Assembly: GCF_032854445.1 (NCBI RefSeq)
Contig: NC_088295.1
Span: 59,561,249 to 59,625,248, forward strand
Direction: 5' to 3'
Length of the DNA: 64,000 nt
Source: Liolophura sinensis
Taxonomy: Eukaryota > Mollusca > Polyplacophora > Chitonida > Chitonidae
Shown: piece by piece, positions 1-64,000 of the stretch
How positions within the stretch are numbered: position 1 is the first letter of the stretch
Layout: every line of letters begins with the position of its first letter
Translations under genes and position numbers: made by a program
The notes under the pieces: model-generated
What the model was told of the DNA's origin: nothing
Seen by the model: only the letters and a program-made list of their open reading frames with translations
The model's database searches: none

Positions 1-90
1 GAAGCTGTCGATACAAGTATATAAACTGTATTTTACAGACTATATGAAATTAGAGCGTTCAAGTGACAATTATTAATGTTCCAATTACAG

Positions 91-119
91 CAGTAACAGT
101 CCAAGAACCGCCGGAACGG
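91..119 (+). CDS. Gene 1 exon, type B (AVTVQEPPER)
   Basis: A 29-nt exon (2 + 27) between acceptor ccaattacag and donor gtaagaattg. With the G carried from an A exon it reads AVTVQEPPER. Two later copies (3738, 5312) read ALTIQEPPER. Confidence 0.6.
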
Positions 120-3100
120 GTAAGAATTGTTCACACGTCGTCTTACATAGAGAAACATAAGAAACTCATGGTGTTGAATTTTTTTAAACATTTGTTGCAG
201 CTGTGAAAAACAAGGGTATACATTCCTTTAGTGTGAAATCATAGTTTTGAATTGTACGCTTAAATCCTGTTATATAATAAAATATACAAGTAAATAAATG
301 ACCAGATGAAATACCCTAACTCACTTATCAAGCGATTTTAATCGAAAGGTGCATCTCCTATGCGGAAGAATATTTATCCTATAGAGGTCTGTCGACGTGA
401 CAAATAGATATAATCGATCGAACCGTGTGATCTTTTTGACCAAATTAACAATAACGGCTATCTCTGCTAAATCAGCGTGCAAGACACTGCTCACAGATAC
501 ATACATCATACATACATATCACTCGTCTAACTTTCCTTCAAGATCTCTTTGTTTCACACAAGTATGGTGTTGATATATATATATACATATGTGACATGTG
601 GAAAAGTTTGCCAGTAACTTGCTATGTGTCAGTGGTTTATGATTTCAGGTTAAAAATGAAAACTTGAGAAATTGAGAGGATGTTTGTAAAACGTTCCAGC
701 TGACCTAAACATTCCTTAAACTTCACAGTGGGTTGCTTAATGATTTTTACACTTCTGAGGATCGTTGAAGAACACTTGTTTTCCAAAAATATGTGCTTAC
801 TGCACGCGTGGGAAGTTCGTTAGTAACTTGTCAAATGTCAGTGGTTTACTTCGGGCACTTTGGTTTCCTGTAGTCATAAAATGACTGCCATCGTACGACT
901 GAAATATCCTTGGGGATATCAGTGAGATAAAAATGAAATAAGTAAATAAATTAGTTTGAAACAAGGCTGGCAAATATTAAGGTTGCACAAAATAGAAAAC
1001 GTACAAAGATTAGAACTTGTATAAGATTCTTAGAACTTTTTTTAAAAATGTCACACTTTTCTATTAAAGTATTAATTTTTTAAGAGTTAAATGATTGACT
1101 TTTCATCTACACAAACAATATTGCATTTGTTTTTACTTATTTCCAGGAGCCTATGGAAGAACCGTGGTGAGTATGACATAAACCGTGCAGTGTTGCACGA
1201 AGGAATGTTCTGCTATTTGCATGGACCGTCATTCCATTATGCACTGTAAAGACCTAAATCTACGGCACATAGAAAACGGATTTGTCAAAGGAAAAAGTTC
1301 ACCTGAAATTTTCTGGATGTTGGATCACCGCTGTTTATCTGTACAAGTAAATACTGAGTTGAACAAGAGAATGTGGGTGTTTTAAGCCTGGTATCTTTAC
1401 CGGCAGCACATCATTTGGAGTAATTCTTGACATGTTATACCCCATAAAACCTTTCAAGAACAATCAAGAACACGCAATTGGCCAATCATAAGCAGTATTT
1501 TTTGCAAATACGTCAGTTGGATGTCCGATACAATTGCTTACAAATGTTAAATATTTCATGACGTCACAATTGCTTTCATAGGGAATGGACTGAAAAGTAA
1601 AGTTGTCACGTGAAGGGGTGGTGGGACATCGGATGTGTTGGATCCATCGTTGCTATGACCTGAATCTATTCTTTATATGAACTTACTCTAATGCCAGAGG
1701 GGATGTCTGTTGCTTACTACTTGTTTCTATTAAGTGTAGATACATGAAAATTGCGTTTGATCCAAAGTATACATGGCATGATTTCAAAAGACAAAATAAA
1801 TCACTTTTATTGATGAATGTTAATCATGGGTGCGCGGATATTAGTCATGAAGCTAACCTAATAAAGCGTAATCGAGTACCTCTGACCCCTGGTATGTCCA
1901 GGGGGATTAATGGCATGCGCGGTCCGGTAGAGTTTACCGCAATGGCTCCAACTGCTACTGTTCTCTTGCTAGAGGCCATCAGTGTAAATGTGTGAAGTGT
2001 ATTTCAACGTGTAACATGGGATCTGTTCGCTCAAGTGACAATATTCTAATTACAGATCTTTTTGTTCCAGAGCTATTTCCTCCGCCAAAGCTACATGTAA
2101 GTATTGTTCCACATGTCATCTTACGTGAGGCAATCGACGAAAGTCATAATGTTAAATACATGAGTAGTTATTTGTTTTAAAACAGAAAAATATACTAATA
2201 TAAAAACCTAACTGATGCTGTGAAGGACAAACACTGACAAAGGCTGTTTTCATTAGCTTTGAAATGCACAACATGTGGGAGAGGCACTGCCCATCCATTG
2301 TCGTCGAATGGCGGAATATTATGCATGTCAGTGTCCACTTTCTGGGAAGTTGGCAAACCAATTTTTGTAACATTTCTCATAAAAAAATTGTGAAATTTTA
2401 TGATATAAATAGTAAAAATGCCATGATTCACCATTCAAAGTACAAAGGATTCAAAGGGTCTAAACTGTAATTTTTTGCCTTTAAAATTTAGTCCGCTGGA
2501 TTTATTTATTTATTTATTTATTTGATTGAGTGTTTTACGCCGTACTCAAGAATATTTTACTTAAACGACGGCAGCCAGATTATGGTGGGAGGAAACCGGG
2601 CAGAGCCGGGAGAAACCCACGACCATCCGCAGTTGCTGCAAGACTTCCCACTTTCGACCGGAGAGGAAGCCAGCATGAGCTGGATTTGAACTCACGTGCG
2701 ACCGCATTGGTAAGAGACTCCTGTAACTAGCTTAAATACCATTATCTGGGCTGTCTGATTTTCGGGTTACACAAAGTGAATAAAAGCGAAAAATCTAGGT
2801 TGTAGAATTGTCAAAGCATGTAAAATTTTATAACGCTGTTATCATTATAAGAAATTGCTTATGGAACCAGGTATTAAGTTTAGACTATTTGTTTGATATG
2901 CACACAAGGGCATTTTACTTGTTTTTGCCTTACTACAGATACCCGATAAAGTCTGGGCGGGTGAGTATTACAAATTCGGTGCATGTTGTTTAAAATTCCT
3001 GTAGAACATATTTCACTGTTTACAAAATGTAAAAACTTTAGTGTAAAGCAAAAGAGAATAAGCAAAAAGTATTTCTGAGATTTATAAATTCCTGGGTGAA

Positions 3101-6100
3101 GGGCTTCCGTTCCCTCTGAACAATAAATTGTTGAGCCTGTATAAGTGGATATTGAGCTTTGTTTGAACTCCGTGTACTTGGACTTAAATCAAATATTTGG
3201 AAGTTTTACGCCTGATGTCTCAAGATTATTTTCTTGTTTATATGTGACGACACAAACTATTTTGAGTAGTTCTGTAGACCAGTGGCGTTTGAGAAATTGC
3301 TATTAACCACTCTGTGCATTTGATCAGCTAAATGTACTTAAGCCATGATGCTAGAGTGTTTGTGATTTGCTGCCGTTTGTTTGTGTTAAGTGTATATACA
3401 CGTGTGTTTCCTTTGATCTAAAGTATACATTACATGACTGAAACTGACACATAAATCATTTTATTGATGAATGTTGATTATGGACCCGTGCGCCGATATT
3501 AGTAAGCCTAAGACTAAGTATACCCCAGTCGAGTATCTAGACACTGCTATATACGTGCCCTAGATAAATGGGCATATGCGGGTACAGTACAGTTTACGGC
3601 TATTTCTTTAATTTTTCGTCTTCATTGGCTGAGGCATTCTCTTGTCAGAAGCTGTCGATACAAGTATATAAACTGTATTTTACAGACTATATGAAATTAG
3701 AGCGTTCAAGTGACAATTATTAATGTTCTAATTACAGCACTTACAATCCAAGAACCGCCTGAACGGGTAAGAATTGTTCACACGTCGTCTTACATAGAGA
3801 AACATAAGAAACTCATTGTGTTGAATTTTTTTAAACATTTGTTGCAGCTGTGAAAAACAAGGGTATACATTCCTTTAGTGTGAAATCAGAGTTTTGAATT
3901 GCACGCTTAAATCCTGTTATATAATAAAATATACAAGTAAATAAATGACCAATTCAAATCCCCTAACTCACTCATCAAGTGATTTTAATCGAAAGGTGCA
4001 TCTCCTATGCGGAAGAATATTTATCCTATAGAGTCTGTCGACGTGACAAATAGATATAATCGATCGAACGGTGTGATCTTTTGACCAAATTAACAATAAC
4101 GGCTATCTCTGCTAAATCAGCGTGCAACACACGGCTCACACATACATACATCATACATACATATCACTCGTCTAACTTTCCTTCAAGATCCCTTTGTTTC
4201 ACACAAGTATGGTGTTGATATATATATATATATATATATATATGTGACATGTGGAAAAGTTTGCCAGTAACTTGCTATGTGTCAGTGGTTTATGATTTAA
4301 GGTTAAAAATGAAACGTGAGAAATTGAGAGGTTGTGTGTAAAACGTTCCAGCTGACCTAAACATTCCTTAAACTTCACAGTGATTTGCTTAATGATTTTT
4401 ACACTTCTGAGGATCGTTGAAGACCACTTGTTTTCCAAAAATATGTGCTTACTCCACGCGTGGGGAAGTTCGTTAGTAACTTGTCAAATGTCAGTGGTTT
4501 ACCTCGGGCACTTTGGTTTCCTGTAGTCATAAAATGACTGCCATCGTACAACTGAAATATCCTTGGGGATATCAGTAAGGAAAAAAAATGAAATAAGTAA
4601 ATAAATTAGTTTGAAACAAGGCTGGCAAATATTAAGGTTGCACAAAATAGAAAACGTACAAAAATAGGAACTTGTAAAAGATTCTTAGAACTTTTTTTTT
4701 TAAAATGTCACACTTTTCTATTAAAGTATTAATTTTTTAAGAGTTAATGATTGACTTTTCATCTACACAAACAATATTGCATTTGTTTTTACTTATTTCC
4801 AGGAGCCTATGGAAGAACTTGGTGAGTATGACATAAACCGTGCAGTGTTGCACGAAGGAATGTTCTGCTATTTGCATGGACCACTCTGTGCATTTGATCA
4901 GCTAAATGTACTTAAGCCACGATGCTAGAGTGTGTGTGATTTGCTGCCGTTTGTTTGTGTTAAGTGTATATACACGTGTGTTTCCTTTGATCTAAAGTAT
5001 ACATTACATGACTGAAACTGACACATAAATCATTTTATTGATGAATGTTGATTATGGACCCGTGCGCCGATATTAGTAAGCCTAAGACTAAGTATACCCC
5101 AGTCGAGTATCTAGACACTGCTATATACGTGCCCTAGATAAATGGGCATATGCGGGTACAGTACAGTTTACGGCTATTTCTCTAATTGTTCGTTTTCGTT
5201 GGCTGAGGCATTCTCTTGCCAGAAGCTGTCGATACAAGTATATAAACTGTATTTTACAGACTATATGAAATTAGAGCGTTCAAGTGACAATTATTAATGT
5301 TCTTATTACAGCACTTACAATCCAAGAACCGCCTGAACGGGTAAGAATTGTTCACACGTCGTCTTACATAGAGAAACATAAGAAACTCATTGTGTTGAAT
5401 TTTTTAAACATTTGTTGCAGCTGTGAAAAACAAGGGTATACATTCCTTTAGTGTGAAATCACAGTTTTGAGTTGTTCGCTGAAATCTTGTTATATAATAA
5501 AATATACAAGTAAATAAATTACCAATTCAAATCCCCTAACTCACTCATCAAGTGATTTTAATCGAAAGGTGCATCTCCTATGCGGAAGAATATTTATCCT
5601 ATAGAGTCTGTCGACGTGACAAATAGATATAATCGATCTCACCGTGTGATCTTTTGACCAAATTAACAATAACGGCTATCTCTGCTAAATCAGCGTGCAA
5701 CACACGGCTCACAGATACATACATCATACATACATATCACTCGTATAACTTTCCTTCAAGATCCCTTTGTTTCACACAAGTATGGTGTTGATACATATAT
5801 ATGTGACACGTGGAAAACTTTGCCAGTAACTTGTCATGTGTCAGTGGTTTATGATTTCAGGTTAAAAATGAAAACTTGAGAAATTGAGAGGTTGTGTGTA
5901 AAACGTTCCAGCTGACCTTAATATTCCTTAAACTTCACAGTGATTTGCTTAATGATTTTTACACTCCTGAGGATCGTTGAAGAACACTTGTCTTCCACAA
6001 ATATATGCTTACTCCACGCGTGGGGAAGTTCGTTAGTAACTTGTCAAATGTCAGTGGTTTACCTCGGGCACTTTGGTTTCCTGTAGTCATAAAATGACTG

Positions 6101-9100
6101 CCATCGTAAGACTGAAATATCCTTGGGGATATCAGTGAGATAAAAATGAAATAAGTAAATAAATTAGTTTGAAACAAGGCTGGCAAATATTAAGGTTGCA
6201 CAAAATAGAAAAAGTACAAAGATAAGAACTTGTATAAGATTCTTAGAACTTTTTTTAAAAATGTCACACTTTTCTATTAAAGTATTAATTTTTTAAGAGT
6301 TAATGATTGACTTTTCATCTACACAAACAATATTGCATTTGTTTTTACTTATTTCCAGGAGCCTATGGAAGACCGTGGTGAGTATGACATAAACGGTGCA
6401 GTGTTGCACGAAGGAATGTTCTGCTATTTGCATGGACGTCATTCCATTATGCACTGTAAAGACCTAAATCTACGGCACATAGAAAACGGCTTTGTCAAAG
6501 GAAAAGTTCACCTGAAATTTTCTGGATGTTGGATCACCGCTGTTTATCTGTACAAGTAAATACTGAGTTGAACAAGAGAATGTGGGCGTTTTAAGCCTGG
6601 TGTCTTTACCGGCTGCACATCATTTGGAGTAATTCTTGACATGTTATACCCCATAAAACCTTTCAAGAACAATCAAGAACACGCAATTGGCCAATCATAA
6701 GCAGTATTTTTTGCAAATACGTCAGTTGGATGTCCGATACATTGCTTACAAATGTTAAATATTTCATGACGTCACAATTGCTTTCATAGGGAATGGATTG
6801 AAAAGTAAAGTTGTCACGTGAAGGGGTGGTGGGACATCGGATGTGTTGGATCCATCCATTGCTATGACCTGAATCTATTCTTTATATGAACTTACTCTAA
6901 TGCCAGAGGGGATGTCTGCGTTTGATCCAAAGTATACATGGCATGATTTCAAAAGACAAATAAATCACTTTTATTGATGAATGTTAATCATGGGTGCGCG
7001 GATATTAGTCATGAAGCTAACCTAAATAAACCGTAATCGAGTAGTCTGATCCCTGGTATGTCCAGGGGATTAATGGCATGCGCGGTCCGGTAGAGCTTAC
7101 CGCTATGGCTCCAACTGCTACTGTTCTCTTGCTAGAGGCCATCAGTGTAAATGTGTGAAGTGTATTTCAACGTTTACATGGGATCTGATCGCTCAAGTGA
7201 CAATCATTCATATTCTAATTACAGATCTTTTTGTTCCAGAGCTATTTCCTCCGCCAAAGCTACATGTAAGTATTGTTCACATGTCATCTTACGTGAGGCA
7301 ATCGACGAAAGTCATAATGTTAAATACATGAGTAGTTATTTGTTTTAACAGAAAATATACTAATATAAAAACCTAACTGATGCTGTGACGGACAAACACT
7401 GACAGAGGTTGTTTTCAGTAGCTTTGAAATGCACAACATGTGGGAGAGGCACTGCTACCCACGGCGTCGAATGGCGGAATATGATGCATGTCAGTGTCCA
7501 TTTTCTGGGAAGTTTCTCATAAAAAAATTGTGAAATTTTATGATATAAATAGTAAAAATGCCATGATTCACCATTCAAAGTACAAAGGATTCAAAGGGTC
7601 TAAACTGTAATTTTTGCCTTTAAATTTAGTCCGCTGGATTTATTTATTTATTTATTTATTTGATTGGTGTTTTACGCCGTACTAAAGAATATTTTACTTA
7701 CACGACGGCAGCCAGCATTATGGTGGGAGGAAACCGGGCAGAGCGCGGGAGAAACCCACGACCATCCGCAGGTTGCTGCAAGACCTTCCCACTTACGGCC
7801 GGAGAGGAAGCCAGCATGAGCTGGATTTGAACTCACAACGACCGCATTTGTAAGAGACTCCTGGGTCATTATGGTATGGTAGCGCGCTAACCATCTGAGC
7901 CATGTGGGAAGGTGTGGCAGCAACCTGCGGATGGTCGTGGGTTTCCCCCGGGCTCTGCCCGGTTTCCGCCCACCATAATGCTGGCCGCCGTCGTATAAGT
8001 GAAATATTCTTGAGTACGGCGTAAAACACCAATCAAAAAAAAAAAAAAAATCTCCTGCCATATAGGGGAAGACAAAGTGCGGATGATCGGGGTTTCCCCC
8101 TAGCTGTGGTCGGTTTTCTCCCACCATGATGCTGTATAAATGAAATGTTCTTGAGTGCGGCATAAAACAATCAAATAAATAAAACAAACAAAAAGAAATA
8201 AATATTTCATGCTCGTCATTCACTGAATTCACACAATCCTGGATCACAGATAATGTCGCCACCAGGGAGGCCCTGAATTACCTCCCTTGTTAAAGGACAG
8301 CGACTATGACGTAACGCGAGATTAGCTTTGAGGCGTGAAACTATGAGAACTGGGGCCACGCCTATGTCAGCATGCAGTATGTCGGATGTGTCACGACAGT
8401 GACAAACTATTTTCTTCGCAACAGAACTGGAAGAGAAAAAAAAAACATGCCTGAGAGAAGCAGAAATATGGAAAAATCTTAAATGAAGTAGATGTGTTAC
8501 AGCTTAAGCTGTCTATTGTATGTCATTAGAATCAGGCTTTAAATAATTATCTCCAAAAATATAAAACAATTATTCTGGGCTTTCTAAATAAGTTGCAAAC
8601 TTAAGACCTGTCTTAAAGCTGGATCATCACCTGGTTTAGGACGCTTTAACTCCGAGACTTGTCATTAGGTATTTCTGAGGTCCCACCTAACCAAGACAAA
8701 TTCCTGAAAACATCTTTTAAACGTGAGAGTAACCTCGAGGAAGATAACTCCATGCTTCCGTAATTCATCTCATACTGCCACAATTACAGGTATAGCTTAG
8801 CTGTGAACTTTTTAACATGGAATTGATAGCCGGCCGATGCCGAGTTCATGCCTTCAGTCATTAGGACAATGCGGTGCTGTTTCAAACCCTCCCCTGGGCA
8901 GGGAAATTGTAGATTCCATAGGTCCTATACTGTTTTGATACTGATGGGGATCACGAAGCCCTCTTAGAGTTAAGTCAGAACTTCTATCATTAAATTTGGT
9001 ATGTTACTTTCCGTTATTTTAGCTGAAATCTGTTGTACCATTACTTACCCAGAATTTAGGTTGTCAAGCAAAACTTTGACTGTTAAACATACGAAACAAC

Positions 9101-9400
9101 AATTTTAAAGTGATTTGAAAGTTTGAATAAAGTCTAAGATCGTGATTGTTATATATACAGGAGATCTAAGGTCATAGTGAAATAAAACCGTCAGACGTTC
9201 ACTGAAGACCACTTGTCTTCGCATACCTCACATGGGGAAGTTCGGTTTGGTTTCCCCTTAATCATAAACCTAACAGTCAGCGTATAAGTGCAAAATTGTT
9301 AAGTATGGGGGCTAAAAAATGGCTTCAGAGTTAATGTTGATAAACTAACGAATTATTTTCACTTGTTTGCAGTGATTTCCGGATCTTCCACGCCCGAATT
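91..9400 (+). CDS. Gene 1 (partial): micro-exon repeat gene, 3' part
   Basis: Not recognised as a named family. Ten short segments flanked by pyrimidine-rich AG acceptors and GTAAG or GTGAG donors lie at 91-119, 1147-1166, 2056-2096, 2939-2960, 3738-3766, 4803-4821, 5312-5340, 6359-6377, 7225-7265 and 9373-9400. They alternate between phase 1-to-0 (type B) and phase 0-to-1 (type A), so any intact neighbours join in frame. The full genomic unit spells AVTVQEPPER, EPMEDR, DLFVPELFPPPKLH and IPDKVWA, 37 residues that are proline-rich and acidic, with no cysteine. The 5' end, with any signal peptide, lies before the window. The introns just after the A exons match those of the gene at 21.8-45.9 kb, so the two are paralogues. 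Two exons look damaged (1147-1166 and 9373-9400), so this may be a decaying gene or contain assembly errors. Confidence 0.55.
1147..1166 (+). CDS. Gene 1 exon, type A, with one extra base
   Basis: Acceptor ttatttccag and donor gtgagtatgac are intact, but this copy is 20 nt while the homologues at 4803 and 6359 are 19 nt. The extra A (GAAGAACCG against GAAGACCG) shifts the frame and would create a TGA across the junction with the next exon (2056). It is either a damaged copy or a sequence error. Confidence 0.5.
2056..2096 (+). CDS. Gene 1 exon, type B (DLFVPELFPPPKLH)
   Basis: A 41-nt exon (2 + 39) between attctaattacag and gtaagtattg. The carried G completes GAT, giving DLFVPELFPPPKLH. It is identical to the exon at 7225-7265. 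Confidence 0.6.
2501..2723 (-). mobile_element. tRNA-derived SINE (family 1), 5'-truncated
   Basis: On the minus strand it has the GAGTTCAA-like B box region, the body (CCGCAGGTTGC-like, GGCCGCCGTCGTATAAG-like) and an AAATA-repeat tail. The same insertion is present at 7639 in segment 3, so it predates the segmental duplication. Confidence 0.75.
2939..2960 (+). CDS. Gene 1 exon, type A (IPDKVWA)
   Basis: A 22-nt exon (21 + 1) between ttgccttactacag and gtgagtattac, reading IPDKVWA and leaving a G that completes the alanine of the next B exon. The following intron resembles the post-A intron of the other units. Confidence 0.55.
3738..3766 (+). CDS. Gene 1 exon, type B (ALTIQEPPER)
   Basis: A 29-nt copy of the exon at 91-119 with the same acceptor and gtaagaattg donor, in the second tandem genomic segment. 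Confidence 0.6.
4219..4243. repeat. TA microsatellite
   Basis: About twelve TA dinucleotides. The equivalent sites in the other gene 1 segments (near 575 and 5790) have shorter TA tracts. Confidence 0.8.
4803..4821 (+). CDS. Gene 1 exon, type A (EPMEEL)
   Basis: A 19-nt exon between ttatttccag and gtgagtatgac, reading EPMEEL plus one base. It belongs to the shortened second segment, whose following B and A exons are deleted. Confidence 0.6.
5312..5340 (+). CDS. Gene 1 exon, type B (ALTIQEPPER)
   Basis: Third copy of the 29-nt exon, between tcttattacag and gtaagaattg. It joins in frame to the preceding 19-nt exon at 4803. Confidence 0.6.
6359..6377 (+). CDS. Gene 1 exon, type A (EPMEDR)
   Basis: Intact 19-nt exon between atttccag and gtgagtatgac, reading EPMEDR plus one base. 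It is the reference for judging the 20-nt copy at 1147. Confidence 0.6.
7225..7265 (+). CDS. Gene 1 exon, type B (DLFVPELFPPPKLH)
   Basis: A 41-nt copy of the exon at 2056-2096 in the third genomic segment, with the same splice sites. No copy of the IPDKVWA exon follows it; the next A-like exon is at 9373. Confidence 0.6.
7639..7903 (-). mobile_element. tRNA-derived SINE (family 1)
   Basis: Near full length: on the minus strand an A-box region (TGGCTCAGATGG-like near 7890-7903), a B box, the body and an AAATA tail. It abuts a plus-strand copy of the same family. Confidence 0.75.
7904..8050 (+). mobile_element. SINE (family 1) 3' half, opposite orientation
   Basis: Runs from GTGGGAAGGT through CAACCTGCGGATGGTCGTGG and CCGCCGTCGTATAAGTGAA to a poly-A tail at about 8035-8050. 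With the preceding minus-strand copy it forms a large inverted repeat. Confidence 0.75.
8051..8195 (+). mobile_element. Diverged SINE (family 1) fragment
   Basis: Degraded 3' body (gtgcggatgatcggggtttc ... cttgagtgcggcataaaaca) followed by an A-rich tail. Only the last half of the element is present. Confidence 0.55.
9373..9400 (+). CDS. Gene 1 A-type exon beginning with TGA
   Basis: A 28-nt segment (27 + 1) between cacttgtttgcag and gtgagtattacg. The intron that follows matches post-A introns elsewhere, so it is a true A-exon homologue. In phase 0 the first codon is TGA, followed by FPDLPRPN. Either the gene stops here or the exon is dead. No convincing B exon was found downstream. Confidence 0.4.
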
Positions 9401-9636
9401 GTGAGTATTACGTAATAGTAGCATTCTTGCGCGACGGTCCTGTGTAAAATATTTTGCTATTATAAAGATTTTATTTCGTTATATACTGCAAAGACATAAG
9501 CCTAAGGTAAACAGAAAACGAACTCGTTAAATGGAAAATCCACCTTAGATTTCTTACATCCTCCAGTTTTATAACGTGTTTTATTACACGTACAATTAAC
9601 CACTTATACGTAACTGTATCACTGAAACTGAGCTGT

Positions 9637-9642
9637 AATAAA
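9637..9642 (+). other. Possible polyadenylation signal (AATAAA)
   Basis: Lies about 240 bp after the A-type exon that begins with TGA. It could end gene 1, but single AATAAA motifs are common in AT-rich DNA. Confidence 0.2.
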
Positions 9643-9659
9643 GTCGCACTGAGGAAGTA

Positions 9660-12600
9660 TAGTTTAATTCTTTTTCGAGAAGAAATTATTCTTTCATATT
9701 ATGTAAAATTTCATTTGATTTCTTCTGACTTTTGCTAACGTTTTGGAATAACCATGCATAGAACATTGTCATGTGGTGGAAAAAGTCATGAAACATGGAC
9801 TCAGTGCAAAGGACAACAGTATGAAAAGTGACACTAGAGTAGCGACAAAAGAGTGATGGTTGGCAAATGGTCCACACCTAATCCGGGTTGTTGTCAAATC
9901 ACCTTAGTTTGGTTTTTATTGTAACTGTTCATGTAAATGCTTAAAAGGTATCAACTGATGTATACCTTAACAGCATGGCTTAAGCAGAAGTAGGTAAAAC
10001 AAATTCTTCAGTTGAACAAGGTATGCAGTTATGCTAAATGCAGTGACGTCACTAGTTTAAATATACCTTTGGATATACCATCGTTCTGAGTGTTGATTTT
10101 TTCTTTCTTTTCTTTTATGTCTGAACTTTGAAGTGGCACCAGCCCGCTGTCTCCCATACATAGACATATTTATCTGAATGTATATGTTCACACCACGCGG
10201 TTACCTACCTTATACTCTAATTTGGGATGTACGTATATACACAATGTTCGTTAAAGTGCACCACTTTTCTCCTAATTTGGGACTTGTTTTCTTCCTCAAT
10301 TCGTTTACTCCTAAAACTTTAGGTGTTAAAGCTTACAGAATTCATGTACGTGTTAACAAATAAATGTCCTACTCTCCATGCAGTGGTTTTGTCTTCTGCT
10401 TGTTAATTTATTTATCTCTCCTAACTACTTCATAATTTGTTCAAAGGTAATATTTTATAGAATAATAGGAACCGTGGAAAACTTGTTTTCTTATTCTCTT
10501 ATCAACTGATTTTAGCCATTCACATTTTATATAGTTAAATGAATATTTAGCTGATTAAATTAGTCCGAGTGAGATTCATTAATCAGGTGACTGATTGTTC
10601 ATCACGATTGATTGTTTTAATTGGTTGCTAATAAATTCAGTGGTGAAAAGAATGAGTGGTCCATGTTAACATTGCATAAAGTGTTAAATTTCCAGTCTGA
10701 CTTCATTACCAAAGGTATCTCGCTTTGGCCAATGAGCTAGCGTGATGGAATTCAACCGGAATTCGTGACTTTAGGCCAGGAGGTTTGTCCAGTCAATACG
10801 GTTTGCTCCACCAAGAAACCGGTCGTCGTCATGTATTTGTGGAAAAAGTCTTGAGTAAGTTGTTAAATCTAGGCATCAAAACAGACATTCGTCAACCAAA
10901 ATTGGACGTTCCAGGCCAATAACTGTAAAGCCAGTTCCCAAAACAACGTTCAACACAAACCACCGAATAAACTAAGAAAGTGCAACCAAAAGTACGATAT
11001 AAAGACAGATTCATGCAAGATTCAAGAGAAGCAGTCAGCGGTTTTGAGTGATGTTGGAAAGACGCAAGGAATGTTCTAGGTGAATGTCAGTCCATTTCAC
11101 ATTAGCATATTCACTCATTTATGCTCTGGGTTGTTGCTTGACTAAATTTTTTCCAGTATCATATCAAAGACCTCAAAAACAAACTGACGTCAAAACGCAT
11201 CAGGTGTAAATTGGTCATAGACTAAATACAGTAGTCGTCGTGACATTATGGTTGAAAAACAACTCTCCGTCTCCACTCTTCTTAGCTGAAATCTTTTCTC
11301 CAGTAAGAATTTACTCCTGTGCAGACTTTCTCTTTGAGGTAGTGTTTTTGGACATGTTTAACAAAAGTGTATATACTTGATCACCACCAGCTTTCAGGAT
11401 AAGATCTTTTGGAATACCCGCCCTGTTAGATCATTTTGATCACTGGGTGGGCGAATGAAAGTGATGGTAAAAAATTGTGGCCTCCGGCATATATAACCGT
11501 CACTATAGTTACTATAGTATATACAACGTTATTGAAACACGTGTTAAATGGGTAAAGAAAGTTTGAAGGCATATATATCATCTGTTAACTGACGACAACA
11601 AAGAATTCTGAATAAAGCCACATTGACCCAGTGTGACAGTCGAGTCGTTTGTGGCATTCGACAAATCCAATCATATTATATCTGTAGGTATGTATATATG
11701 CTTTGGGTTTAACGTCCTACTTAGCAATTTTTCAGTCATATAACAATTATGTGTTATGAAGCAGACCAAGTTCTCCTATGTTGGATTTCACTTGTCGATT
11801 TGAAGATTCTACCGATACTCGCCCCGTGTGGACACGGCTTAACTTTCCACAAATGACAGTGTACTAAATTGTTATTAACATCATTGCATGTTTTTCTTGA
11901 TTAATTCTAATACATGGTACTTGGGGGCGGTATAAGTTTTATCGCTTAAACGAACAGTTAGAATAAAACTCTAAATGGGATAATCTACCAAGAGCCTGGC
12001 ACCATGATTTAAGCACAATTAGGTAAAAAAAAAACAAACAAACAAAAAACAACACACATACACACACACAGTGATGTTAATAGCAATTTAGTACACGCGG
12101 TTGGTCGAGAGTTATGCCCCGTAGACACTGGGATTATCGGAGAACTCGTCAAATTGATGTGATGCAGTGGTGTTCATAGCAGTCTGTTAGACTTCACTGC
12201 TCTATAATTATTCAAAATGCTGTGTTCTCATCATATTTAACATACAAAACATTAAACCAATGCACGCGTGTCTCAAATGTTCAACCAATGGAGGTGGTAA
12301 AATTATTTTGTGGTACTACAACTACACTGAATGCATTTTAGGGTCATGCATTACTAGTTTTTTGTTTATGGTTCAAAATTTCAAGGCAAGAGAATCACAG
12401 CCAGATTACAGCAATATGCTAGGCACAAATGTTAAGCGTTTGAGAAGCCCAAGCCTCACGCATGGACAAAACATCGCCATAATCAGCAAGCTAAGTAGAG
12501 CCCAATAAAAGAGGCTTTTGTTTCTTTGTGAAAAAGGCAACAGATGGTTGCTCTTTGCAATAAAGTTGACATCTGTACGAACTTAGGGGAATAAGATCTG

Positions 12601-14300
12601 CGGTGTTTGTTTAAATCTAAATTGAGGTTGGTAATGCTAAATAAAGGGTGCAAAATGTTTTCCTGATAACATTCGCATCTTCATGTCATGACATGAACAG
12701 GTTTGCCTCAGACCTGGATTTTAGGCCTTGAATACGTAAATGATTAGAAGTGAGAACATTATGTCGTCAGCTCTATGACCTTTGGGAAGAGCAAGGTGAG
12801 CAATCTTCATTCAGTTTAACACTTTACATCAGGATCCAACAGTAGCCTCTAATGCAATAATGCCAAGTGTTATGGTATATCAAAAGTATCAACCAACACT
12901 GGACATGAAGCATGGAATTTCCAGTGAATCACATGCGACATGAAGGTGGCAAGAGCGGCCATGCAATATAGAAGACAACACATTCAGCGTAAAACCAGAA
13001 AAGCGACGTCAGTGTAATGATTCACACGTAACTGCTGAATTTCGATCTCTTGTCATGTTACCTCGATTAGGGCTTTATTCTCACTATTCATGTAATTGTT
13101 TAGACATGGCAGTAACCTCCACACCCGTAACTATAGTCTGGAATGGTAAGCGTCGTCAAACAACTGTATAAAACTCATAGGCTATGAAAGGGCGATACTA
13201 GTCGAAAGTCACATAAAACTACAAATCTCCAAAACTACGTTAAATCACGAGTTCCCAAAAGAATATGTATAAAATAACATAAACAGTAAATAAAACTGAT
13301 AATAATATATGTAAGAGAGAAGCAGTCATTAGTTTTCCGGGAAGACATTACCCCAAGGTTAAGCGAAATGAGATACAAATATAACACAGATTGCCAAATA
13401 TTGTCAACGCTCTTTCCACTTTTGCCAACAAGAGTGTTACACTTTATGTAGAATTTTAGAAACTTGAATCTAGGCGTCCAATTACATATTGGTATACCAA
13501 CCGCTAGCAATGCTGGGCATTCCAGCTCACTGATCTCAAGACTTATTTTCAGAACAATATTCAACACCAATCAGCGAAAACTATAAGATAGTATGAAAAG
13601 TAAGAAATTTGGACCGAGGATGTTGAGAAATGATGCCAGAAACACACATTTAATGTTCTAGGCACAAATGTAATGGGTATCAAAGTCAGTTAACATCCTT
13701 GTGATCTGTATTAAAAATCCGTATGTCACTTTCGTTTGATTGTGGCTGTCCATATATCTAATGTAGAGATTTAATTCAAAAGGATATATATACGGTCCCT
13801 ATAGCCCCCAGTTAATCGGAATTTTATGTTCTAGAGCAGCCTGCGTGTAAAAGCATTGCGTAACCTGGGTAGTGAATCTTTGACGTCTTAACTCAAGTTA
13901 AAACTTGTAAACTAACATACACAGAGCAAGCCAGCATGATCTGGACTCACAGTGTCCGTTTTGATGAGATGCTTCTGGGTCATTAACTATATTGCGCTAG
14001 CACGGTTTATGTTGAGAGAAATAGTGTAATTTTTATTAAGCACTATATGTAGACCGAAGTATATCAAAATCAGCTGAATTGCCTTAACTGAAAGGTCTAT
14101 GCTGGCCTGGTGGGACCACATCGTAAGCGCTCAACTACTCTTGTTCTAGTACGGCTTTAGTATTTAGGACCTTAATTACAGCCTTCTCTAAACAGAACGC
14201 TGCAAACAGTTGACCCAGATGTTCATTGACTGATTGCTTGACAAATACTAACTGCACACTACGTCATCTGTGTTGTCAACGGTAGCGACATTCACTACTA
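9660..14300. other. Intergenic stretch without a supported gene
   Basis: Open frames here are short and have no recognisable domain. It contains fragments of dispersed repeats: the part near 10.9-11.1 kb resembles 13.55-13.7 kb (both include a ...ttcaacac... and ...aatgttctagg... sequence). A short C/A-rich tract lies at 12.03-12.07 kb. Confidence 0.5.
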
Positions 14301-14307
14301 AGAAACC

Positions 14308-14612
14308 GCTGCGGTGGCCTAATGTTTAGAGGATCCTCCTCGAAGTCGGGAGACCCGCGATCCAACCCGGTTCGGGACATACCAAACGCTTTAAAAATGG
14401 TACTTGCTGCTGCCTCGCTTGACGTTCAGCATAGAGAGGTAAGAACAAAGAAACATGACTTTTCGGCCCGGTGTCAGTATAATTTGACTGGGTTGGTTGT
14501 CACTTCTGGTGACTTCGGCATGATACTTCAGTGGCAGTAGCACTTTGGCAGCCTGCCACAAGAGGACATATTATATGTACACACACCCCAAGCATTCATT
14601 CATTTATTCACC
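14308..14612 (+). mobile_element. tRNA-derived SINE (family 3)
   Basis: The head resembles a tRNA (ggtggcctaatgtttagagg, then a degraded B box near aacccggttcgggac). The body contains GTCAGTATAAT and CTTCAGTGGCAGTAGCACT, and the tail is CATT-rich. The body resembles the central part of the SINE at 28301-28703. Confidence 0.6.
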
Positions 14613-15150
14613 ACCTTGACCTCAGGGCCGTACATGTAGACCATTATAGTTCCGTAGCTCCTAGTGATAAGCTGACAGACTAAGAGTTATACAGAATGAA
14701 AGCTAATGAAATAGGGCGGGTAACGTAGTTATTCAACAATCGATCGGAAAAAGTGAGAGCCTTTAAATCAAAATGCTTGTTTTTAATAAAGCCATGCCGT
14801 GCACGAACTTTCAGGGCATTGTTATCCCCGATCGCTTACACGTGCGAACAGATACCCTACACATATACCCTAATACCTCACGTGGAAGGTAACGCCTCAA
14901 CTGAATTGGTCCAGATTACCTCGTTTTGGACTTCGGCTGCTGATCTGGACATGTGCTGTTTCACCCGCTAGCTTTATCCCTACATGTCTAAGTCCATCAG
15001 CATATCAGTAAGAGACCTACAGTGCTGACTCCGTCAGCTGTCAGGCACACAGCTGTAGTCCATTATCATGAGCATGCAAGGAAATGGACGTATGACAGGC
15101 ATATTCTGGCGGGCTTGGCCAGCACCTCCCAGAGAAAGGCTTAGACTATT

Positions 15151-15166
15151 TTATCACACAATACTT
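15151..15166. repeat. LINE target-site duplication, 3' side
   Basis: TTATCACACAATACTT, identical to 20492-20507 on the other side of the LINE. Confidence 0.9.
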
Positions 15167-15285
15167 TTTCTTTCTTTCTTTCTTTCTTTTCCACCATTCA
15201 GATTCTATTTTCCATTCATGCTGTAATCAGTCAATCTCATGCACCTGCAAGTACTCATACATTCATAATTTTGTTTTAACTATTT

Positions 15286-17900
15286 TCAACTATTAAAATT
15301 TCTCCACCGCTTTAGAAAATCGTCGCTTTTCCCGGATATATCAGCTATATATTTTTCGATTTTATAATGGTCAGTTACCGTTTTCTGCAGGTTAATTAAG
15401 TTTAATTTGACGTCATTTCGTCTCATGTCAAAGATGTACTTTTTTGCTAAAATTGTCAGTAAATTTAAAGGTGAAGAACTGTGTTTCTCGCTCCATCCCA
15501 TAATGACTTTGGGAGTTATTTTAATATCAGTTTTCCACTTATGTGATAGCCATTTTTCGTATTCTGTCCACAATTTACGTGTTTCAATGAAACATTCAAT
15601 GAAAGAGTGTTCTATAGTGTCCTTACCAAGTCTGCAGTAATTACAAATATCGTCGTGTCTCTGTCCTATTTTAAACAGATAAGATTTTGTTGGCGTTTAT
15701 CCTATGTAAGATTTTGTATTGAAAATCTCGTAGCTTGGTGTATTGAGTGCATTGATAAATAGATTCGAATACCTTTTCCCAATCAGTTTCTTTATCTAAC
15801 CCTACAGTATCCTTACATTTTTCGTGGATTTGATATTTTGCTGCAACTCATTATTTAATAAATCGTAAAAGCGTTTTGTTCCCCGTTTTTGTTTAGACAG
15901 TAATCGTATGTTCCATGGAAAGGAGGGGCAATATACATCATGCTGCTCATTTATCGTGAGCCACTCGGTTGGAACATTTCGAATTAACCTATTATAATCT
16001 AAGAGAGTACCTTTCACTTTAAATTTTTGTTTGAAATCTTTAAATGTCAACAAATTTCCTTCTAAATTTTTTAAATCCCTTATAAACCTTACATTAGTTT
16101 GATACCAGTGGCTAATAAAAAAATTTGGTTCTTTAAACCTTGGGTTATACCATAAATGTTCATCAAGAATATACTCAATATTTGTCTGATATTTTTTGTG
16201 TGTTATTTCCTGTCATGCCCTTAGGGTATCTACCCAGACAGGGTTGTTTACTCTTTTTAGTATTAACCGTATATACTTACCCCCTAGAGTGCATAAACTT
16301 TTTGTATCATTTTGACATATACTTACATTTTGCCATTTATATTTCGCTAATAACAATTTTCTCATCCAAGATATTTTTAACGATTGCACAAATGGTATTA
16401 AGTTTACCATCCGTAATCCACATTTTGAGTAGTCCTTTATGATAATGGATCTTTGTATCCTATCTGGATCATCATTCCATATGAATTTATAAAGTAATAC
16501 ATTTATTTCTTTCATAGTACTATCTGGTGGGTTTGGGAGGGAAAGGAACAAATGAATTAGTTTTGATAGAGCTAGAGATTTTATAACTTATTTTTCCTAA
16601 CAATGATAAGTTTCTAATTTTCCATCTTTGAAGATCAGTTTTCAATTCCTCTATTCTAGCCAAATAATTTATTTTCCATATGTTATTAAATTCCACCGTT
16701 GAGAAATTTACGCCCAATATATTAAGTTTTTCACCTAATCTAATTTCACTTGCTGACATAGTTTTACATTGGATCCAGATAGAGAACCTATCCGTGCTGC
16801 CTTTGTGTTTTCTATATTGATTTTTAATCCTGAATATTTGTAAAATATATCTAAACACGATAGTGCTTCTGAGAGAGACTTTTCGGACCCATCTAAGATT
16901 AACTGTGTATCATCAGCATATTGGCTTATTTTATGTTCTGTTTCGGTTATATTTATTCCCTTTATATCTGGGTTATTTCGTATCATTGAACCTAAAATTT
17001 CAGCACATAACAGAAAAATATACGGAGAAATTGGATCTCCTTGTCTACATCCACTACTAATATTAAATAGAGAGGATATAATACCGTTTTGGAGGATACA
17101 CGTAGAAATATCAGTTTGAAACAATTTTATCCAGGATCTTATATCTTGTCCAAAATTAGAGGTCTCCAGTATTTCTTCTATGAAAATTCCCAAGAGATAG
17201 AGTCGAATCCCTTTTCAAAATCTATTGATAGCGGTAACCCGGGTATTTGTCTCTCCTTTGTTTCAAATATTATGTCGTAAATTAGACGTACATTCTCTGC
17301 AATGCATCTTCCGGAAATAAAACCCTTCTGATCTTCATTTATTTATAATGTCATTAAGAACTGTTTTTAACCGATTTGCAATGCAAGCATTGTAGAGTTT
17401 GTAATTTACATTTAATAAGGTGATGGGCCTCCAGTTTTTAAAAATATTTCTAGGTTTATTTGGCTTTAGTAAACATGTTATAATCCCTTACTTTTGAGAT
17501 CGTGACAATTCGCCTTTTAAAAAACTTTCATTTCCTGCCCCTAAAACAAAATATCCTACATCTTTCCAGAAAATCTTATAGAATTCTACAAGGAAACCGT
17601 CTATTCCTGGAGTCTGATCATCTTTCATATTTCTCAAACAGTTTGTTAACTCTTCCAAAGTCAATAACCCCTCTAATTTAACTGCATCACCATCTAAGAG
17701 TCTATCTAGTTTTATGTCCTGAAGACGTCCCTTAAGGTTTTTTTCCTCTCTTACCGTTTTTGTATGCAGATTGGAATAATAATTTATCTGTGCCTCCAGA
17801 ATATCTGCCGTTTGGTATATTTCTTTCCCATCGTCAAGTGTTAGTTTTGAGATACGTTTGTTTGTGTAATTCCTTTTTTCCATAACTAAAAAATATTTTG
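15286..17900 (-). pseudogene. LINE ORF2 reverse transcriptase and C-terminal domain, frame-broken
   Basis: TPGIDGFLVEFYKIFW (about 17.58 kb) is followed by CRQGDPISPYIFLLCAEILG (about 17.0 kb) and QYADDTQLILDG (about 16.9 kb), which holds the catalytic ADD of the YADD box. Thumb-like sequence continues to 16.2 kb. Near 15.65 kb the CNYC...EHSF...C pattern matches the zinc knuckle at the end of L1/Tx1-type ORF2. Several frameshifts and stops interrupt it. Confidence 0.88.
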
Positions 17901-18149
17901 TCGGTTTTTCTCTTTGTTAGATCTTTCTTGCTTTTGACCTAATAAGCAATCCATCGATTTATTTTTCTCTCAGCTTTTGATATTCTATTTTAAAGTTATT
18001 GAGTTCATTTAGCTTCGAATGTGTTACATTGATAAAATTTGTTTGAATTTCCCTATCTGTTTCTTCAATTTGCTTTTCCAGTTGTGTTTCTCTTATCCTT
18101 TCTTCTTTCCGTTTTCTTGACGAATATTTAATTGTTTCTCCTCTTATTT

Positions 18150-19160
18150 TCATTAGCAATACTTCTGAAAATAATTGATCACTGATGCAAAGCTGTATTC
18201 GATCTTTAGGAATATTTTTAAATTGCCTCTGTTGTATATTATAGGACTGTATTCATCTAATGTTTCATCAATAATATTTTTGACTAAATCAATATACGCT
18301 GAGTCCTTTAGCAGTGAACAGTTTAATTTCCAGTATCCTTTACCACGTTTACAATTTATGAACTTACATTTCAATGTTATTGCGGAGTGATCGCTCCTGT
18401 ATCCTGGAATAATTTCTGCTTGTGTAGATATATTAAAAAATGTCATCACATACTAAGAAAAAATCTAGTCTAGCTTGTTTCTTGGGGTTTTGCGTCTCCA
18501 TGTATATCGTCTGTCATTTTCATGAATTGTCCTCGAAACATCTGTATATTTTTTCTCATTTATCAAATTCAACACTTTAGCTCTTGCCGTAGGGTTATTT
18601 AGATGCTGGTAATTGTATGTGTCCTTTTGAGGGTCGATAACTAAATTCCAGTCCCCATAGATTATAACAGACGGATTTCCCGTTTGCTTTATTTTATTAT
18701 TCATACGATTATAGAAAGAAGGTTTGTCAGTATTTGGCCCGTACAAACTGCAGAGAGTTACGGGTATGTCATGTATATCTAGGTTCATTAGAATATACTT
18801 ACCATTTGGGTCATTATCTACGTTTTTGATCTTGTAGTCAAATTTCGATTGAACAATATAATTACACCTCTTGATTGAGAGCTGTGAGGGCTTACCCAGG
18901 CATCGTATTCCCATTCCCATTTTAGAATGTCGCCATAATTTGAGTCGCTATGGGTGTCCTGTAAACATATAATTGAAAAATTCTTTTTTTTGAAATAATG
19001 GAATACATCCCTTCTTTTTTGACGTCTGCTAATCCTCGACAGTTCATTTAGGCTATATTCACTGTATCCGTCATAGATTGGTTTGTAATCTGTTAAAACC
19101 GGGAAAAGGGCGAAAAAACTTAGCTTCTGTGTATTACTCAATTTGGCTTTTTTAGTTTTC
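18150..19160 (-). pseudogene. LINE ORF2 endonuclease domain, frame-broken
   Basis: Pieces in different frames carry FSIICLQDTHSD (catalytic Glu replaced by Asp at the usual QETH position), SRGVIILFNRN, LCSLYGPNTDKPSFY, IIYGDWNLVIDPQKDTYN and GYRSDHSAITLKC. These are successive motifs of the APE-type endonuclease that nicks target DNA. At least two frame breaks separate them (near 18.8-18.9 and 18.46 kb). Confidence 0.8.
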
Positions 19161-19716
19161 ACAGTATCTCGGCCAATATGGAAAAACTCATAGCCTTTGG
19201 CAATCAACAGTACCTTTCTTATCAAAACAGACACACGTACACATCTACTCAACCTCCCTTTCAGAAGGATACACATGCCATTCCAACAACAGTGGAATAA
19301 GGTATGTTTAAGTATAGTCTCATCATTTTGGTGGATCTTGTATATGTATATACATTGCTTTAATTGTGTTACATATTGTAGATGACATGGAATAATTCCT
19401 AAATATAGTGATCGATTGTGATTAGGGTATAACTTATGAGTATAGAAGATCATACACAAGAATGGGATATAAAGGCAAGGTGGATTCTGGAGAATAAAAT
19501 ACATATTAGGAAAGCTGATAGGTTTTGACAGATCTTATCGTCGAACGCACCCATTCATATTTATCACTGATATTATTGTGCAGAATAGTATACTATTTCC
19601 TTTTTGGACACATTGAAGCTGTGTATTTCGTTAACTGTCCTATTAATTCTAAGATTCTAAGAGAGCAAACTGAGTTATCAGATAGCATATATCCTTCATA
19701 TTGCAGTCATCGTTAT

Positions 19717-20491
19717 CTAGCTGGTAGGGGCTGGTGAGTGGGTCATTGGCCTCCCACTTCTTTGGTCACATGGTCTTTGAACTCTGGGTGTATGGGATGA
19801 TAGACTGATGAGAGTGTCTATGCAGTCAGTAGATTTCTCTTGTCTTACGTCCTCGTTGAAGTTTTTGGTGAAGATTTTGCCATCTCTTGACCAGGTGGAT
19901 TGTATCATGGGGTGTACAGATGCTGCTTTTAAAATAGAGAGGTTTCTCTGCGTTAGGTCTTCCTTAATCACAATGTTTGTTCCTTTCTAGGCTCTTCTGT
20001 TTTTTATCGCTTCAACTTTAAGTCGTGGTGATATGAACTTTACTATTACACCCCTTGGTTTTATGTTTAAGTCAGGTCTTTTCAGTCCTAATCTGTGCGC
20101 TATACTTATGTCGCTAGACGTCAGTGACAGCTTTAGTTTGGATGTTAAGATATCAACGACTTTCTCGGAACATTCGTCAGTTGTTTCTATGGCAGTATCC
20201 CCATCTACACCATAAATCCGTATACTTTGTTTACGGGAGTATTGTTCCAAATGGTTCTGCCTGTCTTCTAAGTCTCGCATATCTCTGTTTACCCTGGCCA
20301 GTTCTTCTTGATCTTGATCGTGTTGTAAGCTTAATTCATGCATGTCTGCTCGAAGGGTATCATTTTCTTTTTCTAAAGTACAGATTCTGGCTTCCTGCTG
20401 CTCAGTTAGTTTTGTCAACTTTGTAACTATTTTTGCTTCAGTATTTTGTAGTTTTTCTTCCAGTGTTTCACTTGTCACCATAGAATCTAGC
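19717..20491 (-). pseudogene. LINE ORF1 remnant (coiled coil, nucleic-acid binding)
   Basis: The open part has a heptad-like, Glu/Leu-rich coiled coil (about residues 15-95), then QSIRIYGVDGD and the AHRLG...RGVIVKF region seen in L1-type ORF1 RNA-binding domains. After a stop near 19987 the same domain continues (IKEDLTQRNLSILKAA and STWSRDGKIF). The start codon is missing because the element is 5'-truncated. Confidence 0.75.
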
Positions 20492-20507
20492 TTATCACAC
20501 AATACTT
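20492..20507. repeat. LINE target-site duplication, 5' side
   Basis: TTATCACACAATACTT, the second copy; see 15151-15166. Confidence 0.9.
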
Positions 20508-21840
20508 ATCACTTGTATGAGTGTGGCCAGTCTTATGCGTGAACAGATTCCCCGTCCAATTAAGGCCGTAATTCTTTACCTGATAAAACGTTCTGAGAAA
20601 ACATGAGGTATAGTTTCAGGAATCATGACTAACCGCTGCAGGACAACTCCATAGAAAGTCAATATGAAAGACCACAGACTACGGAGTAAGCCCAGAGCAG
20701 CGATGACAGTATGGTAGTTGTCAAATGGTCACACGTAGTTTGGGGTGGAAGTTACACAGCGTTATCAGTGGCTTGTCAAACAGTGCCATTTAGATTGCTT
20801 GTTTAGATAATTTTTCAAAGAAACGGAATCCTACCAAATTATGACCTATCCCGCCTCACTCGCACACTTCAATGGCACATAATACTGATTCGTACTTTAA
20901 ATATTTTCTCATTTCTTTTGTGTTTTGTGCTGAATGTTATTTTGGAAATTGGTGTTGCGACTATTGATTGACCACATTGATTGAAGGCTAGTACACGAAT
21001 ATCTATTTCGACACTGTACTTGTGTGCTATATATATAACTTAAGTTCGTTTCCCTTGAAGTGAAAATGGTCAATAGTTTCTAAGGATGTCCGAAAGAGTA
21101 TATCCAATGTCTGAAATCCAGTGACTGAAATTCAATGTCTGAAATCCACAATAATTTATAATGTATTTATTTAAGGTCTATCAGCCATTTTCAAATGGTC
21201 CTGGGTTTCCCTCGGGCTTTGCTCGGTTTCCTCCCTCCTTAATGCTGCCCCCAACGAATAAGTGAAATATTCTTGAGTACGACACAAAATACCAATCAAG
21301 TAAAAAAATAAATTCATTTAATTGCCCAAAATTTTCTTGTGCATGGCCTGAAAGAATGTTGATTTCACAAGCAGCTGTTGCATGGTACTTCCCACACTAA
21401 TAGGTAATGATCGAGAACATACATGGTGTTCCCAATATCATTGTTTTGTGTCAGGGTCGTGACAAAACCTGTACACGAGTACGTTGTCTGATCATGCCCG
21501 AAGAGGGGTTTTGAAGGATTTAAAAGGGTGAATATACGCATTTCAAAAGCGGTGCTGCGTTGGCTGTCCATTTGGAGCGAGATATATGTAAACAGCCAGA
21601 ATACTCACAAAAGGAACCTTTCACAGAATGGGTTGGTTGAAGCCTTATCCATATTGTCTATGAAAGCTGCATGAAGGGTATTGCGGCAGATGTTGATATG
21701 TGTCGCTCTGGGCGAAAGATCGAATGGATAAAAATACAAAGGAAAATAGGGACAGACAACTTCTCATTGTAACGATGTTCCATTAGGCACTTAAATTCCA
21801 TCGAAATACTTCGAATTTGTAAATAGCACCAGCAGTTTCA
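20508..21840. other. Intergenic stretch upstream of gene 2
   Basis: No supported gene. The part near 20.93-21.0 kb belongs to a dispersed repeat also seen near 43.73 kb. A SINE fragment lies at 21190-21313. Confidence 0.5.
21190..21313 (+). mobile_element. SINE (family 1) 3' fragment
   Basis: Contains CTGGGTTTCCCTCGGGCTTT and AAGTGAAATATTCTTGAGTA followed by an A-rich tail, matching the 3' half of the family. Confidence 0.65.
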
Positions 21841-21848
21841 GTGTTGGG

Positions 21849-21855
21849 TATAAAT
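21849..21855 (+). promoter_or_regulatory. TATA box of gene 2
   Basis: TATAAAT lies exactly 30 bp before the A of a TCAGTC initiator (A at 21879). This fits a core promoter for the exon ending at 21909. Confidence 0.7.
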
Positions 21856-21878
21856 GCTTTGAGTTTTATTTTTCTATC

Positions 21879-21909
21879 AGTCCATCTGTGCGGGCTTTCG
21901 AATCTAAAG
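21879..21909 (+). other. Gene 2 5' UTR exon
   Basis: Starts at the TCAGTC initiator 30 bp after the TATA box and ends at AAAG before donor gtaagc. It has no ATG. Confidence 0.6.
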
Positions 21910-24900
21910 GTAAGCAGTAATACGCTAAGCAAGTGTTATCACGTTGGCCATATTATTTACTTGGTATATTTGTTGCTTATCATTTGCTCTTCTTTTATTC
22001 CTAGGCTGAAACCAGCGATAACGTCGAGCATGAAGTTGCTTTTAGTTGCGTTCGCAATGTGTGTTGTGGCATATGCCCAACAAGAACGTAAGTTGTGACA
22101 ATGTTTTTTCACTTTACTTTTGAAATCAACTCAGTTTGCATTAAATTGATTTTAAAGTAAGTTATTATCTAATACTGAATCTGTCCGCAGGTTTAATCCC
22201 AAACCCCTACTTGAATCTACTTGTAGCTTGTGCAAACCAATCTTTAAGTAAGTAAGGCATGCATTTGGGCTGGTTTTGTACCAGACTAAACTAAAAAATG
22301 TTCCCTTTGCTTTAAAAATGAAAACTATTTCTGAGTGACAGCTGGTAAATAAAATTTTGTTTTCAATGGGAATTATTTTTTTTATTGTATATCCTTTCTA
22401 ATTTGCGCCTTTGAAAAGGAAGTGAAATGGGCAAATGTACGAACATCAGCCAACAAATCACATTACTGTGTCGTTCAATTAGTTATATTCTGTCAATAAC
22501 AGTTCGTTATTCAATCTATCACTTTCTACATACAGTACAGCAAGTCGAACGAGGATCACAGCTGGAGAGCAATGTAAGAACTATTTTCTTAATTCTGACG
22601 CTAATTAATCACATATCAACAAAAAAATCACTGATATTCATTAGAGATTCCGACTGCTAAAAAGAATGTCAATGAATATAAGGATATTGACGCATTACAC
22701 CTTTTGAAAGGCTAGTTTACTGCTAATTGCTACTGACTGGCCCTTCACTAGACTATACAAGTCGAGTGTTCGAATCCAACTCTCGCCACCACGGCTACGG
22801 GGTCTTTGTCAGGCATCTGAAGAAGAGTTGCGGTTTATTTTAGTTTCCTCCACTCCTGAATAAAGAATATTATTATGATAACAAATCAATCGAGTGACGG
22901 GATTTATTCAAGTGTATCGAGTGGTTCATGGACTTAAGTCACACGGCCATATATACATTTGAGTCTATCTTAGTCTCCCACATACTTTGTACCACGCCCA
23001 TTTTGTGGAATTAACGTTACATTTGTAATTCAAAACATCATTTGTAACGGCACCTGGTAGTCGGACTGAGGACGAAAAAATCCAGTTACCAAACTTAAAA
23101 TTACCTGTAAATTACCTAATTAAAATTAGCTTTTTTACACATGAATGTGCTAGGCGATGATCGTGAGATATTTAACACGTTGTTTGAACCTCAGCCATTG
23201 GTGCGCTTTAAAGTCAGTTTTCTCAGGTACCTATCGAAGAGCGGTGGTTTCGTCCATCCATGCACGGTTAGAATTTTTGTTTATTAAGCAATAAACTGGC
23301 CATTTATATTTTTACACTGCTCCTCTTTGCTTTGCGCAAGTGTTGGGAATGATACATAGATGTGCGGGTGTTTTTTTGGTAGAAAACCATGAATTAAATT
23401 TCTAATTCATCGGCGTTTCATAACGGAATCTGCAAAAAATCGGAACCACTCCTCTAGCTTTCACCTGATTTTCCTGAAACTCTGAGAATAGTGTTCGGTA
23501 CTGTGAGATCTGTTCGTGTTGTTTTCTTTCTTTTTGGACAGATAGAATTTGGACTTTTAAAGATGTATTATGGTCGATATGTAGCATGTGCCTTTTTGGT
23601 TGTAGCATGTGTCGAAACGCATCGTCTGATCGCAACTTATTACATTGATTTGTCCTATTTGCATTTAACTGATCAAATTGGATGAGTCGAAACAACAAAA
23701 CGCCTGGTGTGAACACTTCCTTATGAGGCGCGTTTGTCTTTCAGCTTCATCAGGTCCTGAGAGCAAAGCTGATGAGAGCTAGCCGCCATCTTGGTAAAGG
23801 TAAGAACGAGATTACGGTAATTTTTTGTCAAGAAAATAAAATATAAAAGACAATATAGCATGTAGAATAAAACCTGATCAGCGACGAACAGTGTGATAGG
23901 TTAAAACTCAGCGCAATCCGGCTGACAAAACTATGGTAAAAACTGCCCAGGTCCGATATCAACCTATTATTCAATATTTTTTCCTTGGTGAAACAAATAA
24001 TTAAAATGACATCTGTGCTTTGTTAGAATAAGAGAATACAAAAAGTAGAAACGTTTAAGGCAATCTCCAAAAAAGCAGTTGTTGCAGTATTTGTGTAATT
24101 TAAGCTTAGTTCTCAGACACGCTTGAAATGGAGATCCATCTTTCTGAACTCATGAGAGCTAATGCTTCGTCCCGATCTCGTGCACAGCGAAAAGTTTAAA
24201 TTACAAAAAAAAAAATAATTAAAAACATATGTGTATCTTGAGTTGTACGAGAAGACCGGTTCGACTACTTGCGATTGGCAGCTGTATATATTTAAAGCAT
24301 CATGAAATCTTTTGTATAGGTAGGAATTACATTGACACTTTACATCGTAATCAAACCTTTCCCAACTACAAACGACAAGAAATATTTTCATTTATAATTA
24401 AAATGTGATGCATGATTTCGGGGCAAAAAGTCTGTAGTTTTCTCATACAAGCAAACCATCTAAGTACATGTAGCCAACATATCATTCATCATATACTATA
24501 GTAATAATGTTACCCAGAAGCCTCTCATCAATACGGTCGCATTGAGTTCAAGTCCAGCTCATGCTGGCTTCCTCTTCTCGGCCCTAAGTGGGAAGGTCTC
24601 TCAGCAACCCGCGGATGATCGATGATTCGTGGGCTCTGTCCGGTTTCCTCCCTGTCCCCTACTGCTGGCCGCCGTCGTATAAGTGATGTATTCTTGAGTG
24701 CGGCGTGAAACACCAATGAGATAAACAAATAGTAATACTCATAGCGGACCTTCAATCCACCCAGGTAATGTCCCTCTATCGGCAAATTGTCACACGCATA
24801 GCCGGATAGATCCGGCCTCTTCTCAGTTTACCTCAGTTAGGGTGTTATTATAACTGTTCATGTGAGTGGTTAAGAAATATCAACTTAAACATCGCCTAAC

Positions 24901-27900
24901 AACATGGCTGAAGCGGAATTGGGTGAAAAAAAAAGTGCAGTGATGTAAATGTAACTTATTAGGTGTAGAAAGAATATCGTCGTCAAGGGCAACATCATCA
25001 TGTTGAATGCCGAGAACAATATGGCTGTATTAAGTTTGTTTGGGGTTGCCCATAAGGACTCCATCAAAATAGGATATAAGACTCCTTAGTAAAATCAGTC
25101 AACAACTTAATGTGGATTTTTTTTTTTACAGTTCCAGAGCAACATAATAAGGTAAATCTACAGTTTCGTTAAGCTAAACCGGAAACGTAAAATGAAGTTG
25201 AATAATATTAAATTTTTCAGACTATTTTACATTTAAAGTACTGTTTTGTTATTGATGGTGGAATACTTATTTATTTCATTGTTGTTTAACGCCATTCTCA
25301 AGAATTCCTCACGTATAGAATGATTTTCAGTATTATGAGCCGTGGCGAGTTAATGACGAACTACCCCAAATTTATGATGCTGGCATATATAATATCATGT
25401 TATGCAAAAGGGGATAATCCTTTTCATGACAAAATTCAAACGTTTAATGAGACTAGCATTTGACACTCAGTCGGCTTCATGCAGACTGCTGCCCCCCCCC
25501 CCCCACCCCCGACCACCCCACCAGGCCAATATACGGTTCCTACACCTATGAGGTGTGCTGTTCCCAAAACGTGCAAACTAATGCCCAGTAACATCCAAAA
25601 CTGTTGAAGACATGCGCGCGATTGCTAGTTTATCAATGTTAGTTAAATGTACGTAAGCCTTTTTCATTCTTTCTTTACTCGGTTGCAGGGTCCGCTTAGC
25701 CAGGATGGTGAGTATGACGCGCATTCTCACGTAAAAAGTCATTGTGTTATACATTGTTAAATGGATAAAGAATTGACGCTGGTTGGCTTACAGAAGTGAT
25801 ATGTCTTTCTGGGGTAAACCATGCAGCATTGGTCGCGCTTGAATAAATCTTCCATACCTAAGATTCAGCTTAGGTCAGGTATAATCTGGACATACCCATC
25901 TCTGGCATCAGTCAATCAGATTCCATTCTGTATCACTTTGAGGTTCAAAAGTAGGGCAAAAATACATCTGCTTCATGAGAATTTGAGAGTTAATGATATA
26001 TTAGATAGGCTTTATTAATTACTAATTATTAATGTAAGGTGAGAAACCGTACAGTATATCAATGTATGGTTTATGTAAAAAGTCAGACGATGCAAAATCC
26101 GCGCATATTTTATCAAATTTTAGCTGAAATTTAGGCTAAGAATCAGGATTACCTGTTACGGCCAGTCTATTTTCTCCACCTACCATCTTAATCTTTTCGG
26201 TTGATGCCAGGGTTATACTCTTGACCTTATGATGTGTTTCTTCCGGGCATGCCTCGGAGGCATTGATATGTCTTTTTCTGCCTTTTGGCAACATTGAATA
26301 ATTTTAAAAAGTCCGTTAATATTTGAAAAAATAGATGTTCACAGAAAAAGAATTAGAAGGCGTAGGGACGTAATATTCTGTTGGATAAAAAGTTATAATG
26401 AAAAAATAACACTCCTGTAGTCGCTAGCGCAACATAACATTCGTTGAAGACCACTTTTCTTCCACCAACATGGTAAACATATCCCTCCCACCATATTTTT
26501 CCACAGATGAAACGGAATGTTATCGTATAAGTAAAAAAAGTATACCATTAACAATAATCAATAACATAAATGTAACCAGCTGATACGCATACACACACGC
26601 ACACAGTGAAAGGGGCTGTGAGTATATACACTAACTTTTCTTAGGCGTTGAGTCTATGGCGGGCTTTTTAGGTTAGCATTTGCACACAGCACACTAATAA
26701 TACGTCTTATTTAGTTCTATGGAAGGAAAGTTCTTTGCCAGTCCTATACTTCTAGTGAGTAGACAAGTGTTCTTACGTAAATGAGTGAGTGAGTGAGTGA
26801 GTGCTTGGGTTTAAGGTGAGTGCTTAGGGCTGTCGTACTCGACAATTTTGTTATATGACGACGAAGGAATCCTTGGAGAGTATGTAATGTGTCTCCTTGT
26901 TGCAGGACGGATTTCCACCGCTCTTTTACCTAGTGCTGCTTCACTGAGACGACTTACCGAAGTCAAGTAAGACGCCCTGCCCGAGCTATTATACTGATAC
27001 GGATCAACCAGTCGTTGCACTATCTCCTTCATGCCTAACGCGAATGAATTAAAGGCGTTAAAACAATACTAATTCGGCTTACACTTCATTTTTCTTGCAC
27101 AGATGCTGTACCATTGTTCATGACACCCCCCAGGAGAGAAAGGCCAATCTCGGTAAAAAATTATTTTAGTATCACTCGGCGTAAGAAACCGATTCACCTG
27201 TAAATTACAACGTATTTCACTTTATATACGACAGCGGCCAGCATTATGGTGGGAGGAAACCGGGCAGAGCCCGGGGATAACCCACGACCATCCGCAGGTA
27301 ACTGCCAGACTTTTCCACATACGGTCGGAGAGGAAGCCAGCATGAGCTGGACTTGAACTCACAGCGACCGCATTGGTAGGAGGCTTCTGGGTCATTACGC
27401 TGTACTAGCACGCTAACCAACTGTGCCATAGAAGCCCCCACAGCTCTCATTAAACATAAAGAAATGCACATGGTCTCCTGTAAAGTACTAATTAAGAGAT
27501 GGTTGAAATGCTGCAAATATACTACTTTTAGATTTTACAAGGTGTATATATTATTGGATTATCTCAAAGAATAGTGAGAGAACGTGTTCAAAAACAAATA
27601 CGTATAAACGTCGAAATTTGTTGAGCAGTAACAACTGCTTTAGTGTATCGACTTACTTGAGCCGGATGTAAAGTAATGGTATATGACACAAAAGAGTTCA
27701 GGGTTCAATACCGGCTTGTGCCAGGGAATTTGTATATTGCCCCGCTCTCATTGTGTGCGTTAACTTTGTGAACTTATAGGCTCCTGAGCCCGTTTGCAGT
27801 CTTTCTTCATTGCAGATCACATGCCCTTCAGCAGCATACGGCGTGGAATTTTGTATCATTGTGACGAGTTAAGTGAGAAAGTTCGTCACTACTGTTTCAG

Positions 27901-30900
27901 TGGTCTGTGGTTCCCCCTGGTTTCCTCAAGCTATAAAACTGACAGCCTCCGGATCAAAGTATTCGATGCATGCTCAATGAAAGTATTGAGCATGGCGTTA
28001 AATAACGATGAAATGAATATTTTACATGAATAATTTAGGGTTTTGTTTTATTGATTTCAGGGTCCTCTAAGCCAGGATGGTAAGTAAGGTTCATGTTTAG
28101 AAAGAAGAAAAGTAAACTATGAAAGTCTTTGCCATACACACCTGTAACAAACTGAGTACATAAATGGCATGTGTTTTGTTATTAGAGTAATGAGAACACA
28201 CATACTTCATACAGTCATAGTCTATTTTGACCTTTCCATTTAGTGTAAGATAAGCGAAAACAACATATAGAGTAAAATGAAAGCAGAGGCAGTCTTTTGT
28301 GAGTGAGTGAGTGCTTGGGGTTTAACGTCGTACTCAACAATTTTTCAGTCATATGACGACGAAGGAATCATTAGGGTGCATGTACGTGAAAGTCTTTGAA
28401 CGTGAATGTACGTGGTGCATGTACGTGAAATGTGCCTCCTTGTTGCAGGACGGATTTCCACCTCTCTTTTATTTAGTGCTGCATCACTGAGACGACTTAC
28501 CGAAGGCAAGTAAGCCGCCTCGCCCGAGCCATTATACTGATACGGGTCAACCAGTCGTTGCACTATCCACTTCATGCCGAACGCCAAGAGAGGAAGTTAC
28601 AACTTCCTCTTTTAAAGTCTTAGGTGTGACTCGATCAAGGATTGATCCTGGATCTACCGGTCCCGAAGCGGACGCTCTACCAACTGTGCTATCCGGGCCA
28701 GTTCAGTCTTTTGTCATGTAACCTTTAAAAGTACAGCATACAAATACTACCTCTGGATTTGTTGCTCAAAGGAAAGTTCTAAACGATTCCTGTTTCTCGT
28801 GTAATGAATTTTTCAAACATGTAATGGTTAAATGCGGTAATACAATATGAATTCGTCACACTCTCTTGTTTTCTGTAGATGCAGCACCTATGTTCATTGT
28901 GCCCCCAAGAAGAGACAGGCCAATTTCGGTAAAAAAAATTTAATTTTGAGCGTCAAATCCAACATGTTTATACCACTCGTAGATCGTGAAGGGATGCTCC
29001 AAGTCGTTAATCGCAAAACTCATTTCCAAAACCACTTCCTAAATATCATTTGCTAAAGGAATATGTAAGAAATCTTATATAAGTAGCAGATAATGCTGGT
29101 AACATGTAAGAGAAAGAAGCCATTCTCTGCATGACAGCCATTTCACATTTTAGTCGGACACAAGTTTAGATGTGTCAGTCGAGCTTTGAATGCCAGAGTT
29201 CATAAAAGCAGCATTATTGAACATGATGTTAAGACACCCCCTAGTCCCGGGTTAAGCAGAATTAGATACCATTATGGCATACATCACCACAGACCCTGAA
29301 CGCTCTGTCTATATTTTGCCTAAAGACTGTTAAATATATGATGTGAACAAGTGAGAAATTCGTCACTACCTTCCAATGGTTTGTGGTTCACCCTAGTTTC
29401 CTTGACCCATAAAACTGACAACCGTCGTAGAAGTATTGAGCATGGTGTCAAATAACTAATTAATCCTGTGACGGCGCTTGTGTGTCCGTTTGCGAAGTCA
29501 TTGTAATTCACTTATCGCCCATTATGTGTGCGTAATAAATGGCGAACATTCGTCTGTATTTAGTCGGCGGTTTCCTCCCCACCAATCGTATAAATGAAAC
29601 GTCTTAAGTGTGGTATTAAATATTTTGTATAAAGAGAAGTAATTTTGTGCTTTGTTTTATTGGTTTTAGGGTCCTCTAAGCCAGGATGGTGAGTATGACT
29701 AAATCGGGGCATTGTTGCATGAAGGTTCTATGTCAAATATGCTCCTTTTCATAAAGTTGTGTTGTGTGTAAATTGTTAAGGTATAGCTCTAAGCAACTGC
29801 AATCATAAACACATCCGTTATTCGAGGACATGATTTAACCAATAATTATTCTTGAAGAGAGACAGTGAGAAACCATAGAGTAATGTATGTATAAATTTGG
29901 TTTGGTTCCTCAAGGGAAAGTTCTAAACGAATCCTGCTTCAAACGTGTAATGGTTAAATGCGGTAATACAATATGAATTCGTCATACACTCTTGTTTTCT
30001 GTAGATGCAGCACCTATGTTCATTGTGCCCCCAAGAAGAGACAGGCCAATTTCGGTAAAAAAAAATTAATTTTGAGCGTCAAATCCAACATGTTTATAAC
30101 ACTCGTAGATCGTGAAGGGATATTCCAAGTCGTCATTCGCAAAACTCATTTCCAAAACCACTTCCTAAACATCATTTGCTAAAGGAATATGTAAGAAATC
30201 TTATATAAGTAGCAGATAATGCTGGTAACATGTAAGAGAAAGAAGTCATTCTCTGCATGACAGCCAGTTCACATTTTAGACTCGTCCGTGGATAATGTCG
30301 GACACAAGTTTAGATATCTCAGTCGAGCTTTGAATGCCAAAGTTCATAAAAGCAGCATGTTGATGTAATAAACATGATGTTAAGACACCCCCTAATCCCG
30401 GGTTAAGCAGAATTAGATACCATTATGGCATACATCACCACAGACCCTGAACGCTCTGTCTATATTTTGCCCAAAGACTGTTAAATGTATGAGGTGAACA
30501 GGTGAGAAATTCGTCACTACCTTCCAATGGTTTGTGGTTCACCCTAGTTTCCTTGACCCATAAAACTGACAACCGTCGTAGAAGTATTGAGCATGGTGTC
30601 AAATAACTAATTAATCCTGTGACGGCGCTTGTGTGTCCGTTTGCGAAGTCATTGTAATGCACTTATCGCCCACCATGTGTGCGTAATAAATGGCGAACAT
30701 TCGTCTGTATTTAGTCGGCCGTTTCCTCTCCACCAATCGTATAAATGAAACGTCTTAAGTGTGGTATTAAATATTTTGTATAAAGAAAAGTAATTGTGTG
30801 CTTTGTTTTATTGGTTTTAGGGTCCTCTAGGCCAGGATGGTGAGTATAACTAAATCGGGGCATTGTTGCATGAACGTGCTATGTCAAATATGCTCCTTTT

Positions 30901-33900
30901 CATAAAGTTGTGTTGTGTGTAAATTGTTAAGGTATAGCTCTAAGCAACTGCAATCATAAACACATCTGTTATCCGAGGACATGATTTAACCAATAATTAT
31001 TCTTGAAGAGAGACAGTGAGAAACCGTAGAGTAATGTATGTATAAATTTGGTTTGGTTCCTCAAGGGAAAGTTCTAAACGAATCCTGCTTCAAACGTGTA
31101 ATGGTTAAATGCGGTAATACAATATGAATTCGTCACACTCTCTTGTTTTCTGTAGATGCAGCACCTATGTTCATTGTGCCCCCAAGAAGAGACAGGCCAA
31201 TTTCGGTAAAAAAAAATTAATTTTGAGCGTCAAATCCAACATGTTTATACCACTCGTAGATCGTGAAGGGATGCTCCAAGTCGTTAATCGCAAAACTCAT
31301 TTCCAAAACCACTTCTTAAACATCATTTGCTAAAGGAATATGTAAGAAATCTTATATAAGTAGTAGATAATGCTGGTAACATGTAAGAGAAAGAAGTCAT
31401 TCTCTACATGACAGCCAGTTCACATTTTAGTCGGACACAAGTTTAGATATCTCAGTCGAGCTTTGAATGCCAAAGTTTATTGAACATGATGTTAAGACAT
31501 CCCCTAATCCCGGGTTAAGCAGAATTAGATACCATTATGGCATACATCACCACAGATCCTGAACGCTCTGTCTATATTTTGCCTAAAGACTGTTAAATAT
31601 ATGATGTGAACAAGTGAGAAATTCGTCATTACCTTCCAATGGTTTGTGGTTCACCCTAGTTTCCTTGACCCATAAAACTGACAACCGTCGTAGAAGTATT
31701 GAGCATGGTGTCAAATAACTAATTAATCCTGTGACGGCGCTTGTGTGTCCGTTTGCGAAGTCATTGTAGAGCACTTATCGCCCACCATGTGTGCGTAATA
31801 AAGGGCGAACGTTCGTCTGTATTTAGTCGGCGGTTTCCTCTCCACCAATCGTATAAATGAAACGTCTTAAGTGTGGTATTAAATATTTTGTATAAAGAAA
31901 AGTAATTGCGTGCTTTGTTTTATTGGTTTTAGGGTCCTCTAGGCCAGGATGGTGAGTATGACTACATCGGGGCATTGTTGCATGAAGGTTCTATGTCAGA
32001 TATGCTCCTTTTCATAACGTTGTGTTGTGTGTAAATTGTTAAGGTATAGCTCTAAGCAACTGCAATCATAAACACATCCGTTATTCGAGGACATGATTTA
32101 ACCAATAATTATTCTTGAAGAGAGACAGTGAGAAACCGTAGAGTAATGTATGTATAAATTTGGTTTGGTTCCTCAAGGGAAAGTTCTAAACGAATCCTGC
32201 TTCAAACGTGTAATGGTTAAATGCGGTAATACAATATTAATTCGTCATACACTCTTGTTTTCTGTAGATGCAGCACCTATGTTCATGGTGCCCCCAAGAA
32301 GAGACAGGCCAATTTCGGTAAAAAAAAATTAATTTTGAGCGTCAAATCCAACATGTTTATAACACTCGTAGATCGTGAAGGGATGCTCCAAGTCGTCATT
32401 CGCAAAACTCATTTCCAAAACCACTCCTAAACATCATTTGCTAAAGGAATATGTAAGAAAATCTTATATAAGTAGCAGATAATGCTGGTAACATGTAAAG
32501 AGAAAGAAGTCATTCTCTGCATGACAGCCAGTTCACATTTTAGACTCGTCCGTGGATAATGTCGGACACAAGTTTAGATATCTCAGTCGAGCTTTGAATG
32601 CCAAAGTTCATAAAAGCAGCATGTTGATGTAATAAACATGATGTTAAGACACACCCCTAATCCCGGGTTAAGCAGAATTAGATACCATTTATGGCATACA
32701 TCACCACAGACCCTGAACGCTCTGTCTATATTTTGCCCAAAGACTGTTAAATGTATGAGGTGAACAGGTGAGAAATTCGTCACTACCTTCCAATGGTTTG
32801 TGGTTCACCCTAGTTTCCTTGACCCATAAAACTGACAACCGTCGTAGAAGTATTGAGCATGGTGTCAAATAACTAATTAATCCTGTGACGGCGCTTGTGT
32901 GTCCGTTTGCGAAGTCATTGTAATGCACTTATCGCCCACCATGTGTGCGTAATAAAGGGCGAACATTCGTCTGTATTTAGTCGGGCCGTTTCTCCTCCCC
33001 ACCAATCGTATAAATGAAACGTCTTAAGTGTGGTATTAAATATTTTGTATAAAGGAAAAGTAATTGTGTGCTTTGTTTTATTGGTTTTAGGGTCCTCTAA
33101 GCCAGGATGGTGAGTATGACTAAATCGGGGCATTGTTGCATGAAGGTTCTATGTCAAATATGCTCCTTTTCATAAAGTTGTGTTGTGTGTAAATTGTTAA
33201 GGTATAGCTCTAAGCAACTGCAATCATAAACACATCCGTTATTCGAGGACATGATTTAACCAATAATTATTCTTGAAGAGAGACAGTGAGAAACCGTAGA
33301 GTAATGTATGTATAAATTTGGTTTGGTTCCTCAAGGGAAAGATCTAAACGAATCCTGCTTCAAAACGTGTAATGGTTAAATGCGGTAATACAATATGAAT
33401 TCGTCATACACTCTTGTTTTCTGTAGATGCAGCACCTATGTTCATTGTGCCCCAAGAAGAGACAGGCCAATTTCGGTAAAAAAAATTAATTTTGAGCGTC
33501 AAATCCAACATGTTTATACCACTCGTAGATCGTGAAGGGATATTCCAAGTCGTCATTCGGCAAAACTCATTTCCAAAACCACTTCCTAAACATCATTTGC
33601 TAAAGGAATATGTAAGAAATCTTATATAAGTAGCAGATAATGCTGGTAACATGTAAGAGAAAGAAGTCATTCTCTGCATGACAGCCATTTCACATTTTAG
33701 TCGGACACAAGTTTAGATGTGTCAGTCGAGCTTTGAATGCCAAAGTTCATAAAAGCAGCATTATTGAACATGATGTTAAAACACCCCCTAGTCCCGGGTT
33801 AAGCAGAATTAGATACCATTATGGCATACATCACCACAGACCCTGAACGCTCTGTCTATATTTTGCCCAAAGACTGTTAAATATATGATGTGAACAAGTG

Positions 33901-36900
33901 AGAAATTCGTCACTACCTTCCAATGGTTTGTGGTTCACCCTAGTTTCCTTGACCCATAAAACTAACAACTGCCGTAGAAGTATTGAGCATGGTGTCAAAT
34001 AACTAATTAATCCTGTGACGGCGCTTGTGTGTCCGTTTGCGAAGTCATTGTAGAGCACTTATCGCCCACCATGTGTGCGTAATAAATGGCGAACGTTCGT
34101 CTGTATTTAGTCGGCCGTTTCCTCCCCACCAATCGTATAAATGAAACGTCTTAAGTGTGGTATTAAATATTTTGTATAAAGAGAAGTAATTTTGTGCTTT
34201 GTTTTATTGGTTTTAGGGTCCTCTAAGCCAGGATGGTGAGTATGACTACATCGGGGCATTGTTGCATGAAGGTTCTATGTCAAATATGCTCCTTTTCATA
34301 AAGTTGTGTTGTGTGTAAATTGTTAAGGTATAGCTCTAAGCAACTGCAATCATAAACACATCCGTTATTCGAGGACATGATTTAACCAATAATTATTCTT
34401 GAAGAGAGACAGTGAGAAACCGTAGAGTAATGTATGTATAAATTTGGTTTGGTTCCTCAAGGGAAAGTTCTAAACGAATCCTGCTTCAAACGTGTAATGG
34501 TTAAATGCGGTAATACAATATTAATTCGTCATACACTCTTGTTTTCTGTAGATGCAGCACCTATGTTCATTGTGCCCCCAAGAAGAGACAGGCCAATTTC
34601 GGTAAAAAAAAATTAATTTTGAGCGTCAAATCCAACATGTTTATACCACTCGTAGATCGTGAAGGGATATTCCAAGTCGTCATTCGCAAAACTCATTTCC
34701 AAAACCACTTCCTAAACAACATTTGCTAAAGGAATATGTAAGAAATCTTATATAAGTAGTAGATAATGCTGGTAACATGTAAGAGAAAGAAGTCATTCTC
34801 TACATGACAGCCAGTTCACATTTTAGTCGGACACAAGTTTAGATATCTCAGTCGAGCTTTGAATGCCAAAGTTTATTGAACATAATGTTAAGACATACCC
34901 TAACCCCGGGTTAAGCAGAATTAGATACCATTATGGCATACATCACCACAGATCCTGAACGCTCTGTCTATATTTTGCCTAAAGAATGTTAAATATATGA
35001 TGTGAACAAGTGAGAAATTCGTCACCACCTTCCAATGGTTTGTGGTTCACCCTAGTTTCCTTGACCCATAAAACTGACAACCGTCGTAGAAGTATTGAGC
35101 ATGGTGTCAAATAACTAATTAATCCTGTGACGGCGCTTGTGTGTCCGTTTGCGAAGTCATTGTAGAGCACTTATCGCCCACCATGTGTGCGTAATAAAGG
35201 GCGAACGTTCGTCTGTATTTAGTCGGCGGTTTCCTCTCCACCAATCGTATAAATGAAACGTCTTAAGTGTGGTATTAAATATTTTGTATAAAGAAAAGTA
35301 ATTGTGTGCTTTGTTTTATTGGTTTTAGGGTCCTCTAAGCCAGGATGGTGAGTATGACTAAATCGGGGCATTGTTGCATGAAGGTTCTATGTCAGATATG
35401 TTCCTTTTCATAACGTTGTGTTGTGTGTAAATTGTTAAGGTATAGCTCTAAGCAACTGCAATCATAAACACATCTGTTATTCGAGGACATGATTTAACCA
35501 ATAATTATTCTTGAAGAGAGACAGTGAGAAACCATAGAGTAATGTATGTATAAATTTGGTTTGGTTCCTCAAGGGAAAGTTCTAAACGAATCCTGCTTCA
35601 AACGTGTAATGGTTAAATGCGGTAATACAATATGAATTCGTCACACTCTCTTGTTTTCTGTAGATGCAGCACCTATGTTCATTGTGCCCCCAAGAAGAGA
35701 CAGGCCAATTTCGGTAAAAAAAATTAATTTTGAGCGTCAAATCCAACATGTTTATACCACTCGTAGATCGTGAAGGGATGCTCCAAGTCGTCAATCGCAA
35801 AACTCATTTCCAAAACCACTTCCTAAACAACATTTGCTAAAGGAATATGTAAGAAATCTTATATAAGTAGCAGATAATGCTGGTAACATGTAAGAGAAAG
35901 AAGTCATTCTCTGCATGACAGCCAGTTCACATTTTAGTCGGACACAAGTTTAGATATGTCAGTCGAGCTTTGAATGCCAAAGTTCATAAAAGCAGCATTA
36001 TTGAACATGATGTTAAAACACCCCCTAGTCCCGGGTTAAGCAGAATTAGATAAGAAGTCATTCTCTGCATGACAGCCAGTTCACATTTTAGACTCGTCCG
36101 TGGATAAAGTCGGACACAAGTTTAGATATCTCAGTCGAGCTTTGAATGCCAAAGTTCATAAAAGCAGCATGTTGATGTAATAAACATGATGTTAAGACAC
36201 CCCCTAACCCCGGGTTAAGCAGAATTAGATACCAGTATGGCACACATCACCACAGACCCTGAACGCTCTGTCTATATTTTGCCCAAAGACTGTTAAATGT
36301 ATGAGGTGAACAAGTGAGAAATTCGTCATTACCTTCCAATGGTTTGTGGTTCACCTTAGTTTTCTTGACCCATAAAACTGACAACCGTCGTATAAGTATT
36401 GAGCATGGTGTCAAATAACTAATTAATCCTGTGACGGCGCTTGTGTGTCCGTTTGCGAAGTCATTGTAATGCACTTATCGCCCACCATGTGTGCGTAATA
36501 AAGGGCGAACATTCGTCTGTACTTAGTCGGCGGTTTCCTCTCCACCAATCGTATAAATGAAACGTCTTAATTGTGGTATTAAATATTTTGTATAAAGAAA
36601 AGTAATTGCGTGCTTTGTTTTATTGGTTTTAGGGTCCTCTAAGCCAGGATGGTGAGTATGACTACATCGGGGCATTGTTGCATGAAGGTTCTATGTCAAA
36701 TATGCTCCTTTTCATAAAGTTGTGTTGTGTGTAAATTGTTAAGGTATAGCTCTAAGCAACTGCAATCATAAACACATCCGTTATTCGAGGACATGATTTA
36801 ACCAATAATTATTCTTGAAGAGAGACAGTGAGAAACCGTAGAGTAATGTATGTATAAATTTGGTTTGGTTCCTCAAGGGAAAGTTCTAAACGAATCCTGC

Positions 36901-39900
36901 TTCAAACGTGTAATGGTTAAATGCGGTAATACAATATTAATTCGTCATACACTCTTGTTTTCTGTAGATGCAGCACCTATGTTCATGGTGCCCCCAAGAA
37001 GAGACAGGCCAATTTCGGTAAAAAAAATTTAATTTTGAGCGTCAAAGCCAACATGTTTATACCACTCGTAGATCGTGAAGGGATATTCCAAGTCGTCATT
37101 CGCAAAACTCATTTCCACAACCACTTCCTAAACAACATTTGCTAAAGGAATATGTAAGAAATCTTATATAAGTAGCAGATAATGCTGGTAACATGTAAGA
37201 GAAAGAAGTCATTCTCTGCATGACAGCCAGTTCACATTTTAGTCGGACACAAGTTTAGATATGTCAGTCGAGCTTTGAATGCCAAAGTTCATAAAAGCAG
37301 CATTATTGAACATGATGTTAAGACACCCCCTAGTCCCGGGTTAAGCAGAATTAGATTAGAAGTCATTCTCTTCATGACAGCCAGTTCACATTTTAGACTC
37401 GTCCGTGGATAATGTCGGACACAAGTTTAGATATCTCAGTCGAGCTTTGAATGCCAAAGTTCATAAAAGCAGCATGTTGATGTAATAAACATGATGTTAA
37501 GACACCCCTTAGCCCCGGGTTAAGCAGAATTAGATACCAGTATGGCATACATCACCACAGATCCTGAACGCTCTGTCTATATTTTGCCTAAAGACTGTTA
37601 AATGTATGAGGTGAACAAGTGAGAAATTCGTCATTACCTTCCAATGGTTTGTGGTTCACCCTAGTTTCCTTGACCCATAAAACTGACAACCGTCGTATAA
37701 GTATTGAGCATGGTGTCAAATAACTAATTAATCCTGTGACGGCGCTTGTGTGTCCGTTTGCGAAGTCATTGTAGAGCACTTATCGCCCACCATGTGTGCG
37801 TAATAAAGGGCGAACGTTCGTCTGTACTTAGTCGGCGGTTTCCTCTCCACCAATCGTATAAATGAAACGTCTTAAGTGTGGTATTAAATATTTTGTATAA
37901 AGAAAAGTAATTGTGTGCTTTGTTTTATTGGTTTTAGGGTCCTCTAAGCCAGGATGGTGAGTATGACTACATCGGGGCATTGTTGCATGAAGGTTCTATG
38001 TCAGATATGCTCCTTTTCATAAAGTTGTGTTGTGTGTAAATTGTTAAGGTATAGCTCTAAGCAACTGCAATCATAAACACATCTGTTATTCGAGGACATG
38101 ATTTAACCAATAATTATTCTTGAAGAGAGACAGTGAGAAACCGTAGAGTAATGTATGTATAAATTTGGTTTGGTTCCTCAAGGGAAAGTTCTAAACGAAT
38201 CCTGCTTCAAACGTGTAATGGTTAAATGCGGTAATACAATATTAATTCGTCATACACTCTTGTTTTCTGTAGATGCAGCACCTATGTTCATGGTGCCCCC
38301 AAGAAGAGACAGGCCAATTTCGGTAAAAAAAATTTAATTTTGAGCGTCAAAGCCAACATGTTTATACCACTCGTAGATCGTGAAGGGATATTCCAAGTCG
38401 TCATTCGCAAAACTCATTTCCACAACCACTTCCTAAACAACATTTCCTAAAGGAGTATGTAAGAAATCTTATATAAATAGCAGATAATGCTGGTAACATG
38501 TAAGAGAAAGAAGTCATTCTCTGCATGACAGCCAGTTCACATTTTAGTTGGACACAAGTTTAGATATGTCAGTCGAGCTTTGAATGCCAGAGTTCATAAA
38601 AGCAGCATTATTGAACATGATGTTAAAACACCCCCTAGTCCCGGGTTAAGCAGAATTAGATTATAAGTCATTCTCTTCATGACAGCCAGTTCACATTTTA
38701 GACTCGTCCGTGGATAATGTCGGACACAAGTTTAGATATCTCAGTCGAGCTTTGAATGCCAAAGTTCATAAAAGCAGCATGTTGATGTAATAAACATGAT
38801 GTTAAGACACCCCTTAGCCCCGGGTTAAGCAGAATTAGATACCAGTATGGCATACATCACCACAGACCCTGAACGCTCTGTCTATATTTTGCCTAAAGAC
38901 TGTTAAATGTATGAGGTGAACAGGTGAGAAATTCGTCACTACCTTCCAATGGTTTGTGGTTCACCCTAGTTTCCTTGACCAATAAAACTGACAACCGTCG
39001 TATAAGTATTGAGCATGGTGTCAAATAACTCATTAATCCTGTGACGGCGCTTGTGTGTCCGTTTGCGAAGTCATTGTAGAGCACTTATCGCCCACCATGT
39101 GTGCGTAATAAAGGGCGAACGTTCGTCTGTACTTAGTCGGCGGTTTCCTCTCCACCAATCGTATAAATGAAACGTCTTAAGTGTGGTATTAAATATTTTG
39201 TATAAAGAAAAGTAATTGTGTGCTTTGTTTTATTGGTTTTAGGGTCCTCTAAGCCAGGATGGTGAGTATGACTAAATCGGGGCATTGTTGCATGAAGGTT
39301 CTATGTCAGATATGCTCCTTTTCATAACGTTGTGTTGTGTGTAAATTGTTAAGGTATAGCTCTAAGCAACTGCAATCATAAACACATCCGTTATTCGAGG
39401 ACATGATTTAACCAATAATTATTCTTGAAGAGAGACAGTGAGAAACCGTAGCGTAATGTATGTATACCTTAGTTATTAACTGCTATTTAGAAAAACGACG
39501 CACCAAATTTGAACCCTGAGCTCAGCGCACAGGGGTGGTTACATGGTTGAAATTAAGAAACTCGTATTGTAAACAAATTTGTCACATACAGGTTCGCCCG
39601 CAACAATCTACTTTTGCCCTCGCTGCTTCTGTTGACCAATAGTCGTGTGGCTGATACGGTGATCCAGACTCCGAGCAGAAGAGCTCACGCAAACTTCCAG
39701 AACAATACAGTATGGTGATAATGCATTCATCATGCCTTTCGCAAAATCACCAGAAATACTCTAAATTTCCTGGAAGGTTGACACGCGCCCGTTACTCTTT
39801 GGAGTACGGGTTCAACTTTACGTCAATCACATATGTAATTAGGTCAGCATTGTTCCCCGCCTCACGCTCGAACGGTAACAGCACCAATGGAAAAAAAACA

Positions 39901-42900
39901 ATACAGTCCCTAAAAAATTGCCTTTGTGTTCAAGCGATAACGAGCAATCTGACAGGTAAACAATGGGTAATACACTTCCGAAGTGCCGTAGACGAATAAG
40001 AGAAAAATGCTTGTCAAACACCTACCTCCCCCTACATGTAGATTAATAATTACGCAAATGAACTAACGACCGTATGTAGAATATTAAAACAAAAACTGTG
40101 GTTACTGCAGATTGCTGTTAATTTTTAAATTTACAGTGGAGCTCAATGCGTGAAGAGATAGATTTTGGAAATATATTTCAATGACAAACTAGCGAAAACT
40201 TTACGCTTAATTAAGTTTACGTGGAAGGATATTATTCAACCTTGGGACTGTGTAAAAATTTCTACCTGAATTCGCACGAACCTGTGCTTCTAAAATTTAA
40301 TATGCATGACCTCTGTGCGGCTCTGGGTTAATTTTGTAAGTGGTGGCTCAAATTTCATCAGAGCTGGACTCCACTTCTTTTACATTTTTCACATTAACCA
40401 GTGAGTACAACAGCACAGGAATAATGCGTCTTTTTTAGTTCTATGAAAGGAAAACTCTTTGCGATTCCTATACCTCCAGTGTGTAGAAAAGTGTTCTTAC
40501 CTGAATGAATTAGAGGCGTTAAAACAATGTTAATTCGGCTTACACTTCATTTTTCTTGCACAGATGCTGTACCATTGTTCATGACACCCCCCAGGAGAGA
40601 AAGGCCAATCTCGGTAAAAAATTATTTTAGTATCATTCGGCGTAATATACCGGTTCACGTGTAAATTACAACGCATCGATAACGTTTCGATAAACTGGTC
40701 AGTGGCATATTTGTATAGTTAAGTTGCGGTCACGTGTTATGCAACGTTTCGCACGTATTAATGTACCGCAGTTTATGCGTGGAATAAATACATTAGGGTG
40801 TGTAAAATTTTGTAATCAGTGTATTTATACGGCACTTCCGATTGAAGTAAAGAAATGAACACGGTCTCCTGTAACAATTAAAAGATTTTACGATGATTGA
40901 AATTTCACAAGATTTTTTCACAAGGTGTATAATAGTTTGACCATCCCAAAGGATAAAATGCAATTCGTATACCTATAAAAGTCATAATTTTTCGAGGCGT
41001 CTTGGTTGCTTTAATTCATCGACTTATTTTACATGTACATGGACCGGGACGTACTGTAACGGTGTGTATGCCAATCCCACCGCGATGCACACTGGATGAG
41101 GGTTCAATCCCGACATCTGCCAGGCAGTTTTTAGATTGCTCAACGCTCATTGTTTGCGTTACTTTGGTGATTATACCTGCTCGTGATGCCGTTTCCTAAA
41201 TCTCACTTTCATGAAGAACATAAGTTCCAGCAATATGGCGTGGAAATTTGTATTTGACAAGCGAGGAAGTTCGTCGCTACCTTCCAAAAGACCTGTGGTT
41301 TACCCCGGTTTCCTGTGCCCATGAAACTGACACCTGTCGTATAAATGAAAGTACTAAGCATGGTGCTAAATGCCTATAAAATAAACATAGTACATCTTCA
41401 ACTGTGTGTTTCGTTTTATTGATTTTAGGGTCCCCTAAGCCAAAATGGTAAGTATGGTTTCAAGTTCAGAAATTATACACTATTCTGTGGAAATCTTTTT
41501 CGTGTACGCCTCAAATAAATGTTATGCGTTTTGGTATAAGAGTCATGAGACCACAAATATTTGACAAGCATGCAGTCTATTGTGAGCTTTCCATTCAGTT
41601 TAAGATAAACGACTACAGCATATATATAAAGTAAAGTCAAAGCATCGACCACTTCTTGTCATTTAATCTTTGTCGACATATCATATAAATAATACTGTTT
41701 GGTTGCATTCAGGAAAGCTCTTTGTAATTCCTGGTTCGATGCAGAAGTTTTCACACGTGTAATAATTGAAGGCATTAATTCGGCATACACTTCTTTTTTT
41801 GTCTACAGATGCTGCGCCTTTGTCTATGGTGCCCCCAAGAAGAGAACAGCCAATCTCGGTAAAGTATTATTCATTCTTTATAGCATTGATAGGAAAACAG
41901 GAGTTGCGTTGACAGTGTGATAAATGGATCAGGCCGTAACCGGTGAAATACCTTCTCTTTTGTCATTTTACCTCCAGTTATGGTTTTATTCTGATTGTTC
42001 TTGTCAATCGTTATATTCGCTGCCAAATGCGAGGAGCTTAGAGTGAATGACGGTCGGTCGTGTATCCTTGACACACCACTTTTTGATCTGGTACCTTGTG
42101 AGGCAGATCGAAATGATCATATTTTACACATGATCTTACTTTCATTGAAGACCTCTTTTCATCCACCAAATACTTTGTGAAAATCTGTATGTGACGTGTG
42201 AGAAAGTGAAGCGCATTGCCACAAAAGCCGTTGGTTTCTTATCCCGGTTACCCTCGTGCACCAACGTAAAATTGATCGCCGTCAGTGTAGGTTTAAACTA
42301 ACTACTGTATTTTACATTAATATACGCGACTGTGCACATTTTGTTTTATTGATTTCAGGGTCCCTTAAGCAAGGATTGTGAGTATGACATAATCGGTGCA
42401 TTGTTGCATGAAGGTCCTGCATGCAGAAAACATGTTCCTGTTCAGAAAATAGTGCCCTTCCTTTTTAAACTCGGCCCAAAACACATTTGTTACAGGAGGG
42501 CCTAATATTTGACCACAAATTGGACATGCTTTATTATTTACTGGTGGTAGGCCAATTGTGGAATCTAATGACATCTTTTTCACATGTGCAAGAATAAATT
42601 CACTGTTATCTTCACTTGGTGCGCCTAATCACTTGTGACGCCTTCAAGAAACACACTCTTAAATAGTATTGATTTGTTTTAGACTTGAGAGTTTAAATAT
42701 AAGCACGGGGTCTTTGTGGCTCAGTTGGTTAGCGCGCTAGCGCAACGTAATGACCCAGGAGCCTCTCACCAATGCGGTTCAAGTCCAGCTAATTCTGGCT
42801 TCCTCTCCGGCTGTACGTGGGAAAGTCTGTCTGCAACCTGCGGATGGTCGTGGGTTTCCCCCGGGCTGTGCCCGGTTTCCTCCCACCATAGTGCTGGACC

Positions 42901-44217
42901 ACGTCGTATAAGTGAAATATTCTTGAGTGTGGCGTAAAACACCAGTCAAATAAATAAAAAAATATATAAGCTGTACAAATATAAGCTGTACAATAATTTG
43001 TATATTATTTATCTTTGATTATTATTTATCTTTGTGTATTATTTATCTGTACTGTTATAATGTGGAGGAGAGAGCCGTTCTTCCTCATTGGTTTTCAAGC
43101 ATAAATCACGAATTCACATGCTTATCATCTGTGTTTTTCACAATGGACATGGGCCAGGATAAGTTGTCCACATGCGAAGCATACGTATGGTGAATCTTTC
43201 CCACCTAAGTCTCGCGCAGTCTGTTGTTCAGTTCCGCCTTTGCGATGACGAATGTGGGCTAACTGGTGACGTTGTACTCACATAACGCAAGAGAAGGATA
43301 GTCAATTCGGCTAGCCACAACAGGTTTGCAGTGTTAGAAACTCTCAACTTGGCCTTAATGCACCCATTTAATAAATGTATATATTTGACATATTTGCTTT
43401 TCCTTTTCAGACGCTGTTCCAGTAGGCTTCCGTCGTCCTTCGATTCTAAAAGCAGACGATGTGAGTGATTGTCAGATTCGTTACATTGGACTGGGACGAT
43501 GGGATGTCTAGCCATCGCGTTGAATTAGATTGCCCCGTAGAATATATGAACAGATGCAATCAAAAAGCTCATTTGAGATACATAGTTTGATTATCGATAA
43601 CTTATTTACTAGCATGGTATATGATTTGCATGCTGATATAATTCAATCGCCCAGAACATTCCTAATTTCATTATTTCTTTATAAATTTCTTTATATGCTT
43701 TCTTAGTTCTTTGGAGGTTTGTGTTGGGTGTTATTTAGAAAACTAGTCGTTTCTAACCTAGATTATTGACCTGGAACGTCCATTCTGGTTGATTGTGGTT
43801 AATACGATGTGTCAATGATTTAAATATGGACAGACATTTTGTGACTTATAGTAAATTTTGCTTTATTTGAACAGTTGGATAAAGTATACTCGTCAGTCCT
43901 ATAATAACCACAAAATGGCTTTCCTAAACTAGTGCCGATCTCTAAATATCTCAAAAAATGAATGCGTTATGCTTAATAACCCTATAGCTGTATTTACATA
44001 ATACGTATTCTGTGGAAATTTTCAGAATAAATGTGAAAATTAAATTAATTTGAATTGATCTAATTTAATTTGAGAAAAATTAATAGAAAACTGCAAATAA
44101 ATTGGAACGAAAAAGAAGGGCTCAGGATTCAATATATCGATTTATTTTAGTTGTGCTGTCGGAATGACTGTTTCTTTTTTTTGTTAACAGCTTAACGCTC
44201 AAGCTGTTCACTACTAA
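21879..44217 (+). CDS. Gene 2: secreted micro-exon repeat protein (13 A/B exon pairs)
   Basis: Not recognised as a named family. Exons: 5' UTR 21879-21909; 22005-22087 (ATG at 22030); 22191-22247; 22553-off-by-five alternative avoided by phase, giving 22538-22575 region; 23227-23266; 25132-25151; thirteen A+B pairs from 25689 to 43460; terminal exon 44191-44237 with TAA at 44215. Phases join throughout. Coding exons of 58, 57, 38, 40, 20, 13 x 69 and 27 nt total 1137 nt, or 378 residues, if the 49-nt exon at 33427 is counted as 50. The protein starts with signal peptide MKLLLVAFAMCVVAYA, then about 55 unique residues, then a 23-residue repeat (GPLSQD plus DAAPMFIVPPRRDRPIS), then LNAQAVHY. 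The repeat is rich in Pro and Arg and has no Cys. Twelve of the thirteen B exons carry PPRR, a possible dibasic cleavage site. A disordered matrix protein is an equal alternative. Confidence 0.75.
22005..22087 (+). CDS. Gene 2 signal-peptide exon
   Basis: Acceptor ttttattcctag, donor gtaagttg. ATG at 22030 opens MKLLLVAFAMCVVAYA followed by QQE and a final C (phase 1). A short basic start, a hydrophobic core and an AYA end fit signal peptidase cleavage after residue 16. Confidence 0.8.
22191..22247 (+). CDS. Gene 2 exon 3 (unique region)
   Basis: A 57-nt exon, phase 1 to 1, between ctgtccgcag and gtaagtaagg. It completes an Arg, then reads LIPNPYLNLLVACANQSL. A second GTAAGG donor four bases later would break the frame. 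Confidence 0.6.
22538..22575 (+). CDS. Gene 2 exon 4 (unique region)
   Basis: A 38-nt exon (2 + 36) between ctttctacatacag and gtaagaac, reading IQQVERGSQLESN. A second AG five bases later gives a 33-nt exon that would not fit the neighbouring phases, so the upstream AG was chosen. Confidence 0.55.
22700..22870 (+). mobile_element. Possible tRNA-derived SINE relic
   Basis: A B-box-like GTGTTCGAATCCAAC is followed by the SINE-like phrase ggtttattttagtttcctcc. The element is worn and its ends are unclear. Confidence 0.35.
23227..23266 (+). CDS. Gene 2 exon 5 (A-like)
   Basis: A 40-nt exon (39 + 1) between gttttctcag and the weak donor gttaga, reading VPIEERWFRPSMH. Its first 18 bases resemble the gene 1 exon for EPMEDR, which supports common origin. 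Confidence 0.55.
24510..24731 (+). mobile_element. SINE (family 1), 5'-truncated
   Basis: GAGTTCAAGTCCAGCTCATG box, GGCCGCCGTCGTATAAGTGA-like body and an A-rich end. It lies in the intron before gene 2 exon 6. Confidence 0.75.
25132..25151 (+). CDS. Gene 2 exon 6 (B-like, 20 nt)
   Basis: A 20-nt exon (2 + 18) after a long T tract and TTTACAG, before donor gtaaatc. With the carried G it reads VPEQHNK and enters the first GPLSQD exon in phase 0. Confidence 0.6.
25493..25511. repeat. Poly-C tract in gene 2 intron
   Basis: About fourteen consecutive C followed by ACCCCCGACCACCCC. Such tracts are prone to sequence error. Confidence 0.8.
25689..27152 (+). CDS. Gene 2 repeat pair 1
   Basis: Exon A 25689-25707 (GPLSQD) and exon B 27103-27152 (DAVPLFMTPPRRERPIS). 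Splice sites are cggttgcag/gtgagtatgac and tttcttgcacag/gtaaaaaatt. Exon B is identical to that of pair 11. Confidence 0.75.
26785..27042 (-). mobile_element. SINE (family 2), truncated, with CACT-repeat tail
   Basis: Flanked by AATGA duplications (26780-26784 and 27043-27047). The homologous intron near 40.5 kb lacks it and has a single AATGA, which is a natural empty site. The body matches 28301-28588. Confidence 0.75.
27232..27437 (-). mobile_element. SINE (family 1)
   Basis: On the minus strand: an A-box region near 27410-27430, the B box near 27350, then the body. The AAATA tail is absent. Lies in a gene 2 intron. Confidence 0.7.
27650..28030 (+). repeat. Intron segment with tRNA-like B box, shared with 41.03-41.39 kb
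   Basis: GGGTTCAATACCGG, a CTCATTGTGTGCGTTA-like stretch and GAAAGTATTGAGCATGG recur, with changes, at 41030-41390 before pair 12. It is either an old SINE or part of the duplicated B-to-A intron. Confidence 0.4.
28061..28928 (+). CDS. Gene 2 repeat pair 2
   Basis: Exon A 28061-28079 (GPLSQD, donor gtaagtaagg) and exon B 28879-28928 (DAAPMFIVPPRRDRPIS). The intron between them carries a full-length SINE (28301-28703). Confidence 0.8.
28301..28703 (-). mobile_element. Full-length tRNA-derived SINE (family 2)
   Basis: A 403-bp element flanked by perfect 11-bp duplications CAGTCTTTTGT (28290-28300, 28704-28714). On the minus strand the head reads TAGCACAGTTGGTAGAGCG (A box) with a degraded B box GGATCAATCC, then a body with TATCAGTATAATGGC and a tail of CACT repeats. 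Confidence 0.85.
29670..30054 (+). CDS. Gene 2 repeat pair 3
   Basis: Exon A 29670-29688 (GPLSQD) and exon B 30005-30054 (FIV variant), separated by 316 bp. Confidence 0.8.
30821..31205 (+). CDS. Gene 2 repeat pair 4
   Basis: Exon A 30821-30839 (GPLGQD, Ser to Gly) and exon B 31156-31205 (FIV variant). Confidence 0.8.
31933..32317 (+). CDS. Gene 2 repeat pair 5
   Basis: Exon A 31933-31951 (GPLGQD) and exon B 32268-32317 (FMV variant). Confidence 0.8.
33091..33475 (+). CDS. Gene 2 repeat pair 6, with a one-base deletion
   Basis: Exon A 33091-33109 (GPLSQD) is normal. Exon B 33427-33475 is 49 nt because a run of five C is four here, which breaks the reading frame after FIVP. It is a real mutation or a homopolymer sequence error; skipping the pair would keep the frame. 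Confidence 0.65.
34217..34601 (+). CDS. Gene 2 repeat pair 7
   Basis: Exon A 34217-34235 (GPLSQD) and exon B 34552-34601 (FIV variant). Confidence 0.8.
35329..35713 (+). CDS. Gene 2 repeat pair 8
   Basis: Exon A 35329-35347 (GPLSQD) and exon B 35664-35713 (FIV variant). The longer genomic units start with this pair. Confidence 0.8.
36633..37017 (+). CDS. Gene 2 repeat pair 9
   Basis: Exon A 36633-36651 (GPLSQD) and exon B 36968-37017 (FMV variant). Confidence 0.8.
37938..38322 (+). CDS. Gene 2 repeat pair 10
   Basis: Exon A 37938-37956 (GPLSQD) and exon B 38273-38322 (FMV variant), almost a copy of pair 9 including the introns. Confidence 0.8.
39243..40613 (+). CDS. Gene 2 repeat pair 11
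   Basis: Exon A 39243-39261 (GPLSQD) is the last of the tandem units. Its partner exon B lies beyond the array at 40564-40613 (DAVPLFMTPPRRERPIS), identical to that of pair 1. Confidence 0.75.
39462..40430. other. Unique sequence after the gene 2 array
   Basis: Replaces the expected rest of a tandem unit after the A exon at 39243. No exon, RNA gene or repeat was recognised. Confidence 0.5.
41429..41858 (+). CDS. Gene 2 repeat pair 12
   Basis: Exon A 41429-41447 (GPLSQN, donor gtaagtatgg) and exon B 41809-41858 (DAAPLSMVPPRREQPIS). More diverged than the array units. Confidence 0.75.
42359..43460 (+). CDS. Gene 2 repeat pair 13 (degenerate last repeat)
   Basis: Exon A 42359-42377 (GPLSKD, ending in T) and exon B 43411-43460 (YAVPVGFRRPSILKADD). 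It keeps the 19 + 50 nt lengths and phases but has lost PPRR. A family 1 SINE lies in its intron. Confidence 0.7.
42707..42962 (+). mobile_element. SINE (family 1), near full length
   Basis: Head TGGCTCAGTTGGTTAGCGCG (A box), a B box shortened to GGTTCAAGTCC, the body and an AAATA tail. Lies in the intron of pair 13. Confidence 0.85.
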
Positions 44218-44237
44218 GACAACTGGGGAGACCAGAG
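44191..44237 (+). CDS. Gene 2 terminal coding exon
   Basis: Acceptor ttttgttaacag, donor gtaagatt. In phase 0 it reads LNAQAVHY then TAA (44215-44217). The last 20 bases are 3' UTR, so the stop lies 20 nt before the last splice junction, close enough to escape nonsense-mediated decay. Confidence 0.65.
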
Positions 44238-44294
44238 GTAAGATTACTTAAGTCATTCATTTGTGTCATCTTATAATAAGAGTAGTGTAATCGA

Positions 44295-44378
44295 TATGCG
44301 GTTTCCTCCACCCATAAAAATGACCGCCACATGGGAAACATTCTTGAGTATGACGGTAAACAACAGTCGAGAAAATAA
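44295..44378 (+). mobile_element. SINE-like 3' fragment
   Basis: Contains gcggtttcctccacccata and gaaacattcttgagtatgac, the diverged end of a family 1-like SINE. Confidence 0.45.
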
Positions 44379-44448
44379 AGATGGTATGGGATGATCTGAA
44401 CTTTCCACATACAATACGTTCCGTCATATGGCATATATCAGGACGGTA

Positions 44449-45505
44449 CATACTCACCCATACCATACACGTGTACAAGTTACTCATGCAGCCCTACCAT
44501 ACACATATACAAGTTACTCATCCCTACACGTATACAAGTTACTCATGCAGCCCTACCATGCACGTATACAAGTTACTCATGCACCCCTACCATACACATA
44601 TACAAGTTTCTCACCCCTACCATGCACGTATACAAGTTACTCATGCAGCCCTACCCTGCAAATATACAAGTTATTCATGCAGCCCAACCATGCACGTATA
44701 CAAGTTACTCATGCAACCCTACCATGCACGTATACAAGTTACTCATCCCTATCATAGACGTATATAAGTTACTCTCCCCTACCATGCACGTATAAAAGTT
44801 ACTCATGCAGCCCTACCCTGCACATATACAAGTTACCCATGCAGCCCTACTATAGACGTATACAAGTTACTCTCTCCTACCATGTACATATACAAGTTAC
44901 TCACCCCTACCAAGGACGCATGTGCAGGGTAGGGCTGCATGAGTAACTTGTATACGTGCATGGTAGGGGTGAATAACTTGTATACGTACATGGTAGGGTT
45001 GCATGAGTAACTTGTATACCTCAATGGTACGGCTGCACGAGTTACTCGCCGCGATCAAGCACGCATACAAGTTACTCATGCATACCTACCATAGACGTGT
45101 ACAAGTTACTCACACCTACCATCCACGTATACAAGTTACTCACCGCGATCATGCACGCATGCAAGTTACTCATGCATACCTAACATGCACATATACAAGT
45201 TATTCATGCATACTACCGTGCACGTATGCAAGTTACTCACCCCTACCAGGCGCGCATACAAGTTATTCATGCAGCCCTACCATAAACATGTACAAGTTAT
45301 TCATACATACTACCATACACGTATACAAGTTACTCACCCCTAACATGCAAGAATACAAGCTACTCATGCATACCTACCATAGACGTGTACAAGTTACTCA
45401 CCGCGATCATACACGGATACAAGCTACTCGTGCATCCCTAACATGCACCACTACCATTACGTATATAACTTACTCACTCCAACCAAGTACACATACAACT
45501 TACCC
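44449..45505. repeat. Minisatellite with an internal orientation switch
   Basis: About thirty copies of a variable unit of about 20-36 bp built around TATACAAGTTACTCATGCAG with CCCTACCATGCACG spacers. The block at about 44931-45038 has the reverse complement, so the array flips orientation twice. It lies in the 3' UTR intron of gene 2. Long open frames through it are by-products of the repeat. Confidence 0.9.
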
Positions 45506-45569
45506 TATCAAGAACATATTACCCCTATACCATTCACCGTCCTAATGGCTTAATATATTTCCTTTTCAG

Positions 45570-45895
45570 AGTCTCTACTTCCGGGGAGTGCACTACCGAA
45601 CAATGAAAGGGCACTGACGTTCCTCTCCTCTCCTCTCCTCTCCTCTCCTCTCCGATATAACATATCGACATTAAAACCATGCTGTTATCTAGACTACCTT
45701 GCATTCAAATGTCTGATGTATTTATATGTTGTTTACAAAAGTATGTAACGCACTTTCCCCTTCCATCCAGGTCTTCATGCTCTCTTCGTGTATTCCTCGA
45801 ATCCTTTTTTTTGTGAAATTCGCTTTAATTACAAACTGTTGAAACTTAGAATTCTTGTAACCGGTAACAAATAAATCTCCATTGGCTTGCCTTTA
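45570..45895 (+). other. Gene 2 3' UTR last exon with polyadenylation signal
   Basis: Acceptor tttccttttcag at 45569. AATAAA lies at 45870-45875, so cleavage is expected near 45890. A TCTCC microsatellite lies within it. Confidence 0.5.
45621..45653. repeat. TCTCC pentanucleotide microsatellite
   Basis: About six and a half copies of CTCCT within the predicted last exon of gene 2. Confidence 0.85.
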
Positions 45896-46630
45896 TATGA
45901 ATTGCCTATTTATCGACAACCTGCTTCAGAGTCGGTTCAAAACTGATGTTAATATATAAAGTAACAATGAAAAAATGATTATTTATTTACCGACTGGACT
46001 ATTTTAAAGAACTCAAATTTAATGTATTTTTGGCCGAGCTGTGCAATGTACCAGGAGCCTCTTACCAATGCGGTCGCTGTGAGTGCAAGTCCAGCTCATA
46101 CTGGCTTCCTCTCCGGCCGTACGTGAGAAGGTCTACCAGCAACCTGCGGATGGTTGTGGGATTCCGCCGGGCTCTACCCGCTTTCCTCTCACCATATTGC
46201 TAACCGCCATCGTATAAGAGAACTATTCTCGGGAACGGTGTAAAACAAGTAAATAAATTTAATTTACTCAAATGAACAAAAACAAATGGTTTAAGTGGTA
46301 ACTCGTTCATCCACACATTTTTCTGTCTGCAAGAGGAAATAAATTTGTGTAGGGATACCGAACTTAAAGGGCCGTTAATCTTCTTTTTTAGAATTGTTTG
46401 ATTGGCCCTTTACATAGTAATTTGTCAGTCATCGGTCTGCTTTAAACGACTCATTATTTTAGTAATTCCAAACTTGGAAGCAGGTGGCACCATTTTTATT
46501 TTCTTTTGTATGATCCAACCCAAGAATTCACTGTACAATTGAGCCACCAATCCAAATGTAGGCCTTTTGAAATAGGATAATTCTCCATTTGTTGAATTAT
46601 TTTTCACCAATCAAAAATACCTTACATATG
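45896..46630. other. Intergenic stretch after gene 2
   Basis: Nothing apart from the truncated SINE at 46048-46262. Confidence 0.5.
46048..46262 (+). mobile_element. SINE (family 1), head-truncated
   Basis: Begins at the ACCAGGAGCCTCTTACCAAT region, has a changed B box (GAGTGCAAGTCC), a diverged body and an A-rich tail. Confidence 0.75.
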
Positions 46631-46647
46631 AACAACAATGCCATCCT

Positions 46648-46915
46648 GGGGCCTCCGTGACTCAGTTCGCTAGCACTCTAGTGTAGCGTAATGACCCAAG
46701 AGCCTCTCACCAATGCGGTCGCTGTGAGTTCAAGTCCAGCTCATGCTGGCTCCCTCTCCGGCCGTAAGTGGGAAGGTCTAGCAGCAACCTGCGGATGGTC
46801 GTGGGTTTCCCCCGGGCTCTGCCCGTTTTCCACCCACCATAATGCTGGCCGCCGTCGTATAAGTAAAATAGTCTTGAGTGCGACGTAAAACACCAATCAA
46901 ATAAATAAATAAATA
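46648..46915 (+). mobile_element. Full-length reference copy of SINE family 1
   Basis: A 268-bp element flanked by perfect 14-bp duplications AACAATGCCATCCT (46634-46647, 46916-46929). Head GGCCTCCGTGACTCAGTTCG, B box GAGTTCAAGTCC at 46726-46737, AAATA tail. It defines the family's boundaries. Confidence 0.9.
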
Positions 46916-47033
46916 AACAATGCCATCCTCCAGTATACCTAAAAACAGTAAAATAAGAACAAATTAGTACGTCGAGCTTAATGTGTGCACAGAAACAGCC
47001 TATGTTGATCGATACGTTGATTCCAGTTGTTAG

Positions 47034-47766
47034 CAGCGCCATCTATGTTGTCAAACTCGAAGGAGGCAACTACCACTGAACTTCACCTGGGCCATGTCCA
47101 TTAGACAACCACTAGCTCTTGGACTAGTGATACTGGTCTACCTATGCTGTATTCACCAGGGCGACATAGATGACTTTGTTCATGTATGTGCTTGAGTTGA
47201 ACCTGAAAGGATGTTTTGTTTCACAAACTATGGTAAATAATGATGTATGTTATTCATTTTGAACAAGCTACATTAGATCAGTAAATAAAATCTATAGTGT
47301 ACCGGTATCTGTCATCATTCAGCAGTACCGGTACGTTTATGTAGAACGATGTACCGGTAGGTCACCATAAAACCCCTGAATGGAGTCTACAGTGACCTCT
47401 TTCGGCATAATGACACAATGCAAAACAGACGTGTCACTGTACCACATTTTTTAGTGTGTGCAGAGGGACATATTTTAACCAGCGAACAGCCCCAAAACAC
47501 CTTCGTTGATCGATTACTTTTAAATGCAAATTACATGCAACACCATCTATGTTGTAAAACGCAATGACTGTCCAACTTGTGTACAAGCGCGTGAGTTGAA
47601 TGGATGTTAACTTCACAAGCTACAATGAAATGTAATGACAATAAGCTCAAATTTTTCCCTCTTTTAAACCAAAATGTTAAAAGTTGTTTAATTTTAGGGC
47701 GGAAAGAGTCATGTGCTATAACTTTATCGGAAGAAATTCGAACACAGCGCCCTCTATGTTGTCAAT
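47034..47766. repeat. Three diverged copies of a CATCTATGTTGT-containing repeat
   Basis: Copies at about 47034-47055, 47539-47560 and 47744-47766. The first two are preceded by GTTGATCGAT and followed by a similar GAGTTGAA...GGATGTT sequence, so about 250 bp is duplicated. Confidence 0.5.
47094..47183 (+). CDS. Possible first exon with signal peptide
   Basis: ATG in a good context (ggccATGt) opens MSIRQPLALGLVILVYLCC followed by IHQGDIDDFVH, then a possible donor gtatgtgc; read through, the frame ends three codons later. A basic start and a long hydrophobic core fit a secretion signal. No following exon was identified, so it may be a chance frame or the remains of a gene. Confidence 0.3.
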
Positions 47767-47849
47767 GGCGTTTTGGAAATGGGTAAGGCGATTATTGACC
47801 TGGAACGCCCCGGTATGGCTTACGAATGGTATAGAGGATATTGAGGATG

Positions 47850-47968
47850 TTGCACAGTGAAGGTTAAATACCATAAATATTGTTCGATTGAGAGGTTTGC
47901 GTCTTGTTGGTTATCATTTCCGCCCGTCACTCGAGCAATATTTATGGTATTCAACCTTCACTGTGCAA
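47850..47968. repeat. 38-bp inverted repeat (hairpin-like element)
   Basis: Arms 47850-47887 and 47931-47968 are reverse complements at 36 of 38 positions, with a 43-bp spacer. It could be a small MITE or a structured transcript region. Confidence 0.75.
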
Positions 47969-47999
47969 TATTCTATTTGTTATTTATATCCTGACATTT

Positions 48000-50510
48000 T
48001 CTCTACATGTATATAAATGCGTGTCAGATTAACTGTTGCATCCGTGAAAAAAATAACCATTGTGCCATCTTCGTCGTATTTCTGATTCTATTCATACGCG
48101 CTGCAATTTCGTTCACTTCGTTGTCAACTTATTTAACACGCACCCATTGGCCACAAGATAGACTGAGGTAGACACACTTATCATACAGAGCGCCTATAAG
48201 TCCTGTGCTAGAGAGATTTGTGTTTATATCTAAGTAAATGGTCACATCCGACATTAGAAGACCACTCTTAAACCATACACGTGCAATCCAAGTCTATAAT
48301 GGTGAGATTCATTTCCTAACCAACCTAGAACACCAGCTATCAAAGGGATATGTGAGAAATAATGTATAAATAGTTCATAAAGGTTGTAACATGTGAGAAA
48401 AAAGTAGAAGTTTTTTAACTACTTGGGAAACGAGTGTATACCCTAGGGATAATGCATTCCAATTGAAGTTCAGTCTTGTAGCTCTTGAATCATTTTGGGG
48501 TTAAGTACAAATATAGGTCTAATTGCGTTATGGCAATTTATATGTCTATATAAAAGCACCATGGTAATGTAATAGAGACGGATGCTATACGGCCTCTAAC
48601 GGAATGACATAAATTAAAGTAACTGTATGACAGTTATGAAACAGATCGCCAAAGGTTTTGAACACTCTGGGTGCAAAGGACTAAGGAAGTCGAGATAATA
48701 TGTTTGTAAAAAAAAAAAGAAAAAAAATGAGCACTGGGTTCGAACTATTGAACTGGAAATATGGCATAACTGTGTAATTAATGTGAATAAATGCAACGTG
48801 ATTACAGTCATATCGCTTCACAGAATTACATAGCCATGTTTTTACAGTGGCTTTACTCGGGGGATACTCAGGAGGTGTTTAGGGCAATGACAAAAATACG
48901 GATACTAGTTGTCATTGGTTATTATGTAATAAGCGGAGTTTTACTCCATGAGACTTTCATGTGGGTAAACATTGGGTTTACATACACCCTAGAGAGAAAC
49001 TCACTCTACAAAGCAGTAAAAATTTCTGCTGGAAAGAGTTTCCCACATTTTGTTTTAGCCGTATTTTGGGGAATGTTTAGTTTGGAGTTGTTATAACAAG
49101 ACTTTTTCAGCAGTATAGTTCTTATCGTAATACTTTAAGGTAATTTATTTGTGTAAATGATTTATTGCACTAGTTAATCTTAACAGTTTGACGTAAAGAA
49201 GATTGCATCGTCAATCTGATAGACATATTCTTAATCTGGTTAAACAAGGGTCGTCAGACATATCGTCGATGAAGATACTCAATAGCGCACAATCCCTAAA
49301 GACATAAAGCAAGCAGAACACCTGATTAAATGAAGAATTTATAAAACAAACAAAGAAGCTCTTATTTTGGAGTATAACCAATCCATGTGACTTGGGGAGG
49401 AAGCATTTCGTTACGACATACATTTTATTCCGAATCATCAAATGGAATACAGGGTAAATGTGTAATTTTACCCCAGTAATTAACAAGATGTCGCAAAACA
49501 CAGTGCTCCTACATGAACGAATGAACCGTCCTGTAAACGAAAAATTGAACATCATAATCCACAAAATCCTAGGTTTTAAATAAAAGTTTATGTCTTAAGT
49601 TTATTAAGTTTATGCAGTTAATGCCGAGGAATGGTGTTAAGCAACAGTTGAGATAATAACGAAAGTGAGAGTGTACTTGGCTAATATTTAAGCATGCATT
49701 TTCATAAACAACTGGAATAAAACCGTGTGTGGGAGCCTTTGCCGACTATACATGGTGGAGCAAAAGTCTGGACCCATAGGCAATTGTGGATTTTGCTAAC
49801 AAAGCAGGAACATTACAAGCACTAAAAGATATCATCACACACGATCATGTGTCTCCCGAGTAAGAAAGTGTTTGGTTGAAGGCGGAAGTCAGTTCGAACA
49901 CTTATTGTAAACTGTAAAATGTTATATAGTAAATAGCCCATTTGTCCAGAGTTTTGCTCCACCCTGTATACAAAGACTTTCGTCGCTGCTCTGGTTTTAC
50001 TTTACATGCTGCAGTATTTTGTGTTAGTTATGTAGTAAAACAAAGTAGCGGCTTATTCCCACCTGGGTTAATTACTGGATGAATGAGACACCGAGTGTTT
50101 ATTGACGGGAAGACCTCATGAGGTCTCTCAATTATTAGCTAATAATTTGGTCAGATAAATGACTTTATTCGTCCTTTGTTATTATCTCAAACACCTTGTC
50201 AGCACACTGAATAGAAAGCCGCTTGAAACGAAAACAGTACCTTACAGGCCTTGCGTGAAACTATGGGGTTTAATCTTGAAAGCGTGGTTGGATTTAGCTT
50301 ACGGATAGATTTGTTCAAGATTAGATGTAAAATGTGTCAATTTATCGTTTATTTTATCAGAAAGATAACGTTTATTTTATCAGAGATACAATGCCAGTAT
50401 TATTATGTTCTGCCTAATATGGTGTTAAATCGATTTCATAGCTAATTAAAGCGCAGTCTACCTAATTGATTGTTGTTTAACGACATGTTTAAGAATTTTC
50501 ACTTCTACGA
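48000..50510. other. Non-coding segment colinear with nanos unit flanks
   Basis: No gene supported. 48.7-49.1 kb resembles 54.7-55.3 kb and 50.04-50.3 kb resembles 56.03-56.26 kb, in the same orientation, so this is a diverged copy of the 5-kb nanos unit flank. Confidence 0.6.
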
Positions 50511-50512
50511 CG

Positions 50513-50596
50513 GAGGACAGTATTTTGGGTTGAGGATACCGGAGGACAGTATTTTGGGTTGAGGATACCAGAGGACAGTATTTTGGGTTGAGGATA
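50513..50596. repeat. Short tandem repeat, three copies
   Basis: Three copies of a unit of about 30 bp containing GGAGGACAGTATTTTGGGTT then GAGGATA. Confidence 0.85.
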
Positions 50597-51434
50597 GAGG
50601 AGGCCGACCGATGATACATGACACAGTGCTGCTTGGCAAGTAGTCACTAACTACCGCTTCATGTTATGAGTCTCTACGTCGAAGCAGACATTCGTATAAC
50701 AGCCGTCAACCATTATGGACATTAAAGTTCAGCTAAGAAAGTATATAAAGCACGAAATTAGGACGGAATCAGGCAAAGACAGCAGGCAATAATTTTAAAT
50801 GATGATGGAAAAGCGAAGGGTACGTTCCCGGCGAATTAATTAAATCAGTATTAAATCGTGTACCATGCTTGAAACACCCTCGATAAAAATGGAAACAGGA
50901 GAACTCTGACAATGCAATGCCCCCTGCTTGCTCGGTACCTACGTGACCTAATGATTCAAAAGCAACCACAATAATCACACCGTGAAAGTATTTTACAATA
51001 GCACACACGTCATTTTAGAGAAAAAAATGAACATTATCCGTAGTAGTTCGTAAAACTTGTTTCGCAACTTTTTCCCAAGTTTACAATTACAAAAACATAT
51101 GAACTGCAGAAATACCTCTCGAAGAACGAATATCTAACGCATAAGTGATTCAGTACGTAAATCAGTCCAAAGTGTTGCCCGTAATTGTCGTGAAGAATTT
51201 GGTTACTTCAACTTCAAGACCCCCAGGTGCGTTTCACTCATTACCTAATAAACTCAGGTGAGAATTCTCGGTAAAGTTCTTAATTTTACAGGTAAAACAT
51301 AGTCTTTTTTGTTGCTATTTCAATATTTCTTTAACACACTTGATGTAAAATGGCTTTAACAAAAACAAACAGACCCTAGAAGCCGGGGTGCAGAACAATG
51401 GCGCTAATCCCCAGAGCGTGTGTAGATTAGAACA

Positions 51435-51440
51435 TATAAA
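51435..51440 (+). promoter_or_regulatory. TATA box of nanos N1
   Basis: TATAAA about 80 bp before the ATG at 51521, inside a block (GTGTAGATTAGAA ... CTCCGATTATCCAC) that is repeated before all four nanos copies. Confidence 0.65.
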
Positions 51441-51520
51441 CTCCGATTATCCACTTAGAGGCTACATTCACCAGTTATCTCACACACATCACTTCATACT
51501 TACAACACAGTAATAGCAAC

Positions 51521-52159
51521 ATGGAATCCATCAACAACTACGATTATCCTGTTGATGACTTTCTCGACTTGTTCTCTATCCTGAACTTGGTTAACTGTGA
51601 AGATAACTGTAGTGAACAGAGCGGGTCTATTTCCCCTCCGTATCCCAGCCTGACGCCCAGCTGCTGTTCCAGCCGCGGATTCTCCACGTACACTAGTTCT
51701 ACCTCCAGGCGCAGATCCAGTACAGAAACCTGTCCCTGGACATCCCTTTCAGACGTGTTCCGTCAGTTGCTCTTCAATGACAATTGTATTTCACTCAACG
51801 CCCTAGATCAAATTCGCATTACAGAACGAGACTTCTTCACAAACGGCGTCGACAGGGAACTGGACGAGTTTGATCTTTACCAGGCCAGGTTGCAATCTTC
51901 TCCCCAACTGTACACCAGACCCGTTGTTTCAGATACACGACCTCAGCCGAGCAAAGACGTCCCAATGAGAAACACGGTGTGTGTGTTCTGTAAGAACAAT
52001 GGAGAACCTCTCTGTATGTATGGATCCCATCTTCTGAAGGACTCGAGGAGAAGAGTGACGTGCCCTGTTTTTCGGAGGTACACCTGTCCTATGTGTGGTA
52101 CGTCTGGAGATACAGCCCATACCGTGAGATACTGTTCTCAGAACACCAAAGCGCTTTAG
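51521..52159 (+). CDS. nanos: Nanos-like RNA-binding zinc-finger protein (N1)
   Basis: A single-exon gene of 212 residues. The C-terminal half holds the complete Nanos zinc-finger pair with invariant spacing C-x2-C-x12-H-x10-C-x7-C-x2-C-x7-H-x4-C: Cys154, Cys157, His170, Cys181, Cys189, Cys192, His200, Cys205. Nanos proteins act with Pumilio to repress and deadenylate target mRNAs in the cytoplasm of germline and other undifferentiated cells. The Ser/Pro-rich N terminus starts MESINNYDYPVDDFLDLF, and this acidic aromatic stretch is conserved among the copies; a CCR4-NOT contact there is only a guess. The start is the first ATG after a TATA box. AATAAA lies at 52287-52292. This copy is the most diverged of the four and the only one on the plus strand. 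Confidence 0.93.
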   Translation: MESINNYDYPVDDFLDLFSILNLVNCEDNCSEQSGSISPPYPSLTPSCCSSRGFSTYTSSTSRRRSSTETCPWTSLSDVFRQLLFNDNCISLNALDQIRITERDFFTNGVDRELDEFDLYQARLQSSPQLYTRPVVSDTRPQPSKDVPMRNTVCVFCKNNGEPLCMYGSHLLKDSRRRVTCPVFRRYTCPMCGTSGDTAHTVRYCSQNTKAL

Positions 52160-52286
52160 ACAGACCATATAAGTATTATTATCGGTTTGTGCTTTGTGAT
52201 GGCTGCTGTTGTGAATACAATTGAATTTACATCTCTGTAAGAAAAGACTATCTTCTCTGAGAAATATTGTACAAAAAAAAGAATGA

Positions 52287-52292
52287 AATAAA
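52287..52292 (+). other. nanos: Polyadenylation signal of nanos N1
   Basis: AATAAA 128 nt after the stop codon, preceded by an A-rich stretch. Confidence 0.6.
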
Positions 52293-52389
52293 TATACAAG
52301 AGCTGTCTGTTTTGTTTTCATAGTGAGCGCTTGGGTTTATTTTGTTTTTACATTCTCCTCCATCGTCCATAATACTCTGGAAAGTCTGA

Positions 52390-52500
52390 TCTAGAGCAAT
52401 GGTAAGGCACGGGACTCCTAACAGATGCTATTTCGGGCTCAACCCTGGTCGACTTCAGTCAAATCCCGGTGATTAACTGATTGTTATTTAACGCCACACT
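52390..52500 (+). mobile_element. Possible tRNA-derived SINE head
   Basis: AGCAATGGTAAGGCACGGGA resembles an A box region and GGGCTCAACCCTGG a B box, followed by a SINE-like ttgttatttaacgcc. The rest to 53.28 kb shows no gene; 52.9-53.25 kb matches 56.93-57.25 kb. Confidence 0.4.
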
Positions 52501-53369
52501 CCCACTTCGAGATGATGTTAGGGTTTAGGGGTGAAGGAAACTACATCGTCCTAGTTAAACAATCGACCTTTGTCATATTCTAACCGCTTTTTGTCATAAA
52601 AAGGGACTGCACGAACATGCAATAAGAGTGGGAGGTTCACAAATACCCTGTACAAGGCTAGAATTGAACCCGCAACAGGTCTGCCTCGTGGTTATGAGTA
52701 GCGCATACCTTACTCTTATGCTGCGTAGCGTCACTCCGTGTATTCCGAGCTTAAAACTTATTGTTCTTCTGATTCCGCTGGGAGAATAGAATTACATTGT
52801 CATGCAGCCAGTACTGACTGTAAAGCTTTGAGTGAGCCTAACCTGACGGTAAAACTCCTACTAGGCGCCCATAGCAGGAACATTATTTCTAATCTATATC
52901 CCTCCTAATGTTTGGGGGAAAACGGTAAATAAGAGAAACCCAGCATAGTCGTTCTAAACAGTGCGTGTCGCCTACAACGTTACACCAGGCGAAATCGGTG
53001 TTTCCAAACAAGAAAGGTAGCAGAATAAAGCTCAATGGTTTATGTTTGTCCGAATTTCAACTGTATCGAAAATGTGGTTATTGCAAAAAAAACAAAACAA
53101 TTACTTTAAGAAGAACAGTGCCAATAGTCACAATTTAGTAGCAGTAGCACCAGTTCATTCCACACCCACTACCCTCAAAGTTTATCTGGGTCAGTGGCAT
53201 TATTAGTTTTACTTAATCGGTAGGTTCCATTTGATATCTTACGGCAGTCAGTCAGTCTCGTAGTGATATCAACATGCTAAAACAACCCTACAAAATTGTA
53301 CTGGACATACGTTGACCGAAAGCGTAACGATTACAGCACAGCGCATATATGACTTGAGTGTCAGGAGAA

Positions 53370-53880
53370 GCTGTATCTCTAGATGTTCCACATATGGGAC
53401 ATGTGTACCTTCGCAAAACAGGGCACGTTACTCTTCCCCTCGAGTCCTTCAGAAGATGGGAGCCGTATACAGAAAAAGTTTCTCCATTGTTCTTACAGAA
53501 CACACACACCGTGTTTCTCATTGGGACGTCTTTGGTGGGCTGACCTTGTATATCTGAGACAACAGATCTGGAGTAGAGCTGGGGAGATCGCAGTCTGACT
53601 TGGTAAAGATCAAACTCATCCAGTTCCCTCTCGACGTCGTTTGTTAAGAAATCGTCTCGTTCTGTGATGCGAATGTGGGTCTAGGGCGTTGAGCGGACTA
53701 CTGATGTCTTTAAAAAGCATCTGCGGCTGGAGGAGTGACTGGCGTTCGGGCTGGGGTAGGGGGAGGCCAAAGACTCGCTTTGCTCATTACAGCTATCTTC
53801 ACAATTGACCAAGTAGAAGAATGAGGAAAAGTTGAGAAAGTCATCAACAGGATAATCGTAGTTGTTGACGGATTCCATGT
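53370..53880 (-). pseudogene. nanos: Nanos-like pseudogene (N2)
   Basis: Begins like the others ([17 protein letters not shown]) but a deletion after the Ser-rich region and later frame changes break the frame near 53.7 kb. The finger is readable from [18 protein letters not shown] to CPICGTSRDTA, but the final His and Cys are gone because a deletion joins this point to sequence that lies downstream of the gene in N3 (its equivalent is near 57.55 kb). Six of the eight metal ligands remain, so it should not fold as a Nanos finger. The promoter block and a changed TATA (TATATAAG, 53959-53966) are still present. Confidence 0.88.
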
Positions 53881-55872
53881 TGCTATTACTGTGTTGTAAG
53901 TATGAAGTGATGTGTGTGAGATAACTGTAGAATGTAGCCCCTGAGTGGATAATTGGAGCTTATATATTCTAATCTACACACGCTCTGGGGATTAGCGCCA
54001 TTGTTCTGCACCGTGGCTTCTAGGGACTGTTTATTTTTGTTAAAGCCCGTTTATATGGAGTATGTAAAGTGTTGAATAAGCAACAAAAAAGAGATTATGT
54101 GTCTCATTTGATATGAAAGAACATTACCGACAATTCTCACCTGAGTTAATTAGGTAATGAGTGAGGCACTACTTGGGGTCTTCCTTAGAGTAAACAGTAC
54201 CTGCGAGAAGCCTGCCGTGAAACTTCAGCAATATGCATCTCGAGCAGATCAAAGCTACCAACACTTGCAGACTGGTTTACTTTTTTTTTTGATCAGGTAT
54301 CGCATGAACATATTACTTTTTGGAGTCGTGAACCTAAGATAATATTACTATGAACACCAACTTTTTTACAATCACATGAGCATGTTTGATGCTGTTATTA
54401 AAAGGACTTAATATATAATAGCCATAAAATACCTCTGTAGTGTGACACGTGTGCTCTTGGAATTAAGTTGCTGTAGGTGAACCAGTTTTCTGTCCCATAC
54501 ACTTACATGGAAACCAAAAGTGAAGTAAACCCTGAAAATATCAATGGTTATAATAAAAAAAATGTATCTGGCTTAGAATGTGGTTACCTGTTAATTTTTG
54601 TTGAAAAGTTTAAGCTGATAAACATGGGATATAATTATTGAAATCGCACCCATTTAACCTGATAATGATGACAGCACATTATCAAATGCTAAACAAGTCA
54701 AATTAAGGTGATTCTAGTTTGATAAAATTAACACTGGGTAAGAACTATTGGGTTGAAGGTCTAACTGTGCATTTTCTGTGAATGGATGAAAGTTTATTTC
54801 TCTCAGCTAGCTAAAAAGCGATGTAAGAGGCTACATATGTATTGGACATGTATATATAACAGGAGTAGTAAATTAGTTTACAGAAATTTTGATAAATTTT
54901 TATGCCGTAATATTTTATAATGTACATGAATATATTATCATTTCTTAATATAACACAAATGCAGACATCCCGGGATAAATTGATTTGAAAAAATAAATCC
55001 ACACACGCTTTGAGGATTTAACCGGAAATTAAAATCCTGAATTCCCGTGCAGAACTGTTGTCATTTCCAGTCGGTTTCTTTTCAGGATACCCAGGAGGTG
55101 TTCAGGATAATGACGAAACACAATCAATGCTTTACCAGAGAGATAAAGTCACATAGCGGACCAACCCATTATTAGATAATAAGTGAGGTGTTCAAGGGGG
55201 TGTTTCTGTAATTAAGCACTGGGTTTACAAATGCCCCAGGGAGGCCTGCTCTTGCGGTAAAGATTCCAACTAAAAGTTTCCAGAAAGTTTGCTTACGGCA
55301 ATGATCATATTGAAACATTATTTTTAGCAGGAAATTTTTGTGTTATGTCGTACACAATGTTCCGATATATATTGCATTGTGTACATAATATACGCAGTTG
55401 CTGAGCCGAGTAACAAGAACAAAGAGAGAAATATGCGTAGCAGTTTATATTATACAACAGAAAGATTATATGGGAACAGAAAAATAGAACTGGCCATCCA
55501 GGTAGTCGAAATTATCTTGTGAAGTCAGGAAAATTTCCTTCCACATGCAAGCATTAGATCCAATATGAAAAGTGCATGCCTTAGAAAGCTGGATTTACAG
55601 AGTGGTGTATAATAGAAGATTCGTTAAAGAAAAATATCTTGAATGTCTAACCCAGATGTACAAAGTGTATAAACCTACTTGCAATTTTCCTAGTAACGTT
55701 ATAATTGTTATATACCTTGGCTTTAAATGAAAGTCTATGCCTATAATCAGTTTATGTGAAGGATGATAACCACGTGTAAGCCTACCAACAAAGGGAATGT
55801 AATGTTTTTACTGTGTAGGAAAACAAAATAGCCGCTGATTGCAACTTGAGTTAATCCGTCGATATTTGAGAG

Positions 55873-56023
55873 TCCGGCCGTAAGTGGGAAGCTCGGCCAG
55901 CAACCTGCGGATGGTCGTGGGTTTCCCCCGGGCTGTGCCCGGTTTCCACCCACCATAATGCTGGCCGCCGTCGTATAAGTGAAATATTCTTGAGTACGGC
56001 GTAAAACACCAATCAAAAAAAAA
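55873..56023 (+). mobile_element. SINE (family 1) 3' half
   Basis: A 151-bp truncated copy flanked by 11-bp duplications ATATTTGAGAG (55862-55872, 56024-56034). Confidence 0.85.
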
Positions 56024-56770
56024 ATATTTGAGAGACCCAGTGTTTATTTACAGGAAGACCTCATGTAGTCTTTCACTCAGTACCTAATAATTTGGTCAGC
56101 TAAGTGGCTTTCTGTCCCTGGAAAACCATTCGCTTCTTTTCATTAGCCCAAACACCTCGTTAGTACATTACATAGAAAGCTGCTAGAAACAAAAACATCT
56201 CTTACAGGAAACGTGGCGTGAAGCTAGGGTTTAATCCTGAAAGCGTGGGTAGATTTTTTTTAGAAGTATTCATAAAAGAGTAACTGTACCATGAGAATTT
56301 GTGTATTTTAATTTTTTTTTAAAATGTCCTTTAATGTTGAATGAAATGGAAATGTATATTTTATCGTACTACATACACAATGACCGTGGGGTTAAATTTC
56401 TACAAGTTGAAAATCACATGTTTGTATCTTCAAAATTTCCAGACAAATTAAAAACATGATTTGGTTGTTTGTTTAACGCCTTAAGCGCAAAATTTTGACA
56501 CAGACGATGGTAACCAGAAATATCGGTGTAATCGTTTCATCACATGTTGGGGAACTTGCACGTTGCATATGTCATACTTGTGACACGTAAGAGGTCTGTA
56601 CTGACTGAATTATACACCCAGTGCTCCGAAACAAATGAAAACAGAGGAAGATTAAAATTCCCTGTCCGACCCATGTCATATAGAGATATAAATGGAACGA
56701 ACTGAAGCACGCTGCAAAAACACACTTCCAATGATATTTCTGGGCCTTTCCTCACATTTGTGTTACGTTA

Positions 56771-56812
56771 AACCTGGGATACGACGTCGGATTTCATTTT
56801 GTATCCCAGGTT
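56771..56812. repeat. Stem-loop, 12-bp perfect arms
   Basis: AACCTGGGATAC (56771-56782) and GTATCCCAGGTT (56801-56812) with an 18-nt spacer. Confidence 0.6.
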
Positions 56813-58272
56813 AAATGTAGTCTTGAGATACTCTAAATATAAAATGTGTCAATAAAGAAATGTGTCTTGCAATTGCTCACATATAAAATTTGAACTTAAT
56901 TTCATACATAATGCACAGACGGGAAAGCGATAAACAAGAGATCTCGGCATAATCGTTCCAAACAGCGCGTGTCACCTACAACATTACACAAGGCGAAACA
57001 ATGTTTCAAAACAAGAAGGGTAGCAGAATATAACTGCGGTTTGGTCAATGATTTATGTTTGTCCAAATCTCAACTGTATGGAAACGTGCTTATTGCAAAA
57101 ACGATTACTTTAAGAAGCAAGTGACAATAGTCGCAATTTAGTATCAGTAGTACCAGTTCTTAGTATCTGGGTCAGTGACATTTTTAGTTTCACTCAATCC
57201 GGTAGGTCCCATTTGGCCTATTACAACAGTCAGTCAATCATTTGTGAAGTAGTGTAGTAGAGGACAAACAAAGAGAAGTGAGAACCAGAGAGGAGAGCTG
57301 TTGTATTTAGACAGATATTTTTTAATGGGAGCGGATGCTAAAGAACAGATATATCCAAAGAAAAAACGAGTTAAGGAGTACATGAAGGACTGTAATTAAA
57401 GTGGTCAGTGCTCTTACTCATATTACCGTTCTGAAACAACCATGCAATATTGAACTGGACATATGTTGATCGAAAGAGTGACGATTAATTAAACTTTTAA
57501 AACTTACCCCAAGAGCAAAGCACATATATGACCTGAGTGTCAAGAGGAGCAGACATTGGTCTGTATCTGGGTTCTGATAGATTACATGTCATTAAGATGC
57601 AACGTGTTTCATTCAACTCGGCTTTATTACAGTTGTTTCACTCTGTCTTTGAGATACAGTACAGTGGAAACCTCCTGCACTCATAAGCCTATCTACACAT
57701 TTATATGGGAAAGTTGACACTAACTTGCCAAAGGTCGGGGATTTACGCCGGGTAATTTGGTTATCTCCTCAAAGCGCCTTCATCTAAGTGAAAAATTCTT
57801 GGAAGTGTCGTTAAGTATCTTGAGTAAGAAGAACACCAATCAGACATGCCTCAGGAAACAGACTCAACACCATTAAATATGACAGTTCAGGAAGTCCATT
57901 CAATATATTTTTGAATTGTCATAAAGACGTCACCAAAGACAGTAATATGGGAAAAAGTGAATATACAAAAACATGCAATACCGACTAGTGTAGTTTACAA
58001 TTATGTCAAATGCGCTTAGGAACAGATACGCACAGAAATTACACGAAGACGTCATTACGTAGCATTCATGTTATACATTCCATAGTGCATTCCACAAACA
58101 ACACTAAGGTGAAGAGTTCAGTATATACAATAGGACGGCATTAATCAATGATGTATCTTTTAAGCCGAGGTTTCCTTTCTCTCCCAGAGCAAAGATGACA
58201 AAGAACGCACACCATTTCCTTCATCTTTGACCAGATTTTTGCACTCTACGATGTAACTATTTAAATCGTCTC

Positions 58273-58878
58273 TCACAAGAATTTGGTATTCAGGGGACAG
58301 TATCTCACGGTATGGGCTGTATCTCCAGATGTTCCACATATGGGACATGTGTACCTTCGCAAAACAGGGCACGTCACTCTTCCCCTCGAGTCCTTCAGAA
58401 GATGGGAACCATATACAGATAAAGTTTCTCCATTGTTCTTACAGAACACACACACCGTGTTTCTCATTGGGACATCTTTGCTGGGCTGAACTCGTGTATC
58501 TGAGGCAACAGATCTGGAGTAGAGCTGGGGAGAAGATCGCAATCTGACCTGATAAAGATCAAACTCGTCCATTTCCCTCTCGACGCCGTTTGTGAAAAAA
58601 TCGTCTCGTTCTGTGATGCGAATGTGGTCTAGGGCGTTGAGCGGACTACTGATGTCTTTAAAAAGCAGCTGACGGAACTCGTCTTGGAGTGATGCCCAGG
58701 GGCAGGTTTCTGTACTGGATCTGGGGCTGGAGGAGTAGCTGGGGGTCGGGCTGGGGTACAGGGAAGAGACAGACTCGCTCTGTTCATTACAACTATCTCC
58801 ACAGTTGACCAGGTTCAGGATTGAGGACAAGTCGGGAAAATCCCCAACAAGGTAATCGTAGTTGTTGACGGATTCCAT
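58273..58878 (-). CDS. nanos: Nanos-like RNA-binding zinc-finger protein (N3)
   Basis: An intact single exon of 201 residues with the full zinc-finger pair: Cys143, Cys146, His159, Cys170, Cys178, Cys181, His189, Cys194. The start [10 protein letters not shown] was chosen because it matches N1 and N4. An in-frame ATG 20 codons upstream would add a stretch that corresponds to 5' UTR in the other copies. The N terminus is acidic and Ser/Pro-rich, and the core [19 protein letters not shown] is shared with N4 and, with changes, N1. Expected role as for N1: translational repression with Pumilio. It lies in a 5-kb unit duplicated as N4. Confidence 0.93.
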
Positions 58879-58958
58879 GTCGCTGTTACTGTCTTGTAAG
58901 TATGAAATGATGTGTGTGAGATAACTGGAGAATCTCACCTCTGTGTGGATAATCGGAG

Positions 58959-58966
58959 TTTATATA
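58959..58966 (-). promoter_or_regulatory. nanos: TATA box of nanos N3
   Basis: TATATAAA on the minus strand, about 80 bp before the ATG, followed by the CTCCGATTATCCAC block shared by the copies. Confidence 0.65.
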
Positions 58967-59119
58967 TTCTAATCTACACACGCTCTGGGGATTAGCGACA
59001 TTGTTCTGCACCTTGGCTTCTAGGGACTGTTTATTTTTGTTAAAGCCAGTTTTATGGAGTATGCTAAAGTGTTGAATAAGCAACAAAAAAGAGATTATGT
59101 GTCTCATTTGATATGAAAG

Positions 59120-59165
59120 AACATTACCGACAATTCTCACCTGAGTTAATTAGGTAATGAGTGAG
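59120..59165 (-). promoter_or_regulatory. nanos: Conserved upstream block of the nanos copies
   Basis: A block read on the minus strand as ATTACCTAATTAACTCAGGTG then AGAATTGTCGG is also found before N2 (about 54122-54162) and N1 (51240-51275, plus strand). It includes an E-box-like CAGGTG. Confidence 0.45.
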
Positions 59166-60879
59166 GCACTACTTGGGGTCTTCCTTAGAGTAAACAGTAC
59201 CTGCGAGAAGCCTGCCGTGAAACTTCAGCAATATGCATCTTGAGCAGATCAAAGCTACCAACACTTGCAGATTAGTTTACTTTTTTTTTTTGATCAGGTA
59301 TCTCATGAACATATTAGTATTTTGGACTTGTGAACCCAGGAAATTATTATTATGCCCAGCAACTTTTTTACAATCACATGAGCATGTTTGATGCTGTTAT
59401 TAATAGAACTTAATATATAATAGTCATAATATACCTCTGTAGTGTGACACGTGTGCTCTTGGAATTAAGTTGCTGTAGGTGAACCAGTTTACTGTCCTAT
59501 ACACTTACATAGAAACCAAAAGTGAAGTAAACCCTGAAAATATCACCGGTTATAATAATAAAAAAAATGTATCTGGCGTAGAATGTGGTAACCTGTTAAT
59601 TTTTGTTGAAAAGTTTAAGCTGATAAACATGGGATATAATTATTGAAATCGCACCCATTTAACATGATAATGATGACAGCACATTATCAAATGCTAAACA
59701 AGTCAAAATAAGTTTGATAAAATTCTAGTTTGATAAAATTAACACTGGGTAAGAACTATTGGGTTGAAGGTCTAACTGTGCATTTTCTGTGAATGGATGA
59801 AAGTTTATTTCTCTCAGCTAGCTAAAAAGCGATGTAAGAGGCTACATATGTATTGGACATGTATATATAACAGGAGTAGTAAATTAGTTTACAGAAATTT
59901 TGATAAATTTGTACGCCGTAATATTTTATAATGTACATGAATATATTGTCATTTCGTAATATAACACAAATGCAGACATCCCGGGATAAATTTGAAAAAA
60001 TAAATCCACACACGCTTTGAGGATTTAACCGGAAATTAAAATCCTGACTTCCCGTGCAGAACTGTTGTCATTTCCAGTCGGTTTCTTTTCAGGATACCCA
60101 GGAGGTGTTCAGGATAATGACGAAAGACAATCAATGCTTTACCAGAGAGATAAAGTCACATAGCGGACCAACCCATTATTAGATAATAAGTGAGGTGTTC
60201 AAGGAGGTGTTTCTGTAATTAAGTACTGGGTTTACAAATGCCCCAGGGAGGCCTGCTCTTGCGTTAAAGATTCCAACTAAAAGTTTCCAGAAAGTTTGCT
60301 TACGGTAATGATCATATTGAAACATTATTTTAAGCAGTAAATTTTTGTTCTATGTGGTTCACAATGTTCCGATATATATTGTATTGTGTACATAATATAC
60401 GCAGTTGCTGAGCCGAGTAACAAGAACGAAGAGAGAAATATGCGTAGCAGTTTATATTATACAACAGAAAGATTATATGGGAACAGAAAAATAGAACTGG
60501 CCATCCAGGTAGTCGAAATTATCTTGTGAAGTCAGGAAAATTTCCTTCCACATGCAAGCATTAGATCCAATATGAAAAGCGCAAGCCTTAGAAAGCTGGA
60601 TTTACAGAGTGGTGTATAACAGAAGATTCGTTAAAGAAAAATATCTTGAATGTCTAACCCAGATGTACAAAGTGTATAAACCTACTTGCAATTTTCCTAG
60701 TAACGTTATAATTGTTATATACCTTGGCTTTAAATGAAAGTCTATGCCTATAATCAGTTTGTGTGAAGGATGATAACCACGTGTAAGCCTACCAACAAAG
60801 GGAATGTAATGTTTTTACTGTGTAGGAAAACAAAATAGCCGCTGATTGCAACTTGAGTTAATCCGTCGATATTTGAGAG

Positions 60880-61034
60880 TCCGGCCGTAAGTGGGAAGCT
60901 CGGCCAGCAACCTGCGGATGGTCGTGGGTTTCCCCCGGGCTGTGCCCGGTTTCCACCCACCATAATGCTGGCCGCCGTCGTATAAGTGAAATATTCTTGA
61001 GTACGGCGTAAAACACCAATCAAAAAAAAAAAAA
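60880..61034 (+). mobile_element. SINE (family 1) 3' half, duplicate of 55873-56023
   Basis: Same truncated copy with the same flanking duplication, carried by the segmental duplication. Its poly-A end is a few bases longer. Confidence 0.85.
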
Positions 61035-61798
61035 ATATTTGAAAGACCCAGTGTTTATTTACAGGAAGACCTCATGTAGTCTCTCACTCAGTACCTAATA
61101 ATTTGGTCAGCTAAGTGGCTTTCTGTCCCTGGAAAACCATTCGCTTCTTTTCATTAGCCCGAACACCTCGTTAGTACATTACATAGAAAGCTGCTAGAAA
61201 CAAAAACATCTCTTACAGGAAACGTGGCGTGAAGCTAGGGTTTAATCCTGAAAGCGTGGGTAGATTTTTTTAGAAGTATTCATAAAAGAGTAACTGTACC
61301 ATGAGAATTTGTGTATTTTAATTTTTTTCAAAAATGCCCTTTAATGTTGAATGAAATGGAAATGTATATTTTATCGTACTACATACACAATGACCGTGGG
61401 GTTAAATTTCTACGAGTTGAAAATCACATGTTTGTATCTTCAAGATTTCCGGACAAATTAAAAACATGATTTGGTTGTTTGTTTAACGCCTTAAGCGCAA
61501 AATTTTGACACAGACGATGGTAACCAGAAATATCGGTGTAATCGTTTCATCACATGTTGGGGAACTTGCACGTTGCATATGTCATACTTGTGACACGTAA
61601 GAGGTCTGTACTGACTGAATTATACACCCAGTGCTCCGAAACAAATGAAAACAGAGGAAGATTAAAATTCCCTGTCCGACCCATGTCATATAGAGATATA
61701 AATGGAACGAACTGAAGCACGCTGCAAAAAAAAAAACAAAAAAAAAAAAACACTTCCAATGATATTTCTGGGCCTTTCCTCACATTTGTGTTACGTTA

Positions 61799-61840
61799 AA
61801 CCTGGGATACGACATCGGATTTCATTTTGTATCCCAGGTT
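61799..61840. repeat. Stem-loop, duplicate copy
   Basis: Both 12-bp arms of the hairpin at 56771-56812 are unchanged here, while the loop has one difference. Confidence 0.6.
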
Positions 61841-63306
61841 AAATGTAGCCTTGGGATACTCTAAATATAAAATGTGTCAATAAAGAAATGTGTCTTGCAA
61901 TTGCTCACATATAAAATTTGAACTTAATTTCATGCATAATGCACAGACGGGAAAACGGTAAACAAGAGATCCAAGCATAGTCGTTCTAAACAGCGCGTGT
62001 CACCTACAACGTTACACAAGGCGAAACAATGTTTCGACACAAGAAGGGTAGCGGAATATAACTGCGGTTTGGTCAATGATTTATGTTTGTCCAAATATCA
62101 TCTGTATGGAAACGTGTTTATTGCAAAAACGATTACTTTAAGAAGCAAGTGACAATAGTCGCAATTTAGTATCAGTAGTACCAGTTCTTAGAATCTGGGT
62201 CAGTGACATTTTTAGTTTCACTCAATCCGGTAGGTCCCATTTGGCCTATTACGACAGTCAGTCAATCATTTGTGAAGTAGTGTAGTAGAGGACAAACAAA
62301 GAGAAATGAGAACCAGAGAGGAGAGCTGTTGTATTTAGACAGATATTTTTTAACGGGAGCGGATGCTAAAGAACACAAATATCCAAAGAAAAAACGAGTT
62401 AAGGAGTACATGAAGGACTGTAATTGAAGTGGTCAGTGCTCTTACTGATATTACTGTTCTGAAACAACCCTGCAATATTGTGCTGGACATATGTTGACCG
62501 AAAGAGTGACGATTAATTAAACTTTCAAAACTTACCCCAAGAGCAAAGCACATATATGACCTGAGTGTCAAGAGGAGCAGACATTGGTCTGTATCTGGGT
62601 TCTGATAGATTACAATTCATTAGAATGTAAGGTGTTTCATTCAACTCGGCTCTATTACAGTCGTTTCATTCTGTCTTTGAGATACAGTACAGTGGAAACC
62701 TCCTGCACTCATAAGCCTATCTACACATTTATATGGGAAAGTTGACACTAACTTGCCAAAGGTCGGGGATTTACGCCGGGTAATTTGGTTATCTCCTCAA
62801 AGCGCCTTCATCTAAGTGAAAAATTCTTGGAAGTGTCGTTATGTATCTTGAGTAAGAAGAACACCAATCAGACATGCCTCAGGAAACAGACTCAACACCA
62901 TTAAATATGACAGTTCAGGAAGTCCATTCAATATATTTTAAATTGTCTTAGAACATAAAGACGTCACCAAAGACAGTAATATGGGAAAAAGTGAATATAC
63001 AAAAACATGCAATACCGACTAGTGTAGTTTACAATTATGTCAAATGCGCTTAGGAACAGATACGCACAGAAATTACACGAAGACGTCATTACGTAGCATT
63101 CATGTTATACATTCCATAGTGCATTCCACAAACAACACTAAGGTGAAGAGTTCAGTATATACAAAAGGACGGCATTAATCAATGATGCATCTTTTAAGCC
63201 GAGGTTTCTTTTCTCTCCCAGAGCAAAGATGACAAAGAACGCAAAACATTTCCTTCATCTTTGACCAGATTTTTGCACTCTACGATGTAACTGTTTAAAT
63301 CGTCTC

Positions 63307-63906
63307 TCACAAGAATTTGGTATTCAGGGGACAGTATCTCACGGTATGGGCTGTATCTCCAGATGTTCCACATATGGGACATGTGTACCTTCGCAAAACA
63401 GGGCACGTCACTCTTCCCCTCGAGTCCTTCAGAAGATGGGAACCATATACAGATAAAGTTTCTCCATTGTTCTTACAGAACACACACACCGTGTTTCTCA
63501 TTGGGACATCTTTGCTGGGCTGAACTCGTGTATCTGAGGCAACAGATCTGGAGTAGAGCTGGGGAGAAGATCGCAATCTGACCTGATAAAGATCAAACTC
63601 GTCCATTTCCCTCTCGACGCCGTTTGTGAAAAAATCGTCTCGTTCTGTGATGCGAATGTGGTCTAGGGCGTTGAGCGGACTACTGATGTCTTTAAAAAGC
63701 AACTGAAGGAACTCGTCTTGGAGTGATGCCCAGGGGCAGGTTTCTGTACTGGATCTGGAGGAGTAGCTGGGGGTCGGGCTGGGGTACAGGGAAGAGACAG
63801 ACTCGCTCTGTTCATTACAACTATCTCCACAGTTGACCAAGTTTAGGATTGAGGACAAGTCGGGAAAGTCCTCAACAAGGTAATCGTAGTTGTTGACGGA
63901 TTCCAT
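63307..63906 (-). CDS. nanos: Nanos-like RNA-binding zinc-finger protein (N4)
   Basis: An intact single exon of 199 residues, almost identical to N3 but two residues shorter in the Ser-rich region. All eight zinc ligands are present (Cys141, Cys144, His157, Cys168, Cys176, Cys179, His187, Cys192). The start [10 protein letters not shown] aligns with N3. Its promoter block and TATA (63987-63994) are inside the window, and the rest of its upstream flank lies beyond the end. Confidence 0.93.
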
Positions 63907-63986
63907 GTCGCTGTTACTATCTTGTAAGTATGAAGTGATGTGTGTGAGATAACTGGAGAATCTAACCTCTAAGTGGATAATCGGAG

Positions 63987-63994
63987 TTTATATA
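63987..63994 (-). promoter_or_regulatory. nanos: TATA box of nanos N4
   Basis: TATATAAA on the minus strand at the same distance from the ATG as in N3. Confidence 0.65.
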
Positions 63995-64000
63995 TTCTAA

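Follow-up and report, generated by a model that had tools for sequence, protein, structure and literature searches.

A tandem pair of putative secreted micro-exon repeat protein genes in the chiton Liolophura sinensis

Results

Predicted structure of gene 1

The stretch of 64,000 nt analysed here, hereafter called the window, carries on its forward strand a predicted gene, gene 1, in which 13 copies of a pair of very small exons lie between a signal-peptide-like start and a stop exon. The source species, Liolophura sinensis, is a chiton and was named L. japonica in the original publication. The core promoter (21849..21882, +), read directly from the letters, has TATAAA at 21849 and an initiator, TCAGTC, at approximately 21877. 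It is followed by a 5′ UTR exon (exon 1, 21880..21909, +, start approximate) with the donor gtaagc at 21910, and by exon 2 (22005..22087, +), which has an ATG at 22030 and encodes a candidate signal peptide (MKLLLVAFAMCVVAYA/QQE) called, like its cleavage site, by eye. A short basic leader, which includes the basic segment RAKLMRA.R, is encoded between the signal exon and the repeats by exons at 22536..22573 (+, 38 nt, phase 1 to 0), 23745..23793 (+, 49 nt, phase 0 to 1, LHQVLRAKLMRASRHL) and 25132..25151 (+, 20 nt, phase 1 to 0, VPEQHNK). Beyond the repeats, a stop exon (44191..44237, +) encodes LNAQAVHY before TAA at 44215, and a 3′ UTR exon (45570..45895, +, end approximate) has AATAAA at 45870.

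The array itself consists of 13 A exons of 19 nt (25689..42377, +, phase 0 to 1), which start at 25689, 28061, 29670, 30821, 31933, 33091, 34217, 35329, 36633, 37938, 39243, 41429 and 42359, and 13 B exons of 50 nt (49 nt in one case; 27103..43460, +, phase 1 to 0), which start at 27103, 28879, 30005, 31156, 32268, 33427 (49 nt), 34552, 35664, 36968, 38273, 40564, 41809 and 43411. The thirteenth B exon (43411) was too diverged for the pattern scan and was located separately. A preliminary description of this DNA had listed these exons, their alternation and the signals framing them, and each was recovered: all 13 A exons have an AG acceptor and a GTRAGT donor, every B exon is bordered by AG and GT (12 of the 13 being of 50 nt and that at 33427 of 49 nt), A and B alternate on the + strand with no exception, and the TATA box, initiator, ATG, stop exon and poly(A) signal are present at the positions given above. 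The donors of the B exons are below consensus strength (GTAAAA in 11, GTAAAG in 1 and GTGAGT in 1). Introns in the array are 316-1395 nt long, and nine near-identical units are spaced at 1112-1305 nt. None of the 26 array exons has a length which is a multiple of three, the sum of A and B being 69 nt; since A runs from phase 0 to 1 and B from phase 1 to 0, the frame is kept by the pair only.

The coding length of 1137 nt previously given depends on an optional 57-nt exon at 22191..22247 (+), proposed in the preliminary description and in frame by its length, and on starting the exon at 23.7 kb 9 nt late. Both of these 5′ exon choices were corrected by comparison with a sister gene, described below, whose acceptor aligns with the exon start at 23745. 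The 22191 exon is probably not an exon, as the sister gene's intron has no match to it, and it was dropped from the model. The revised model has 1089 nt with the short B exon taken as 50 nt and 1088 nt as assembled, in which form the gene 1 frame runs to 195 residues and closes past unit 6.

A sister gene upstream

The sister gene lies in tandem with gene 1, approximately 32 kb upstream, and spans C1:59550756 to about window position 10,385; its start is upstream of the window and its 3′ half occupies window positions 1..10385 (+). The two genes are alike in promoter, in signal and leader exons and in exon phases. Window positions 21780-21912 have 82 % identity with C1:59550690-59550822, and a 35-nt promoter pattern (GGGTATAAA...CTATCAG, with up to 3 mismatches) has two matches in the 609-Mb genome, in gene 1 and in the sister gene. 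The sister signal exon (MKLLLVAFASCVIAAHAEQD) is found at L002 258-318, a 38-nt exon (L002 1437-1474) resembles the gene 1 leader exon at 22536..22573, a 55-nt exon (FNRILRAKLMRARRRSNS, L002 2840-2894) resembles that at 23745..23793, and a 23-nt exon (L002 3700-3722) occupies the place equivalent to that at 25132..25151. A stretch of 46 nt at the poly(A) signal of gene 1 has 78 % identity with window positions 10324-10369 of the sister gene (E 2.9e-4), the AATAAA of which is at about 10359. The sister leader also carries RARRR.

The sister repeats differ from those of gene 1, with A of 19 nt in 6 of 8 cases and B of 23, 29 or 41 nt. Within the window they comprise B4 (91-119, 29 nt), A5 (1147-1166, 20 nt, with a frame shift), B5 (2056-2096, 41 nt), A6 (2939-2960, 22 nt), B6 (3738-3766, 29 nt), A7 (4803-4821, 19 nt), B7 (5312-5340, 29 nt), A8 (6359-6377, 19 nt) and B8 (7225-7265, 41 nt), followed by a last A-like exon (9373-9400) that opens with TGA at the point where the phase left by a B exon would be 0. 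The sister repeat unit is likewise a local tandem repeat. The sister gene supports the gene model and, as far as the two predicted structures go, shows the pair of a phase-0/1 and a phase-1/0 exon to be the constant of a two-gene family. The earlier proposal of a family of secreted micro-exon repeat genes in a mollusc is borne out by this second member, but the 5′ exon details that came with it are not.

Evidence that the predicted exons are coding

Under the same filters, 13 exon-like candidates of 19 nt were found in the 17.9-kb array and one in 82 kb elsewhere, the 13 A exons, as mutual copies, not counting as independent. Ten adjacent unit pairs were tested, with the two that contain the 49-nt exon omitted: in all 10 a single frame was open and the other two frames had stops. 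Among the diverged repeat types (units 1, 2 and 12) dN/dS was 0.14-0.25, and third positions held 27 of 43 differences, in three comparisons which are not mutually independent. Exon identity was 0.74-0.89 among A1/2/12/13 and B1/2/12, and ungapped identity of the introns 20-80 nt from the exons was 0.18-0.35 (with A2/A12 exceptions of 0.52 and 0.67), a comparison which understates the similarity of introns carrying indels. The first 20 nt upstream of the exons were partly exon-like in conservation (0.45-1.00), the corresponding values downstream being 0.40-0.65. Unit 13 is diverged (dN 0.65-0.71 to other units), and both of the base changes seen in exons of the recent units 2-10 are residue-altering. 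In the leader, dN was 0.53 compared with a dS of 1.20, suggesting constraint that is only moderate. A spliced retrocopy was sought because it would prove splicing, and none was found with up to 3 mismatches allowed. These comparisons make gene 1 look like a real gene on which selection acts; that it is real, spliced and secreted is very probable, and the phase-paired exon architecture as drawn is held with confidence only slightly lower.

The repeat protein

Each of the 13 repeats has 23 residues, encoded by one 19-nt exon and one 50-nt exon. The mature product, with unit 6 omitted, has 18 % proline and is free of cysteine after the signal peptide. Overall, the mature gene 1 product has a charge of +3.2 and a pI of 9.65, and the net charge per repeat unit is -0.2 in gene 1 and about -3.2 in the sister gene. 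The gene 1 product is probably disordered. Arg-Arg occurs in the reading frame of every unshifted B exon of gene 1 (12 of 12), in the context PPRR in 11 and at a displaced position in unit 13. No matches were obtained in Pfam with pieces of gene 1 or the first 127 residues of the sister product, in NCBIfam with the 195-residue gene 1 product, among PDB sequences with gene 1 segments of 46 and 101 residues, or in Rfam across the window.

Extent of the family and origin of the repeat

In the search for a third family member, the degenerate B pattern gave 12 matches, all within gene 1, the degenerate A pattern 14 (13 in gene 1 and one, not A-like, on C2), the leader and promoter patterns two each, and the signal pattern two forward matches, its control giving one. 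A more distant member could escape these patterns, because the sister gene was missed by those for A and B, and those for leader, signal and promoter were built from these two genes. With blastn, no leader or unit exon was found in the upstream flank of the sister gene (9.3 kb) or in window 46-64 kb, both of which held apparent dispersed repeats and, in small number, 19-21-nt matches; window 9.4-21.8 kb held repeats and the sister gene's own 3′ end. A mobile element was rejected as the source of the repeat of either gene. Matches to the gene 1 repeat elsewhere in the genome cover only parts of the B-to-A intron, and the sister unit has long matches at its own locus only and short ones elsewhere; the counts from these searches are incomplete because only the best candidates were scored, and most of the near-identical copies at the locus are missing from the gene 1 matches.

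In the literature searched, four repeat strings had no match and no mollusc micro-exon repeats or two-exon repeats were found. Among the matches listed for abalone peptides, chiton secreted repeats and mollusc micro-exon genes, none was relevant.

Discussion

Gene 1, as one of a tandem pair in L. sinensis, probably encodes a secreted, proline-rich repeat protein, which would serve as an extracellular repetitive polymer. Unequal crossing-over would gain or lose DNA units of about 1.1-1.3 kb, and the protein would change in length in steps of 23 residues, while selection would preserve the frame and the repeat sequence. The polymer could belong, for example, to a matrix, cuticle, egg coat or mucus. 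A matrix role is suggested by composition alone, and we put the odds of a secreted structural polymer, as against cleaved peptides, at about even. In the elastin and collagen genes, tandem in-frame small exons encode repetitive extracellular polymers, and gene 1 is like them in its in-frame exon units and proline-rich repetitive product; to our knowledge, collagen and elastin exons do not show the phase-split pair of 19 and 50 nt. The chiton radular teeth matrix protein RTMP1 is described as secreted and repetitive, with Gly/Ser-rich, Trp/Phe-rich and His-rich regions; part of it is predicted to be disordered, and it has no known relatives (PMC6351634). Compared with that description, the protein predicted here is likewise secreted, repetitive, probably disordered and from a chiton, and is likewise free of relatives in the databases searched, but does not have the Gly/Ser, Trp/Phe and His regions.

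Multi-copy peptide precursors, which include those of the apidaecin type, provide the main rival explanation, according to which a convertase would cut at Arg-Arg and free approximately 12 near-identical peptides of about 21 residues. Gene 1 shares with multi-copy neuropeptide prohormones a signal-peptide-like start and tandem, almost identical units, with Arg-Arg in every unshifted B exon (molluscan prohormones are treated in PMC6425005); it differs from multi-copy precursors in that its repeat lacks a net positive charge. This explanation is nevertheless rather unlikely: the amidation glycine is absent, acidic residues follow RR in 11 of 12 units, the repeat strings are without a match in the literature searched, and the sister repeats have no dibasic site either in the four pairs translated before the frame break or in the pairs A6-B6, A7-B7 and A8-B8, which were read by hand.

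A role in defence, with a secreted protein that is antimicrobial or binds variable microbes and with exon pairs that would supply diversity through turnover of units and skipping of pairs, appears improbable. The genes of the pair do differ in their repeats while being alike in the leader, with its basic segment, the whole mature product of gene 1 is mildly basic, and the pair arrangement would permit in-frame skipping. However, the repeats are not cationic, having no net positive charge in either gene, unlike a proline-rich cationic antimicrobial precursor, and the unit types of gene 1 are conserved rather than diversified.

As assembled, one unit per gene breaks the frame (B6 of 49 nt in gene 1 and A5 of 20 nt in the sister gene), and for this reason the haplotype may give shortened products or be decaying. 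The assembly is described as built on 14x HiFi reads (PMC11068029), and the shifts could therefore be assembly errors or rare alleles. That the pair is decaying, its recently amplified tandem units having already lost the frame, would fit a frame-breaking unit in both genes and short premature products (195 residues from gene 1 and 127 from the sister gene), but is the least probable of the explanations, as splice sites, promoter and poly(A) signal appear intact, constraint is seen between unit types, and skipping unit 6 as a whole pair leaves the gene 1 frame open to the stop exon.

Schistosome micro-exon genes (MEGs) are defined as having exons of 6-81 nt and introns of 0.1-5 kb (PMC10526429), ranges within which the 19- and 50-nt exons and 316-1395-nt introns of gene 1 fall. 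Their exons are described as symmetrical and mostly multiples of three, with 15 nt the commonest length (PMC10526429, PMC4350168), their products can be disordered (PMC10399815), and by description they appear restricted to platyhelminths (PMC10526429, PMC4350168). Gene 1 is like a MEG in its many tiny exons, long introns and secreted, probably disordered product with an N-terminal signal peptide, here called by eye, but its host is a chiton and A is 1 mod 3 and B 2 mod 3, only the pair being symmetric, which sets it apart from MEGs as described. The contrast with schistosome genes drawn in the preliminary description, in exon phase, therefore stands. It is possible, and here suggested tentatively, that chitons evolved a micro-exon gene family of their own independently of flatworms, with the frame-complementary exon pair as the unit of evolution and splicing. 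The pair module (A usually of 19 nt, phase 0/1; B 2 mod 3, phase 1/0) would have been amplified, diverged or skipped, and turnover of modules with B of 23, 29, 41 or 50 nt would yield secreted proteins varying in length and content.

If the two genes are spliced as drawn, each would depend on the error-free joining of many consecutive tiny exons, a hard test of the definition of 19-nt exons by the spliceosome. Loss of a single exon would break the frame and loss of a pair would not, and the exon pair as one splicing module is therefore testable. Because automatic annotation struggled with schistosome MEGs (PMC10526429), similar genes may be unannotated in mollusc genomes. The pair of sister genes, similar in the leader and different in the repeats, would also be an example of the remaking of a secreted repeat protein.

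Exon array of gene 1

The exon scan of gene 1, the micro-exon repeat gene at 21849-45895 on the + strand, returned 13 A exons of 19 nt (phase 0 to 1) and 12 B exons (phase 1 to 0), all 50 nt long but for one of 49 nt; a thirteenth B exon of 50 nt, diverged, was located separately at 43411. The two types alternate strictly, every exon lies on the + strand, and the array introns measure 316-1395 nt. All 13 A exons are bordered by an AG acceptor and a GTRAGT donor. The B exons have AG/GT borders (13 of 13) with the donors GTAAAA (11), GTAAAG (1) and GTGAGT (1), and are thus mostly below consensus strength on the donor side. The preliminary description of thirteen A and thirteen B exons in strict alternation was correct as an observation.

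Nine near-identical DNA units, spaced 1112-1305 nt apart, contain one A/B exon pair each. A scan for exon-like stretches (12-69 nt, pyrimidine-rich acceptor, GTRAG donor) gave 13 candidates of 19 nt in the 17.9 kb of this array and six in the 15.8 kb of the array of an upstream relative, the sister gene (five belonging to its eight A exons, one not). Over 82 kb used for comparison, made up of window 46-64 kb and the reverse strand of the entire window, the same scan gave 20 candidates, of which one is 19 nt long. As the copies are related by duplication, these counts are a description rather than a probability. The last intron contains a minisatellite (44461-45448) with units of approximately 30-34 nt, part of it inverted (44922-45046).

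Coding evidence and constraint

The most frequent A+B pair encodes the 23 residues GPLSQDDAAPMFIVPPRRDRPIS. The assigned frame was stop-free and both other frames contained a stop in 10 of 10 adjacent unit pairs, the two pairs with the 49-nt exon being excluded. Comparison of unit types 1, 2 and 12 gave dS 0.54-1.03 and dN 0.13-0.14 (ratio 0.14-0.25), with 27 of 43 differences, summed over the three comparisons, in third positions; unit 13 stands further apart, with dN 0.65-0.71 and a dS defined in only one of its three comparisons. The exons of the diverged units compared were 0.74-0.89 identical. Introns, compared ungapped so that indels depress the figures, had identities of 0.18-0.35 at a depth of 20-80 nt (A2 versus A12 being exceptional at 0.52 and 0.67), and the 20 nt nearest the exons had 0.45-1.00 upstream and 0.40-0.65 downstream. 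The exons are therefore distinct from the deeper introns, but in some cases the acceptor tract is no less similar than they are.

Among units 2-10, which arose by recent copying, the mean difference is 3.3% for the B-to-A introns, 1.7% for the A-to-B introns (units 3-10) and 1.3% for the exons. Recent constraint is not evident in these exons, since both of their base changes (S to G and I to M) alter the residue. Gene 1 is very likely real.

A sister gene upstream

The promoter and exon 1 of gene 1 have a second genomic match approximately 32 kb upstream, with 82% identity. The sister gene found there, covered by two pieces of upstream DNA (L001 and L002) and window 1-10.4 kb, has a TATAAA and initiator, a signal exon (MKLLLVAFASCVIAAHAEQD), leader exons of 38 nt, 55 nt (with LRAKLMRA) and 23 nt, and eight A/B pairs, the A exons being 19, 19, 19, 19, 20, 22, 19 and 19 nt and the B exons 23, 29, 29, 29, 41, 29, 29 and 41 nt in order. 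With the exception of the 20-nt exon, A lengths are 1 and B lengths 2 modulo 3. A final A-like exon at 9373 starts with TGA, a stop when entered in phase 0, and the poly(A) region (10324-10369) resembles that of gene 1. The repeats, for example EPMEERALTIQEPPER, are unlike those of gene 1, although by reading the B parts appear to have a common VP..F..PP theme (DAVPLFMTPPRR versus DLFVPELFPPPKL).

The leaders of the two genes differ with dS 1.20 and dN 0.53 (55 codons, single machine alignment). The sister counterparts support the signal and leader exons of gene 1 as real, and the acceptor at 23745 fits, since in both genes an acceptor lies 12 nt before the common CTGAGAGCAAAGCT. The 57-nt exon previously proposed at 22191 is doubtful, as the sister intron has no match to it. 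A secreted micro-exon repeat family had also been proposed; it gained a second member, making a two-gene family in a chiton, but the 19+50 arrangement is not its constant. The data support instead a phase-complementary exon pair as what is conserved.

LINE-like ORF pieces lie between the two genes (15286-20505, - strand), with an RVT_1 (reverse transcriptase) match at 16738-17214 (E 2.6e-13); the ORF at 18468-18947 had sub-threshold matches only, to a Chlamydia PMP middle domain (E 3.1e-4) and an endonuclease domain (E 0.065).

Whole-genome pattern searches found gene 1 and the sister gene and no third member. They covered 609,464,459 bases in 632 contigs; the published assembly has 609,495,693 bases in 632 scaffolds, 31 kb more, and was built on 14x HiFi data (PMC11068029). 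The species was first called Liolophura japonica, later corrected to L. sinensis (PMC12441733). Remoter relatives could escape detection, because the A and B patterns matched gene 1 only (A with one extra chance match) and overlooked the sister gene, and the leader, signal and promoter patterns (up to 3 mismatches) were derived from both genes.

Frame breaks

As assembled, gene 1 encodes 195 residues before its frame closes after unit 6, and the sister gene 127 residues before its frame closes where A5 joins B5. One unit per gene is affected, through the exons at 33427-33475 (49 nt) and 1147-1166 (20 nt), respectively. In our judgement, two breaks in approximately 1.7 kb of coding sequence exceed what would be expected of assembly error alone; alleles, assembly errors at 14x HiFi coverage or decay may be the cause. 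Omission of the whole of pair 6 leaves gene 1 open, with 340 codons including the stop.

Neighbouring features

Four nanos-like genes or fragments lie within 12.5 kb (Pfam zf-nanos, E 5.7e-20 to 1.1e-25), at 51440-52159 (+), 53288-53959 (-, in two ORFs, of which ORF 53291-53680 alone was scanned), 58273-58959 (-) and 63307-63987 (-). The copies at 58.3 and 63.3 kb appear near-identical by eye. This local chiton cluster may be of interest to germline biologists. A SINE-like dispersed repeat of approximately 250-400 bp is found on both strands in introns and flanks (2500-2740, 7640-8030, 42710-42960, 46630-46920), with the end 'actcaagaatatt...aaacaccaat'.

Product and relation to known systems

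The start of gene 1 is signal-peptide-like, and the mature product without unit 6 has 18% proline, no cysteine, a GRAVY of -0.62 and a pI of 9.65. The split of phase over two exons would make the pair the smallest in-frame unit, and copy number would be set through unequal crossing-over. The product may be a disordered proline-rich polymer, a bet which could go either way. Since all unshifted units of gene 1 carry Arg-Arg, a convertase may cut the product there, as in a peptide precursor; this reading is placed second because the sister repeats, as read, have no Arg-Arg. The chiton radular teeth matrix protein RTMP1, described as Gly/Ser-rich (PMC6351634), is unlike the product of gene 1.

The schistosome micro-exon genes (MEGs) have a layout in common with gene 1 and are reported to have mostly symmetrical exons (PMC10526429, PMC4350168), whereas none of the 26 array exons here is a multiple of three. 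The contrast in exon phases drawn in the preliminary description thus holds, and gene 1 is not a MEG, though similarly built. MEGs are described as appearing flatworm-restricted (PMC4350168); gene 1 is from a chiton. The repeat strings had no match in the open-access papers searched, and for similar mollusc genes the open literature gave nothing relevant among the matches listed. The exon-pair layout of the chiton two-gene family is new, and the family belongs among the secreted micro-exon repeat genes.
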